64,000 nt of DNA from Artemia franciscana (Eukaryota > Arthropoda > Branchiopoda > Anostraca > Artemiidae): positions 26,784,715-26,848,714 of the forward strand of contig NC_088880.1 in NCBI RefSeq assembly GCF_032884065.1. Direction: 5' to 3'. Made by a program: the position numbers and the translations under genes. Of the stretch, positions 1 to 64,000 are shown piece after piece (within the stretch, counting starts at the first letter, position 1; every line of letters starts with the position of its first letter). The notes below the pieces were generated by a model. The model had not been told where the DNA came from. It was given only the letters and a program-made list of their open reading frames with translations, and searched no databases.

Positions 1-2940
1 TGGAGGTCATTGAGTTGCAAGTAAATGACCTCCTTACGGATAATTTCAAAGAAAGACTTACTAGTTTTTAGATAGCCAAGGAAGGCTTTTCTAATGCCAA
101 AGCTTTCGGATCACGGTACCTTTCAATCTTTGGAACAATATACTTGTGCGAACCATTTTCGAGGATGAAATACATGAAGAACAATTTGAAAACTAGTTTC
201 TCTGAGGATAATTTCAAGTCACTGTTGGTTCTAGCGATATCAAACCTAAAGCCAAAAATATCTACTATTTTGGCACCCAGGAAACAATTTCGCCATCTAT
301 CCTAACACATATTCCGTGTACAGTCTATCAATGTATCATTAAATAATATTAAACATAATATAATATTACTATTACAAATACAATAATTCGAAGAACATGA
401 TTAAAACAACATCTATGTTTTTATTGTTTCTCATTTGGACCTATAATGTGGAGTCGGTTCCCAAACTGCTGCTGGACAGTTAATGTGGTCTTCCAGCAGA
501 AATATTTGAAGATCCCTCCACTAGACAATTAAATAGGTAAAATAAAGAGTATTATGGTATCTCCCTGTATTTAAAGAGCTCCCTCTTTTCCTTGTGAACC
601 GTATCAATCGAACTATTTTCAGTTTTGACAAGTCTTTTTTATTCTATTTCGCGGAACAGGGCTGCTTGAAATTCTCTCCCTGCTTTTTTGCTGGGGTCGA
701 GCACCTCTAGATACGTTATAGAAAAAAGGATGATTTAAATTCTTATCACTTTATATTTCTGGTTCTCCAAGGAACGAGAGGGTTGGAATTAGTACGCTAA
801 TGAAGATTTGTCCAACCATCCTACCATGTCCTACCATTTTTCTACCCGTTTTCTAGCATCCAGATTACAGAGATATGTTTTTGCAGCAGAACTAATGACA
901 CTATTGATACCTTTTTTAAGCCAAGGTAATATCATATAATCTTCTGCATTAGGTTACTGATTTTCCTGAGACCAAAATTATTTGGGGACCGGAATTAGTA
1001 TGCTCCTGTCCTAACCTTGAATTCATAAGACATGGTTACTGAAAACCAACTTTAAGTCCTACCAACAAAAATTCCTCAAATAGTGAATCTTGAGAAACCT
1101 GTGATTTTAGATCGTAGGAGTTAGGCTTGTATATATGTGATTTTTGCTGTTACTTGTCTTTTAACCGCAGATATTGTGTGCATCATTTTCATTTGTGACT
1201 CGTTGGGATTCTTGTTGTAGCAAGTTCACTAACCGCAGGTTTCTTTGTGTTTTATTTTCATTTAGGATTCGTTGCGATGCTCGTTGACACATGTCATCAA
1301 AGTGTTCTTAGGATTGAAATTAATTAAGCATCATCATTGCCTCACACATCAATTCTGTTTAAATTGTTGACTGCGTGTCGTAAAGGTGTAAGAGAGAGGG
1401 AAAAGTCAAAGAAAAAATCTCGAGGAAATTCGTTTGAAGTCGACGTATTTTCTTAGGGAAGGAGAGGGGGATGTTCCAAAATGCTGATATGTGTTGGGAC
1501 TTGTTTTGAAAGAAGGAAGTTACATTTTATTTTACTATTACATGGATATTTAAATATTGGATTTTGTGGCCCATTTAGTTAAAGAAAGCTTTATCAAAAA
1601 TGATGAATATGCTATACCAAAAAACAACCTACTTAGTTCTACTCCTATAAGTTTTAAATCTAAACCTTATTTTCGGCCATTTGAACTATAAATCATAAAC
1701 AAGTCTTTGAAGTCTTCTTGAAATTGAGGTTCCTGAAGTATCCTTAATTACCGCAGATATTTTTATTCATGCCTTTTGCTTAAGCAGTTCGGTTTGGTCT
1801 TGTCGCGTTGGATGATCCACGTTGTACGACCAATGTCTTCAACTGGGTTTAAATGTTGACATTGAGTTCAATATTGATTGTATCGTAATTCTGTCCCACT
1901 GAATTCAGGACAATATTCTTTTTCCATCGTTTTAGTTGACTGCCCTTTTGCATTTAGTATATTGCGCTTTCTCCGGTTTTATTCCGATTTCGCAAATTAA
2001 CCACCATTTTAGCTTCAAAATCCTGTAAAAATGACATTATCCGTTCAAATGAGCCCTCTTCAGATCTTATAGGATCATAGGGTTGATACGATCATCCCTA
2101 AAAAAACGAATTTTGACTAATTCGTGACTAAACCGGTTTTGACTAAACCGGCTCCTAGGCTCAGATTTACCCCTAAGCTATTCATAAAAAAAACGTCAAT
2201 TTTGTCGTTTGTATCTAATTTTGCAATGATCAATTATCAATAAATGATTCATTACATAAAATTGCAAAGAAGTTAAAGTCATGGTGGTCCGGCTAAATTT
2301 TGGTGTTGTCTGCAAGTGTGACTGAAGTTTGGTTTTGGTTTTATTTACTGTTATTTGGTAAGGTTTCAATTTTTCTTAACTTCGATTTATATGTTATACG
2401 AAATTGAAATATTTAAAATATCATTTTGTAAGTCTACTATGAAAAAATAATAATAACTAACGTTGTAATTCTTTACAACGAAGTTAGAAAGAAGTTAAAT
2501 ACAACCCCCTCCTCTCTCGCTTATGAGTGAATATATCCATAAGTAATTTCAAAAATTTGTCAATTTTGGTGCTTTTAATCACTTTTGGCATTTATCTTTC
2601 ATAAGCAATGTTTCATATTCCAATTTGTAAGAAATAAGAAGGAAAAAAAAATCAGGAAATCATTCATATTGTCAAAGTGTATATCCTTTAACAACTGGGG
2701 TAATACTGTGAAGGAAGAGATTATGATATATTGAAAGATTGCTGAAACGGGTAACCGAATTGTGTACCTTCTTTATTTTTCATGTGACTTTTTTTCATAT
2801 TGCAACATCACCACTTCATGTTTCAAATTATCTACTAATAAGAAATAAATCCACAAATCTGCTGTAATAGATGGAGCGGCTATACATCAGCCATTGTAAT
2901 CATTTCACAAGGCCAAATCGTTTAGCCTTTTAAAGCCATA
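1..2940. other. AT-rich non-coding DNA, no gene recognised
   Basis: I read this on both strands and found no exon that could be assigned to a protein family. It should belong to an SLC6 intron or to upstream intergenic DNA, because the first recognisable SLC6 exon starts at 4705 in phase 1 and needs earlier exons. Small local structure only: a short hairpin around 2461-2500 (gttgtaattctttacaac core) and a repeated 'gactaaaccggttttgactaaaccgg' type motif near 2125-2155. Confidence 0.4.
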
Positions 2941-3029
2941 ATTACCTTGGATTTTTATGCCCGAACCAGACCAAGATAAAAGAAAGAATTTTCCTTTTAA
3001 CAGCTAAAAACAGCCTTTGATTTTACTGC

Positions 3030-3787
3030 TCAACAATCCCAGTGTACAAGATTTGGCCCACATAATAGATTTTTGAACAGTCTTAGCAACATTAGATTTT
3101 CATTTCCCAGTAATAACAACATTGAAAATAAGGCCAACATGGTTTTTACAACCAAAACAGTTTTTAATTCGTATTGATCAATAGGACCAACATAAAAAAA
3201 AAGGACAAACCTTTCTCACTATTCTGATTCCAATTATATTTCTGGTTATATTAAGATACGGGTATGCGCGTCTTAAGAAAATTATCTGGCCTTTGGTTGT
3301 GTAATTTTTGGCCCTTTGGAACTTTTATTGCTCAGCCAGACCAGCATAAAAGATAAGGCCGGAGGGATTTTCCTCTTACGGCCATTTGCTCATATTTGCT
3401 CAACCCAGCGTGATGTAGTGAATCCTCAGAAAGATCCTCAACACAACTATTCCATTTTAATTCAAATTTTTTGAATTAAAATGGAATAGTTGTGTTGAGG
3501 TTCTTTCTGAGGATTCACTGTTCATCACGCTGGGTTGAGCAAATATATTTTGGAATTAGCAAATATATTTGAATTAAAATGTAATAATTGTTTTTATTTT
3601 ATTTGATTTTATTGATCAACAAGCCCAACAAAGAAGATTTGGCCTGCATTATTTTCTTCTGGGTAGCCACGGCAACAATACATTTTTATTTCCCAAAAAG
3701 ACCAGCATTAAACTTAAGGCCAACATATTCTATACACCCATAACAATCTTTAGTTTTTATTGATCAATAGGACCAACAACAAAAAAT
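3030..3787. repeat. Diverged direct repeat pair flanking a foldback
   Basis: About 170 bp at 3030-3200 recur, clearly diverged, at 3616-3787. Shared landmarks in the same order are 'agatttggcc', 'aacattagattttcatttccca' versus 'acatttttatttccca', 'taaggccaacat', and 'attgatcaataggaccaaca'. The two copies face the same way and the 155-bp inverted repeat at 3392-3546 lies between them. This looks like an old repeat duplicated in place; the family is not known to me. Confidence 0.55.
3392..3546. repeat. Near-perfect 155-bp inverted repeat (foldback/MITE-like)
   Basis: Arms of about 70 bp (3392-3465 and 3474-3546) are reverse complements. They begin atatttgctcaacccagcg and end with its complement, and meet at a loop of about 6 T-rich bases near 3468. 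I see one 3-nt length difference (tgtag versus tgaacag) and one substitution. The near-identity of the arms suggests a young insertion or arm homogenisation. There is no ORF inside. A TA-type target duplication is possible but cannot be shown. Confidence 0.8.
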
Positions 3788-4026
3788 CAAAGGCGATTGA
3801 CCACTGCTCCTATTTCAAGCGAGTGGATGGCCACTTCACACCACCCAGTGTACAACTCAGAATGCCACCTGGGCTACACAGCTCCGCCACGTTTTCTAAA
3901 AAATTTGGATGTAGCAAAATTTGCTAAAATTCTTAAATCGAGAAGGTTCTTGTTGGCAAAAGTTGCAATAAAAATCACGGAAGTAGTTCTGCCACACTTG
4001 GAACGCACTACCTGGTGCATATGATT

Positions 4027-4165
4027 TCTGAGAGTGTCGAACTCCCACTCTCAGTACATATCTAGATATATTAAGACATTGATCCATGTATCTTAATCGA
4101 ACTACCCCACCTTTGGTACTAGACGTTGAGGTCTTAAGGGGCCGCAGTTTTTTTTGCGGCCCCTT
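4027..4165. repeat. Two short perfect hairpins
   Basis: At 4027-4054, ctgagagtg pairs with cactctcag (9-bp stem). At 4136-4165, aaggggccgc pairs with gcggcccctt (10-bp stem, T-rich 10-nt loop). The second resembles a bacterial terminator in shape, but this is eukaryotic intronic or intergenic DNA, so it is more likely repeat debris. Confidence 0.6.
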
Positions 4166-4704
4166 GCAGTTTTCTTGCAGGCCGAGTGCTAGAAAACGGG
4201 GCCTTCACTTTCCTATGACTTTATGAATAGATACAAATCTACCTGAAACAGACAAGGCCTAACAGACAAGCCAAAAGCCTGAACAGACGTGGCCTAAATC
4301 AGAACAGATTTTTTTATTTTAGTGTCCAGGCGGTATGGAAGGAAACAACGCTGATCTAGCGGGAAATTTGAAGGGAAATCAGCTTAACCGAATTTCTCCA
4401 ATTTTTCGTTTAAGAAAAAAACATAAGGAAAACCCAGCCCTAGAAAACTCAATTAACAAAACAGAGTTTGTGTGATTCCTATAACGATGAGTAATGACGG
4501 TGAAAAAGAGCAGCACTGATTGGTCAGATAGAATACATAAAAATACATAAAAATGTTCTCCTTTACCAGTTTTGTTTTATTCTACGCGGACTTTGCAAAT
4601 GACCGCTAATTTTGGCTACGTCTATTCAGCCCTTAGGATCTTTCTTCTTCGCTTTTCTTTTTAGGAATTGGCTGTTTCAAGTACATAATTGTTCAATTTT
4701 GCAG

Positions 4705-4805
4705 GCATAGAACGCTTCAGAGAAGATGTGAAAGAAATGATTGGCTTCAAGCCGGGTTTGGGATGGCTGATATGTTGGAAATTTGCAGCTCCCATCTTTC
4801 TTTTA
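4705..4805 (+). CDS. SLC6 exon: TM10-11 loop and start of TM11
   Basis: The acceptor ttttgcag ends at 4704 and the donor gtaagt starts at 4806. The 101-nt exon starts at phase 1 (the first codon is completed by a G from the previous exon, giving Gly) and ends at phase 0. It encodes [18 protein letters not shown] followed by a Trp-rich [16 protein letters not shown] helix start. The upstream partner exon was not found in 1-4704. Confidence 0.88.
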
Positions 4806-7800
4806 GTAAGTAATTTGCTTGAAATAATTCTAAAAAGTCATTTCAGCAGGTTAAGTTGGATTTTGTGCTTAAGAATTATAGAGTTTACAGCGTCTTATTC
4901 AAAGATTATAGGTAACTTCTAAGACTGGAAACTGGTGCTAATGTTGACTGAAAAGGACATCAGCGCTATCTAGCCTGTGGCGTTTCTTGTGCATTTTTTT
5001 TTTCATTGTAATGATTATAGAAATATAATGTTATTGGTATAATTGGTAATATTAGTGTAGTAGTAAGTGTCTGATCTCATTTTCAGACATTAAAAAGATT
5101 ACTAATCGTATAAAAATGCTAAGAGACAGCAAACGCTAGATGACGCTGATGACTTTTTTCGATACTAGTGTCAGTTTCCACTCTTGTAAGGTACACATAA
5201 TCTTTATAATCTTTGGTCTGAGTCTTATTTTCATGGTGGCCAGACAATATGAGAGTAGAATTTTTCTTTAACTAACCTTAATTCAAAATTGCAGAAGCTT
5301 CTGGTTATTTGAAAATTAAGTCTTCCAAAGTATTGAAAGTAACAGTGACGTGGCTAGGGGGGCAAACTGTATTTTTCAAAGATCTAGGGTGGGGGAAGAT
5401 TTGTCTTTTTCAAAGTTTTGAGTGAAAATATCAAAAACAAAGGCATTTTTCAATGAAAATACTTTAAAAAGGTGTTTTAAAAACTTTGGAGGGGAGGCAA
5501 AATATCTAGAGGGGACACAGTCCCTTCCCTCATTGTAGACAGCAAATAGCAAGTAGAACAACAGGGAATTTTTTTTGTAAACCGTGGAATTCCAAACTTC
5601 AAAAATTCATTAAAGTTCGGAGTTCCGCTGTCTTACGAAAAACATTCCCTTTCGTTCTACTTGCTATTTGTTGCTGGAAAGGCAGTGTGGTCTTCGTCGG
5701 TATTTCCCAATTGACACCATTGTGAATGTAACTGAACATAAAAAAGCATTTTCCCGTTTGATGATCTCTTAGGACTTTCGAAGGCTGAGGCAAGCTTTTC
5801 ATTTCCAGCCTAGAGAAAACATATCCCGTTGTTTTATCAATGGCTAGCCTCATTATAAGAAAATGCAACAGCTTTTAAAATACATGTAAGGATTGATATT
5901 AAAAATCAAAATGAAGAGATAAATTATCCTGCATTTTACCTCTCACTCTTTACGTTGAGCTTAACTGCTGCTTAATATTTAGGTTCCCTCTGTAAATTTG
6001 TTTATTGCTCCATATGTCTGCAGTCCTACGGATTTAATGTTTTTACGTTACGCGACAGTTGTTCCATGGCACAAAAGCTGAGATTCAGTTTTAAAATCAT
6101 TTTTGGGGGAATTTGTTTTATTATATTTTTGGAATTTGCCGTCAATTTTTCTAGAATGAAAAATACGTTGAAAATACTTGAGAAACATCTGAAAATAGAG
6201 GGCAGTTCTAATTTCCTAAAAGTTAAACAATTCTAGGAAATATTAAAAGTTAAACAATTCTAGGAAATATTGCAAGTAATACCATAATTCAAATGTATGA
6301 GTTCCACTGGTGCAAGTTAAAGCTGTTTGTTTGCCACAATATTGCATGTTTTGGAGGGAAGATAATTCCCATCTAAAAGACTGTTTGTGATTGTAAGTAT
6401 TTGATTCACCGTTGACAACATTCAAGCCGTTGACAACACTGACACCGTTGACAACATTTAACCTGACAACGTTTAGGCTAAAAGTTTTAGTGTTTAAAGC
6501 ATTGTGAAAAAATACTTTTTGTCACATTGCTCTTCGTCTAGACCCGCTCAATCTTCGCTCGCGAGCCATAGATTAGGAGCCTGTTCTAGAGAATTTGTTC
6601 TTGAAGTGGTGGAAGGGAAAAATCAAACTTAAGTATAAAGAATGGAGGGTTTATATCCTCATATGCAGGATAATTTCCGTTCATCTTCAGCTTTGAAATC
6701 ACTCTTTACTTTCGTTTTAAAAACTTCTATGTTGTTTAATTTTTGTTGGCTTTTAATATTATATTCGAGAAAAACAACTTTTTTCATGACGCTTTGAAAT
6801 CAGGGACGGCAAATTCTATCAAATATATTGGATCAGAACCTGACCTCTTAAGGAGCTAGGTAGTGAGACCAAAGTAAATCAGAAAATCAGCCATGATATT
6901 CTATTTTGGTCATGAAGTTCGAAAAACTGATAGGAAATGCAAAAGTAAAAATTCTAAATTAAACAAATAGCTGCTGTAAAATCATTGAGGTGCTTCTTTT
7001 TCTCTGAGGTGTGCTCATCTTCTGATGAGCAATAAAGGAGGTTATTGCCCCTATCCTTTAGATAAAGTTAACTTCTGAAAAAGAATGCTTGAAAGCAAAA
7101 ATTGTCCCTGAAATAGATGACTGCTTAAGATTAGTTTTAGGATGCACCTAAAACACCAAAAGAATTTTCAGGAAGCGATCCTTATATTTTTAGGGAGAAA
7201 TTCGTCGAAACACATTGTTTCTTGGACCATGTGTGAGAGTGTGACTTTTAAAACTTTTTTGTATTTCTAAGCTGATCAAAATATCTAAGAAACCAAACTA
7301 GTTAGCATTTTGGCCATTTTTGGGCCAAAATATCTGTTTTATGGCAAAAATTAGCAAAACTGGCGATATGCTTTGATAAGATCTAAGCTGATATTGTAGG
7401 CTTTAAAACGGTTGATCATCTCAAAATTCTCACTTGGTTGAATTTTGATCCTGTTTCGGCTAAAGAATTTTGATTCGTGCTACAAAAGTTGCAGAAACTG
7501 ATGTTTTCCAGTGGTAAAATATTTTTATCATTGGCAGCGCTGCCTAAGTAAAGTGTGATGTGGGCACAATGCATTTTTTTTTTGACTAGGGCACTTTGTA
7601 TCGAAGAAGTTGTCGTAGAAACTTCAAAAACTGCCATTCCGATTTGACAGTGCTCCCTTTTTGATAGTTGAAAATGATTGGAAGGCAACTAACTCTCCTC
7701 CCACACCCACCATTTACTGGAAAATATTTAATGAAACCTTTTTTATAGCTGTTTTGTTTATCGTACTCTAAAGGTCTGGGAATTATGTCTTTGAGGATGA

Positions 7801-10800
7801 CAACCCCCACAACCCTCATTACCAGGGTTGTAAGTTATACCCTAGGGATATGTAAGGTTTTCATAATAAGGAAGGTCGTATAAACTTCACAGGGGACTCA
7901 TTGGATAGTTAATCAGAAGTTCTAGTGCCTTTTTTAAGATTCAAAGCGATTGGAGGGTGGATATCCCCCCGCACCTCGTATTTTCCCAAAGTGCCTCTAA
8001 TAGAAATTTGAGGTGGTCATTTGATGTCGTAGAAACTTCAAAAACGGCTTATTCGATAGGCCTTTTTGATATTCAAAGGTGATTGGAGTGAAACAAACCC
8101 TCTCCACACCCACCAATTCCCAAAACACATCTAATCAAAATTTTGACATAGCCATTCCTTTCAGCGTAGTTTAAAAGGTCTGAAGACTATGTCTTTGAGG
8201 ATGGCAACCCTCATAGACCTCAGTGCCAGGGTTGATACTTATGCCCCGAGGGCATATAAGGTTTTTATGGAAAGTGTGGTCATATAAAACTTTGGAAAGG
8301 GTTTATTGGAGTGGAAATCAGATCTTCTAGTACCCTTTTTAAGAGCCAAAGTGATCGGGAGCAGTCACCCCTTCTCTATGTCACACTTTTCAAGAATACA
8401 CCCAATAGGAAATTTTAGATAGCCATTGTTCACAAATAGTCCAAAGATCATATAATAGAGCCTTTAGGATTGACAAAACCCTCCAGAGTCTGGGGGTAAG
8501 GGTTGTAACTTATGCTCGAAGAGCATATAAAATTTTTAAGGAAGGGGAGGTCACGTGAACTTTAGAAGAGGCTCATTGATTGGAAACGTATATTCTAGCT
8601 CCCTTATAAGAGTCAAACAAGATGGAGAGCAACTAGCTCTTCTCCCTCTACCTGACAGCCTGCTTTCTCGAAACGCATTCAATTGAAATTGTGGGATAGT
8701 CATTTTATTACCATTAGTCCAAAAAGCATATAACAATGTCTTTAAGGTGGAAACAGTCCCCCAGAGCCCATGGTCAAAGTTGAAAGTTATGCCCCGGGGC
8801 ATATAAGGCTTTACGGAATGGTGTTTATAAACTTTGGATCAAATGCAGCTCATTCTATCGGAAGTTTGGAAAACGAACAGATATTATACAAATAGCCAAA
8901 CTCAAAACGAGCAAAAATTAACATGAGTAGGCCTGATAACCCCCACGCCTTCTCAAGACAAGAAAATAATTTGGGCTTAACTGAAAACAAAATACGTTTT
9001 AAATGTTTTCACTATTTTACTGTCATAAATAAAAAACTATCAAAACATTAAGGAATAAATATCAGTGTATGTCAATTTAACTGACACTCCACAGCCATTT
9101 GTTGTTTTTTTTTAGTGAAGTACAATATATATCCTGGTCTTGAGGAGACATAGGGGTTATCAGCCCTACTCATTTCAGTTTTTGCTCTTTTTGAGTTTGA
9201 CTTGGCTATTTATTATAATTTTTGTTCCTTTTGAGTTTTTATTTATGAATATGGATTTGTGGTATTTTTACGCTTTGAAGATTGTTTGACCTTATTTGTG
9301 CTCGTTTTTAGCTTAATGGAGCTTTCTACTTTCTTTGAAAAAACTAGTTTTTTGGAAACAATTTTTTAAATTAATTGCTTATAAAGGGCCACGATCTAAC
9401 TGATATGATCACCCAGTTGAAAAAAGGATATAGCCTATTGTTCTTAGTAAAATATGATTTTTCTTGGGTTTTATAAAGGGGGGAGGGAGGCTCTGCATAA
9501 ATTTTCGGCGCGGCATTTGCTGTGTTGTGATTTACTTCGTTAGTTAAAAGAATACTGGATGTTTTCTTTTTCGTTCAAATGAGCACTCTCCCGATATTGT
9601 GCGACCAATAGTTCAATGCAGGCCCCCTGATGAAATAAAGAAGCATAACGGTCCTAACTGTGTGAAAATGTAGTTTTGTTGTTGTTCATTTGGGGGGGGG
9701 GGTGTAAGCCTCCTGTTTACGGTTTGAGGCCATTTAAGGATAAGGATTTTTCAGTTTAAAAATTCACAAAGTTCGCAAAAATTGGTTTTTGAAATATCAA
9801 GTTACTGATTAGTTGCATTTGAAAACAGATGGTATTTCCAAAACAAAAATTAATTGAGAAATAGTTGTCACTAGGAAATTCCTTTCAAACTTGTATGTGA
9901 ATTCGGTTACTATGGGCGATTGTTGGCTCTTTACTAATTTCAGCTACCATTGGAACCATTATTTTAATGCTGCTCCTTATACATGCTAGAATTATACGAT
10001 AATTACCGTAACTAGAAATCGAGCTAAACATACTTGTGAACAAAACTTAGAGTGCATTCAGACAATGAACAACGATAGTTGACTTGAGGGCAGTCAAGTG
10101 AACCGTAGTTTTGTCAAAGTCTAAACATGGAAGAGCACTGTTTTTTTGTCAATGGGTAATTGTCAGTTTCACCCTAAGCCAGATGGTAAGAAAAATATTT
10201 GTCGTGAAAAATGCCTTATATTAGTAATGTCTAACAGAAAGTAAAAATAAAAATGTTTATGTGAGGGTAAAGATTCGTCTCTTGTCCAAATTTCTTAGGA
10301 GAATTTTGTTTCCTGATCTAAGTTCGCCACGCGAAAATTCCTTATAAATCCAACCTGCCATGCCCCAATGTTAAAAACGATATAAGCGCTAATTTACCTC
10401 CTCTAATATTGTTGCTTCTATCCGTCAGTTTTTGAAGGTTAATTTTAATTAAGTTTGTTTATTTGTTTGTTGAAATTAAATTTTATCTTTTTCTTAATTA
10501 TGTCTTAGGAAGTTGCTTGCTAGCTCATTGCACAGGGTGAATTAGGCCGACACCAACTTTCTGGGAAATTGAAAGCAGATACTTACTTTCATGGAAATCT
10601 TAGAAAAATAATTTCTCCCGTTTTGTGCCGGAGATAGAGATATTCGAATTAAATGGAGCTTACATCATTAAAAGTGCTGATTTTATTTTTCCATCAAAAT
10701 GGAGCTGAATTTTGTTTTTCAAAGTTCAGGAAAAGGTAGTGTCTAGAAATATTCAAGCATACCTGTTTAGAAAACATTAAAGATCAGCTCAAAGAAGGTA

Positions 10801-13800
10801 TCATTCGGGTAATCATTCTGAATTCCCTGTTTCGCTAACCACCTTGATTGGAACCCTTGCCGACACAGGATGCATATTATTTATGCTGTGTGTACTTTGA
10901 ATAGAAAGACCTTTTCTTAACGATTAGTTAAAATTATATATTTTCTTTATTTTATAAAAGCATTTCGCTAGCTTTTCAAACTGTTTACATATTTAAAATC
11001 TCTTGTCTGTTTTACCAAAATTTTTTTGGGAGTACTCCATGGGCTGGGAAAATTAGCTTATTGGCTCTTTGTCTCTAAGACGGCCAGCCGACGGTAAGGC
11101 CAAAAACATGATTTTTATGGTATTGAAACCCCCTAAATAGTCGTAGATCGATTGTACCACATGTTGCAAGTAAGCACTGTCAAATACAAAATTTGAATCA
11201 TTAGTAAAACATAAAGAATCCGATCCACATCAGGCATTATTGAATAGTTTGCTTTTTAGCGATTCATACATTAGATATTGTTCTTCATCCAGTATTGCAG
11301 CATTGCATCATTATTGCATAAATTGCAATCATTGCAATGCAGTATTGCGACATCTTTGTATTGCAACAAAAAATTGCGTCATATGTTTCTAAACCAAATT
11401 CAAAATTGCAATTTGAAAACTGTGCAAGGACGATTCGTTGTCATTTATACTACAGTAGAGATATACAGTATGAATTAATATAAATATATAAGTATACAAA
11501 CATCAAATAATTATAAATAAATAAAGTAATGTAACCCCACATCTTCTTGATTGATCCTTCGTGTGTATGCAACAATGTACTTATAGATGACTGGCGTAGC
11601 CTAAATGTACCAATAGAATTCTTCCGATCGAGGTTAAATGAAAGAACTCCTAATCTAACCACTTTCCCCTGTGCTGTGTCCCATTTTAAAAAAGATATGT
11701 AATTACTGTTTATATCTATACAGTGTTTTATGCCGTAATAGCCGAAGATTCTGTCACTCGACCGGCATTTAAAAGAAATAGACTTCGCGTATACTCTTTT
11801 GTGCGAACTGAAACTATAATAGTTAACCCTCTTCTCCTAAAGACAAAATTCCAAGTCTTCTTCACTCAAATAAATCTTTACTGAGAGTTTAAACTTGAAC
11901 CCCCCCCCCCCATTCCCATGCGTGATAAGGCAGAATATACTTACCAAGCTGGGTACAATAGTAGTTCATTTTTATGAAACCTACTGACTGTACTCTTGTG
12001 ATACTCGCTTGCCTTCAGGCATGAAAAAAGAAAAAAGAATAAATTCCCTCTGATTATTATTAGAAGGAGTCAAATATAACCAAATAATTATCGGGAACTA
12101 ACTAACAAATGTAAACATGTGTGGGAAAACACGGTGTTGTTTTCGGATTAGAAATTGGTTGATAAGTGCTACGGACACTTACAATTACATTGATAAACTT
12201 TTTTACTTTCTAAGTCAGTCGGTGCTTTTTATCTTGAAGAGCGGGGGGGGGGAGACTCGCAAAGACAAACTTGACAAAGTTTTAAACTGTAAGAGAAATT
12301 TCAGGAATTTATAAGAAAAATCGTAGACACATCAAGATATCGGAGGAAGAAGAGTCACGGATCCACCATGCCTAAAAAATGAAAATCAAACAAAATGGCC
12401 TCAAACAAAATCAATTAAAATCAATCAATAAAAAAAATGGCCTCAATGAAAATCAAACAAAATGGCCTCAAACAAAATCAAACAAAATCAATCAAAGTCA
12501 ATCAATAAAAAAAACGGCCTCAATGAAAATCATACAAAATGAAAATCAAACAAAATGGCAATCAGGCATGGCCTCCGCCACGCCTGGTTGATATCTTTCA
12601 ATTCAACAACAAAAGAGTGATATAACAGTACTATTATTAAAATACCTCATTGCCAACTCTGGTATTTGACTGCAGTTTTATTAGTATTAATTAAAAAAAG
12701 ACTTTCCGAAAAAGAAGTTTTTCAAAGAAAAGTAAAGGCCATGTTAAACTTATGATCAGCAGGTACAAGTACCTGTTGAAATTCAAACTCAAAACGACCA
12801 GAAATAACTATTAAGGAATAGATGAAACCAAAAACAAATATAAATTAAATAAATAATCACAGCAAAAAACATATAACAAATACTAATATAAATGAATAAA
12901 TAAATCTTAAAGTGAGTAATGCTTAAATTGAACATGCAAATCAAGCTTAAAACGAAATAGAAATATTTTGCTATTGAAGTGCAATTGAAAACCAAAACGA
13001 AAAAAAAAATCAATGCAAACAATCATACAATATATACAAATATAAATGAATAAATAAATCTTAAAACGATTGAAACTTAAATAGAATATTCAAATCAAGC
13101 TTGAAACAAACACAAATCACTGCAAAGAAGAGTTTGGGTATAGCCTCCTTCTCTCACTGTAAAAATCTAAAGCCCAGTTTGTTATTGGCGCATTATTGAA
13201 AACTATATGTGTTTTGAGCAGTCTTGTAAAGTACAAATAAAATCAAAATGAATATTTGATATATAATGATATTAATTGTTGAAAGAACACCAGCTCAAGA
13301 TTTTATTCCACTGTAATTTTTTCGCTAGTAATTTTTTCATTTTCAATGCTGTAATATCTGGGAAAAAGATATTTTTAATATAATTCGTTTTCAGTGAAGC
13401 GCGAATGACAGGTTTTTATGGTTAGGGAAGGGGTCAGTATCCAAACTCTTGTTTGTAGTGAAACTATATTTGTCTATTACAGTTTTAGACAGAACTAATA
13501 GATTAAACAGAATATTTGATCTATAATAATATTGATTGCTGAAAGCTCATCAGTTCAAAATTTTAATGTTTATTTTCAAGTGCAAAGGAAAATATTTGTA
13601 ATATAATTCGTGTTCAGTAAAGCGCCAATGATGTAGCAGGTTTTAGACTTTTACAATGAGAGAAGGAGGTGATAACCGACTCTTGTTTGTTGTGATTTTT
13701 GTTCGTTTCAAGCTTGATTTGTATATTCAATTTAAGTTTCACTCGTTTAAGATTTATTTATTCATTTATATTAGTATCTATTGTGTATTTGTTTGCATTG

Positions 13801-16800
13801 ATTGTTTATTTAGTTTCCGTTTATTTTAGGTTTCATTTATACTTCAACAGCAAAATATATTTTTTCGTTTTAGCTTGAAATGTATATTCAATTTAACCAT
13901 TACTCGCTTGAAGATTTATGCATTCATTTATATTAGTGCTTGTTGTATTGTTTTTTTCTATGATTGTTTATTTAGTTTCTGTTCATTTTGGGTTTCATTT
14001 ATACTTCAATGGCAAATTTTTTTTTTCGTTTTAAGCTTGATTGAATATTTATTTTAAGTATTACACGCTTTAAGATTTGTTTATTCATTTATTTTAGTAA
14101 TTGCTCTATGTTTTTTTGCTATGATTGTTTATTTAATTTCTGTTCGTTTTTAGTTTCATTTATTCTTTAATAGTAATTTCTGGTTGTTTTGAGTTTTAAT
14201 TAGCAGATACTTGTATCTGATAATCTTTAGTTTAATATGGCCTTTTACTTTTCTATGAAAAACTTCTTTTTCAGAAAATTATTTTTAAATAATTTTTGTT
14301 TGTTTTTAATTGCAACAAGGTTCAAGTTTTAAAAAAAAATCCTTATTTCAAAATCATTTTTTTTCAACATCAAACGTTCATCGAAGTATCAAAACTAATA
14401 TCAAAGTAACAATATCAAAGTAAAAGAATAATAAAGTAAAGAAAGCATCAAAACAAAAAGGATTCAAAGTATCAATAAGCAACTTGCATTACTTACAGCC
14501 TTTACAACGTAAATCGAAGTTGCCTCGCAAATCACTAAATATAAGTGTTAAAGTGAACAGCACCTACCCCCGGACCCTTGGAAGTTAGTCGACAACAGAG
14601 TTTTATTGTCTGACCTTTGAACTATTTTTAACAAAATAGCTATCTCAAAATTTTTATCTTATGCGTTTGAGAGAAAACGGCCTCGGATCGCTTTTGACTC
14701 TTAAAAAGTGAACTAGAAATTTCAAGTTTCAATCAAATGAGCCCTCTCTGAAGTTTCAATGAGCATTCCTTCCATTAGAACCATATATCCCCCAAGGACA
14801 ATAACTTAAAAGGCCTGCCCCCGGACCCTGGGTGGGTTTGTAGGCATCAGAGTTTTTGTTATCTGATCTTATAACTATTTTTAACAAAATGGCTATATAA
14901 TAATGTTTATCTGATGGGTTTAGAGAAAAAAGTGCGTTGAGAGAGGGAGGCTAGTTGCCCTTTGGTCTTTTTGACTCTTAAAAATGAACTAAAGCTTTCA
15001 ATTTCCAATCAAATGAGCCGTCTCTGAAGTTTATATAAGCATCCTTTTCATATGAACCATACGTGCCCGTAAGGCATAACTTACAGCGACTGCCCCGGGG
15101 CCTTCTGACCGGGTATCTGACCTTTTAACCATTTTTAACAAAATAACTATCTCAAAATTTTTCCTCACATATTTGGGCAAAAAGGCCTGAGGGGGCTAGT
15201 TGCCCTCCGATCTCTTTTGACTCTTAAAAAGTGAACTAGAAGTTTCAATTTCCAAACAAATGAGCCCTGTCTGAAGTTTAAAAGAGCATCCCTTCCATAA
15301 GAGCCATATATGCCCTCAGAGTATAACTTACATCGGCTGCCCCCGAGTCATGGGGAGATGTAATGACACTGACGTTTTTTTATCTGACCTTTGAACTACC
15401 TTTAACAAAATGGGTATCTTATTTTTTTCTGATGCATTTGGGGAAATAAGGTTGTGGAAAGGTGGGGGGGGGCTAGGTGTCCTCTGATCTCTTTTGACTC
15501 TGAAAACGTGAACTAGAACTTTTAATTTCCAACTAAATGAGCCTCTCTGAAATTTATACGAGTATCTCTTCTATGAGACCCATATTTGCCCCCAGGGCAT
15601 AACTTAAAACGCCTGCCCCTGGGATCTTGTGGGTTGTGTCGACCCCTGAGTTTTGTTATATGATCGTTAGACTATTGTTAACAAAATGGCTACCTCAAAA
15701 CTTTTTTCGGGCGTATTTGTGGAAAAAAGGCCATGGGGGGCTAGTTGCCCTCCGATCACTTTTGAATCTTAAAAGAGCACTAGGACTCTGGAGTTCCAAT
15801 CAAATGCATCCCCTTTGAAATTTATACGACGATCCCTTCCATATGAAGGGTCTCTGGGAAAAAAAATAAAACATTAGAGCCGTATGGCCTTTACTATAGG
15901 CAACGCTATAGCGTTGCCTCTGATATTTGCTTATCCGTCGAGATTTGGTAAGCTGGATTCTGTCACGGGTTAGTATGATCTTGAAAGAAAGAAAATTTAA
16001 GGGAAACTTCCCCGTAAAATTCTCTTCCAAAAATTCGTCCCGCAGAAAATTGCCCCCGCGGAAAGTTCCCCGAGGAAAATCCCCCACCCTGTCCATTAAT
16101 AGCGATTGTATTTTAGAAGAATTTGAAAAAATCCAGGAAGTCAACAAATTCTCCTCCAGAAGAACCCTCTTCCTGCTGAGAATTTCCTCCTCAAAAAATT
16201 CCCCCCTTTCAAAAACTCCCCGAGGAAATTTTTTTCCTGGAAAATGCTAGCCCCACCCACCACTGAAAATTCTCCCTGTAAAATTCCCACGCTGCAATTC
16301 CCCCAGGAAAATTTTCATCGCACACAAAATGATTGATCATATTCTTAACTTCAAAGTATTGGAGAATTAGGTCACATCGCACGTTGTCAGATCATTTGTA
16401 CCCATAAAATGTGAATAATGTGAACGAAAGCAACTTTAACATTTTTGCTACAGAGTTTCTGACTTCAGTAAGTGTGAAAAGTATTAACGGTACATTGGGA
16501 AGGGGTGGTGGAAAAAATTGTATAGCTAAAACCTTCCCAAGAAGGTAGGCTGCTTTACAACTTCTCAAAGTTGTAACAATGATGGTAACTTGGTAACAAT
16601 GATCTTGTATGGTGAGGTAACTGATGTGTAACTTGGTAACTTGGTAACAAGTTACCAATGATGGTAACTTGGTAACATTGATAAACTGTACTGTATAGCA
16701 TACAGGAGATACACTCGGACATACATTTGATTTACTTTATATAGGTTTGTTTCTATGTTTGGCTATCTGATTTTTTTTTTAATATTATTTTTTTACTTAC

Positions 16801-19800
16801 AGGTTATTATCATCAATGGATTGATTGATTATCATCCTCTGACGTATGACGGATATGTCTACCCTGCTTGGGCTAACGTAATGGGTTGGCTTGTGGCTTG
16901 TTCTAGCGTCATGATGATTCCTGGTGTGGCAATATTCAAAATAATCGTCACTCCTGGTACATTGAGAGAGGTAATATTTTATTGTAACTGTTTAATGCTA
17001 TGAAAAAGGCTGCTTTTCAGAAGTATTTCAGGTAAGCTTACAGCTTCCCACATGTTGTAGAAAGCAGTGTAAAATATGACAATTAATCGTTGCTAAGAAT
17101 TCAGAGAAAGTAATTCCATAGAATACCATCTTCATTCCAGTGTCGGTTCTAGCCTCTCTTGCACCCGGGGCAAAATGTTTATTATTGCCACTCTTCTCTT
17201 TCCCCATAAGAACTTTCAGTTAAAACTTTAACAAAAATTTTATTTATTGAGCAATTTATTTTCAATTTATTAGTAAATTAAAATTTATTTTTTATTATTG
17301 TTCAATTTATGAGTTGAATTGTTTAAACATTTAATTGTCATTAATTATTTAAAATTAATTACTCCAATAATTATTATTTAGTCATTTTATATTTTGGATC
17401 TATTTTTATTTTTTATTAGTTAATTGTTTGTTAAGAATTTTTGTATTAGTTAATAGTTTGTTACAGGCAAACAGGCACAGAGAGTGAGAGAGACAAAACA
17501 CGTACAAACACACAGATTCAGAAATACAAACAGACAAAGATAGACACTAGGACAAGTAAACCTCGCTCTAGACACACATTCACAGGGAGTGAAAGAGACA
17601 AAAACACATAAAAACACATAGATTCACACCTACAAACAGACAAAGACATTCACTGGGACAAGAGTGCACTGGTCCAGACACACATGCAGAGAGAGTGAGA
17701 GGGACAAAAACAAATACAGGACAGACAAATTCAAACATACAAAAAGACAAAAACAGACAATGAAACCAGCGAAACCCACCCAGACACACAGGCACAGAGA
17801 GTTAGAGAGACAAAAACACACAAACTTACAGATTCAGGCTTACAAACAGACAGACAGACGCTGGGACGAGCAAACACACACCCAGATATAAAGGCACAGA
17901 AAGTGAGAGAGACAAAAACACATACAAACGCACATATTCAGACATACAAACAGACAAAGACAGACACTGGGAGAAGCAAGCACCCGCCCAGACACGCAGG
18001 CACAGAGAGTGAGAGAGACAATAATACATGCAAACACACCGATTCAGACATAAAAAAGACAAAGACAAACACTGGGACAAGCAAACACCTGCTTAGACAC
18101 ACAGGCACGGTGAGAAAGACAAGCAAACAGTCGGTTAATTTCTACCTGCACCCGGGTAGCTGCACACATATTCGTGTTTTTGTCTCAAAATCAAAGATAT
18201 GTTTTTTGTCTCTCTCACTCTCTGTGTCTGTTAGTCTGGGCAGGTGTTTGCTTGTCTCAGTCTCTGTCTTTGTCTGTTTGTATGTCCGAATCTGTGCGTA
18301 TGTATATGTTTTTGTCTCTTTTACTCTACGAGCCTGCGTGTCTAGGCGGGTGTTTGCTTCTCCCACTGTCTGTATTTGTCTGTTTGTATTTCTGAATTTG
18401 TGTGTTTGAATATGTTTTTGTCTCTCTGACTTTCTCTACTTGTGAATCTTGGCGGGCGGTCGCTTGTCCCAGTGTCTGTCTATGTCTGTTTATATGTCTG
18501 AAAGTATCATAGTAATTGATACTTTCACCTAGATAAACCCATTAATTTACATCATTTTCAGTCCATTTTACACCATTTCAACATCAATTAATTATGTTAG
18601 GTAACCAAATTTGGTCTCATTTTTATAACTTTTCACAATGTAAAAACGGGCTCTAGACACCACCTAGATCATCTCATAAATTTACCCCCCCCCCTTTTCA
18701 ATTGAAATCACACAATTTTAAATTACAAGTTCCGACATTTCTGCATTTTGTCGGATCCTGAGCTTAAAGATCGATACGGATCTTGTAAAATAAGAATTTT
18801 AGATGTAATTTTTAAAAATAGTTTAATTATATTTCATTCTTTCTATACTACCGATGAAATGTAATAATTTAATATGTAGTAGATAGTTCGATATGAATAT
18901 CTAAATAATTCATGTTATCTTCGTTTTTTCGTTCAATAGCCTTTAAAATCATACCTTTATCTAATTTTTTAAATTTCTCTTCAAGATCAGCTGCTTTAGA
19001 ATCAAAACGCTTAGGTGCAATTACATCAACCATTCCACCTTTAAGATCAATAGTAATAACGAGTTTATTTCCATGTTTAGTTGTAACACATTTCATTCCT
19101 GTAATCACATTCTAAGACTACATTGTCTAAGTGAAGTATGAAACAAAGAAAGAAAAGGATATAATAAATGAAAAATAAAATCAAATAGGTGAAAAAACGA
19201 AGGTCTTTTGAGCCAGTAGCAAAATATGAAGGGGAAAATCAGGCAAATGTTTCGATAAGGATCTCCGCCATGTCGTCCTCAGTGCTAGAAAAAAAAACAG
19301 CCAAATCTAACCTTCCGAAGTGAATTGTACACGAGGAGAAAATACACTGAATCAAGAAACCAGCTAAAGATCAATGAGAGAGAATTTACCAATTATTTAC
19401 AAATTAGAGAAATATTCTGCTTGCGCAGATTATAAAACTTTGGAAATTGACACAACAGTGACGCTTGTACGTCTTTGCAGCAAGTTCTCATTGTATTTTA
19501 TGTCTCGAGAAAAATTTTCCTTCAGATCAAGGGCCTACCGATGGGCTCTGTTTTGTCTCCTTTTTTGGCCAATTTTTATATAGAATTTATAGAATAATCT
19601 TACCTTAGGTACAAATAAATCAACCATTCCACCGATAAAATCAATAGTAATAACGAGTTTATTTTCATATTTAGTTGTAACGCATTTCATGCCTGTAATC
19701 ACGTTCTAAGACCGCTTAGATTCCGTAAGAATATGGTGGATTAATTTTATCTGCCTTATCATGTACCATTTTACACTCTTATGTTTCAAAAGGCAATGTG

Positions 19801-22800
19801 AAACATTTATAAAACAAAGTGTTCATTTTGTTGACCGAATGATTAACCCATTAAAATGACGACTAGCAGTATATCTCTTTTTAATTTTTATTAAAGATGT
19901 GTCATATATTTTAAAAATAAAGATTAAAAATATTGTTCATAATCAGGAGGGATACACTTTAGTTTTTTTCCGATTTTTCAGTACAAACTCCAAAAAGTAT
20001 TTCTCAAATATAGAGGGGGGTAAAACCTCCCAGCTGGTAAACCTGTTTGTAGTTACAGAAGACACCGACGCATCAAAGTTACATTTGAGCGACATATATA
20101 GGAAAACCATATTGGGTTACCACCCTGGTTACCATATGTTACCAAGAAAGAAGACACTTGGTAAAACAGCTTGGCATTTGGGTAATTGGTTGTAGAATGC
20201 CACAAGACTAAATCTGTTAAAAATAAACTGCTCAAATCTAAAAAAAAAAATATATTTTGAAGTTTTTAAAGTTGTTTCCTTTTAAGTGTAGGTGGCCCAT
20301 TCGCATAAGTTATGAACTTGACTAACTTAACTTTTGAGTCTCTTGTATATATAATCAATCACTTCTATTATGTTGTATAATCAGCAAATCATTTTTTCCC
20401 AAGACTTTTCCTCTAAAATTTCACTTTGTTTGTCTTTTTTAGCGTATCAAATTTCTAACAACTCCATGGCGTGACATTCGTCCGGCTTGTGAGCTTGTGC
20501 TTATAAAAAAGAATGGCCATTCGCTTCAGGGGAAAGTACTTGAAGGTAAGCCATACTTTCAAATTTCTCTCTCCTAATAGATACGCTGCTCTCAATAGTT
20601 TCCAGACCAACTCTGTAATTGCCAATATTGGAGCTTACTGTATCAGTCGGCAAAGGGTGGGGCATACGTTCATTTACAATTTAGAAATAATTTTGTTTCT
20701 TGTGTGAGTGTTATTTACTAATTCTTGTTTTACTGCGTGATTTAAAGACTGGTATCTTATTTAATTAAATTCGCGTCACCCTGTAGGCTACTATGAATAC
20801 ATAGTTTTGAGTTTAAGTTTAATTGAGCACTTTTTTAAACATTTGGTGTGGCGTCAAAACGTGGATTTCACAACTCTATTCGTATGATGGTCAACTTAAC
20901 ATGCTGTTTCACAAACTTTTATCATATCGATAATATAAAACGTTTTAAAGTAGGAAATTATAGTAAGCCTTATAACCTAAGTAAATACAAATTGCTTCAA
21001 TAATGAGATCGTTTAGAGTTTCAAGTTGATGTGTTTTGTATATTTTTTTGTTAACAAATGTGTATTTGACACCTCTTTTGGTGTGAACCAGTACTCCTTC
21101 TCTCAATGGATATTAATAGGGAGGGGCTATTTACCCTTTGAGAATATTCTGCATTGTGGCAACATCTTTAGTCTTAAGGCTAAAAATGTTTTTTGCTGTA
21201 ATGCAATTTTCTGCTAAATCAATAGAGATTCTTGGAACATTAGAACTTCTAGTTTCCACTCGAATGAGTGCTTTTTCATTTCTCTGGAGTCTTTGGTTAA
21301 ATGTGATCATCATTGGGAAAATAGAAAAATAAATAAGCTGGCATCAGTGATCCTTCTTCTGGGGAAAAAATGAAAAACTTCCTGTTTTGTAGATAGGAGC
21401 TTACTTTATATGCTGGATTATATTATATATAATAAATATATATATATTTGGAATCAATATGGAATCAACAGATTTTTAATGCTAAGATTGTGAAGGACGA
21501 GAAGCGTTTTTTAAATTTACTTAAAGCTCCTTTTGGAGGTGTTTTGTCCTATTTTGAAAATGGAGCCAATTTCCTAAAGCTTTTTTCTTTTGTTGGGCAA
21601 TTCTAAACTTAATTTTATGTGTTCAAAGCCAGCATAAAAATTCAATTTCGTTAGATCGGTTTTCATTAACCTCAGTCTTTCTTTACTTACAGTCCGTTAC
21701 CACGAACTGTTTAATAGTATGAGGATATTACTTTATTTTTTCTTCCAAGCTTTAACTTCAAGTTCATTTTAGTTTTTCCTGATTACAATCAAACTATCAA
21801 GCAGTGAAAATCTAATCAATCGATAAATAAAACAGAAACTGCGAGACAAAAATAATTTGAAGGATAGAACAATCCTTTAAAGGGGTAAAAATAAAACAGA
21901 GGTGTAGTTAGGGTTATCATTGCCCAGGGACAATGTCGCCCCTCCCCTCTCCACCGTTACTATCACAATTTAAGTAAATCATAGTACTGACATTAAGAAT
22001 TCGGTGTAACCCTCAGAGGCTGTGCCGCGGTGACAACCGTCTTCATTGCTCCCCTGGCTATTTGAGTGCAATAAGGACAAGAGACAAAAAATGCACAAAT
22101 AAAAATACTTGGTTAAAACCAAAAGTATAAATAAGAGACACCTATATTAAGATACTAGAGACATGTACAGCCATATATTAGAGAAAATCTATGTTCAGAT
22201 ACATTACGAAAATATTAAACTAAGCTAAAGCTAAACCTTTTTCAGTCCGTTAGATTTTAGCCTAGCTTTGATTGGTAACCATTTTAGGGACTTCTTTTCT
22301 TAAGCCTTCTCTGTAGTTACATCCAGTGCTTGCGTAATTTCTTAATAAGATAGTTTGCGTAATTGCTTAATAAGGCAACATTCCCCAAACATTAAGATTT
22401 GCCTTCAGTGCCCTTGCCACCTTGAATAATTGTAATTGGATTATAATGACCTGGAAATTCTGGCTTGGGAATTTGCGAGCTCTCAGACATATGTTTGCTA
22501 TAAATTTCAAAAGGATTTCCTGAAGTCCTTCTAAAGGACTCAGAAGGACTCAATTTGGACTCAAAAGGAGTGCCTCCATTAAAAATAAACACCAACTATC
22601 TTTAAATTAATTTAGAACAAGTGGTAACTATTTTAGAGTTACCACTATTTCTATAGTTACAGGAGAAATAAAACAAACCAAGTCATTTACACATCATCAC
22701 GTGAACTTTGCTAGGTGTCTTTCTCCAGGTTACCTAAGTCTAATCTGAAATGATCTGCAAAGCTAATAATAAGTCTTTAGACATCAAACTGGGCCTACAT

Positions 22801-23769
22801 TTTAAAATAAAGTTAATCGTTAAAATAAAACGCTATTACAAACGTAAAACGGTTAGTCAGCCCAAGAAACTTAACTTGTTCTTAGTTATACAATACAATA
22901 ATAAAACATTGAAGAAAACGCTAAGAATTTTAAAGTCCAGTTTTCGCAACAAAAGAATTCATTGCTATTCTTCATCAGCTTCATAGAAAAGCTCTTACAT
23001 CTTTGAATCGTACATCTTCAAACTGAAGATCTACAGAGGTGGTCAAACGGTATTTTGATGTTGGAAAACTCTCTGAATAGCAAGCATGTATATAGCCACG
23101 TCTTAGCCTAAAACGTCTTAGTGAAAAATGAAATCTGATTGATCAAACTGGCCATATACATCTTTGAAAAATTAGTAAAAACTGAAAGAAGAAGTACAGA
23201 TAAAAATAAGCGAAACAAGCTAACAATATATGGCATCAAAATGCTGAAGAAGCAGGGTCTTCCCTTTGAAGATGTAGTTATATTTGGGATTCTTAGGAAT
23301 CAAGATATTTTTAATGCTAAGATTGTGAAGGACGAGAAGCCTTTTTTTAAATTTACTTAATTAATTCCGATATTTTGTTTTCTTGGTTCAACATCGCATC
23401 ACTGACAAAATGAGATACTTCCCTAGAAACCCCATAACTTTGAAACAAAAGCGAAGTAAAAACTGAGAAAATCATGGTTTTCAGGTATGAATAGATGTAA
23501 GGTGATTACAGTGAACAAAAAATGTTTCTATTTTCCTATCGTTATTACTCTAAACAGGTTTTTAGATGGGGACAACATTATTACGTTTTGTGCACCTACA
23601 AAACGAAAAGTAAATTACACAGTTTAATATCAGCACTATGAACCTTACTTAACCTATATTTGCAGATGGTGAAGCGGAGTGTCCTCAAGGCAAAGAGCTC
23701 TCCAGAGAACATGTGGTCGTGTTGACCTATAAAGACTTGAATTGTGACATGGAAAAAGTTGATGTTTGA
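4705..23769 (+). CDS. SLC6 neurotransmitter:sodium symporter, C-terminal part (GlyT-like)
   Basis: Four exons, 4705-4805, 16803-16970, 20443-20545 and 23666-23769, splice in frame (phases 1, 0, 0, 1) to the last 158 residues of an SLC6 transporter, which couples uptake of an amino acid or amine to Na+ and Cl-. The first exon gives the loop after TM10 ([17 protein letters not shown]) and the start of TM11. The second gives the rest of TM11, the [16 protein letters not shown] entry to TM12, and ends TPGTLRE. The third opens [14 protein letters not shown]. The fourth ends in KVDV and a TGA stop. All junctions are GT-AG. The GIERF...MIGFKP pattern is closest, from memory, to glycine transporters; the substrate remains open without TM1, TM3, TM6 and TM8, which lie upstream of the window. 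A poly(A) signal is at 23975. The last two exons recur at 33991 and 37235. Intron sizes are 11997, 3472 and 3120 bp. Confidence 0.9.
5539..5677. repeat. Small inverted repeat
   Basis: Around 38-bp imperfect arms: acagcaaatagcaagtagaa at the left and its reverse complement ttctacttgctatttgttgc at the right, separated by about 65 bp. It is probably the remnant of a miniature foldback element. Confidence 0.6.
6218..6271. repeat. 27-bp tandem direct repeat, two copies
   Basis: The unit aaaagttaaacaattctagg plus aaatatt is present twice head to tail with no mismatch that I can see. Perfect identity suggests a recent slippage duplication. Confidence 0.85.
6406..6475. repeat. Short degenerate tandem repeat ccgttgacaacat
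   Basis: The motif accgttgacaacattcaa recurs three times and a fourth degenerate time (acctgacaacgttta), with a period of about 18 bp. Confidence 0.7.
7600..8880 (-). repeat. Degenerate ~270-bp tandem array, minus orientation
   Basis: Roughly four units, each with the same landmarks in order: gattggag/gatcggg, ccacaccc, agccatt, aaaggtct..tatgtctttgaggatg, ccagggttg, ttatgcccc, catataagg, tcattgg. The landmark catataag falls near 8256, 8524 and 8799, giving a period of about 270 bp. The reverse complement matches the array at 14540-15870, so the same family lies in both orientations. There is no reading frame across units. It is best explained as a non-coding module of a transposable element. 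Confidence 0.75.
8890..9211. repeat. Foldback/MITE-like element with ~72-bp inverted ends
   Basis: The left end aatagccaaactcaaaacga and the right end that closes with tgagtttgacttggctatt are reverse complements over about 72 bp with scattered mismatches. Shared inner landmarks are gagtagg, ctgataacccc and ctcaagac. The centre of about 170 bp has no ORF. The 'gataacc' part also occurs at the border of the element at 12699-14280, so these are probably related families. Confidence 0.75.
9212..9385 (+). repeat. Solo end of the 12.7-14.3 kb foldback family
   Basis: The stretch ttccttttgagtttttattt ... gcttaatggagctttctact ... tttggaaacaattttttaaa parallels the right end of the element at 14180-14290 (gttttgagttttaat ... 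gtttaatatggccttttact ... tcagaaaattatttttaaat). It is diverged and single-ended. Confidence 0.5.
9386..12378. other. SLC6 intron, mid part; no gene seen
   Basis: AT-rich intronic DNA with homopolymer runs (G near 9693, C near 11900) and a stretch of degenerate 'attgca' motifs at 11290-11420. I found no coding or RNA-gene signature on either strand. Confidence 0.5.
12379..12560 (+). repeat. Short tandem repeat, aaaatcaaacaaaatggcct
   Basis: The units aaaatcaaacaaaatggcctc and aaaatcaatcaataaaaaaa alternate several times with a period of about 38-68 bp. The apparent 70-codon ORF over it is only a translation of the repeat. Confidence 0.8.
12699..14280. repeat. 1.6-kb foldback element with internal inverted tandem arrays
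   Basis: The ends are inverted copies: ccgaaaaagaagtttttcaa and aaagtaaaggccat at the left, and atggccttttacttttctat and gaaaaacttctttttcag at the right. Inside, an array of ~180-bp units at 12780-13110 (tttattcatttatattagt read on minus) is mirrored by about three units at 13690-14205 on plus. The spacer 13130-13690 holds two direct copies of a 'gaatatttgat.tataat.atatt' module. A single relative of the spacer and array lies at 48880-49130. There is no ORF, so this is a non-autonomous element. Confidence 0.75.
14540..15870 (+). repeat. Degenerate ~265-bp tandem array, plus orientation
   Basis: About five units with landmarks gccctccgatc, ttttgactcttaaaa, gtgaactag, caatttccaatcaaatgagcc, gaagtttatacga, ccttccatatgaacc, gcataactta, gcctgcccc, tctgacctt.aactattttta, acaaaatggctatctcaaaa. 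The landmark ctgcccc falls at about 14815, 15092, 15339 and 15615. It is the same family as 7600-8880 but in the opposite orientation. Units differ at many sites, so the array is old. Confidence 0.8.
15940..16330 (+). repeat. 'gaaaattccccc' module next to the 265-bp array
   Basis: Irregular repeats of gaaaattcccc, gaggaaaattt and similar directly follow the tandem array. The reverse complement of the same module is at 58650-58800, again beside a copy of the array unit, so the two modules travel together as parts of one transposable element. Confidence 0.6.
16560..16685. repeat. Degenerate 'ggtaacttggtaac' repeat
   Basis: Several copies of tggtaac and tggtaacaatgatggtaac, including the local palindrome ttggtaacaagttaccaa. 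It ends about 120 bp before the SLC6 exon at 16803. Probably simple repeat. Confidence 0.7.
16803..16970 (+). CDS. SLC6 exon: TM11 end to TM12
   Basis: The acceptor ttacttacag ends at 16802 and the donor gtaata starts at 16971. Exactly 56 codons, phase 0 at both ends. It encodes [17 protein letters not shown], then [11 protein letters not shown], which is the conserved (Y)xxPxWxxxxGW signature before TM12, then the TM12 helix, and finishes TPGTLRE. Family membership is clear from this exon alone. Confidence 0.93.
17465..18130 (+). repeat. ~105-bp minisatellite, left arm (plus orientation)
   Basis: About six units carrying aggcacagagagtgagagaga, caaaaacacatacaaac, agattcagacatacaaacag, acaaagacagacactgggac and aagcaaacacc. 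The ggcacagagag-type landmark recurs near 17474, 17583, 17690, 17793, 17895, 18001 and 18107. The Cys-rich ORFs predicted across it in several frames are artefacts of the repeat. Confidence 0.88.
18190..18505 (-). repeat. Same minisatellite, inverted right arm
   Basis: Three units in the opposite orientation (tgtttttgtctctctcactc, gcgggtgtttgcttctccca, tgtctgtctttgtctgtttg), facing the plus-oriented array across a spacer of about 60 bp. The pair can fold into a long imperfect hairpin. The left breakpoint of the 13.5-kb duplication (18242) lies inside this arm. Confidence 0.85.
18504..18529. repeat. Short hairpin gaaagtatca/tgatactttc
   Basis: 10-bp perfect stem with a 7-nt loop (tagtaat), at the border between the minisatellite and the unique-looking sequence. 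The same hairpin is in unit B at about 32042-32070. Confidence 0.75.
18869..19108 (-). CDS. Uncharacterised 79-codon ORF, copy A
   Basis: A complete small frame from ATG at 19108 to a stop, starting [18 protein letters not shown] and ending [10 protein letters not shown]. The middle is lysine/glutamate-rich ([16 protein letters not shown]) and probably helical. No family is recognised. Two facts suggest it was once coding: unit B keeps the same 79 residues, and a diverged fragment of the same frame lies at 19603-19710 with conservative changes. Unit B is too recent to weigh heavily. It sits in an SLC6 intron on the antisense strand beside a reverse transcriptase scrap, so it may be part of a mobile element. 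Expression is unknown. Confidence 0.35.
   Translation of the reverse strand: MITGMKCVTTKHGNKLVITIDLKGGMVDVIAPKRFDSKAADLEEKFKKLDKGMILKAIERKNEDNMNYLDIHIELSTTY
19440..19597 (+). pseudogene. Reverse transcriptase fragment, Penelope-like (copy A)
   Basis: The frame 19523-19594 encodes [20 protein letters not shown] followed by EFIE and a stop. This is the RT motif 'Q..G.PMGS.LSP.LAN.YME.FE' seen in Penelope-like and some other retroelements. Just upstream, in a different frame, [12 protein letters not shown] resembles the preceding 'LLRLC....YF.F' segment, so one frameshift separates them. There is no catalytic FADD segment downstream: a stop follows at once. A dead fragment within the SLC6 intron. 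Confidence 0.65.
19603..19710 (-). pseudogene. Diverged fragment of the 79-codon ORF (A)
   Basis: Read on the minus strand this gives [20 protein letters not shown] and then [10 protein letters not shown], closely matching the first 35 residues of the ORF at 18869-19108, with replacements such as H/Y, G/E and L/F. It is in the same orientation, about 600 bp away. The two copies bracket the RT fragment like direct repeats. Confidence 0.55.
19720..20442. other. SLC6 intron remainder before the penultimate exon
   Basis: AT-rich intronic DNA with no recognised gene. The end shows a good polypyrimidine stretch (tttgtttgtctttttt) before the AG at 20442. Confidence 0.5.
20443..20545 (+). CDS. SLC6 penultimate exon, copy A
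   Basis: Acceptor ttttttag ends at 20442, donor gtaagc starts at 20546. 34 codons plus one base (phase 0 in, phase 1 out). It encodes [20 protein letters not shown] and [14 protein letters not shown], the start of the cytoplasmic tail after TM12. The TLRE/RIK junction with the previous exon matches the usual 'GT..ER....P' tail start of the family. Confidence 0.9.
20546..23665. other. Last SLC6 intron, copy A; repeats and decayed ORFs
   Basis: No host exon is seen between the last two exons. It contains a short (TA)n tract at 21420-21452 and a repeat-like block at 21100-21360. A 60-bp sequence (gatttttaatgctaagattg, tgaaggacgagaagc) is found at 21468-21525 and again at 23302-23355. Two lysine-rich open frames at 22750-22986 and 23139-23360 have no family I know; unit B keeps parts of both. 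Confidence 0.45.
23666..23769 (+). CDS. SLC6 terminal exon, copy A
   Basis: The acceptor tttgcag ends at 23665. The exon completes an Asp codon and encodes [19 protein letters not shown] then [14 protein letters not shown] and TGA. It is a hydrophilic cytoplasmic tail. The last residues, VDV with hydrophobic residues at positions 0 and -2, would fit a class II PDZ ligand (inference). Confidence 0.85.
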
Positions 23770-23974
23770 AAATAATAAAAAAAAGTGTAAGGCAGCTAAC
23801 TGCTAATGTTTTTTTCAACTCGGGTATACGCACGTCAAACTTGGTTTTGTAATGTGTTGTTGCTTATTTACAAATATGCAGTAAGAACCCTTATTAAGCA
23901 GCCATTTAATAAGGGGTCTGTAATTTATCATAATATATATCTCAAGTTCTCATTTTTGTAAACGTTTTTGTGTT

Positions 23975-23980
23975 AATAAA
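23975..23980 (+). promoter_or_regulatory. AATAAA poly(A) signal, SLC6 copy A
   Basis: Canonical hexamer about 205 bp after the stop codon, followed by a GT-rich stretch (cactggtgac, ttttagtgtctatt). An earlier AATAAA overlaps position 23777, only a few bases past the stop, and is less likely to be used. Confidence 0.6.
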
Positions 23981-25591
23981 CACTGGTGACAAGGATTTTA
24001 GTGTCTATTCCCATCTAACGCATCAGCAGTTGAAAAGCCATTGAGAGGATTTCTGACCCCCCCCCTAAAATACAAAAGATAAGGGATTAACATTGGTTAC
24101 ATTTTAATCCACATCCTCTCCTGAAATAATTACTTATTCTTCACACACACAAAAAAATTGTTCAACTCAACTTGGCTGTACAAATTCATCATGTATAAAG
24201 TTACAAGATATTAATTATACAAGTGAGTAGAAATACTGTGTTTGGGCATTTCTTATAACATCTTTTAGTAGGTTTTCTTAGCCACCACAAATATGCCAAC
24301 AATTTTGACAGCAAATTATTCATTTATTTAAGTTTGTCTTGGAATGAAGCAAGGTTAGTTTAACGAAAAATATTACAAAATGCCTGTAGAAATACTACAT
24401 TCAAATTGTTCTTCTATATTTAAATATTTCCTTGTGAGAAACAAACTGAGTTTCATTTTACTTCTTCTGTTTCAGTTTGAAAAACAAATTAAAGAAATTC
24501 AATAGATAATATAGCCAACCCCGTACGCTTCGCAAGTCACAGGCTGGCTGTAACTTACCTAATGCACAACAGTCTATGCAGGACTACCATTCACACCTTT
24601 TCTGGAATAATCCTAAAATAGTTTTCTACTGATGTTTATGCTTTTTTAAGCACTTATTTGCAATTGCTAGTATCGTTCAGATCAGTGAGGTATGCAATAG
24701 CAGGAATATCGCGGCCCACGCTCCATTTATGTCCGTTTCACCAAGTTTTTGTTATTTTTTGACAAAGAACAAGCTAAATTTCATTTCAAATATTGATATG
24801 GTTGATTAGCTGTCCTCTCTTATCTGGTGACCTTGGGTTGCAATTTCACATGCACACGATATAATTCCTTATTTTAAACTATAAGATCAAATGCCTCTGT
24901 TGCCAAACTTTTCAATAATCTTATCCAAGAAAATATGACCGGTTCGTCCAGTCCGTTCCCTTTTCTCTATTTGGTTTTCAAGCGATCTTTTACTTGTATA
25001 AACCGAAAAGATCTCTTTATCTTAAAATCAAGAACAGTAAAAAAAAATTGAGACTTTCGCATCTTTTTTTTTCAAGGTCCAGTGAAAGATTTTCTTGTTA
25101 AAATAGCTATTCTTTAATAAAAACCAAAAAATGTAAAATGTGTTCTTTAGCGTTACGTCTACCCAATCTATAGCAAAATCTGAGCTGCAATTATTTTCCT
25201 TTTCACATTTTTTTTTATTGTTTATTGTTTTCGCTGCTGCTTTCATTGTTTTATTCTCGTTTGTTTTATAAAGTTCATTTGTATGATTTTTCTACGTTTT
25301 AAATATCAAAAACCTTGCTATTAACTGCCACAGCGTTAACAGTATTTTTTTTCCGTGGCTTCCGTAATACGTAATTTTTTTCCAAAATGATCTTCTCAAG
25401 AAATAATAAGACTATCCTTTTAAAACTGATTTTCCTTGAGTAAATATGATACATTTAATTTCAACTATTTCGTTAATATTCAAGTTCAGTCTGGATAGCC
25501 GCCATGGTTTTGTTTGTAGCAGCTGGTTATGGTTTAAACGTACCGAACAACGGTTTGACAGTTAGTTTGAGTGCAGTTTATTGTGGTTAAG
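23981..25591. other. Intergenic DNA, unit A; no gene
   Basis: AT-rich sequence with C homopolymer near 24058 and T-rich runs near 25060-25240. Nothing coding is recognised. Confidence 0.5.
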
Positions 25592-25883
25592 TTAGCTTAA
25601 AGATAAACAATCTGAGTTCGGAAATAATCTATTGAACGTCGGTAAATGATTGATATTATTAAAATCTTTAATAGGACGGACTGGTTTGATGTTCTCTGCA
25701 CACCCTCTTATGTTGCACACCCTCTGGTTTGATGTTAGAATAAAATTGGACGTGGTGATTCTAATTTCTCGTTCAATGTTAAGTTTCGAGCGATACTTAC
25801 TGTTTATTACTGGGACAGCCGAAAAGCCAGATTCACACAAATATGGCGCTTCAAATGGAACTAATATTTGTAGAGCTTTACTC
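25592..25883 (-). pseudogene. hAT transposase C-terminal remnant (ZBED5-like), copy A
   Basis: On the minus strand the frame reads ALQILVPFEAPYLCESGFSA, then INSKYRSKLNIE. This matches the hAT C-terminal dimerisation region in the ZBED5/SCAND3-type lineage ('L.PF.T.Y.CE.GFSAL..IKSKYR.RLN'). It is preceded by an in-frame TGA near 25875 and no DDE catalytic part is visible, so it is a decayed 3' end of a transposon. Confidence 0.7.
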
Positions 25884-26520
25884 CCTCAAGCTGAGGATTT
25901 TATTTCTTATTGATATACAAAAATCAGGAAGTTTCCTGCTACCAAATTTTGTCTTCCGTAAATGTCACAAGACGGCTCAATAAGAGATTCTTATTCTAAA
26001 AAAGTAAATTCTGACGGCTCGATATTTTTCAAAATTTCTGCTTGAAAGTAATTGTCTAACCTTATGTTAACCTGTGATAGGTGATCTACAAAAACAAATT
26101 TCACAATGAAAAACAAAGTAATTTCATTGGAGGTTACACACTGGTACAACAGGCGAAAAAGATCATTCATGCTGTTTTCAATAGTAATTTTTAGTTTCTA
26201 TAGCTCTATTTTTTTTAAGCCAATTTCTTTTCTTTGTTTTTAAATATGTATACTACGTCTTTGTAAGAAGATACCATATTCAACTTTTCAAATATTTTAC
26301 ACTAGTATTCAACTTGAGTGAAAAAATCTATTTCCACAAGGTGTTTCGTTTACTCATGCTTTTCTTTTTCAAGGAAAGTATGTATTCCTTGCTATATCTG
26401 GAATATATGAGACAATATACCCCTACGACACAGCTAGTGTAAATGGTAGTGGTCAGAAGTGCTTGTAAAGTTGATTATATTTACTGTATATCTACAGCCA
26501 TCTTTAGTCGAGGACTTGTA

Positions 26521-26634
26521 TATGTTTTCCGCTCTCATCTCGAATATGCATGTCTTGTTTGGAACCTTCGTCATTTTAGGTATGAGTTACATAAAATGAA
26601 ATCTATTATACATAATATACAATCTATAAAAGGA
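26521..26634 (+). pseudogene. LINE-type reverse transcriptase C-terminal scrap
   Basis: The frame encodes YVFRSHLEYACLVWNLRHFR then YELHKMKSIIHNIQ, the 'RPHLEYA.PVW.P......I..IE.VQ' segment after the RT fingers/palm of Jockey/CR1/RTE-type non-LTR elements. Only about 38 residues remain. Unit B keeps the part after CLVWN only, because its 400-bp deletion cuts through this motif. Confidence 0.65.
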
Positions 26635-26639
26635 TAGGT

Positions 26640-27847
26640 TAGAAACGCTTGTGTCCAGGAGAGGTATGTAATGCCTCTTTTTTTACACTCAATAAATACA
26701 ATGACAAAGCCTCGGACTAACAACATTTTTTCCAAAGAAACTTCCCACATAGATTCCGCCCTCCTACGACCCCTTCTCCGCCTGTTTTTCTCTTGTTCTC
26801 TGCTGTACTTCTAGATAGAATATAACTTATGTCACTACTGTTGCGAAAAAATCAACAAAATATCACCGTAATCTTTCTCATTTTATTGTTTTTACAAAGG
26901 TGGCCCAAATAAATTCAGTTTCCAATTCAGCAAATTTAAAATTAAAAGTTATAGCACCCATAAAAAGGCTTGAAAGTAGATGTAAGTGCAAAAGCCCCCC
27001 TCCCATTCCTCTGTTTCCAAGCTCTGTTTCTAAACCAGATAGGTTGGTCTTATTCAAAATCATAAAGTGATTCTGATTGATTTCAAGCACAGATTGTTCT
27101 TGGAACAAAATAGATGTTAATGAGTTGGGAAGCAAAAATCAACAGAAGGGAAATTTCTAAAAGTTGAGTATGGGGTCACTTTTCCTTAAAAACTGATTAT
27201 TGATATGATAAGCAATCAACTGATTGCGCGATTTATTTGTAATTGGATGAATTTTCATTTTAAGTAATTGGTGCTTTACTTTTGAGTTTTATTTTTATTC
27301 TTTGCCATTTCGTCACTTTGTCATTTCATTTATTTTTATTCTTTGTAATTGATGTTTATTCTTTATCATTTTAAGTAATTTATTTATGAATTGGTTGTTA
27401 TTCCGACAGTTTTATTTTGAATTCATTTGCCAATTATTTTTAGCACCTATATCACTTTTTAAATTTACTCTTTTTCAATTAACTTTAGCACTTTATCACT
27501 TTTTCTCTCTCTATCATTTTTGATTATCGATGTAAAACAAAAATCCGTATTTTCGTGAAGCTTTTCGCTGTTCGGAACCCTCACCACTAATTTGTGAAAC
27601 ACCCTATCTAGGCTTAGCACCTTCTTGATTATTCATGTTTAATAAAAATTTGACAACAATAGATACTATCTACTGTTGTGATTTTTTTGTTTCGGTTACT
27701 ATTGAGCCGAATCGCTGTTTTCTTGTAGTTCGTTATCACAAGCTGTTTGATTAGCCAACAAACCTTGCAAAACACTCTCTCTGAAAGGGGAAGGATGGAG
27801 GGAAGGGACATAACTTCACGGCCACTTCGCATGGTTAAAGTCCTGTA
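26640..27847. other. Intergenic DNA, unit A; no gene
   Basis: AT-rich. It contains degenerate 'tttatcattttaagtaatt' repeats at 27250-27510. No coding or RNA gene is recognised. Confidence 0.5.
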
Positions 27848-28090
27848 CAGTTAAAATAGAGAGCGACATTAAAACTTAAACTAACAAATATTATTCCGTA
27901 TATGAAAGGGGTTGTCCCCTGCTCAACGTCCGGTCTTTACGTAAAAGTTTTTTATTGTTGTAAAAGAAGAGTTGTGAGAAAGGGTCAAACTTTAGCGTAA
28001 AGAGTTGGACGTTGAGGAGGGGTCAGCCCCTTTCATATAAGGAATAATTTTTGTTCGTTTTAAGTTTACTGTCGCTCCATACTCTAGTTA
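27848..28090. repeat. Foldback MITE, ~243 bp, copy A
   Basis: The ends are reverse complements over about 95 bp with mismatches. Left: cagttaaaatagagagcgac, taaaacttaaac, ttattccgtatatgaaaggg, gttgtcccctgctcaacg. Right: the complement ending gtcgctccatactctagtt. A relative with the same end design lies at 58832-59114. Confidence 0.75.
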
Positions 28091-29923
28091 AAACAAAATT
28101 TGTTTTTTATTTAATCACTTAAAGAGAGCAATGGAACTTTCGGGTTGCCGATGAAATTAACTCTCTCTGCCGATCATCTAGAATAACACTATCAATATAA
28201 TCAGCCCTTAAAAGAGGATTGAACTTGCATCCATAATCTTCCTTCTAGTCAAAAATACAAATTTTCACATTATATATTAGAGCTTAGAACTTCTACAATT
28301 CGGTTTCTGGATCTGATAATACGAATTCTAGTAAGATTTGTTGACTTTTGGAAGGGCTGTCTAGTTACTTTGAAAATCAGGCAAATTTTCTTAGGCTCTT
28401 CGCCATAGATGGGTGACATTAAATTTACCGAGCTTTGAATATTTTAGATCAAAATGAAATTCGTTTCCTTTTATGTATCTATTAAGCCTCAGCACTGTTT
28501 CTATTTTCATAAATACAGAAACAGAAAAAAAATGGAAAAAAACAACAAACAGTTTTGTCAAAAACCTAGTGACCTGTCTTCTGTTCTGTTTTTTTTTTGG
28601 GGGGGGGACAGAAAACAACTGTTTTTATATAAAAATTGACCAGCATTTTTTTTCATTTTTGCTTGCCTTCCTCTTTTTTAGGATGTCACACACTGTCATC
28701 TACACTTTATATGCCATATACTATATGTCGTCGCACTGTGTATACCTCTACATTCTATAATAATTTATTTTTGACCCGCCACAAAAAATCAAAGCGGAGT
28801 ATCAATACAAGAAACAATACAAACACTACACAAAACAGAAAAAACAAGAAACTAAAGCAAACGAGTAAGGCCTCTGTGGGCGGGCAGATACTTGTAAGTA
28901 GACTGGGGTATTTTGCCAGCACGCTCCGTGAGCTTCGACCCAATATCCGGGAAACTATAAACAGATATCCTGCCATCTATTAAATTCTCATAAAGGGTGA
29001 AGAAACAACCTTGAAACCATCCCGAATTCACTAATCCATCTCTTTTTCAATCGACCACATGTGCATAGGATACAGCTCCGACCGCATCAGCAGTATTAAC
29101 GCCTATTAGAAGACCTGGGTACAGCACGATTTCGCTCTTGCCACCTCAGGATCCTGAACAACAGAGTATGAAATAAGAGTAACAAACTTTTCTTTTAAAT
29201 ATAAAAACACAACAACTTTTAATGAAATGGAAAATAAACTGCGCAATGATTCTCTACTAACTTAAATTATTGCCCTATGAGCAATACATTTTTATCCAAC
29301 CAGATACGAAGTTTAAACTTCCTCCTTAGTAACAAATGTAAGCTTTGAACTTGTCACTTAGAAACGTACGAATGGCTCAGTTACCTTAATGAACGACAAG
29401 TCTGGTAAGCGGAATGGCAGAAGGTTGAAAAAACACTTTGAATTGGGGCTATTGATCTCAATTTACGTAAAGGGCACTAACTGTAAGCGCAATTTTTCAA
29501 ATGAGCTGTCAATCGCCTCTCTATGACCATCTAGTAATCTGCTAGCCTTTGGGAAAAAAATAAGAGTGGAAAAAAGAAAAAGGGGATACATTAGTGCTAT
29601 CCATTTTAAATGCTTTCCCAGCAGAAAATTTTTTTCCAGCATTTAATTTCGAGCATAAAACTTTGATTTTATGCTCAAAATTTACATTGAAGTTTAACAT
29701 GGAAAATAGTTGGCATTTCTGAATACCAGCATTAAACATTTTTTACGTAAAATAATTTTTCGAAAAACACATTTCTTTCGGGCATTATGGGCAAAGATTC
29801 ATCTTTACTAGGTTGAAGCTACTGCTTCATCAAAAATAAATGAAATTCATTGAATAAAAACACTGATAAATCTCTCTTGAGATGATACCACCTTTTCTAT
29901 GATACTAAAAAGAAGACTGAAGT
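28091..29923. other. Intergenic DNA, unit A; no gene
   Basis: AT-rich. The 233-bp segment about 28690-28922 is absent from unit B, and both ends of the gap show CAC. An open frame 28636-28983 crosses it but has no recognisable domain. Confidence 0.45.
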
Positions 29924-29998
29924 GCTCAGCCTTATGGTAGCACAGTTGGTTTGACCTTAGATTGGTAATGCGGGATCCAGAGATGGAACCCAGCTATA
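29924..29998 (+). repeat. tRNA-derived SINE head, copy A
   Basis: tggtagcacagttggttt fits an A box (TRGCNNAGTTGG). About 35 bp later, tgcgggatccagagatggaacccagc has the anticodon-arm/T-arm layout of a tRNA-derived SINE, with the B box decayed (expected gttcga, seen gatgga). It is followed by a non-tRNA body. It could not fold as a working tRNA. Confidence 0.55.
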
Positions 29999-31066
29999 GA
30001 AAACATACAGTAGGTCCAGCACAGGGACCTTATTAGTCTAGAAGCCTCACTAATCTGATCACTTACTCCGAAGTGCTTAAAGTTTTTGTCATGAATTAAA
30101 GTATTGGAATAAATCTCTTCGCCATGGAATAAATCTCTTTTAGTTTTGCCTGTGATTTGTTGCTCAATTGGCTGTACTTAGATGGGTGCGTATTTTAAGT
30201 CTCTGAAGTAGTTGCATGTGTCACTTGCCATAAAGAGCCTCATGTAAATTGGCTAGTTACATAATACTCACAAGACGTGCGCTTTATCGTCTCTGACGGA
30301 TTGAGCACAAGTGCAGAACTGTTCAAACCAATGTGATTCTTTGCTCCTTCCATTTGATGACCCTTGGGTAACAAAATAACTGGGGCTAAGAAGATAGTCA
30401 AAGTGGTCAAAAGGCAGCTCTCTTCGGGACTTAAAGAAAAAAAAAATAAGCGTCACTTGATTTCTGTCTAGTCTAACGGCATCTATGACACTGATCTATT
30501 GTTTCAAATTAGCCATTTTCAGGGTTGCCAAAGGGACACTTTTAGTGCTTTTTTGACACTTGTTCACTCTGGGTGACACCGTGCCACTATTGAGAAAAAA
30601 GGCAACTTTTTGAAAAAAAGGACACTTTTTGGCATTTTTTCAAAATTAGTGCAATATGTATTTATTTTCAGTTTTTTCTTAACTGCAACTGCTTTTAATT
30701 CGTGCTTTGTGCTTTTCAAGTTTGTTCTCGTCTTACAGATTTTTTTATTATCGTATCCACAGTACTTTCCTTTTCAAAAGCGCGAAAATTCAAACGGGGT
30801 GAAACATGTGATTTGCTCAAGAGAGTTTAGAAAAAGTTTTTTTTTTGATAAAAAACTGAAGCAAGCATATAACTGCTGGTAAGTAAAAGCTTAAGGTGTT
30901 TTATGACTTGTAGTCTACAGGAGTATACAGAGGTGCAGTCTTGATAGTAGTTAATAGCAAACTATCTGATCCTCATCCGATTTGCTGCTGCTTAATCATT
31001 TTTGGACGAAGGTGAACCTCAACAGGTTCTTCCCAAAGTCAACCTAATGGACACATGATTTTCGTT
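29999..31066. other. Intergenic DNA, unit A; no gene
   Basis: Contains SINE body sequence to about 30125 and AT-rich DNA. Around 30520-30640 there is a repeated 'gacacttttt' motif. Nothing coding is recognised. Confidence 0.45.
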
Positions 31067-31067
31067 T

Positions 31068-31119
31068 TTTGCGTGTTTGGGGGGGGGGGGGTGACACGGG
31101 GCCCGATCCAAACACGCAA
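31068..31119. repeat. 12-bp hairpin around a G-run
   Basis: ttgcgtgtttgg and ccaaacacgcaa are perfect reverse complements enclosing a run of G and gtgacacggggcccgat. It is also present in unit B near 43982-44029, where the G-run is shorter. Confidence 0.75.
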
Positions 31120-31198
31120 TAAAAGAACTATGCGGCTTTTTTGTGTGTTTTTTAGGTGAACTTCACGAAATTTTCAAGTATACTTGAAAATCCCACTC

Positions 31199-31395
31199 AA
31201 GTTCTCACACCATATGACCGGGGGACCTATCTAAACTTTCAAATATTCTGGAAAAATGAGCAGGTTTTCACGCCGTGTGACCGAGGGACCTATCTAAACT
31301 TTCAAATATAGTGGAAAATGAGCAGGTTTTCACGCCGTGTGACCGGAGAACTTATCTAAATTTTCAAATATACTAGAAATATGAGCAAGTTCTCA
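31199..31395 (+). repeat. ~62-bp tandem repeat, three units (A)
   Basis: Units contain ttctcacgccgtgtgaccg, ggacctatctaaactttcaa and atatagtggaaaatgagcag. Three copies head to tail, with similarity falling toward the third. The same array in unit B is at 44109-44305. Confidence 0.85.
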
Positions 31396-31409
31396 CGCTA
31401 GCGAAACGA

Positions 31410-31783
31410 CCCGGGTTGCCGGGCCCTGGAGTCTCTTGGAGCGCCCTCTGGATGCTTTTTGGGCCCCTACGATCCCTCTAGGTCAGCTTAGGTCGCCCTG
31501 AGAATGGTCTAAGACCTTTTTGGGTGGCAAGGGACCGCACTAGGGAGCCCCTAAAGTGGTTCTCCTAAATCATCCCCAGGACCCTAGAGCGATCCCAGGC
31601 ATCCCCGGTACCACTCTAGGGCCCTTTTGAGTGTCCTGGGACCGCATTAAGGCTCCCCCTAGAGTAGTCCTAGTTTCCCCTAAAGAAACCCTAGATCCCT
31701 AGAGTCATTCCAGGCTTCTCTGGGAGCGCTTTAGGGAATTGTCGGGTGCCCTGGGACCGCTCAAGTGCTCCTACAGCGGTATT
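31410..31783. repeat. GC-rich degenerate 'ccctagg/gggacc' block (A)
   Basis: An abrupt change from AT-rich DNA to a GC-rich block built from degenerate units with ccctaggac, gggaccgc, ctctagg, ccctagag and agtggtcct. Periods of about 25-50 bp overlap. The right breakpoint of the duplication lies at its end. The block continues past the breakpoint in unit B's right flank to about 44770. Confidence 0.7.
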
Positions 31784-32411
31784 AGGTGTTTGCTTGTCTC
31801 AGTCTCTGTCTTTGTCTGTTTGTATGTCCGAATCTGTGCGTATGTATATGTTTTTGTCTCTTTTACTCTACGAGCCTGCGTGTCTAGGCGGGTGTTTGCT
31901 TCTCCCACTGTCTGTATTTGTCTGTTTGTATTTCTGAATTTGTGTGTTTGAATATGTTTTTGTCTCTCTGACTTTCTCTACTTGTGAATCTTGGCGGGCG
32001 GTCGCTTGTCCCAGTGTCTGTCTATGTCTGTTTATATGTCTGAAAGTATCATAGTAATTGATACTTTCACCTAGATAAACCCATTAATTTACATCATTTT
32101 CAGTCCATTTTACACCATTTCAACATCAATTAATTATGTTAGGTAACCAAATTTGGTCTCATTTTTATAACTTTTCACAATGTAAAAAGGGCTCTAGACA
32201 CCACCTAGATCATCTCATCAATTTACCCCCCCCCCCCCTTTCAATTGAAATCACACAATTTTAAATTACAAGTTCCGACATTTCTGCATTTTGTCGGATC
32301 CTGAGCTTAAAGATCGATACGGATCTTGTAAAATAAGAATTTTAGATGTAATTTTTAAAAATAGTTTAGTTATATTTCATTCTTTCTATACGACCGATGA
32401 AATGTAATAAT

Positions 32412-32651
32412 TTAATATGTAGTAGATAGTTCGATATGAATATCTAAATAATTCATGTTATCTTCGTTTTTTCGTTCAATAGCCTTTAAAATCATACCTT
32501 TATCTAATTTTTTAAATTTCTCTTCAAGATCAGCTGCTTTAGAATCAAAACGCTTAGGTGCAATTACATCAACCATTCCACCTTTAAGATCAATAGTAAT
32601 AACGAGTTTATTTCCATGTTTAGTTGTAACACATTTCATTCCTGTAATCAC
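32412..32651 (-). CDS. Uncharacterised 79-codon ORF, copy B
   Basis: Same frame and, as far as I can read, the same 79 residues as the ORF at 18869-19108. The family is unknown. Identity with copy A may only reflect the recent duplication. The diverged partial copy is repeated too, at about 33152-33260. Confidence 0.35.
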   Translation of the reverse strand: MITGMKCVTTKHGNKLVITIDLKGGMVDVIAPKRFDSKAADLEEKFKKLDKGMILKAIERKNEDNMNYLDIHIELSTTY

Positions 32652-33073
32652 ATTCTAAGACTACATTGTCTAAGTGAAGTATGAAACAAAGAAAGAAAAG
32701 GATATAATAAATGAAAAATAAAATCAAATAGGTGAAAAAACGAAGGTCTTTTGAGCCAGTAGCAAAATATGAAGGGGAAAATCAGGCAAATGTTTCGATA
32801 AGGATCTCCGCCATGTCGTCCTTAGTGCTAGAAAAAAAAAGCCAAATCTAACCTTCCGAAGTGAATTGTACACGAGGAGAAAATACACTGAATCAAGAAA
32901 CCAGCTAAAGATCAATGAGAGAGAATTTACCAATTATTTACAAATTAGAGAAATATTCTGCTTGAGCAGATTTGGAAATTTTCCAAAACTTTGGAAATTG
33001 ACACAACAGTGACGCTTGTACGTCTTTGCAGCAAGTTCTCATTGTATTTTATGTCTCGAGAAAAATTTTCCTT

Positions 33074-33148
33074 CAGATCAAGGGCCTACCGATGGGCTCT
33101 GTTTTGTCTCCTTTTTTGGCCAATTTTTATATAGAATTTATAGAATAA
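33074..33148 (+). pseudogene. Reverse transcriptase fragment, Penelope-like (copy B)
   Basis: Counterpart of 19523-19597, with the same [14 protein letters not shown]...EFIE motif and stop. The upstream half has a short local difference near 32975 (ttggaaattttcc present). Confidence 0.65.
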
Positions 33149-33990
33149 TCTTAACTTAGGTGCAAATAAATCAACCATTCCACCGATAAAATCAATAGTA
33201 ATAACGAGTTTATTTTCATATTTAGTTGTAACGCATTTCATGCCTGTAATCACGTTCTAAGACCGCTTAGATTCCGTAAGAATATGGTGGATTAATTTTA
33301 TCTGCCTTATCATGTACCATTTTACACTCTTATGTTTCAAAAGGCAATGTGAAACATTTATAAAACACAGTGTTCATTTTCTTGACTGAATGATTAACCC
33401 ATTAAAATGAAGACTAGCAGTATATCTCTTTTTAATTTATATTAAAGGTGTTATATATTTTAAAAATAAAGATTAAAAATATTGTTCATAATCAGGAGGG
33501 ACGCACTTAAGTTTTTTTTCCTATTTTTCAGTACAAACTCCAAAAAGTATTTCTCAAATATAGAGGGGGGGTAAAACCTCCTAGCTGGTAAACCTGTTTG
33601 TAGTTACAGAAGACACCGACGCATCAAAGTTACATTTGAGCGACATATATAGGAAAACCATATTGGGTTACCACCCTGGTTACCATATATTACCAAGAAG
33701 GAAGACACTTGGTAAAACAGCTTGGCATTTGGGTAATTGGTTGTAGAATGCCACAAGACTAAATCTGTTAAAAATAAACTGCTCAAATCTAAAAAAAATA
33801 TATTTTGAAGTTTTTAAAGTTGTTTCCTTTTAAGTGTAGGTGGCCCATTCGCATAAGTTATGAACTTGACTAACTTAACTTTTGAGTCTCTTGTATATAT
33901 AATCAATCACTTCTATTATGTTGTATAATCAGCAAATCATTTTTTCCCAAGACTTTTCCTCTAAAATTTCACTTTGTTTGTCTTTTTTAG

Positions 33991-34093
33991 CGTATCAAAT
34001 TTCTAACAACTCCATGGCGTGACATTCGTCCGGCTTGTGAGCTTGTGCTTATAAAAAAGAATGGCCATTCGCTTCAGGGGAAAGTACTTGAAG
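33991..34093 (+). CDS. SLC6 penultimate exon, copy B
   Basis: Identical in sequence to 20443-20545 as far as I can read, with acceptor (ttttttag) and donor (gtaagc) kept. The transcript from the upstream SLC6 exons could splice to it by skipping copy A, in which case the protein would be unchanged. Whether it is ever used is unknown. Confidence 0.75.
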
Positions 34094-37000
34094 GTAAGCC
34101 ATACTTTCAAATTTCTCTCTCCTAATAGATACGCTGCTCTCAATAGTTTCCAGACCAACTCTGTAATTGCCAATATTGGAGCTTACTGTATCAGTCGGCA
34201 AAGGGTGGGGCATACGTTCATTTACAATTTAGAGATAATTTTGTTTCTTGTGTGAGTGTTATTTACTAATTCTTGTTTTACTGCGTGATTTAAAGACTGG
34301 TATCTTATTTAATTAAATTCGCGTCACCCTGTAGGCTACTATGAATACATAGTTTTGAGTTTAAGTTTAATTGAGCACTTTTTTAAACATTTGGTGTGGC
34401 GTCAAAACGTGGATTTCACAACTCTATTCGTATGATGGTCAACTTAACATGCTGTTTCACAAACTTTTATCATATCGATAATATAATACGTTTTAAAGTA
34501 GGAAATTATAGTAAGCCTTATAACCTAAGTAAATACAAATTGCTTCAATAATGAGATCGTTTAGAGTTTCAAGTTGATGTGTTTTGTATATTTTTTTGTT
34601 AACAATGTGTATTTGACGCCTCTTTTGGTGTGAACCAGTACTCCTTCTCTCAATGCGTATTAATTGGGAGGGGCTATTTACCCTTTGAGAATATTCTGCA
34701 TTGTGGCAACATCTTTAGTCTTAAGGCTAAAAATGTTTTTCGCTGTAATGCAATTTTCTGCTAAATCAATAGAGATTCTTGGAACACTAGAACTTCTAGT
34801 TTCCACTCGAATGAGTGCTTTTTCAGTTCTCTGGAGTCTTTGGTTAAATGCGATCATCATTGGGAAAATAGAAAAATAAACAAGCTGGCATCAGTGATCC
34901 TTCTTCTGGGAAAGAAATGAAAAACTTCCTGTTTTGTAGATAGGAGCTTGAAACTTTTATAATAAGGTTCTTTTATATGCTGGACTATATTATATATAAT
35001 ATATATATATATATATATATGTAATCAATATGAAATCAACAGATTTTTAATGCTAAGATTGTGAAGTACGAGAAGCGTTTTTTAAATTTACTTAAAGCTC
35101 CTTTTGGAGGTGTTTTGTCCTATTTTGAAAATGGAGCCAATTTCCTAAAGCTTTTTTCTTTTGTTGGGTAATTCTAAACTTAATTTTATGTGTTTAAAAC
35201 CAGCATAAAAATTCAATTTCGTTAGATCGGTTTTCATTAACCTGAGTCTTTCTTTACTTACAGTCCGTTACCACGAACTGTTTAATAGTATGAGGATATT
35301 ACTTTATTTTTTCTTCGAAGTTTTAACTTCAAGTTCATTTTAGTTTTTCCTGATTACAATCAAACTATCAAGCAGTGAAAATCTAATCAATCGATAAATA
35401 AAACAGAAACTGCGAGACAAAAATAATTTGAAGGATAGAACAATCCTTTAAAGGGGTAAAAATAAAACAGAGGTGTAGTTAGGGTTATCATTGCCCAGGG
35501 ACAATGTCGCCCCTCCCCTCTCCACCGTTACTATCACAATTTAAGTAAATCATAGTACTGACATTAAGAATTCGGTGTAACCCTCAGAGGCTGTGCCGCG
35601 GTGACAACCGTCTTCATTGCTCCCCTGGCTATTTGAGTGCAATAAGGACAAGAGACAAAAAATGCACAAATAAAAATACTTGGTTAAAACCAAAAGTATA
35701 AATAAGAGACACCTATATTAAGATACTAGAGACATGTACAGCCATATATTAGAGAAAATCTATGTTCAGATACATTACAAAAATATTAAACTAAACTAAA
35801 GCTAAACCTTTTTCAGTCCGTTAGATTTTAGCCTAGCTTTGATTGGTAACCATTTTAGGGACTTCTTTTCTTAAGCCTTCTCTGTAGTTACATCCAGTGA
35901 TTGCGTAATTGCTTAATAAGATAGTTTGCGTAATTGCTTAATAAGGCAACATTCCCCAAACATTAAGATTTGCCTTCAGCGCCCTTGCCACCTTGAATAA
36001 TTATAATTGGATTATAATAACCTGGAAATTCTGACTTGGGAATTTGCAAGCTCTCAGACATATGTTTGCTATAAATTTCAAAAGGATTTCCTGAAGTCCT
36101 TCTAAAGGACTGAGAAGGACTCAATTTGGACTCAAAAGGAGTGCCTCCATTAAAAATAAACTCCAACTATCTTTAAATTAATTTAGAACAAGTGGTAACT
36201 ATTTTAGAGTTACCACTATTTCTATAGTTACAGGAGAAATAAAACAAACCAAGTCATTTACACATCATCACGTGAACTTTGCTAAGTGTCTTTCTCCAGG
36301 TTACCTAAGTCTAATCTGAAATGATCTGCAAAGCTAATAATAAGTCTTCAGACATCAAACTGGGCCTACATTTAAAATAACGTTAATCGTTAAAATAAAA
36401 CGCTATTACAAACGTAAAACGGTTAGTCAGACCAAGAAACTTGGCTTGTTCTTAGTTATACAATACAATAATAAAACATTGAAGAAAACACTAAGAAATT
36501 TAAAGTCCAGTTTTCGCAACAAAAGAATTCTTTGCTATTCTTCATCAGCTTCATCGAAAAGCTCGTACATCTTTGAATCGTACATCTTCAAACTGAAGAT
36601 CTACAGAGGTGGTCAAACGGTATTTTGATGTTGGAAAACTCTCTGAATAGCAAGCATGTATATAGTCACGTCTTAGCCTAAAACGTCTTAGTGAAAAATG
36701 AATTCTGATTGATCAAACTGGCCATATACATCTTTGAAAAATTAGTAAAATCTGAAAGAAGAAGTACAGATAAAAATAAGCGAAACAAGCTAAAAATATA
36801 TGGCATCAAAATGCTGAAGAAGCAGGGTCTTCCCTTTGAAGATGTAGTTATATTTGGGATTCTTAGGAATCAAGAGATTTTTAATGCTAAGATTGTGAAG
36901 GACGAGAAGCGTTTTTTAAATTTACTTAATTAATTCCGATATTTTGTTTTCTTGGTTCAACATCGCATCACTGACAAAATGAGATACTTCCCTTGAAACC

Positions 37001-37234
37001 CCATAACTTTGAAACAAAAGCGAAGTAAAAACTGAGAAAATCATGGTTTTCAGGTATGAATAGATGTAAGGTGATTACAGTGAACGAAAAATGTTTCTAT
37101 TTTCCTATCGTTATTACTCTAAACAGGTTTTTAGATGGGGACAACATTATTACGTTTTGTGCACCTACAAAACGAAAAGTAAATTACATAGTTTAATACC
37201 AGCACTATGAACCTTACTTAACCTATATTTTCAG
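34094..37234. other. Last SLC6 intron, copy B; repeats and decayed ORFs
   Basis: Counterpart of 20546-23665. The (TA)n tract near 34990-35020 is longer than in A. At 36446-36628 a frame stays open where A has a TAG (tcatcg versus tcatag). Confidence 0.5.
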
Positions 37235-37338
37235 ATGGCGAAGCGGAGTGTCCTCAAGGCAAAGAGCTCTCCAGAGAACATGTGGTCGTGTTGACCTATA
37301 AAGACTTGAATTGTGACATGGAAAAAGTTGATGTTTGA
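37235..37338 (+). CDS. SLC6 terminal exon, copy B
   Basis: The acceptor attttcag ends at 37234. Same frame, same 34 residues and the same TGA as 23666-23769. The one coding difference I find is GGT to GGC at the first Gly, which is silent. Confidence 0.75.
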
Positions 37339-37543
37339 AAATAATAAAAAAAAAGTGTAAGGCAGCTAACTGCTAATGTTTTTTCAACTCGGGTATACGC
37401 ACGTCAAACTTGGTTTTGTAATGTGTTGTTGCTTATTTACAAATATGCAGTAAGAACCCTTATTAAGCAGCCATTTAATAAGGGGTCTGTAATTTATCAT
37501 AATATATATCTCAAGTTCTCATTTTTGTAAACGTTTTTGTGTT

Positions 37544-37549
37544 AATAAA
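37544..37549 (+). promoter_or_regulatory. AATAAA poly(A) signal, SLC6 copy B
   Basis: Same hexamer and downstream context as at 23975, about 205 bp after the stop of copy B. Confidence 0.55.
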
Positions 37550-39134
37550 CACTGGTGACAAGGATTTTAGTGTCTATTCCCATCTAACGCATCAGCAGTT
37601 GAAAAGCCATTGAGAGGATTTCTGACCCCCCCCCCTAAAATGCAAAAGATAAGGGATTAACATTGGTTACATTTTAATCCACATCCTCTCCTGAAATAAT
37701 TACTTAACTCAACTTGGCTGTACTAATTCATCATGTATAAAGTTACAAGATATTAATTATACAAGTGAGTAGAAATACTGTGTTTGGGCATTTCTTATAA
37801 CATGTTTTAGTAGGTTTTCTTAGCCACCACAAATATGCTAACAATTTTGACAGCAAATTATCCATTTATTTAAGTTTGTCTTGGAATGAAGCAAGGTTAG
37901 TTTAACGAAAAATATGACAAAATGCCTGTAGAAATACTACATTCAAATTGTTCTTCTATATTTAAATATTTCCTTGTGAGAAACAAACTGAGTTTCATTT
38001 TACTTCTTCTGTTTCAGTTTGAAAAACAAATTAAAGAAATTCAATAGATAATATAGCCAACCCCGTACGCTTCGCAAGTCACAGGCTGGCTGTAACTTAC
38101 CTAATGCACAACTGTCTATGCAGGACTACCATTCACACCTTTTCTGGAATAATCCTAAAATAGTTTTCTACTGATGTTTATGCTTTTTTAAGCGCTTATT
38201 TGTAATTGCTAGTATCGTTCAGATCAGTGAGGTATGCAATAGCAGGAATATCGCGGCCCACGCTCCATTTATGTCCGTTTCACCAAGTTTTTGTTATTTT
38301 TTGACAAAGAAAAAGATTAAATTTAATTTCAAATATTGATATGGTTGATTAGCTGTCCTCTCTTATCTGGTGACCTTGGGTTGCAATTTCACATGCACAC
38401 GATATAATTCCTTATTTTAAACTATAAGATCAAATGCCTCTGTTGCCAAACTTTTCAATAATCTTATCCAAGAAAATATGACCGGTTCGTCCAGTCCGTT
38501 CCCTTTTCTCTATTTGGTTTTCAAGCGATCTTTTACTTGTATAAACCGAAAAGATCTCTTTATCTTAAAATCAAGAACAGTAAAAAAAATTTGAGACTTT
38601 CGCATCTTTTTTTTCAAGGTCCAGTGAAAGATTTTCTTGTTAAAATAGCTATTCTTTAATAAAAACAAAAAAATGTAAAATGTGTTCTTTAGCGTTACGT
38701 CTACCCAATCTATAGCAAAATCTGAGCTGCAATTATTTTCCTTTTCACATTTTTTTTTTATTGTTTATTGTTTTCGCTGCTGCTTTCATTGTTTTATTCT
38801 CGTTTGTTTTATAAAGTTCATTTGTATGATTTTTCTACGTTTTAAATATCAAAAACCTTGCTATTAACTGCCACAGCGTTAACAGTGTTTTTTTCCGTGG
38901 CTTCCGTAATACGTAATTTTTTTTCCAAAATGATCTTCTCAAGAAATAATAAGACTATCCTTTTAAAACTGATTTTCCTTGAGTAAATATGATACATTTA
39001 ATTTCAACTATTTCGTTAATATTCAAGTTCAGTCTGGATGGCCGCCATGGTTTTGTTTGTAGCAGCTGGTTATGGTTTAAACGTACCGAACAACGGTTTG
39101 ACAGTTAGTTTGAGTGCAGTTTATTGTGGTTACG
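37550..39134. other. Intergenic DNA, unit B; no gene
   Basis: Counterpart of 23981-25591. A stretch of about 24 bp (cacacaca-type) present in A near 24140 is missing here near 37705. Confidence 0.5.
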
Positions 39135-39426
39135 TTAGCTTAAAGATAAACAATCTGAGTTCGGAAATAATCTATTGAACGTCGGTAAATGATTGATATT
39201 ATTAAAATCTTTAATAGGACGGACTGGTTTGATGTTCTCTGCACACCCTCTTATGTTGCACACCCTCTGGTTTGATGTTAGAATAAAATTGGACGTGGTG
39301 ATTCTAATTTCTCGTTCAATGTTAAGTTTCGAGCGATACTTACTGTTTATTACTGGGACAGCCGAAAAGCCAGATTCGCACAAACATGGCGCTTCAAATG
39401 AAACTAATATTTGTAGAGCATCACTC
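39135..39426 (-). pseudogene. hAT transposase C-terminal remnant, copy B
   Basis: Counterpart of 25592-25883. The frame from CESGFSA onward is unchanged, but the segment before it has extra substitutions (for example Tyr to Cys before LCESGF). Confidence 0.65.
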
Positions 39427-39695
39427 CCTCAAGCTATGGATTTTATTTCTTATTGATATCCAAAAATCAGGAAGTTCCCTGCTACCAAATTTTGTCTTCC
39501 GTAAATGTCACAAGACGGCTCAATAAGAGATTCTTATTCTAAAAAAGTAAATTCTGACGGCTAGATATTTTTCAAAATTTCTGCTTGAAAGTAATTGTCT
39601 AACCTTATGTTAACCTGTGATAGGTGATCTACAAAAACAAATTTCACAATGAAAAACAAAGTAATTTCATTTGAGGTTACACACTGGTACAACAG

Positions 39696-40989
39696 TCTTG
39701 TTTGGAACCTTCGTCATTTTAGGTATGAGTTACATAAAGTGCAATACTATACATAATATACAATCTATAAGAGGATATCTTAGAAACGCTTGAGTCCAGG
39801 AGAGGTAATGTAATGCCTCTTTTTTACACTCAATAAATACAATGACAAAGCCTCGTACTAACAACATTTTTTCCAAAAGACACTTCCCACATAGATTCCG
39901 CCCTCCTACGGCCCCTTCTCCGCCTGTTCCTATCGTGTCTCTTGTTCGCTGCTGTACCTCTAGATAGAATATAACTTCTGTCACTACTGTTGCGAAAAAA
40001 ATCAACAAAATATCACCGTAATCTTTCTCTTTTTATTGTTTTTACAAAGGTGGCCCAAGTAAATTCAGTTTCCTATTCAGCAAATTTAAAATTAAAAGTT
40101 ATAGCACCCATAAAAAGGCTTGAAAGTAGATGTAAGTGCAAAAACCCCTCCTATTCCTCTGTTTCCAAACTCTGTTTCTAAACCAGATAGGTTGGTCTTA
40201 TTCAAAATCATAGTGATTCTGATTGATTTCAAGCACAGATTGTTCTTGGAACAAAATAGATGTTTATGAGTTGGGAAGCAAAAATCAACAGAAGGGAAAT
40301 TTCTAAAAGTTGAGTATGGGGTCACTTTTCCTTAAAAACTGATTATTGATAAGCAATCAACTGATTGCGCGATTTATTTGTAATTGGATGAATTTTCATT
40401 TTAAGTAATTGGTGTTTTACTTTTGAGTTTTATTTTTATTTTTTGCCATTTTGTCACTTTGTCATTTCATTTATTTTTATTCTTTGTAATTGATGTTTAT
40501 TCTTTATCATTTTAAGTAATTGATTTATGAATTGGTTGTTATTCCGACAGTTTTATTTTGAATTCATTTGCCAATTATTTTTAGCACCTATATCACTTTT
40601 TAAATTTACTCTTTTTCAATTAACTTTAGGACTTTGTCACTTTTTCTCTCTCTATCATTTTTGATTATCGATGTAAAACAAAAATCCGTATTTTCGTGAA
40701 GCTTTTCGCTGTTCGGAACCATCACCACTAATTTGTGAAACACCCTATCTAGGCTTAGCACCTTCTTGATTATTCATGTTTAATAAAAATTTGACAACAA
40801 TAGATACTATCTACTGTTGTAATTTTTTTGTTTCGGTAACTATTGAGCCAAATCGCTGTTTGCTTGTAGTTCGTTACCACAAGCTGTTTGATTAACCAAC
40901 AAACCTTGCAAAACACTCTCTCTGAAAGGGGAAGAATGGAGGGAGGGGACATAAATTCATGGCCACTTCGCATGGGTAAAGTCCTGTAC
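39696..40989. other. Intergenic DNA, unit B; truncated LINE scrap, no gene
   Basis: It begins at the deletion junction acaacag/tcttgtttgg, so only the end of the LINE motif (LVWNLRHFR...) is left. The remainder matches 26553-27847 and has no recognised gene. Confidence 0.5.
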
Positions 40990-41231
40990 AGTTAAAATGG
41001 GGAGTGACATTAAAACTTAAACTAACAAATATTATTCCGTATATGAAAGGGGTTGTCCCCTGCTCAACGTCCCGGTCTTTACGTTAAAGTTTTTTATTGT
41101 TGTAAAAGAAGAGTTGTGAGAAAGAGTCAAACTTTAGCGTAAAGAGTGGGGCGTTGAGGAGGGGTCAGCCCCTTTCATATAAGGAACAATTTATGTTCGT
41201 TTTAAGTTTACTGTCGCTCCATACTCTAGTT
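40990..41231. repeat. Foldback MITE, copy B
   Basis: Counterpart of 27848-28090, with the same inverted ends and a few substitutions (for example gagagcgac versus ggggagtgac). Confidence 0.75.
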
Positions 41232-42836
41232 AAAACAATATTTGTTTTTTATTTAATCACTTAAAGAGAGCAATGGAACTTTCGGTTGCCGATCAAATTA
41301 ACTCTCTCTGCCGATCATCTAGAATAACTCAATCAATATAATCAGTCCTTAAAAGAGGATTGAACTTGCATCCATAATCTTCCCTCTAGTCAAAAATACA
41401 AATTTCCACATTATATATTAGAACTTGGAACTTCTACAATTCGGTTTCTGGATCTGATAATACGAATTCTAGTAAGATTTCTTGACTTTTGGAAGGGATG
41501 TCTAGTTACTTTGAAAATCAGGCCAATTTTCTTAGGCTCTTCGCCATAGATGGGTGACATTAAATTTACCAAGCTTTGAATATTTTGAATCAAAATGAAA
41601 TTCGTTTCCTTTTATGTATCTATTAAGCCTCAGCACTGTTTCTATTTTCATAAATGCAGAAACAGAAAAAAAAAATGGAAAAAAAAAAAACAGTTTTGTC
41701 GAAACCTAGTGACCTGTCTTCTGTTCTGTTTTTTTTTGGGGGGGGGGAACAGAAAACAGCTGTTTTTATATAAAAAAAAAGACCAGCATTTTTTTTTCAT
41801 TTTTGCTTGCCTTCCTCTTTTTTAGGATGTCACGCTCCGTGAGCTTCGACCCAATATCCGGGAAACTATAAACAGATACCCTGCCATCTATTAAATTCTC
41901 ATAAAGGGTGAAGAAACCACCTTGAAACCATCCCGAATTCACTAATCCATCTCTTTTTCAATCGACCACATGTACATAGGATACAGCTCCGACCGCATCA
42001 GCGGTATTAACGCCTATTAGAAGACCTGGGTACAGCACGATTTCGCTCTTGCCACCTCAGGATCCTGAACAACAGAGTATGAAATAAGAGTAAAAAACTT
42101 TTCTTTTAAATATAAAAACACAACAAGTTTTAATGGAATGGAAAATAAACTGCGCTATGATTCTCTACTAACTTAAATTATTGCCCTATGAGCAATACAT
42201 TTTTATCCAACCAGATCGAAAATTTAAACTTCCTCCTTAGTAACAAATGTAAGCTTTGAACTTGTCACTTAGAAACGTACGAATGGCTCAGTTACCTTAA
42301 TGAACGACAAGTCTGGTAAGCGGAATCGCAGAAGGTTGAAAAAAACACTTTGAATTGGGGCTATTGATCTCAATTTACGTAAAGGGCACTGACTGTAAGC
42401 GCAATTTTTCAAATGAACTGTCAATCGCCTCTCTATGACCATCTAGTAATCTGCCAGCCTTTGGGAAAAAGAAGTAAAAGTAGAAAAAAGAAAAAGGGGA
42501 TACATTAGTGCTATCCATTTTAAATGCTTTCCCGGCAGAAATTTTTTTTCCAGCATTTAATTTTGAGCATAAAACTTTGATTTTATGCTCAAAATTTACA
42601 TTGAAGTTTAACATGGAAAATAGTTGGCATTTCTGAATACCAGCATTAAACATTTTTTACGTAAAATAATGTTTCGAAAAACACATTTCTTTCGGGTATT
42701 ATGGGCAAAGATTCATCTTTACTAGGTTGAAGCTACTGCTTCATCAAAAATATATGAAATTCATTGAATAAAAACACTGATAAATCTCTCTTGAGATGAT
42801 ACCACCTTTTCTATGATACTAAAAAGAAGACTGAAG
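41232..42836. other. Intergenic DNA, unit B; no gene
   Basis: Counterpart of 28091-29923 lacking the 233-bp segment: the sequence ggatgtcac joins gctccgtgag directly near 41830. Confidence 0.5.
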
Positions 42837-42912
42837 TGCTCAGCCTTATGTTAGCACAGTTGGTTTGACCTTAGATTGGTAATGCGGGATCCAGAGATGG
42901 AACCCAGCTATA
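42837..42912 (+). repeat. tRNA-derived SINE head, copy B
   Basis: Counterpart of 29924-29998, with an A-box-like tagcacagttgg and a decayed B box. Confidence 0.55.
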
Positions 42913-44108
42913 GCAAACATACAATAGGCCCAGCACAGGGACCTTATTAGTCAAGAAGCCTCACTAATCTGATCACTTACTCCGAAGTGCTTAAAGTTTA
43001 GGGCGTGAATTAAAGTATTGGAATAAATCTCTTCGCCATGGAATAAATCCCTTTTAGTTTTGCCTGTGATTTGTTGCTCAATTGGCTGTACTTAGATGGG
43101 TGCGTATTTTAAGTCTCTGAAGTAGTTGCATGTGTCACTTGCCATAAAGAGCCTCATATAAATTTGCTAGTTACATAATACTCACAAGACGTGCGCTTTA
43201 TCGTCTCTGACGGATTGAGCACAAGTGCAGAACTGTTCAAACCAATGTGATTCTTTGCTCCTTCCATTTGATGACCCTTGGGTAACAAAATAACTGGGGC
43301 TAAGAAGATAGTCAAAGTGGTCAAAAGGCAGCTCTCTTCGGGACTTAAAGAAAAAAAAAATAAGCGTCACTTGATTTCTGTCTAGTCTAACGGCATCTAT
43401 GACACTGATCTATTGTTTCAAATTAGCCATTTTCAGGGTTGCCAAAGGGACACTTTTAGTGCTTTTTTGACACTTGTTCACTCTGGGTGACACCATGCCA
43501 CTATTGAGAAAAAAAAGCAACTTTTTGAAAAAAAAGGACACTTTTTGGCATTTTTTCAAAATTAGTGCAATATGTATTTATTTTCAGTTTTTTCTTAACT
43601 GCAACTGCTTTTAATTCGTGCTTTGTGCTTTTCAAGTTTGTTCTCGTCTTAGAGATTTTTTTATTATCGTATCCACAGTACTTTCCTTTTCAAAAGCGCG
43701 AAAATTCAAACGGGGTGAAACATGTGATTTGCTCAAGAGAGTTTAGAAAAAGTTTTTTTGATAAAAAACTGAAGCAAGCATATAACTGCTGGTAAGTAAA
43801 AGCTTAAGGTGTTTTATGACTTGTAGTCTACAGGGGTATACAGAGGTGCAGTCTTGATAGTAGTTAATAGCAAACTATCTGATCCTCATCCGATTTGCTG
43901 CTGCTTAATCATTTTTGGACGAGGGTGAACCTCAACAGGTTCTTCCCAAAGTCAACCTAATGGACACACGATTTTCGTTTTTTGCGTGTTTGGGGGGGGG
44001 GTGACACGGGGCCCGATCCAAACACGCAATAAAAGAACTATGCGGCTTTTTTGTGTGTTTTTTAGGTGAACTTCACGAAATTTTCAAGTATACTTGAAAA
44101 TCCCACTC
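42913..44108. other. Intergenic DNA, unit B; no gene
   Basis: Counterpart of 29999-31198, including the G-run hairpin at about 43982-44029. No gene is recognised. Confidence 0.45.
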
Positions 44109-44305
44109 AAGTTCTCACACCATATGACCGGGGGACCTATCTAAACTTTCAAATATTCTGGAAAAATGAGCAGGTTCTCACGCCGTGTGACCGAGGGACC
44201 TATCTAAACTTTCAAATATAGTGGAAAATGAGCAGGTTTTCACGCCGTGTGACCGGAGAACTTATCTAAATTTTCAAATATACTAGAAATATGAGCAAGT
44301 TCTCA
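44109..44305 (+). repeat. ~62-bp tandem repeat, three units (B)
   Basis: Counterpart of 31199-31395, nearly unchanged. Confidence 0.85.
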
Positions 44306-44319
44306 CGCTAGCGAAACGA

Positions 44320-44770
44320 CCCGGGTTGCCGGGCCCTGGAGTCTCTTGGACCGCCCTCTGGATGCTTTTTGGGCCCCTACGATCCCTCTAGGTCAGCTTA
44401 GGTCGCCCTGAGAATGGTCTAAGACCTTTTTGGGTGGCAAGGGACCGCACTAGGGAGCCCCTAAAGTGGTTCTCCTAAATCATCCCCAGGACCCTAGAGC
44501 GATCCCAGGCATCCCCGGGACCACTCTAGGGCCCTTTTGAGTGCCCTGGGACCGCATTAAGGCTCCCCCTAGAGTGGTCCTAGTTTCCCCTAAAGAAACC
44601 CTAGATCCCTAGAGCCATTCCAGGCCCCTCTGGGACCGCTTTAGAGAATTGTCGGGTGCCCTGGGACCGCTCAAGTGCTCCTACAGCGGTATTAGGTGCC
44701 CCTAGCACTAGGACTAGGGGCACTAGGACTAGGAATGGTCCTGGGTTCTCCTGGCACTAGGACTAGATAT
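44320..44770. repeat. GC-rich degenerate 'ccctagg' block (B and right flank)
   Basis: Matches 31410-31783 up to 44693, then continues as unduplicated sequence with cactaggactagg repeated four times to about 44767. This is the original right edge of the duplicated segment. Confidence 0.7.
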
Positions 44771-45587
44771 CTGCTCACTTTTCGTAAGCCTTCATAACAT
44801 AGAATGCACCGTATGTGAAATCCAGCACAGTCTTTTCCTTATAAAGGTCTCTTCATACTGTCTAGGTTTTTCGGTTCGGTCCATCTTGAGCCGCGAAGAT
44901 GGTAAAGGCCTAGCGCAAAATATTTCGGATTTGCTTAGACATTTGTTGTGCACCATTCTCCTTTTGGTGAAAAGGATTGCGATTAAATAAGCCTTTCCAT
45001 TGTCTTTTACAGACACCGTCGACCTCTTCTCAGAAGAAAGAGAGTGGGCAAAGAGAAACGGATTTTCCTCGAAAAAACATAGCTATTCTTGATACCAAAA
45101 GCCTTTTTTGTGGTTTTCTGTGCTTTTTCTTTTTTATTTCAACATTTGAATGAGCACATGTGATATTTGTCTTGTCACTATTTGCAAAGAATTTGACATT
45201 TCTTTGTTTTTTGAAGAATAGATTAGCTTTATACAGAACAAGTGATATTTGTCTTGTCATTATTTCTCTCCTTATCAAGTTTATCTCTTAGTTAATTGAT
45301 CTCATGAATACATTAATGTTTGGATAAAATAACGCTGTGGTTGTGTATTTTTGCAAGAGCAGCGTTACCAAACGCGTTGGCGAAAGCCAGGTGAAAACGA
45401 TGTGAAGCACGTTCCAAGCCAAGCGTGTTTCACTCGCTTTTCAATATCAGTCTGTGGGAAATGGTGGACAAAATTTTGCAGGAGATCTGATATGCTACTG
45501 AAGGAAAAGAGGGAGCGAGGGCAATTCAGCTGTGTCGGCTGCGACAGACATCGTATCTGTGGTCTGCCGGCGCGAATATTTTAAGCC
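44771..45587. other. Upstream region and probable 5' UTR of ETFDH
   Basis: Unduplicated DNA. From about 45350 it becomes richer in GC and CpG (for example gagggagcgag, gccggcgcgaat, ggccgaggcggctagggcgg), as expected around a gene start. There is no clear TATA box. An in-frame TAA immediately precedes the ETFDH ATG, which fixes the start. The 78-codon frame at 45351-45584 is probably UTR. Confidence 0.4.
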
Positions 45588-45645
45588 ATGTGTTCATTAT
45601 GGCTTTTCCGGCCGAGGCGGCTAGGGCGGCTCATAGTGAGGACAG
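45588..45645 (+). CDS. ETFDH: ETFDH exon 1 (start and presequence)
   Basis: ATG at 45588 directly after an in-frame TAA (45582-45584), with G at -3. It encodes 19 residues, [19 protein letters not shown], plus one base. The donor is aggacag/gttttac, weaker than consensus. The phase-1 G joins CG of exon 2 to give Ala. The Arg-rich, acid-free composition fits a mitochondrial presequence. Chosen by phase, position and composition, not by homology. Confidence 0.6.
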
Positions 45646-48600
45646 GTTTTACCGCCGTTTTCGTTTTCTCGCCGTACAGAGTAGACATTTTGGCTGAAAA
45701 TTTAAAAGCTAAACAACACATTTTGTCATTCATCTTAGTTGTACTCTAACTTTTTTTACGTTCCTGTAACACCACAAACGCAGCACAAATGATTCAGGAT
45801 CTTCTGCAGTTCCTGAAATAAGACTGCGCTTTGAAAAGTTTTGCCAAAAACGACGAAAATGAAAACTGTCGTCCAAAAAGCGGCAAAGCCAGCTCTGGTG
45901 CCGGAAAACACCATAATAAAAACAGTGCTTTACCGAGTTTTCGGAAGAAGAATAACTAGTGCAACCGAAGGTTCGAAAGAACCCGAGAATTTGTACTGAA
46001 TTCTTTTTCTTCTTCGCGTACTAGGCGATTTGAGGTTTTACATGAGATTTTACTTTTTTAAAGAGCCGATTTACTTTTACTTGAAAAAAAAAGAACGTAA
46101 ATCTGGCCCTGGAGTTGTTAGAAAACCATTTAAAGCCTTTTTTTGTCAACTTTTAAAGTATATTGGCTAATTTTCTAGGACACTAAAGTGTCCCTTTTTC
46201 GCTGAAATGAGACATTATTCGTAAAAAGCTTCGGCAGCCCTGGCTATTTTGGCAGCGATTATAAATTTACGGTTGGTGATTTTGTGATTACACAAATCGA
46301 AAGAATGAGGAATGCTCTAAGCTTAATTGGTACTTTTTTGTTTTTATCAAAATATTCAGTGGAATAACACTTTTATTATTAAAGTTTCTTAAGAAATATT
46401 CCAAAGTTCCCATTGATATATTTGCATGCATTGCTGTTTTATTCATTGTTGAGTAACACAAAGCCTGGTTTAATCTTTGACCTGTGTCTAATTTATAGCC
46501 TATTGCAAAAGTAACAATAATTGGTTGTATATACTAAGTAAGCTTTCAATTTTTATAAACTATTAAAACAAAATAATTCATAAACTGAGGATTAATGGTC
46601 AGATATGAAGGTTATGTAACTTATGAAGAGGTTAAAAGACCTCTTTTTGGGAAAGACCACTTTTCTTTGGCATTCTGGAGAAATTAAGATGGTTTTTTGA
46701 CCAACCCTATTTTACTACAGATTGGTGCAATTTGAGGGCAGTAGCAAGCAAGAACCCCATTTTCTTGGTCAAATATTCACCAATGATTTGTCAACATAAA
46801 TTAAAAATGTGGTGTCTATTTTGACAATCAAAAGAAAAAAATATATTTAACATTGTGATTTATAGAATAGATATCAAGTAATAGAAGTTACATTCTTAGA
46901 ATGAAAATTAAATCAGCTTTCTGTTAATATATGAATAAAACTGAAGCAATAAAAAGCTTTATACATCAAAATAGGATAATTGGTATTCCCAAAAAGAGGT
47001 CCTTGTAAGTCAATAAACTAATGATTTCAAGTATTTTATCTTAGACAATTTTAGTAATAACCACATTGATATTTAGCTTAGATTTTTAGGTTTTCTCTGA
47101 TATAGCCTATATAATTCTTCCCATTTCCTCTCTGTTAGCAAGATATGAGGGTTTTAGTTATACATAATTTTGCTCAATTATATACTGTTTTTTACCCTAG
47201 GCCTCACTCTGAAGTAAAAATTCTTTTCTTAAAACAATTCCTTCTCAACAGCCCTAATTCTAGACTTATACTGTCATTTAATTTGCAATTTAATGATCTT
47301 GATGAATAATTGATGCTTCTGTAATTGCTACTTTCTCACCTACTTGATTTTATTTTTCCTTTTGTTATATCCTTTCCTTTCTTGTTTCATAAGAAGGTTG
47401 GGGATGGCCTTATCCAGTTTCAATCTAAGTTTGAGTGCCTCTTTAGAGGTCAAAAATGATCAAATGACAATTAGACATACCCTAAAATCCCTATCTGCTC
47501 AACAGCCCAATGTGACATTAGGTCAAAATTCCAAGATATTTGTTTTCACCAAAATCAAAGGAATGTGCCTCTGGAGGGCAACATGATTTATGATCCATAG
47601 TAAATATATACAAGATTCCATAACTAACAAGGTGAACACACTACCAAATTCCTTTATTTTAATGAAATTTCCAAATACAATAAACAAGTTACTTGCATGC
47701 CCCCATTCCCATTGATGGTCCTATCAATGGCCTATTGAACCTATAAAACTAAACAAAAATATTAAAATGATGAATTTCCTACTCTACAATATGTAGGATG
47801 CCCTTATTAATCAGATTATCATATAATCAGAATGCTATATTTCCTTCTATTATTATAAAAATCATTTCAAATTACATTTTGGTAAATTATGCACTTAATC
47901 ACACATAAAGACAAATTCTATACTGAGAAAATAACCAATTTAATATAGGAACTATAATGTATGACTAGACTGATGTAATGGAGAAATACTTCTGCAATAT
48001 GAAGGTTGCATACAGGACCATCAGAAAGGGGGGGGGGTCATTTGTGAGCAAATTGATTAGTATATTTGGAAAGAGCATAAAAAGGAATCAACCACAGTGT
48101 TCACCTTGTCCCTATGTCAGTTATGGAACCTTGTATATGATTACCATAAATTCTGAAGACATTAAGGAGGGACATGATTGCAGCAATTATAATATTTAGG
48201 AAATTAAATTAATAGGTAATCTTTGCCTTGCTCTGGATTATTATGGAGATGCTTTCACATAATCCTATCACTAGAGCCAATAGGTATTGTTGCTAGTTGG
48301 TGCACTAAAGATCATACTCTGGGTCCTATACTGCCATGAAGAAATGGATCCTACTTTGCATTTACAGATCAAAAGCTTTCTTTTTCTTATTGTCTGGATT
48401 GTTATGAAGATGTTTTCATGCAAACTTAGAGCTGGAACCTAATTCTAGGTCCTACAGCAGGTTGCTGTAGCTGAATTCAAGTTCCAGGTCCTATATTACC
48501 AAGCATAGACTGATCCTAATGTATTACAATAGGACAAAAAGAAGAATCAAAGGATGTTTCCTTTTTGTATTTGAATTCTGCCTTACTTCTAGGCACTGGC

Positions 48601-51600
48601 CTGGTGTAAATTGAGAGGGAAAGAGGAAAACTGAAGAGGGAAAGAAGGGGAATTGAAAGAGGGAAAGAGGGAATTGAGAGGGAACTTGCTATAAATTTTG
48701 AAAGTAGCCTACCTTTGGTTTGGTCTTGAAAATTAACTATAGTGGGCTCAATTTTAAAAAAAATATGCACTAAATCTTAAAATATTAAATTCTTCAAAGT
48801 ATAAACTTCCATGTGAAAATTCAAAAAATACTAGAATGAAAACTATATGAATATATGTCTTGAACAGCACTTGAAGTACAGTAATAAAAATAAACTCTAT
48901 TTGGTATATAATGATATTCATTGCTGGAAACTCAGCAATTCAAGATTTTATTTCAATGTAATTTTTATTTGTATTTTTCAATGTTGTTTATACTTTTATG
49001 GTGGAGAGGGAGGGGGGTAGTCACCTAAATCCTGTTTGTAGTGATTTTTGTTTGTTTTCAGGTTTGACCTTAAATTATTTAATTTAGTTTTTACTTGTTT
49101 TAAGATTTATTTATTTAAATTTAAATAAAATAAATGTTTAAGAAAATAAATGTTTTCTTCAAATTTTAAATAAATCATAATTTTTAAGAAAATAAATGTT
49201 TTCTTCAAATTTTAAATAAATCATAATTTCAGAAAACTTACACTAAATAATAAAATGTTACATGCTTTAAAAATGGCAGTACTTGAATAAACAACTTAAA
49301 TAAATTATGCAACGTTAGTTATTTTATTTATATTCTAGCGAGTCATTGCTCAAGGTCTATTTGTAGAAGAAATCATGTTGATGCTGGAAAATATCCAAAA
49401 ATCACAACACATTATACAGTAGTGCCTAGGGAAACTGACTCACGTTGGAAAGGTAAGATTTTAATGCTAAATGTAAACTATTACTGGAATTTAAGGTAAT
49501 AGCATTGGTCAGGTTGGTTTAAGGGTTTTTTTTTTTTTTGCATTGAATGCCTCATTTATTGTGCTGGTTATAAAATGTATGAAACTTTTTGGCATCACAA
49601 GAAAGTTTGGAAAAAAGCCTTTTCAGGACAAACAATAAAGATTTTTGGGTAGATTAGATTATTCATTTCCTTTGGGGGTGGGGTGGGGGATTAAACTTAA
49701 ATATTAGCAAAAAGGTTCAAAGAAAAAGATACAGAACTTTAGACAAATCGAACTGTTGTTTCCCAATATTTTGCTGGGCCTTCAGAGATATAATTCTCTT
49801 GTTTCATTTAAGCTCAACATATTCCAAATCTGATAATTCAAATCGTTTTATAAACAAATAATGGATATTTAAAAAATGTTGTGTATTTTATATATCTATT
49901 TGGGTTCTTTCTAAATACAGGACATAAATTGGGGGGTATGCTTAGAAATTGTCCTTAGATGCAATCTCAGTCCTGTTATTGTTATTGGTTTTGAGCTATT
50001 TCCCACTTTTGTTACACAAGCAAAGCAAATATTAAGACCTCAAAACAATAATAACAACAATAGTCCCTTATCTGTAGTTTGTTATTGTGGCCAAACCTGA
50101 GATACGTTTTTGTGATCAAGTGTCTGCAGAGAAAGTATTTATAAATGGCATTTGCCATTGACATTCCAATGCAAAGTTGGTTGGCTGTATTTATTATATT
50201 GAACTGGGTATTGCTATATATTTTTTGAGTCAAGATGGAATTCTGTTCACTGTTGCTTGAGATATTGCCAACTGAAGGACAAAAATGTTATCTTTTCGTT
50301 TTAATCACTGAGTTTCAACCAAAAGTGGCACAAAACAAAAATAATGATGTATCTGAGCAACACTACTAAGGAAAGTTAATTATGCTGTTTTTCTGGGAAA
50401 ATGCACAAATTCTTGTATTAAATATTTAAAAAAACAGGTTAATTTTATTTACATATTATAAAATGTTTTCATGGTGCAATGAGTTATGCCATGGCGCTCA
50501 TGGCACAAAACATACAATGTTGATTTTTACCATAAAAATTAATGAACCAGTAACTGAAATGTCATTTATTAACTATAATTTTTAATTAGAATAGTTCATA
50601 ATAGCTAGTACACAATGAATTGATTTTTTAGACTCCCCAGAAAAAGCCAACTTGCAGGCCTCCCTTCTGGCAAATGCTCTTCTGAGGTCCTCTCTATTGC
50701 GAAACTTTTTAAATGGTTTTATTTGACAAGATAAGGCAACAGTGTATGAAAATTAGGAACAATTAAAAATGTCTGAAGATTGATCTGATATACTATTTTC
50801 CGAAATTTCCATTTTTCAATTGTTGCTTAAAACAATAAAAATTCCAAAATCCAAATAAAAAAGTAGCAGCTAAACATTACCTAAATTTATAATAGATGCA
50901 AGGAGCTATTGTTAGTGACAACTTGTACATGTGCCTTTTTTACCCTTTTTTTCTAATTTGCTTTAAAAGTATAGAATTTTTTTCTAAGAATACCTCTAGG
51001 CCTTACCTTGTCAGTAAGCTTTTTGGTAATACACATTATACCTACAGAGACATTACAGAAGACGGAATTAATCATGTTTAAAGTTTTTTATTTAATTCTT
51101 TTTTGATTAGGTCTAACCCATTACAGTAAAACTTCTTTTTTGAGAGCCCTTGCCTTGCAAGTTATTAGGCTATCTTATTATATATATATATATTGTCATT
51201 TTAAGTTAGTTTACCTACTATATAACAAGAAGAGAAAACATACATTTTTTTAAGACGACCGTTTTTTTGGCCACCCTTTGTCCCACTATATAATCTATTC
51301 TGAGCAAAAATATATGGCTATAATATAACTGCTTTATTCTTTTTTGGCTGAAGGTGGACAAAATCACTCTTATCCAAATTATCAATTTGAAAGTCACTGA
51401 AATAATCAATACAAGCTTTATGGATGTTGTTAAGCACTGCCCTAATTTATTTTATAATGAATAATAAGCTGCGTATTTAAGCTAAGGTAATAAAAATGTT
51501 CACAAGTATCTTTTGTTTGAAGTTCATTTTTTAACTCATTTTCATTGGTTTTAATATACACTTTATTTACCTTATCTATTTATATAGTGACCCTTTTTGT

Positions 51601-54600
51601 ATGGCTTACATAGCCCAATATTTAGTTCTATTATATTCTTATCTATCCTGGCTCCTTTTTATTGTTTTTTTTAATTATTCTTGTTATTTTTTTTTATTTC
51701 TTATTTTTTATCTGTCTTCTATCTTACATCTTATTTTACATTTTCTATTTATGTAACGGCTCTGGTTTTGTGGCTTACCTAGCGGAATATCCAGTATTAT
51801 TTTATGCTTTTGTTTTTAATCTTATTCTTTAATCTTTAGTTTTGTCTATCGGTTTTTTATTTTTATCACTTTAATTTTTTTATTACTTCTTTTTAATATC
51901 GTTAAATAATTGATTTTTTATTTGTTTTTTATATTTATCATTTCATCATTTATTAGATTGTTTACTTTAATTGATCTGTTTTATCGATCTTATATCTTCT
52001 CTATTTATATATTGTTTATGATATGGCTTCTTTAGCCTAATATGTTATCGTGTATTTTTGCAGATGTTGATATGGCAAGAGACTCTGACGAAGTTGATGT
52101 TGTCATTGTTGGAGGCGGCCCCGCGGGTATGTCTGCTGCAATTCGACTCAAGCAATTAGCTCAAGAAAACAATACAGATATAAGAGTTTGCCTTGTGGAA
52201 AAATCTTCAGAAATAGGTAGGTAATTTATTTCCGTTTAATACAATTTAGTTCATTTTATTTTCCTTTCAAAAAAAAGAAAATTGTTAGCCTGCCTTCCTA
52301 AAAAAGTGGGGAAAGTGCCGTTTTTTGAGAATTTTTTTTGTGAGAGACTACCTTTTTTTTCTGAGAATTCTTCTGTTAAAGGTTTTTGAGTTATTGTTTT
52401 GGACAGTTAAAGCGTAAAGTGATTAAGTTCCAAAAGTAAAGTAGTCCCTTTTTACTCAGTTTTTGTGTCATGAAAGCGTTATTGAATTTTTTCACTAGGG
52501 AGCTAGTGTAGTTGGCTGCATTGACTGAAAATGCCTGTCATCTAAACCAAAGGTTTTTCTTGAAGTTAGGTCATTAATTTTGTGAAACTAGTAATAAGAG
52601 CACAAAAAAAAGTCTTTATAAAAAATAATCAAACTTTAATATAATTTTTTTTAATTTTGTTGAAAATTGAAAAAATTATTTAAACTTTAAATATAAAGTT
52701 TACATTAATGGATATTTAAGCAATGTATTGAATGTACTACATTTGATGAATTTAATGATATTATTTTTCATTTCCTTGAATTCAGGAAATTTTTTTAGGT
52801 ATGTTTCTTATGTTTATTATGTTTATTATTATTTTTATGTTATTATTATTATTATGTTATTATTATTTATGTTTATTATTTTTTATTATGTTTATTATAA
52901 TTATTATTATGTTTATTATTATGTTTCTTATGTTTCTATTAAAAAGTTTAAGCAGGGGTCTCTAGCCCAAATTTTCCCTCTAAAGTACCAAGGACAGTGA
53001 AAATTCAATCTGATTGTTTAAATAGCCATTTTACGATGATACTTATGGTCAGTATCTTCTAATCCGCAAATCTGATCACATCCATAAAGAATGATCATTA
53101 TCAACATCAGTGTCTCATGCTTCCAGGTATAATTTAAATATTTTAAATTTCTCTTGTGCAAGATAAGGCTCAGGGAGCTGTTGATTTCTCATAGGAATTA
53201 CTGGTGATAAAGATAATGTTGATCAGTTACCTGGTCTAGGAATCAGATAGTTATTATTTGCAAGACCAGTCAAAATTAACAAGACCGATTTATAGTGATA
53301 GTTAAGATATTTTCTAGGTAAATCTAAGAACGTTTAAAGATAAGTGAATAAGTGAAGATAAATTTACGGTTGATATAAAAGGAAATAGAAAATCAAATGG
53401 TACTAGTACACTTTAGCAACTGCTTATATTTGTTTATCACTGAACGTATTTAACATTAATTTTAGAATAGACTAATTGGTGCTTTGCAAAAAGTCATTTT
53501 TTTTTACCTCTAATACCGAATGCTGTATGGTCTTTCAAATAGGTTTGTAAAATCAAGTAATTTTGTTTCAGGATAAAATTCTATTGAGAGTAAGGACAGG
53601 GGGAGGAAGTTCAGAATAAGGGAAAGCTTCTTTGCAGCAAATATCTCTGGTAGAAAAATCCGTTAGTGCCTATACTGCTAGATTAAATGTAGGAAACTGG
53701 GGATTCCCTCACATTCAGAATTCGGCTATTGCCAATAAATGTTCGGCTATTGCCATTTTATTGAGTTATTTTTTATTCAGATATCAACTACACTCTTTAT
53801 TTTCATTTTCTTCTTATTTGGATTATTGTGGAGGCGCTCCCGCAAATTCTTGTCATCGGAATCGAATTCCGAGCCTTTTGGCGTGCTTCTGCAGCTCATA
53901 TCGAACTCCAGGTCATGAATTACCAAGCAGAAATAAATCCCACCACAGGACCACCACCACTCTTACTTTTTCCAAGTTTCACTTCTTTTTATTCAAGGTG
54001 GTCATATACTTTCTGGTGCTTGTATCGAACCACTTGCTCTCAATGAACTAATACCAGACTGGAAGGAAAAGGGTGCACCTATCTATGCACCAGTCACTGA
54101 GGACAAATTTCACTTTTTGACTGAAAAGAGGGCATTTCCTATACCAATATTACCTGGTAAGTAGAACAATTCATCCCTTTTTCTGTATTCTTTCGTCAAC
54201 GGTTCGAGGCTAGAGCATGTCCAGGATTTTTTGTTGGGTGAGAGGGTGTATTTTTTTGGTGGGGGGTTGGGGCTATAAAAACGTTACAAAACACATCAAA
54301 AATTTGTTTTTGTACATTTTCATTAAGGTTTTCAGAATTCGACAAAAATTCTGGGGGAAGGGGGGGGGGGTAGTATTAGAATTTTGGTAGTATTGGGTAT
54401 AGAGGAAGCTGAAATTTTGTATAGAAAAGGAAATAATCTATTGATATGAAACTGAAATGGAATGAGACTGAAATGGAACGTAATATGAAGTCAGAATTTT
54501 TGTTTTTGCTGCTACTCAGTGTATGGATAGCACTTATTTTACTCATGCCTACCCATACCCATTCTACCAGAATTCTACCCATTTATTTTTTATTTTTTCT

Positions 54601-56467
54601 TACAATAGTAAAAAAGTGTAAGTTAACTGAAAATGCAGTGTCATCTATAACTTGCTTAAAATGCCTTCAGGCATAATTTTTCCCTTAGATAGTATCTTTT
54701 TTATGGTAAGAAAGCAAAAAGTAACTGAGAATATAGTGTCGTATATGACTTACATAAAATGTATCCAGGCAAAAGTTTTCTCTTACAGAATGTGATTTAC
54801 GTTATATTACCTTAGACTCAGCTGTGTCCCCAAGGGCATCAAAGATATCAATGGATCTTCCTTATCTAGCCTTGGGTAATCAGCTTCATAGATATTTCAA
54901 ATTACATTGTCAGAATTCAATTACAAGTATTGTTTTTATTTTTAAATCCAAAAATTGTTGAATGTTTAATTTATAGAACTTTCTTATCTGACTAAACATG
55001 ATTGTATTTTATTCCTATCTTGAATCGGCCATGTTTCTGTCAAGTACCATTTTCAGACTAATTTGTGTTATTCGTCATTTTCATCATTGTGATTGCTAGG
55101 TAAATAACCTTTATAGTAGATTCATATCACCAAAAGAAATTAAGGATATAAGGTTTTAACAACCAAATGTCCTAAATCTGAAATTGGTTCTACCCTCATT
55201 TTCTTTCTGACAGTAAAAACTTGCGAATACAAGAATTACGATGATGATTATGAAGAAACGGTTATGAGAATTACGATAATGACAGGATGATGATTATGAG
55301 GGACCTGATACTAATTAGCCCACATACTGGCAGTGAACTGCAAAGAGACCATCTGATTTTGGTTTAAATGTAGATGGCATTAAATTTGAAACACTTTTTG
55401 GTGTAAGCTGTTTTTTTGTACAGAAAACAATGGGAGAAAGCCAAAGAAAGAAAAATAAAAAAAGTATCGAATATATAAAGTCTAAAAGAAAACAAAAGTG
55501 AGGACAAATGAATTTACAAAAACTGAATAAAGAAAAAGTTGTTACCTCTTAAGCTGTCTGTTGCTGTATTTTGCTATCTGTATATATTCACATTGGTCTT
55601 ACCTGTAATCAGAGGATTTTATCCTAGGTGGAAGGCCAAAACGTGAATAAGCGTGCTTTTTCATTTATTTTTCAAACTAAAGGGGTGAGATATGGGGAAG
55701 GGGGGTCCTTTGGTCCAAACCGTTAAAGGTGAAAGTATGCCATTCTTGCTTTGGCTTTCAAGTCAGTTGTAATTTAAGATTTGTAAATGGAAATCATCCG
55801 GCTGCTTAAATAAAGAGGAGTCCCAGTAAAAGAGACGAGAAGGAAGGAAAATAGAAGGAAGATATCCAAATAGTTTTGGAGTGACAGCTAATTAAGTGAT
55901 TTAAAGACAAGCTGTCAGAAGCACAGAGGCCAAGAAAGGAGAAAAGAAAAAAACATAGAATAAATATGACCCACATTTATCACTGGTTCGTTAATTAGAA
56001 TAAACATGACCCATATCTTTCACTGGTTTGTTAATTCAAAAGAAAACAGAGTATATAATTATATGTATAATATAATCACTACAAGATAATAATATTGTAA
56101 TAGTATTATATATAATATGATATTATAGTACAATAAATTATGTGTAACAGAAAAAAATGTATAAGTTTTGGAGGTTTTTGCCTGGAGGTATTCATTTACT
56201 GTAAAAACAAGAAAAAACATACTAGGATATGTCGCCAAAATTGTTGTCCAGTTTAAAGGAAATATCACTTGGGTAATTAAGGAGCTTTTGATATTCCCTG
56301 TAGTCCTGGGAAAAATGGGCTCTCTTTCTTTGAGACAGTCAAACGACGCTGAGGCTCACAAAGTGGTTTTAAGGTTCAAGAGACCTTAAGACCTACATTT
56401 GACAAAATTTTCATAAGAGGGCAGTCCTTCACACCAATTTCAGGTGGCAATCTCGCTCACAATAATG
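45588..56467 (+). CDS. ETFDH: ETFDH, electron-transfer flavoprotein:ubiquinone oxidoreductase (5' part)
   Basis: ETF-QO sits on the matrix face of the inner mitochondrial membrane. It takes electrons from reduced ETF through FAD and a 4Fe-4S cluster and passes them to ubiquinone. Exons 45588-45645, 49339-49452, 52064-52216, 53998-54156 and possibly 56444-56467 all join at phase 1. The encoded N-terminus is Arg-rich without acidic residues for its first 30 positions, typical of a mitochondrial presequence ([19 protein letters not shown]). Next come the family segments [15 protein letters not shown], the FAD dinucleotide-binding motif [10 protein letters not shown] at about residues 70-79, [36 protein letters not shown] and PIPILPG. 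About 169 residues are present of roughly 615 in the family; the quinone-binding and 4Fe-4S parts lie beyond the window. Exon 1 and the micro-exon are less certain than exons 2-4. Confidence 0.93.
48231..48517 (+). repeat. Two copies of a ~130-bp SINE-like repeat
   Basis: Copies at 48231-48358 and 48386-48517 share tctggattattatggagatg, ttttca/tttcacat, agagc..gaa/cca, ggtcctata.t.cca and tgatccta. A third, better-preserved copy is at 53813-53942. No clear A box remains; the family is unknown to me. Confidence 0.55.
48880..49130 (+). repeat. Fragment of the 12.7-14.3 kb foldback family
   Basis: The stretch acagtaataaaaataaactc, ttggtatataatgatattca, caattcaagattttatttca, cctgtttgtagtgatttttg and acttgttttaagatttattt follows the same order as 13210-13300 and 13430-13770. 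Confidence 0.6.
49339..49452 (+). CDS. ETFDH: ETFDH exon 2
   Basis: Acceptor tattctag ends at 49338, donor gtaaga starts at 49453. 114 nt, phase 1 in and out. It encodes [19 protein letters not shown] then [18 protein letters not shown]. The ITTHYT.xPR...RW segment is diagnostic of ETFDH just after presequence cleavage. A longer open frame in another phase is ignored because it does not match the family. Confidence 0.88.
49453..52063. other. ETFDH intron 2; no other gene
   Basis: AT-rich with long T-rich stretches (51530-52000) and a (TA)n tract at 51178-51194. The motif 'atggctta(ca/cc)tagc..aatat..agt' recurs three times (near 51601, 51770 and 52023), suggesting a degenerate ~170-250-bp repeat. 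Confidence 0.5.
52064..52216 (+). CDS. ETFDH: ETFDH exon 3 (FAD-binding motif)
   Basis: Acceptor ttttgcag ends at 52063, donor gtaggt starts at 52217. It completes Asp and encodes [20 protein letters not shown], then [34 protein letters not shown] is the GxGxxG dinucleotide-binding loop, and LVEK ends the second strand of the Rossmann fold with the FAD-ribose-binding acidic residue. The downstream alternative gt at 52221 would shift the frame and is rejected. Confidence 0.95.
52795..52940. repeat. Degenerate tttattatg microsatellite
   Basis: Runs of ttattatg, tttattatt and tgtttattatt. The predicted Tyr/Val-rich ORF across it is an artefact. Confidence 0.9.
53813..53942 (+). repeat. SINE-like repeat, best-preserved copy
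   Basis: Matches the repeats at 48231 and 48386 (ggattattgtggaggcgctc, ttgtcatcggaatcgaattc, tgcagctcatatcgaactcc, aggtc.t.aattaccaagca). It carries two 'tcgaattcc/tcgaactcc' sites that resemble a B box. Its end runs into the polypyrimidine region of the exon-4 acceptor. Confidence 0.6.
53998..54156 (+). CDS. ETFDH: ETFDH exon 4
   Basis: Acceptor tattcaag ends at 53997, donor gtaagt starts at 54157. It completes Gly and encodes [52 protein letters not shown] plus one base. The IG-(G/A)H-LSGAC and DWKEKGAP blocks are strongly conserved in the family. Confidence 0.95.
54157..56443. other. ETFDH intron 4; no other gene
   Basis: AT-rich, with a G-run near 54360 and a 'gatgattatgag' repeat at 55235-55300. 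I looked for the expected 'NNHGNYIVRLGH' exon here and did not find it. Confidence 0.5.
56444..56467 (+). CDS. ETFDH: Possible 24-nt ETFDH micro-exon
   Basis: Flanked by aatttcag and gtaaga, phase 1 in and out. It would add GGNLAHNN plus the first base of the next codon, after PILPG. The family has a short 'MNNHGNY' segment at this point, so AHNN(G) fits the position and composition. Eight residues are too few for certainty, and the next exon (NYIVRLGH) is not in the window. Confidence 0.4.
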
Positions 56468-57291
56468 GTAAGAATAATTCCAAGGCATCCGTAAGTGCTG
56501 GTATGCGCTATGTTTTATGTTTAAAATAATATTTATAATACACACAAATTTGTATAACATATAATATATACAATACAATAGTGCAAAAACTAGCTTCACT
56601 CTTTTTCGTTAGGTTGACTCTAATTAACTTACCTTCTTAGCATTGAAAAAGGAAATGGTATATTCATTAACCAACCCATCCTAATGAGCATCCAGATGAT
56701 TCTATATTCTATGGAATAATTCCTTATTGCTTTACTGAAAACACAAAACCACACACCAGCCAAGATATTGACTACTTTTTATGTCGCTATTCCAAACAGT
56801 TTTGGAAGAATGCTAGAAGAAAAGAATACAATTAGTTTTATTGGACCGCCTATTTCACGGTGACCGTAGGCCAGTGGCATTTTGGTATTAAGTTTTTTTT
56901 TTGTCAAGTTAAAGATATGGTTAGCTTTCTCCACTGGGATAACAGCTCATTATTTGAAAGGCAGGAAGTGGAGGAAAAGTTCAGTGAGCAGAGGAAAATT
57001 AGGGTTGTAAAAATTAATGAGATATGTAGCAGAATTTAGGCCCTCTTTAAACAGCTTTGAAGAATACACTTTTGGGTTAAGTACGTTATAAGACCAAACC
57101 CTATACATATCTTTTCCTTTTAGTCACTGTCTGAAAAGTACCTTCATTTATTTTTATTTTTTCATAATTGTTTTCATTCGTTCGTTTTTTTTTCGTTGTA
57201 CTTTCTTTCGAGTCTACGATTTTGAAAATCGAAGCAGGTTCTATCTTATAATTTTTTTTTTGGGGGGGGGAATGGTAATATACATGATATT
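56468..57291. other. ETFDH intron, no other gene seen
   Basis: If ETFDH continues to the right, this is intronic. AT-rich with homopolymer runs, no coding similarity found. Confidence 0.4.
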
Positions 57292-57376
57292 AGTCACCGT
57301 GGTGGTGACTCGAGTCACGGTGACAAACGTCCACCACGGTGGACAAATTTTACGCCAAATAAGCCACGGTGGACAA
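57292..57376. repeat. Cluster of CACGGTG-centred palindromes
   Basis: Within 85 bp: GTCACCGTGGTGGTGAC (6-bp arms), CTCGAGTCACGGTGAC, GTCCACCACGGTGGAC (7-bp arms) and CCACGGTGGAC again. A related tcacggtgaccgt occurs near 56856. Neighbouring DNA is AT-rich, so the cluster stands out. Confidence 0.75.
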
Positions 57377-57950
57377 AATCTAAAAATGTCAATAGGTATT
57401 AACTTTTAAATCCATCGCTGTTTTGTAGGAGGAGAGGGGGAACGTAAAGCCGTTTGATACTAAATTTTTGGTGCATAAAATAGTGTTGTATGAAATAGTT
57501 TAACTATATTTTTGTGTTTTATTCGTAGGCCTAGTTTGATTACTCAAACGATCGCAATAAATACTCACTCAATACCAAACAATAAATGATATTGGTTTAG
57601 GTTTTTTTTTTTATACAGGAACAATAAATATAAACTAACCTGTCGGCACCTGGTTTTGACTGAGCCAATGAGATTATGGTTTCACGAGGCTAATAAAACA
57701 GCGGCTATGAAGTTTCTTGACATTTCGAACAAGGTGTTACAAGAGTGGGACAGAAGGGACATTCCAAATAAGATCATTGTAAATTAACAGCTCTATTTGA
57801 TACCTTTAAAGAGCGAAGAACAGAGCTGGCCAACATAAACGAAAAGTTAGCCATTCCTGCTTGTTCAACATAGTACATGATTAAAATGCAATAGCTTTTA
57901 AATTCTTGAAATTATAGGGGTGTATAGCATCCCGTCGAATCGATGTAGCA
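57377..57950. other. No gene seen
   Basis: AT-rich, no family recognised. The stretch 57640-57790 has a moderately open frame without known motifs. Confidence 0.35.
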
Positions 57951-58830
57951 GGGTTTTTCTGACCTTTTTTAACCCATGTCACCCGTCTTAGTTTTCATTA
58001 ATCAGTTCGTGGTAAAGATGTCTAAGTAAGGAGCGATGCGGCGCAGTAGAAACCGAATTTCTAAGAAACAGAGTCTCGATAATAATAGATCCATCAAAAG
58101 AATCGAATTTTGATGATTATTCAAAATATATGTAATTCATTAATTTTAATGTTAACCATCAAAAGTTAGGAGTCTGAGAAAACTTGTCTAATTTTTGTAA
58201 AAGGGGGGAAACACCATCAAAACTTCAAGTGATCTTAATGAAAATCACATCATCAAATTCAGCATATAAGAGAACCCTACTTTTAGCTTCAATGTAAAAA
58301 AAAATATGGAATTTTGCATTTTTTGGCAGAAAAAAGATCAGGGATGCGTGTTTATCTATTTGTTTTCCTCGGGGGTTGTTATATCGAAGCAGTGATCTTA
58401 GAAGATTGGAAGAGGGCTTATTTGATCGAAAATTAAAAATTATCAGTGCACTTTTTAAGTGACCAAAATACTGGATAATAACTAGCCCTCCTACGACCGT
58501 TTTTTTCTTTAAAGTCACCTGATCAAAATTTTGAGATAGCCATTTTGTTCAGCATAGTCGAAAGATCTACTAACTATGTCTTTGAGGATGACTTGACCTC
58601 CTTTCCCCGGGCAAGGGCTGGAAGTTATGAACTTTGCACATTGTTTAAATAATTTTGGTTATTGGGAAGTATACAGATACTTTTCGGGGTTGGGAATTTT
58701 TTTGATGGGGGGATTACTTGGGAGGATCTTTCTATGGTGGAATTTTTCGCGTAGGAATGGAATTTTCCATGTAGGGGATTTGAATTTCCCGGTATTATTT
58801 AAAAAACGATTATAAATTAAATAAAACAAT
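57950..58830 (-). repeat. Transposable-element copy: array unit plus 'gaaaattccc' module, minus
   Basis: Read on minus, this carries the landmarks of 14540-16330: tcatcctcaaagacatag, gctgaacaaaatggctatct, aaaattttgatcagg, agggctagttat, then the ggaaaattcc module (58650-58800). One array unit is recognisable. The foldback at 58832-59114 follows directly, as if all belong to one composite element. Confidence 0.6.
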
Positions 58831-58831
58831 G

Positions 58832-59114
58832 TTTTTTCTACCGAAAGTAAGGAGCAACATTAAAACTTAAAACGATGAGAATTTATTAGGTATATAAGAG
58901 GGCTGCTTCCTCTTCAATACCTTGCTCTTGACGCTAGCTTTTTCTTATAACTTTTAAAAAAGCTTCTTCTTCTAATAGTTATTCTTGAATAATTGGAACA
59001 AAAAGTCAAACTTAAACAATAAAGCGAGGTATTGGGGAGGGGCCCCTTCGTATACGTAATAATTTCTGTTCGTTATAAGTTTCAATGCTGCTCCTTACTT
59101 TCAGTTGAAAAAGC
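58832..59114. repeat. Foldback MITE, 283 bp
   Basis: Ends tttttctaccgaaagtaagg and ccttactttcagttgaaaaa are inverted repeats. Matching inner parts are aaggagcaacattaaaactt and its complement, and the gtattggggaggggcccctt region. It is the same family as 27848-28090 and 40990-41231. Confidence 0.75.
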
Positions 59115-59487
59115 TTGTTTTTTTTATTTGATTTAACTAAGGTTTATTACAGATGTTTAGCTTAAAATGACGAGCGATTGATTAGAATATTTATAAAAGA
59201 ACTTTCAAAAGCTAAGTCATTAAAGTCAAACATAGCACAGAAGGTAATATGCAACAGAAAACGCTTAAAACAGAATATCCATACTCCTTGGGCATGGATT
59301 TATATTTATATATATATATATATCTACTAGCTGTTGGGGTGGCGCTTCGCGCCACCCCAACACCTAGTTGGTGGGGGCGCTTCGCGCCCCCCCCCCCCAA
59401 GCCCCCCCGCGCGCGTAAGTCGTTACGCGCCATAATAGTTACGCGCCATTGTAGTTGTGTCCCTATGTCCCACCTGTGAATATAGAT

Positions 59488-59597
<110 letters not shown>

Positions 59598-59599
59598 TT

Positions 59600-59800
59600 T
59601 TAACTACGTAAAACTTGCGAATATACAACATTCTTTGCTGTCCCATTGTCTTTGCATATAAATAGATTGTCAGGTTTACCGACTCTTGAACATGCAACAT
59701 ATAATGGTCCATGGGAAAACAATCTGTATTCAGATCTATACCTCATGATTCTAATGATTGCCCTTGAGCTTTGTTGATGGTGATTGCTAATCGACCATTC
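59600..59800 (-). pseudogene. Helitron Pif1-like helicase C-terminus, copy 1
   Basis: On minus: AITINKAQGQSLES, stop (TGA), GIDLNTDCF, frameshift, [20 protein letters not shown], then ...[10 protein letters not shown] and stop. These are Pif1-type helicase motifs V/VI (TINKAQGQ, YVACSRV). The TGA and the lost base are the same as in copy 2. Confidence 0.8.
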
Positions 59801-59804
59801 CCTG

Positions 59805-60205
59805 TCCCGGTGTCCCGGTCGTCATTTACATCCCCCTGTTTCCCCCGGTGTCCCCGTTGTAGTTGTGTCCCTGTGTCCCGGTCGTCATTTATATTCCCTG
59901 TGTCCCGGTCGTCATTTGTATCCCGGTGTCCCGGTCTGTATATACATTCGTTTTTTAGTTTTGTTTTTCTCCTTTATTTTTTTCTTTTTTTTTTCTTTTT
60001 TAGCTTATTTAGATTTTTAGATTTTTTAGTTTTTTTATTAGTTTTTAGTTTTTTTTTCTTTTTAGTTTTTTTGTCCCGGTCGTCATTTATATCCCCCTGT
60101 TTCCCCCGGTGTCCCCGTTGTAGTTGTGTCCCTGTGTCCCGGTCGTCATTTATATTCCCTGTGTCCCGGTCGTCATTTGTATCCCGGTGTACCGGTCTGT
60201 ATATA
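59805..60205 (+). repeat. 'gtcccggtcgtcattta' minisatellite with T-rich spacer
   Basis: Units gtcccggtcgtcatttatat, ccctgtgtcccggtcgtcat and tcccggtgtcccggtctgta form a block that repeats as a higher-order unit of about 255 bp (starts near 59815 and 60072) including the T-rich 'ttttttagttttt' tract. Pro/Ser/Phe-rich ORFs over it are artefacts. Confidence 0.88.
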
Positions 60206-60930
60206 CATTCGTTTTTTAGTTTTGTTTTTCTCCTTTATTTTTTTCCTTTTTTTTTCTTTTTTAGTTTATTTAGATTTTTAGATTTTTTAGTTTTTTTATT
60301 AGTTTTTAGTTTTTTTTTCTTTTTAGTTTTTTTGTAGTTTTTACCTTCTTTTTAGTTTTGTTAATTTTTTTTTTTCAAGCTAAAAAACTAAAAAAACTAA
60401 AAAAAGGTAAAAAACTAAAAAAAACTAAAAAAACTAAAAACTAAAAAAGAAAAAAACTAAAAAAAAGGAAAAAACTGAAAAATAAAAGAGAAAAAGAAAA
60501 CTAAAAAATATGAATAAATATATATAAAAATAAGTTGTTTGTGGGTTATGTCTGTCTGTCTGTCTGTCGAGTGACGTCGTGTTTGTCCGCATATGACGTC
60601 TGAATTATTTCACACTAATACAAAAGAAGAAAAAAAACTAAAAAAGGTAAAAACTACAAAAAAAAACTAAAAAGAAAAAAAACTAAAAAAGCTAAAAAAC
60701 TAAAAAAAAACTAAAAAAGGTAAAAAGCTAAAAACTAAAAAAAACTGAAAAAACTAAAAAAAGGCAAAAACTAAAAAAAAACTAAAACTAATAAAAAAAC
60801 TAAAAAAGCTAAAAAACTAAAAAAACTAAAAAAACTAAAAAAAGGTAAAAAACAAAAAAAAACTAAAAACTAAAAAAGAAAAAACTAAAAAAAAAGGAAA
60901 AAACTGAAAAATAAGAGAAAAAGAAAACTA
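60206..60930. repeat. Long T-rich then A-rich low-complexity tract
   Basis: 'ttagttttttt' repeats on the left turn into 'aaaactaaaaaa' repeats near 60380, forming a large potential hairpin. The switch marks the meeting of oppositely oriented Helitron copies 1 and 2. The 5'-type segment at 60515-60640 interrupts the A-rich side. Confidence 0.85.
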
Positions 60931-61004
60931 AAAAAATATTAATAAATATAAAAAATATAAATATAAATATAATATAAATTAGCAATCAACAAAGCACCGA
61001 GACA

Positions 61005-61515
61005 CAAATGACGACCGGGACACAGGGAGTATAAATGACGACCAGGACATAAGTAAAAAAAAAACTAAAAAAATGGTAAAAACTACAAAAAAACTAAAAA
61101 CTAATAAAAAAACTAAAAAATCTAAAAATCTAAATAAACTAAAAAAGAAAAAAAAGAAAAAAGGAAAAAAATAAAGGAGAAAAACAAAACTAAAAAAACG
61201 AATGTATATACAGACCGGGACACCGGGATACAAATGACGACCGGGACACAGGGAATATAAATGACGACCGGGACACAGGGACACAACTACAATGGGGACG
61301 CCGGGGGGCACAGGGGGATATAAATGACGACCGGGACACCGGGACACAAGGAATATAAATGACGCCCGGGACACTCAAAGAGAAATCACAGACTGGAACA
61401 CCGGGACACAAATGACGACCGGGACACAGGGAATATAAATGACGACCGGGACACAGGGACATAACTACAAAGGGGACGCCGGGGTGCACAGGGGAATATA
61501 TAAATGACGATGGCG
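61005..61515 (-). repeat. Minisatellite of copy 2 (inverted relative to 59805)
   Basis: Units atgacgaccgggacacaggg and aatataaatgacgaccggga, the reverse complement of the block at 59805-60205, split by an A-rich tract at 61055-61195. Confidence 0.88.
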
Positions 61516-61529
61516 ACTCAGGGAATGGT

Positions 61530-61723
61530 CGATTAGCAATCACCATCAACAAAGCTCAAGGGCAATCATTAGAATCATGAGGTATAGATCTGAATACGGA
61601 TTGTTTTCCCATGGACCATTATATGTTGCATGTTCAAGAGTCGGTAAACCTGACAATCTATTTATATGCACAGACAATGGGACAGCAAAGAATGTTGTAT
61701 ATTCGCAAGTTTTACGTAGTTAA
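61530..61723 (+). pseudogene. Helitron Pif1-like helicase C-terminus, copy 2
   Basis: TTA GCA ATC ACC starts LAITINKAQGQSLES, then [12 protein letters not shown], a one-base loss, [37 protein letters not shown] and TAA at 61721. It is joined upstream to minisatellite instead of the rest of the helicase, so a non-functional remnant. Confidence 0.82.
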
Positions 61724-61724
61724 A

Positions 61725-61870
<146 letters not shown>

Positions 61871-61990
61871 CAGGTGGGACATAGGGACACAACTACAATG
61901 GCGCGTAACTAATATGGCGCGTAACGACTTACGCGCGCGGGGGGGCTTGGGGGGGCGCGAAGCGCCCCCACCAACTAGGTGTTGGGGTGG

Positions 61991-62026
<36 letters not shown>

Positions 62027-62402
62027 ATTTATATATATATATATATTTCAGATATTGATTATACCAGACATGGTAAAGGAAAAGTGGGAACAGTGATACT
62101 TTTGTTTTAAATTAATGTACCTGCCATCAACGGGAAATCAAGTTGTCTAGGCTTTCCAGACGTAATTTCAACGGCATTTTGAACCTAGTTAACATAAGGT
62201 CTTTTGATAATATTCATTCATGTATCAACTAGTTTAATTCTTTATTGTGAAGTCTCTTAAGTCATGGAAAAGTCGTAGATTAAAAAGTAGATTTCGAAGA
62301 TTTAAAAAGTAGGTTAATCTTTTCTGTTTAGTATCTAGTAAAATAGTTATATTCTTTAGTATATTATAATTGTTATGCATTGCCATAGATGATATTATTA
62401 TA

Positions 62403-62493
<91 letters not shown>
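61991..62493. other. TA tracts and AT-rich DNA between Helitron copies
   Basis: TA tracts at 61991-62048 and 62406-62493 surround about 350 bp of AT-rich sequence without recognised features. This may be the pre-insertion host DNA. Confidence 0.45.
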
Positions 62494-62494
<1 letters not shown>

Positions 62495-62668
62495 TAGCTG
62501 TTGGGGTGGCGCTTCGCGCCACCCCAACACCTAGTTGGTGGGGGCGCTTCGCGCCCCCCCCAAGCCCCCCCGCGCGCGTAAGTCGTTACGCGCCATAATA
62601 GTTACGCGCCATTGTAGTTGTGTCCCTATGTCCCACCTGTGAATATAGATATATATATATATATGGTT

Positions 62669-62745
62669 TTAACTACGTAAAACTTGCGAATATACAACAT
62701 TCTTTGCTGTCCCATTGTCTTTGCATATAAATAGATTGTCAGGTT
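62669..62745 (-). pseudogene. Helitron helicase tail, copy 3
   Basis: Encodes only the last ~25 residues (NLFIC...[10 protein letters not shown] and stop), cut off at caggtt. Confidence 0.75.
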
Positions 62746-64000
62746 ATCCCCCTGTTTCCCCCGGTGTCCCCGTTGTAGTTGTGTCCCTGTGTCCCGGTCG
62801 TCATTTATATTCCCTGTGTCCCGGGTCCCGGTCATCATTTGTATCCCGGTGTCCCGGTCTGTATATACATTCGTTTTTTAGTTTTGTTTTTCTCCTTTAT
62901 TTTTTTCCTTTTTTTTTCTTTTTTAGCTTATTTAGATTTTTAGATTTTTTAGTTTTTTTTATTAGTTTTTAGTTTTTATTTCTTTTTAGTTTTTTTGTCC
63001 CGGTCGTCATTTATATCCCCCTGTTTCCCCCGGTGTCCTCGTTGTAGTTGTGTCCCTGTGTCCCGGTCGTTATTTATATTCCCTGTGTCCCGGTCGTCAT
63101 TTGTATCCCGGTGTACCGGTCTGTATATACATTCGTTTTTTAGTTTTGTTTTTCTCCTTTATTTTTTTCCTTTTTTTTTCTTTTTTAGTTTATTTAGATT
63201 TTTAGATTTTTTAGTTTTTTTATTAGTTTTTAGTTTTTTTTTCTTTTTAGTTTTTTTGTAGTTTTTACCTTCTTTTTAGTTTTGTTAATTTTTTTTTTTA
63301 CTTGTGTCCTGGTCGTCATTTATACTCCCTGTGTCCCGGTGCTTTGTTGATTGCTAATCGAACATTCCTTTTGTCCTGGTCGTCATTTATATCCCCCTGT
63401 TTCCCCCGGTGTCCTCGTTGTAGTTGTGTCCCTGTGTCCCGGTCGTTATTTATATTCCCTGTGTCCCGGTCGTCATTTGTATCCCGGTGTACCGGTCTGT
63501 ATATACATTCGTTTTTTAGTTTTGTTTTTCTCCTTTATTTTTTTCCTTTTTTTTTCTTTTTAAGTTTATTTAGATTTTTAGATTTTTTAGTTTTTTTATT
63601 AGTTTTTAGTTTTTTTTTCTTTTTAGTTTTTTTGTAGTTTTTACCTTCTTTTTAGTTTTGTTAATTTTTTTTTTTACTTGTGTCCTGGTCGTCATTTATA
63701 CTCCCTGTGTCCCGGTGCTTTGTTGATTGCTAATCGAACATTCCTTTTGTCCTGGTCGCTTTCTCTTTGAGTGTCGTCATTTATTTTTTTCTTTTTTAGT
63801 TCTTTTAGTTTTTACCTTTTTTAGTTTTTTTTTAGTTTTTAGTTTTTTTAGTTTTTTACCTTTTTTTAGTTTTTTTAGTTTTTTAGCTTTTTTATTTTTT
63901 TTATTAGTTTTTAGTTTTTTTGTAGTTTTTGCCTTTTTTTTAGTTTTTTTAGTTTTTTAGCTTTTTTATTAGTTTTTAGTTTTTTTTGTAGTTTTAGCCT
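62745..64000 (+). repeat. Higher-order minisatellite and T-rich tracts of copy 3
   Basis: The ~255-bp higher-order unit (gtcccggtcgtc block plus 'ttttttag' tract) starts near 62745, 62997 and 63378. A 128-bp insert (ttacttgtgtcctggtcgtc ... gcttt gttgattgctaatcgaaca) occurs before the third and again near 63676. The final 250 bp are 'ttttagttttttagc' low complexity. Confidence 0.85.

Follow-up and report, generated by a model that had tools for sequence, protein, structure and literature searches.

A probable 13.5-kb head-to-tail tandem duplication in Artemia franciscana repeats the two terminal exons of a dopamine-transporter-like SLC6 gene

The window analysed here, 64,000 nucleotides of Artemia franciscana contig NC_088880.1, appears to hold a transporter gene with two complete sets of terminal exons, which raises the question of whether part of the gene was duplicated in the animal or whether the assembly has set two haplotypes end to end. 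Self-BLAST of the window aligned unit A (18242–31788) with unit B (31784–44698) in the same orientation, as three collinear pieces with 95.2–97.8% identity including gaps, and no third copy was found in the window among the matches longer than 200 bp at E values up to 1e-10. Combining self-BLAST with a global alignment, we place unit A at 18242–31783 (+ strand, 13,542 bp) and unit B at 31784–44698 (+ strand, 12,915 bp including 5 bp that are shared). The end of B can be set at either 44693 or 44698 because the five bases AGGTG are common to the boundaries. A sequence-only reading of this DNA had proposed a head-to-tail tandem duplication; the collinear copies and their base-precise ends bear this out, and its coordinates prove correct to the single base, with AGGTG accounting for the two possible ends. 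A tandem segmental duplication is recognised by a pair of collinear copies, head to tail, and a single novel junction between them, and the sequence here shows both.

Aligned in full, the units share 12,847 aligned bases at 98.1% identity, with 243 substitutions (1.89%; 136 transitions and 107 transversions) and a K2P distance of 0.0192. They are further separated by 45 internal indels, a count that leaves out a 46th alignment gap, which is just the 5-bp terminal overlap. The two largest, of 400 bp and 233 bp, are stretches present in A only. Neither has the look of a transposon insertion (the edges share 1 and 3 bp), and the only match to them elsewhere in the window is a weak one of 36 bp.

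The SLC6 exons were located by local tblastn with SLC6 fragments and by reading of the sequence. Two of them precede the duplication on the + strand: an exon of the TM11 region (4705–4805), with a split first codon and supported by tblastn, AG/GT borders and a match to PDB dopamine transporters, and the TM12 exon (16803–16970, ending ...TPGTLRE in phase 0), which lies 1.3 kb before the duplication and is single in the window. No 15-mer of either exon recurs in the window. The C-terminal-tail exons, by contrast with these single exons, are found in each unit, again on the + strand. In unit A the penultimate exon (20443–20545) starts in phase 0 and ends in phase 1, and the last exon (23666–23769) contains the stop codon and is followed by a presumed 3'UTR (23770–24000) with AATAAA at 23774 and 23975, from which the UTR end was placed. 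In unit B the counterparts are at 33991–34093 and 37235–37338, with AATAAA at 37343 and 37544. Splice borders (AG/GT), frame, stop codon and AATAAA signals are intact in both units, and the poly(A) signals proposed for each are borne out. The claim that both exons differ at one silent site stands for the last exon (1 of 104 positions, T/C at 23670, with identical encoded peptides) and fails for the penultimate exon, which is the same in A and B (0 of 103). The presumed 3'UTRs show no differences over 230 aligned positions. Since the TM11 and TM12 exons are single and the tail exons are present in each unit, the locus reads as one gene body followed by two protein-identical 3' ends.

Joined together, the four exons matched Pfam SNF (PF00209) with 84.4 bits against a cut-off of 27, and this match extends up to residue 82 in the joined sequence and to position 522 of 524 in the model. 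A PDB search with the same sequence gave, among the best 60 of 73 matches, a top dopamine transporter set at 145.5 bits over 102 residues (e.g. 4xpb, which we take to be Drosophila DAT), followed by the noradrenaline transporter (109 bits) and then by another set of dopamine transporter entries, presumably human, at 93 bits. Together with the tblastn hits and exon borders, these matches agree with the proposed SLC6 identity and two terminal exons per unit, and on their evidence the duplicated gene end is that of a dopamine-transporter-like SLC6 gene. Compared with the dopamine transporter, a member of the SLC6 monoamine branch, the alignment spans TM11, TM12 and the beginning of the C-terminal tail, extending into the penultimate exon; the window yielded just four exons, and those of the substrate site are not among them. 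Pfam detected no earlier SLC6 exons in the three forward frames of 1–4700, the extent of its scan upstream of the duplication, and a search with an SLC6 core fragment brought no credible match in the window. A motif scan for SLC6 missed the gene. Pfam returned no matches for unit A in any of its six frames, probably because the SNF model stops short of the tail exons.

Downstream, the first gene that could be recognised is ETFDH (electron transfer flavoprotein-ubiquinone oxidoreductase), one exon of which, supported by its sequence and borders as well as by PDB 2gmh (E 1.3e-14), lies outside the duplication at 52064–52216 (+ strand). Pfam matches in the six frames of 44699–59697 came from one frame alone, all to FAD/NAD-binding families and below cut-offs. 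With SLC6 exons inside the unit and the ETFDH exon beyond it, the copied segment runs from within the DAT-like gene to the DNA before ETFDH. The transposon scraps described in the units are represented by a weak, below-cut-off reverse-transcriptase match at 19460–19594. Scans of the window against Rfam (gathering threshold) and for tRNAs (bacterial setting) gave no matches.

At base resolution, the left boundary reads ...CTGGGC|AGGTG|TTTGCTT, the right boundary ...GGTATT|AGGTG|CCCCTAG and the junction between the units (31774–31798) ...GGTATT|AGGTG|TTTGCTT, that is, the right end fused exactly to the left end. AGGTG occupies 31784–31788 at the junction and is common to the left (18242) and right (44694) boundaries. 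No gap interrupts the junction, and the window contains no N bases at all. In 200,000 random draws each, at least 5 bp were shared by chance in 0.87% of position pairs taken window-wide and in 0.37% of pairs taken from the two boundary regions. No long homology was found between the 2-kb boundary regions, where the best match had an E value of 0.14 (13–18 bp) and the longest was 31 bp at 77% (E 0.49). Five shared bases without long flanking homology are the signature of a microhomology-mediated rearrangement, and the junction as read from the sequence fits a microhomology-mediated tandem duplication rather than NAHR.

Both breakpoints lie in repetitive DNA. The left one falls in a 106-bp satellite arranged as inverted arrays (17464–18502, with arms at about 17464–18129 and 18197–18502), within their right arm. 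Folded as DNA, 17833–18502 gave −215.3 kcal/mol against a mean of −82.9 for 20 shuffles (z −24.5), so the breakpoint sits in a strong predicted hairpin. The right one falls in a GC-rich repetitive block (44310–44767, limits by eye), which runs on to about 44767 past B and is cut at 31783 in unit A, confirming the terminal GC block noted before. A block that continues after B and is cut after A is the pattern that a tandem duplication predicts.

The divergence between A and B is patchy, as the sequence-only reading had suspected. The index of dispersion of substitutions was 3.36, 4.98 and 6.42 at 250, 500 and 1000 bp, above every permutation maximum (1.68, 2.07 and 3.19; 2000 permutations each). 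The 204-bp stretch that had been singled out (22392 in A, 35963 in B) has exactly the seven substitutions counted, and the most divergent stretch of 204 positions, starting at 28446, has 15. A two-state HMM was preferred to a single state by 31.6 log units and assigned high divergence (3.4–4.6%) to 21071–21750, 25835–30136 and 31609–31783, the remainder being low (0.7–1.3%); indels were not significantly enriched in the high blocks (21 of 45, p 0.12). The penultimate exon lies in the longest stretch free of differences, which at 533 positions is above the 95% permutation mark (443) and below the 99.9% mark (633). Exons and 3'UTR together differ at 1 of 437 positions, which 3.6% of circular shifts equal or better; for the exons alone (1 of 207) the figure is 18%, and for the 3'UTR alone (0 of 230) it is 10%. 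At most, these figures point mildly to constraint on both copies during much of the time since they separated, a history expected of alleles. With divergence so patchy and allele-like, the two units may each derive from a different allele.

We consider the locus most probably, at roughly two chances in three, a real and simple head-to-tail duplication of 13.5 kb formed via microhomology, leaving one gene body with two 3' ends of which B is redundant. The duplication would start at 18242, in the second-to-last intron of the SLC6 gene, and end in the DNA that separates this gene from ETFDH. It would have arisen when a fork stalled or DNA broke at the inverted satellite and the GC-rich block and the ends were joined through the 5-bp microhomology, by end joining or template switching, which the available text of PMC4056370 describes as hard to distinguish from such a junction. 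The result would be a single gene body and, behind it, two sets of terminal exons that encode identical protein; transcripts would normally be spliced to unit A and terminate there, with B as a redundant spare. A gapless junction with 5 bp of microhomology favours a real DNA join, and we infer that the animal carries the two units on a single molecule. Among Drosophila CNVs, according to the accessible part of PMC4056370, 41% have simple ends with at least 2 bp of microhomology and breakpoints are enriched in non-B DNA; because those CNVs are mostly small and few of them are tandem duplications (2 of 50 insertions), the comparison with a 13.5-kb duplication is a loose one. Against a real duplication, 1.9% divergence, 45 indels and strong patchiness look like two alleles of an outbred animal, exons and 3'UTR so nearly unchanged are slightly unexpected for B as a neutral spare, and both breakpoints are in repeats, where assemblies break too.

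The same observations give some weight to an assembly artefact, a heterotype false duplication in which two haplotypes of one 13.5-kb locus were set end to end. Such an origin would account for the patchy, allele-like divergence with its indels, the near absence of change in exons and 3'UTR of both copies and the repeats at both unit ends. In older vertebrate assemblies 4–16% of sequence was falsely duplicated, partly in exons, and false copies were sometimes joined gaplessly by wrong gap filling (PMC9516828, as far as its available text goes), so there is precedent even for a gapless join. The window, however, is free of N bases and gaps, and the 5-bp overlap exceeds what a blind join would give by chance (0.4–0.9%). 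Five bases would generally be too short for an assembler overlap. We regard the artefact as a possibility to be taken seriously, if an unlikely one.

Allele-like divergence favours either that artefact or a particular form of the real duplication, in which the copies were already different alleles when exchange between homologues joined them, so that most of the 1.9% would be older than the join. Being a sub-case of the preferred reading, it has a confidence that overlaps with that of the whole. The division of the HMM blocks into 0.7–1.3% and 3.4–4.6% and the conservation of exons and 3'UTR in both copies are in its favour, but later gene conversion or uneven mutation would give the same picture, indels show no significant excess in the high blocks and the test of exon conservation is weak; on balance we find this form rather doubtful. 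That homologue exchange placed two old 3'-end alleles in tandem, so that one chromosome carries both and may use both, seems to us quite unlikely.

It is very improbable that selection maintains the two sets of terminal exons as functional alternative 3' ends. Intact splice sites, frame, stop codon and paired AATAAA signals in both sets would be expected, as would so few differences, but sets with the same peptide and with presumed UTRs free of substitutions leave little to choose between, and low divergence would also follow from recency or chance, given the circular shifts for exons alone. NAHR between flanking repeats we reject: there are repeats at both ends, but they are unrelated, share 5 bp at the breakpoint with just short matches nearby, and in the 2-kb regions compared do not provide the long homologous repeats required.

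If the duplication is real, a hairpin-forming satellite is the site of a clean partial gene duplication resolved to the base, which illustrates on a small scale how such copies originate and whether a redundant 3' end decays. If it is false, haplotypes remain uncollapsed in the assembly and would lead to mis-annotation of a monoamine-transporter-like gene. A literature search returned, among the matches listed, no published dopamine-transporter case of such a duplication and no published duplicated final exons beside an intact copy. Either way, the structure is of a known kind. To call a gene with doubled terminal exons unusual, as had been done, overstates the case: partial duplicates are common among young gene duplicates, accounting in C. 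elegans mutation-accumulation lines for 63% of the spontaneous gene duplications that could be detected, and in D. melanogaster lines for 76% of segregating duplications (both as quoted in the available portion of PMC3449122).

Compared with heterotype false duplications (as described in the accessible sections of PMC9516828), the locus has the same adjacent copies, allele-like divergence and exons added to a gene, but differs in having no assembly gap and a precise 5-bp junction. Its simple microhomology junction belongs to the commonest breakpoint class of Drosophila CNVs (41%), whereas its 13.5 kb stands against median sizes of tens to hundreds of bp there (PMC4056370, in the text available). 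Like the partial gene duplicates of C. elegans and Drosophila set out in the accessible text of PMC3449122, it copies a gene end together with flanking DNA, and from known partial gene duplicates it shows no difference in kind.

The satellite at positions 17464–18502 is arranged as two inverted arrays of a 106-bp repeat, spaced about 70–90 bp apart, and modelling predicts that these arrays would fold into a strong hairpin. Further tandem and inverted repeats are found at 12686–15846, within the SLC6 intron that separates the TM11 and TM12 exons, where one array has a period of 161 bp.

A reverse-transcriptase scrap at 19460–19594 in unit A of the tandem duplication, which by eye may be Penelope-like, is also present as a copy in unit B. 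This stretch matches Pfam RVT_1 with 17.8 bits (E 0.003), below the cut-off of 29.6. On the minus strand of unit A, an open frame of 80 amino acids occupies 18872–19111, and its first residues are found again at 19538–19705. The sole Pfam match of this frame is a weak one to an OB-fold (E 0.12), below the cut-off.

Towards the right end of the window (59200–64000), the minisatellite TGTCCCGGTCGTCATTTATA... forms nested arrays, both direct and inverted, accompanied by T-rich tracts and long (AT)n runs; the members of one pair with a 376-bp period are 99% identical.
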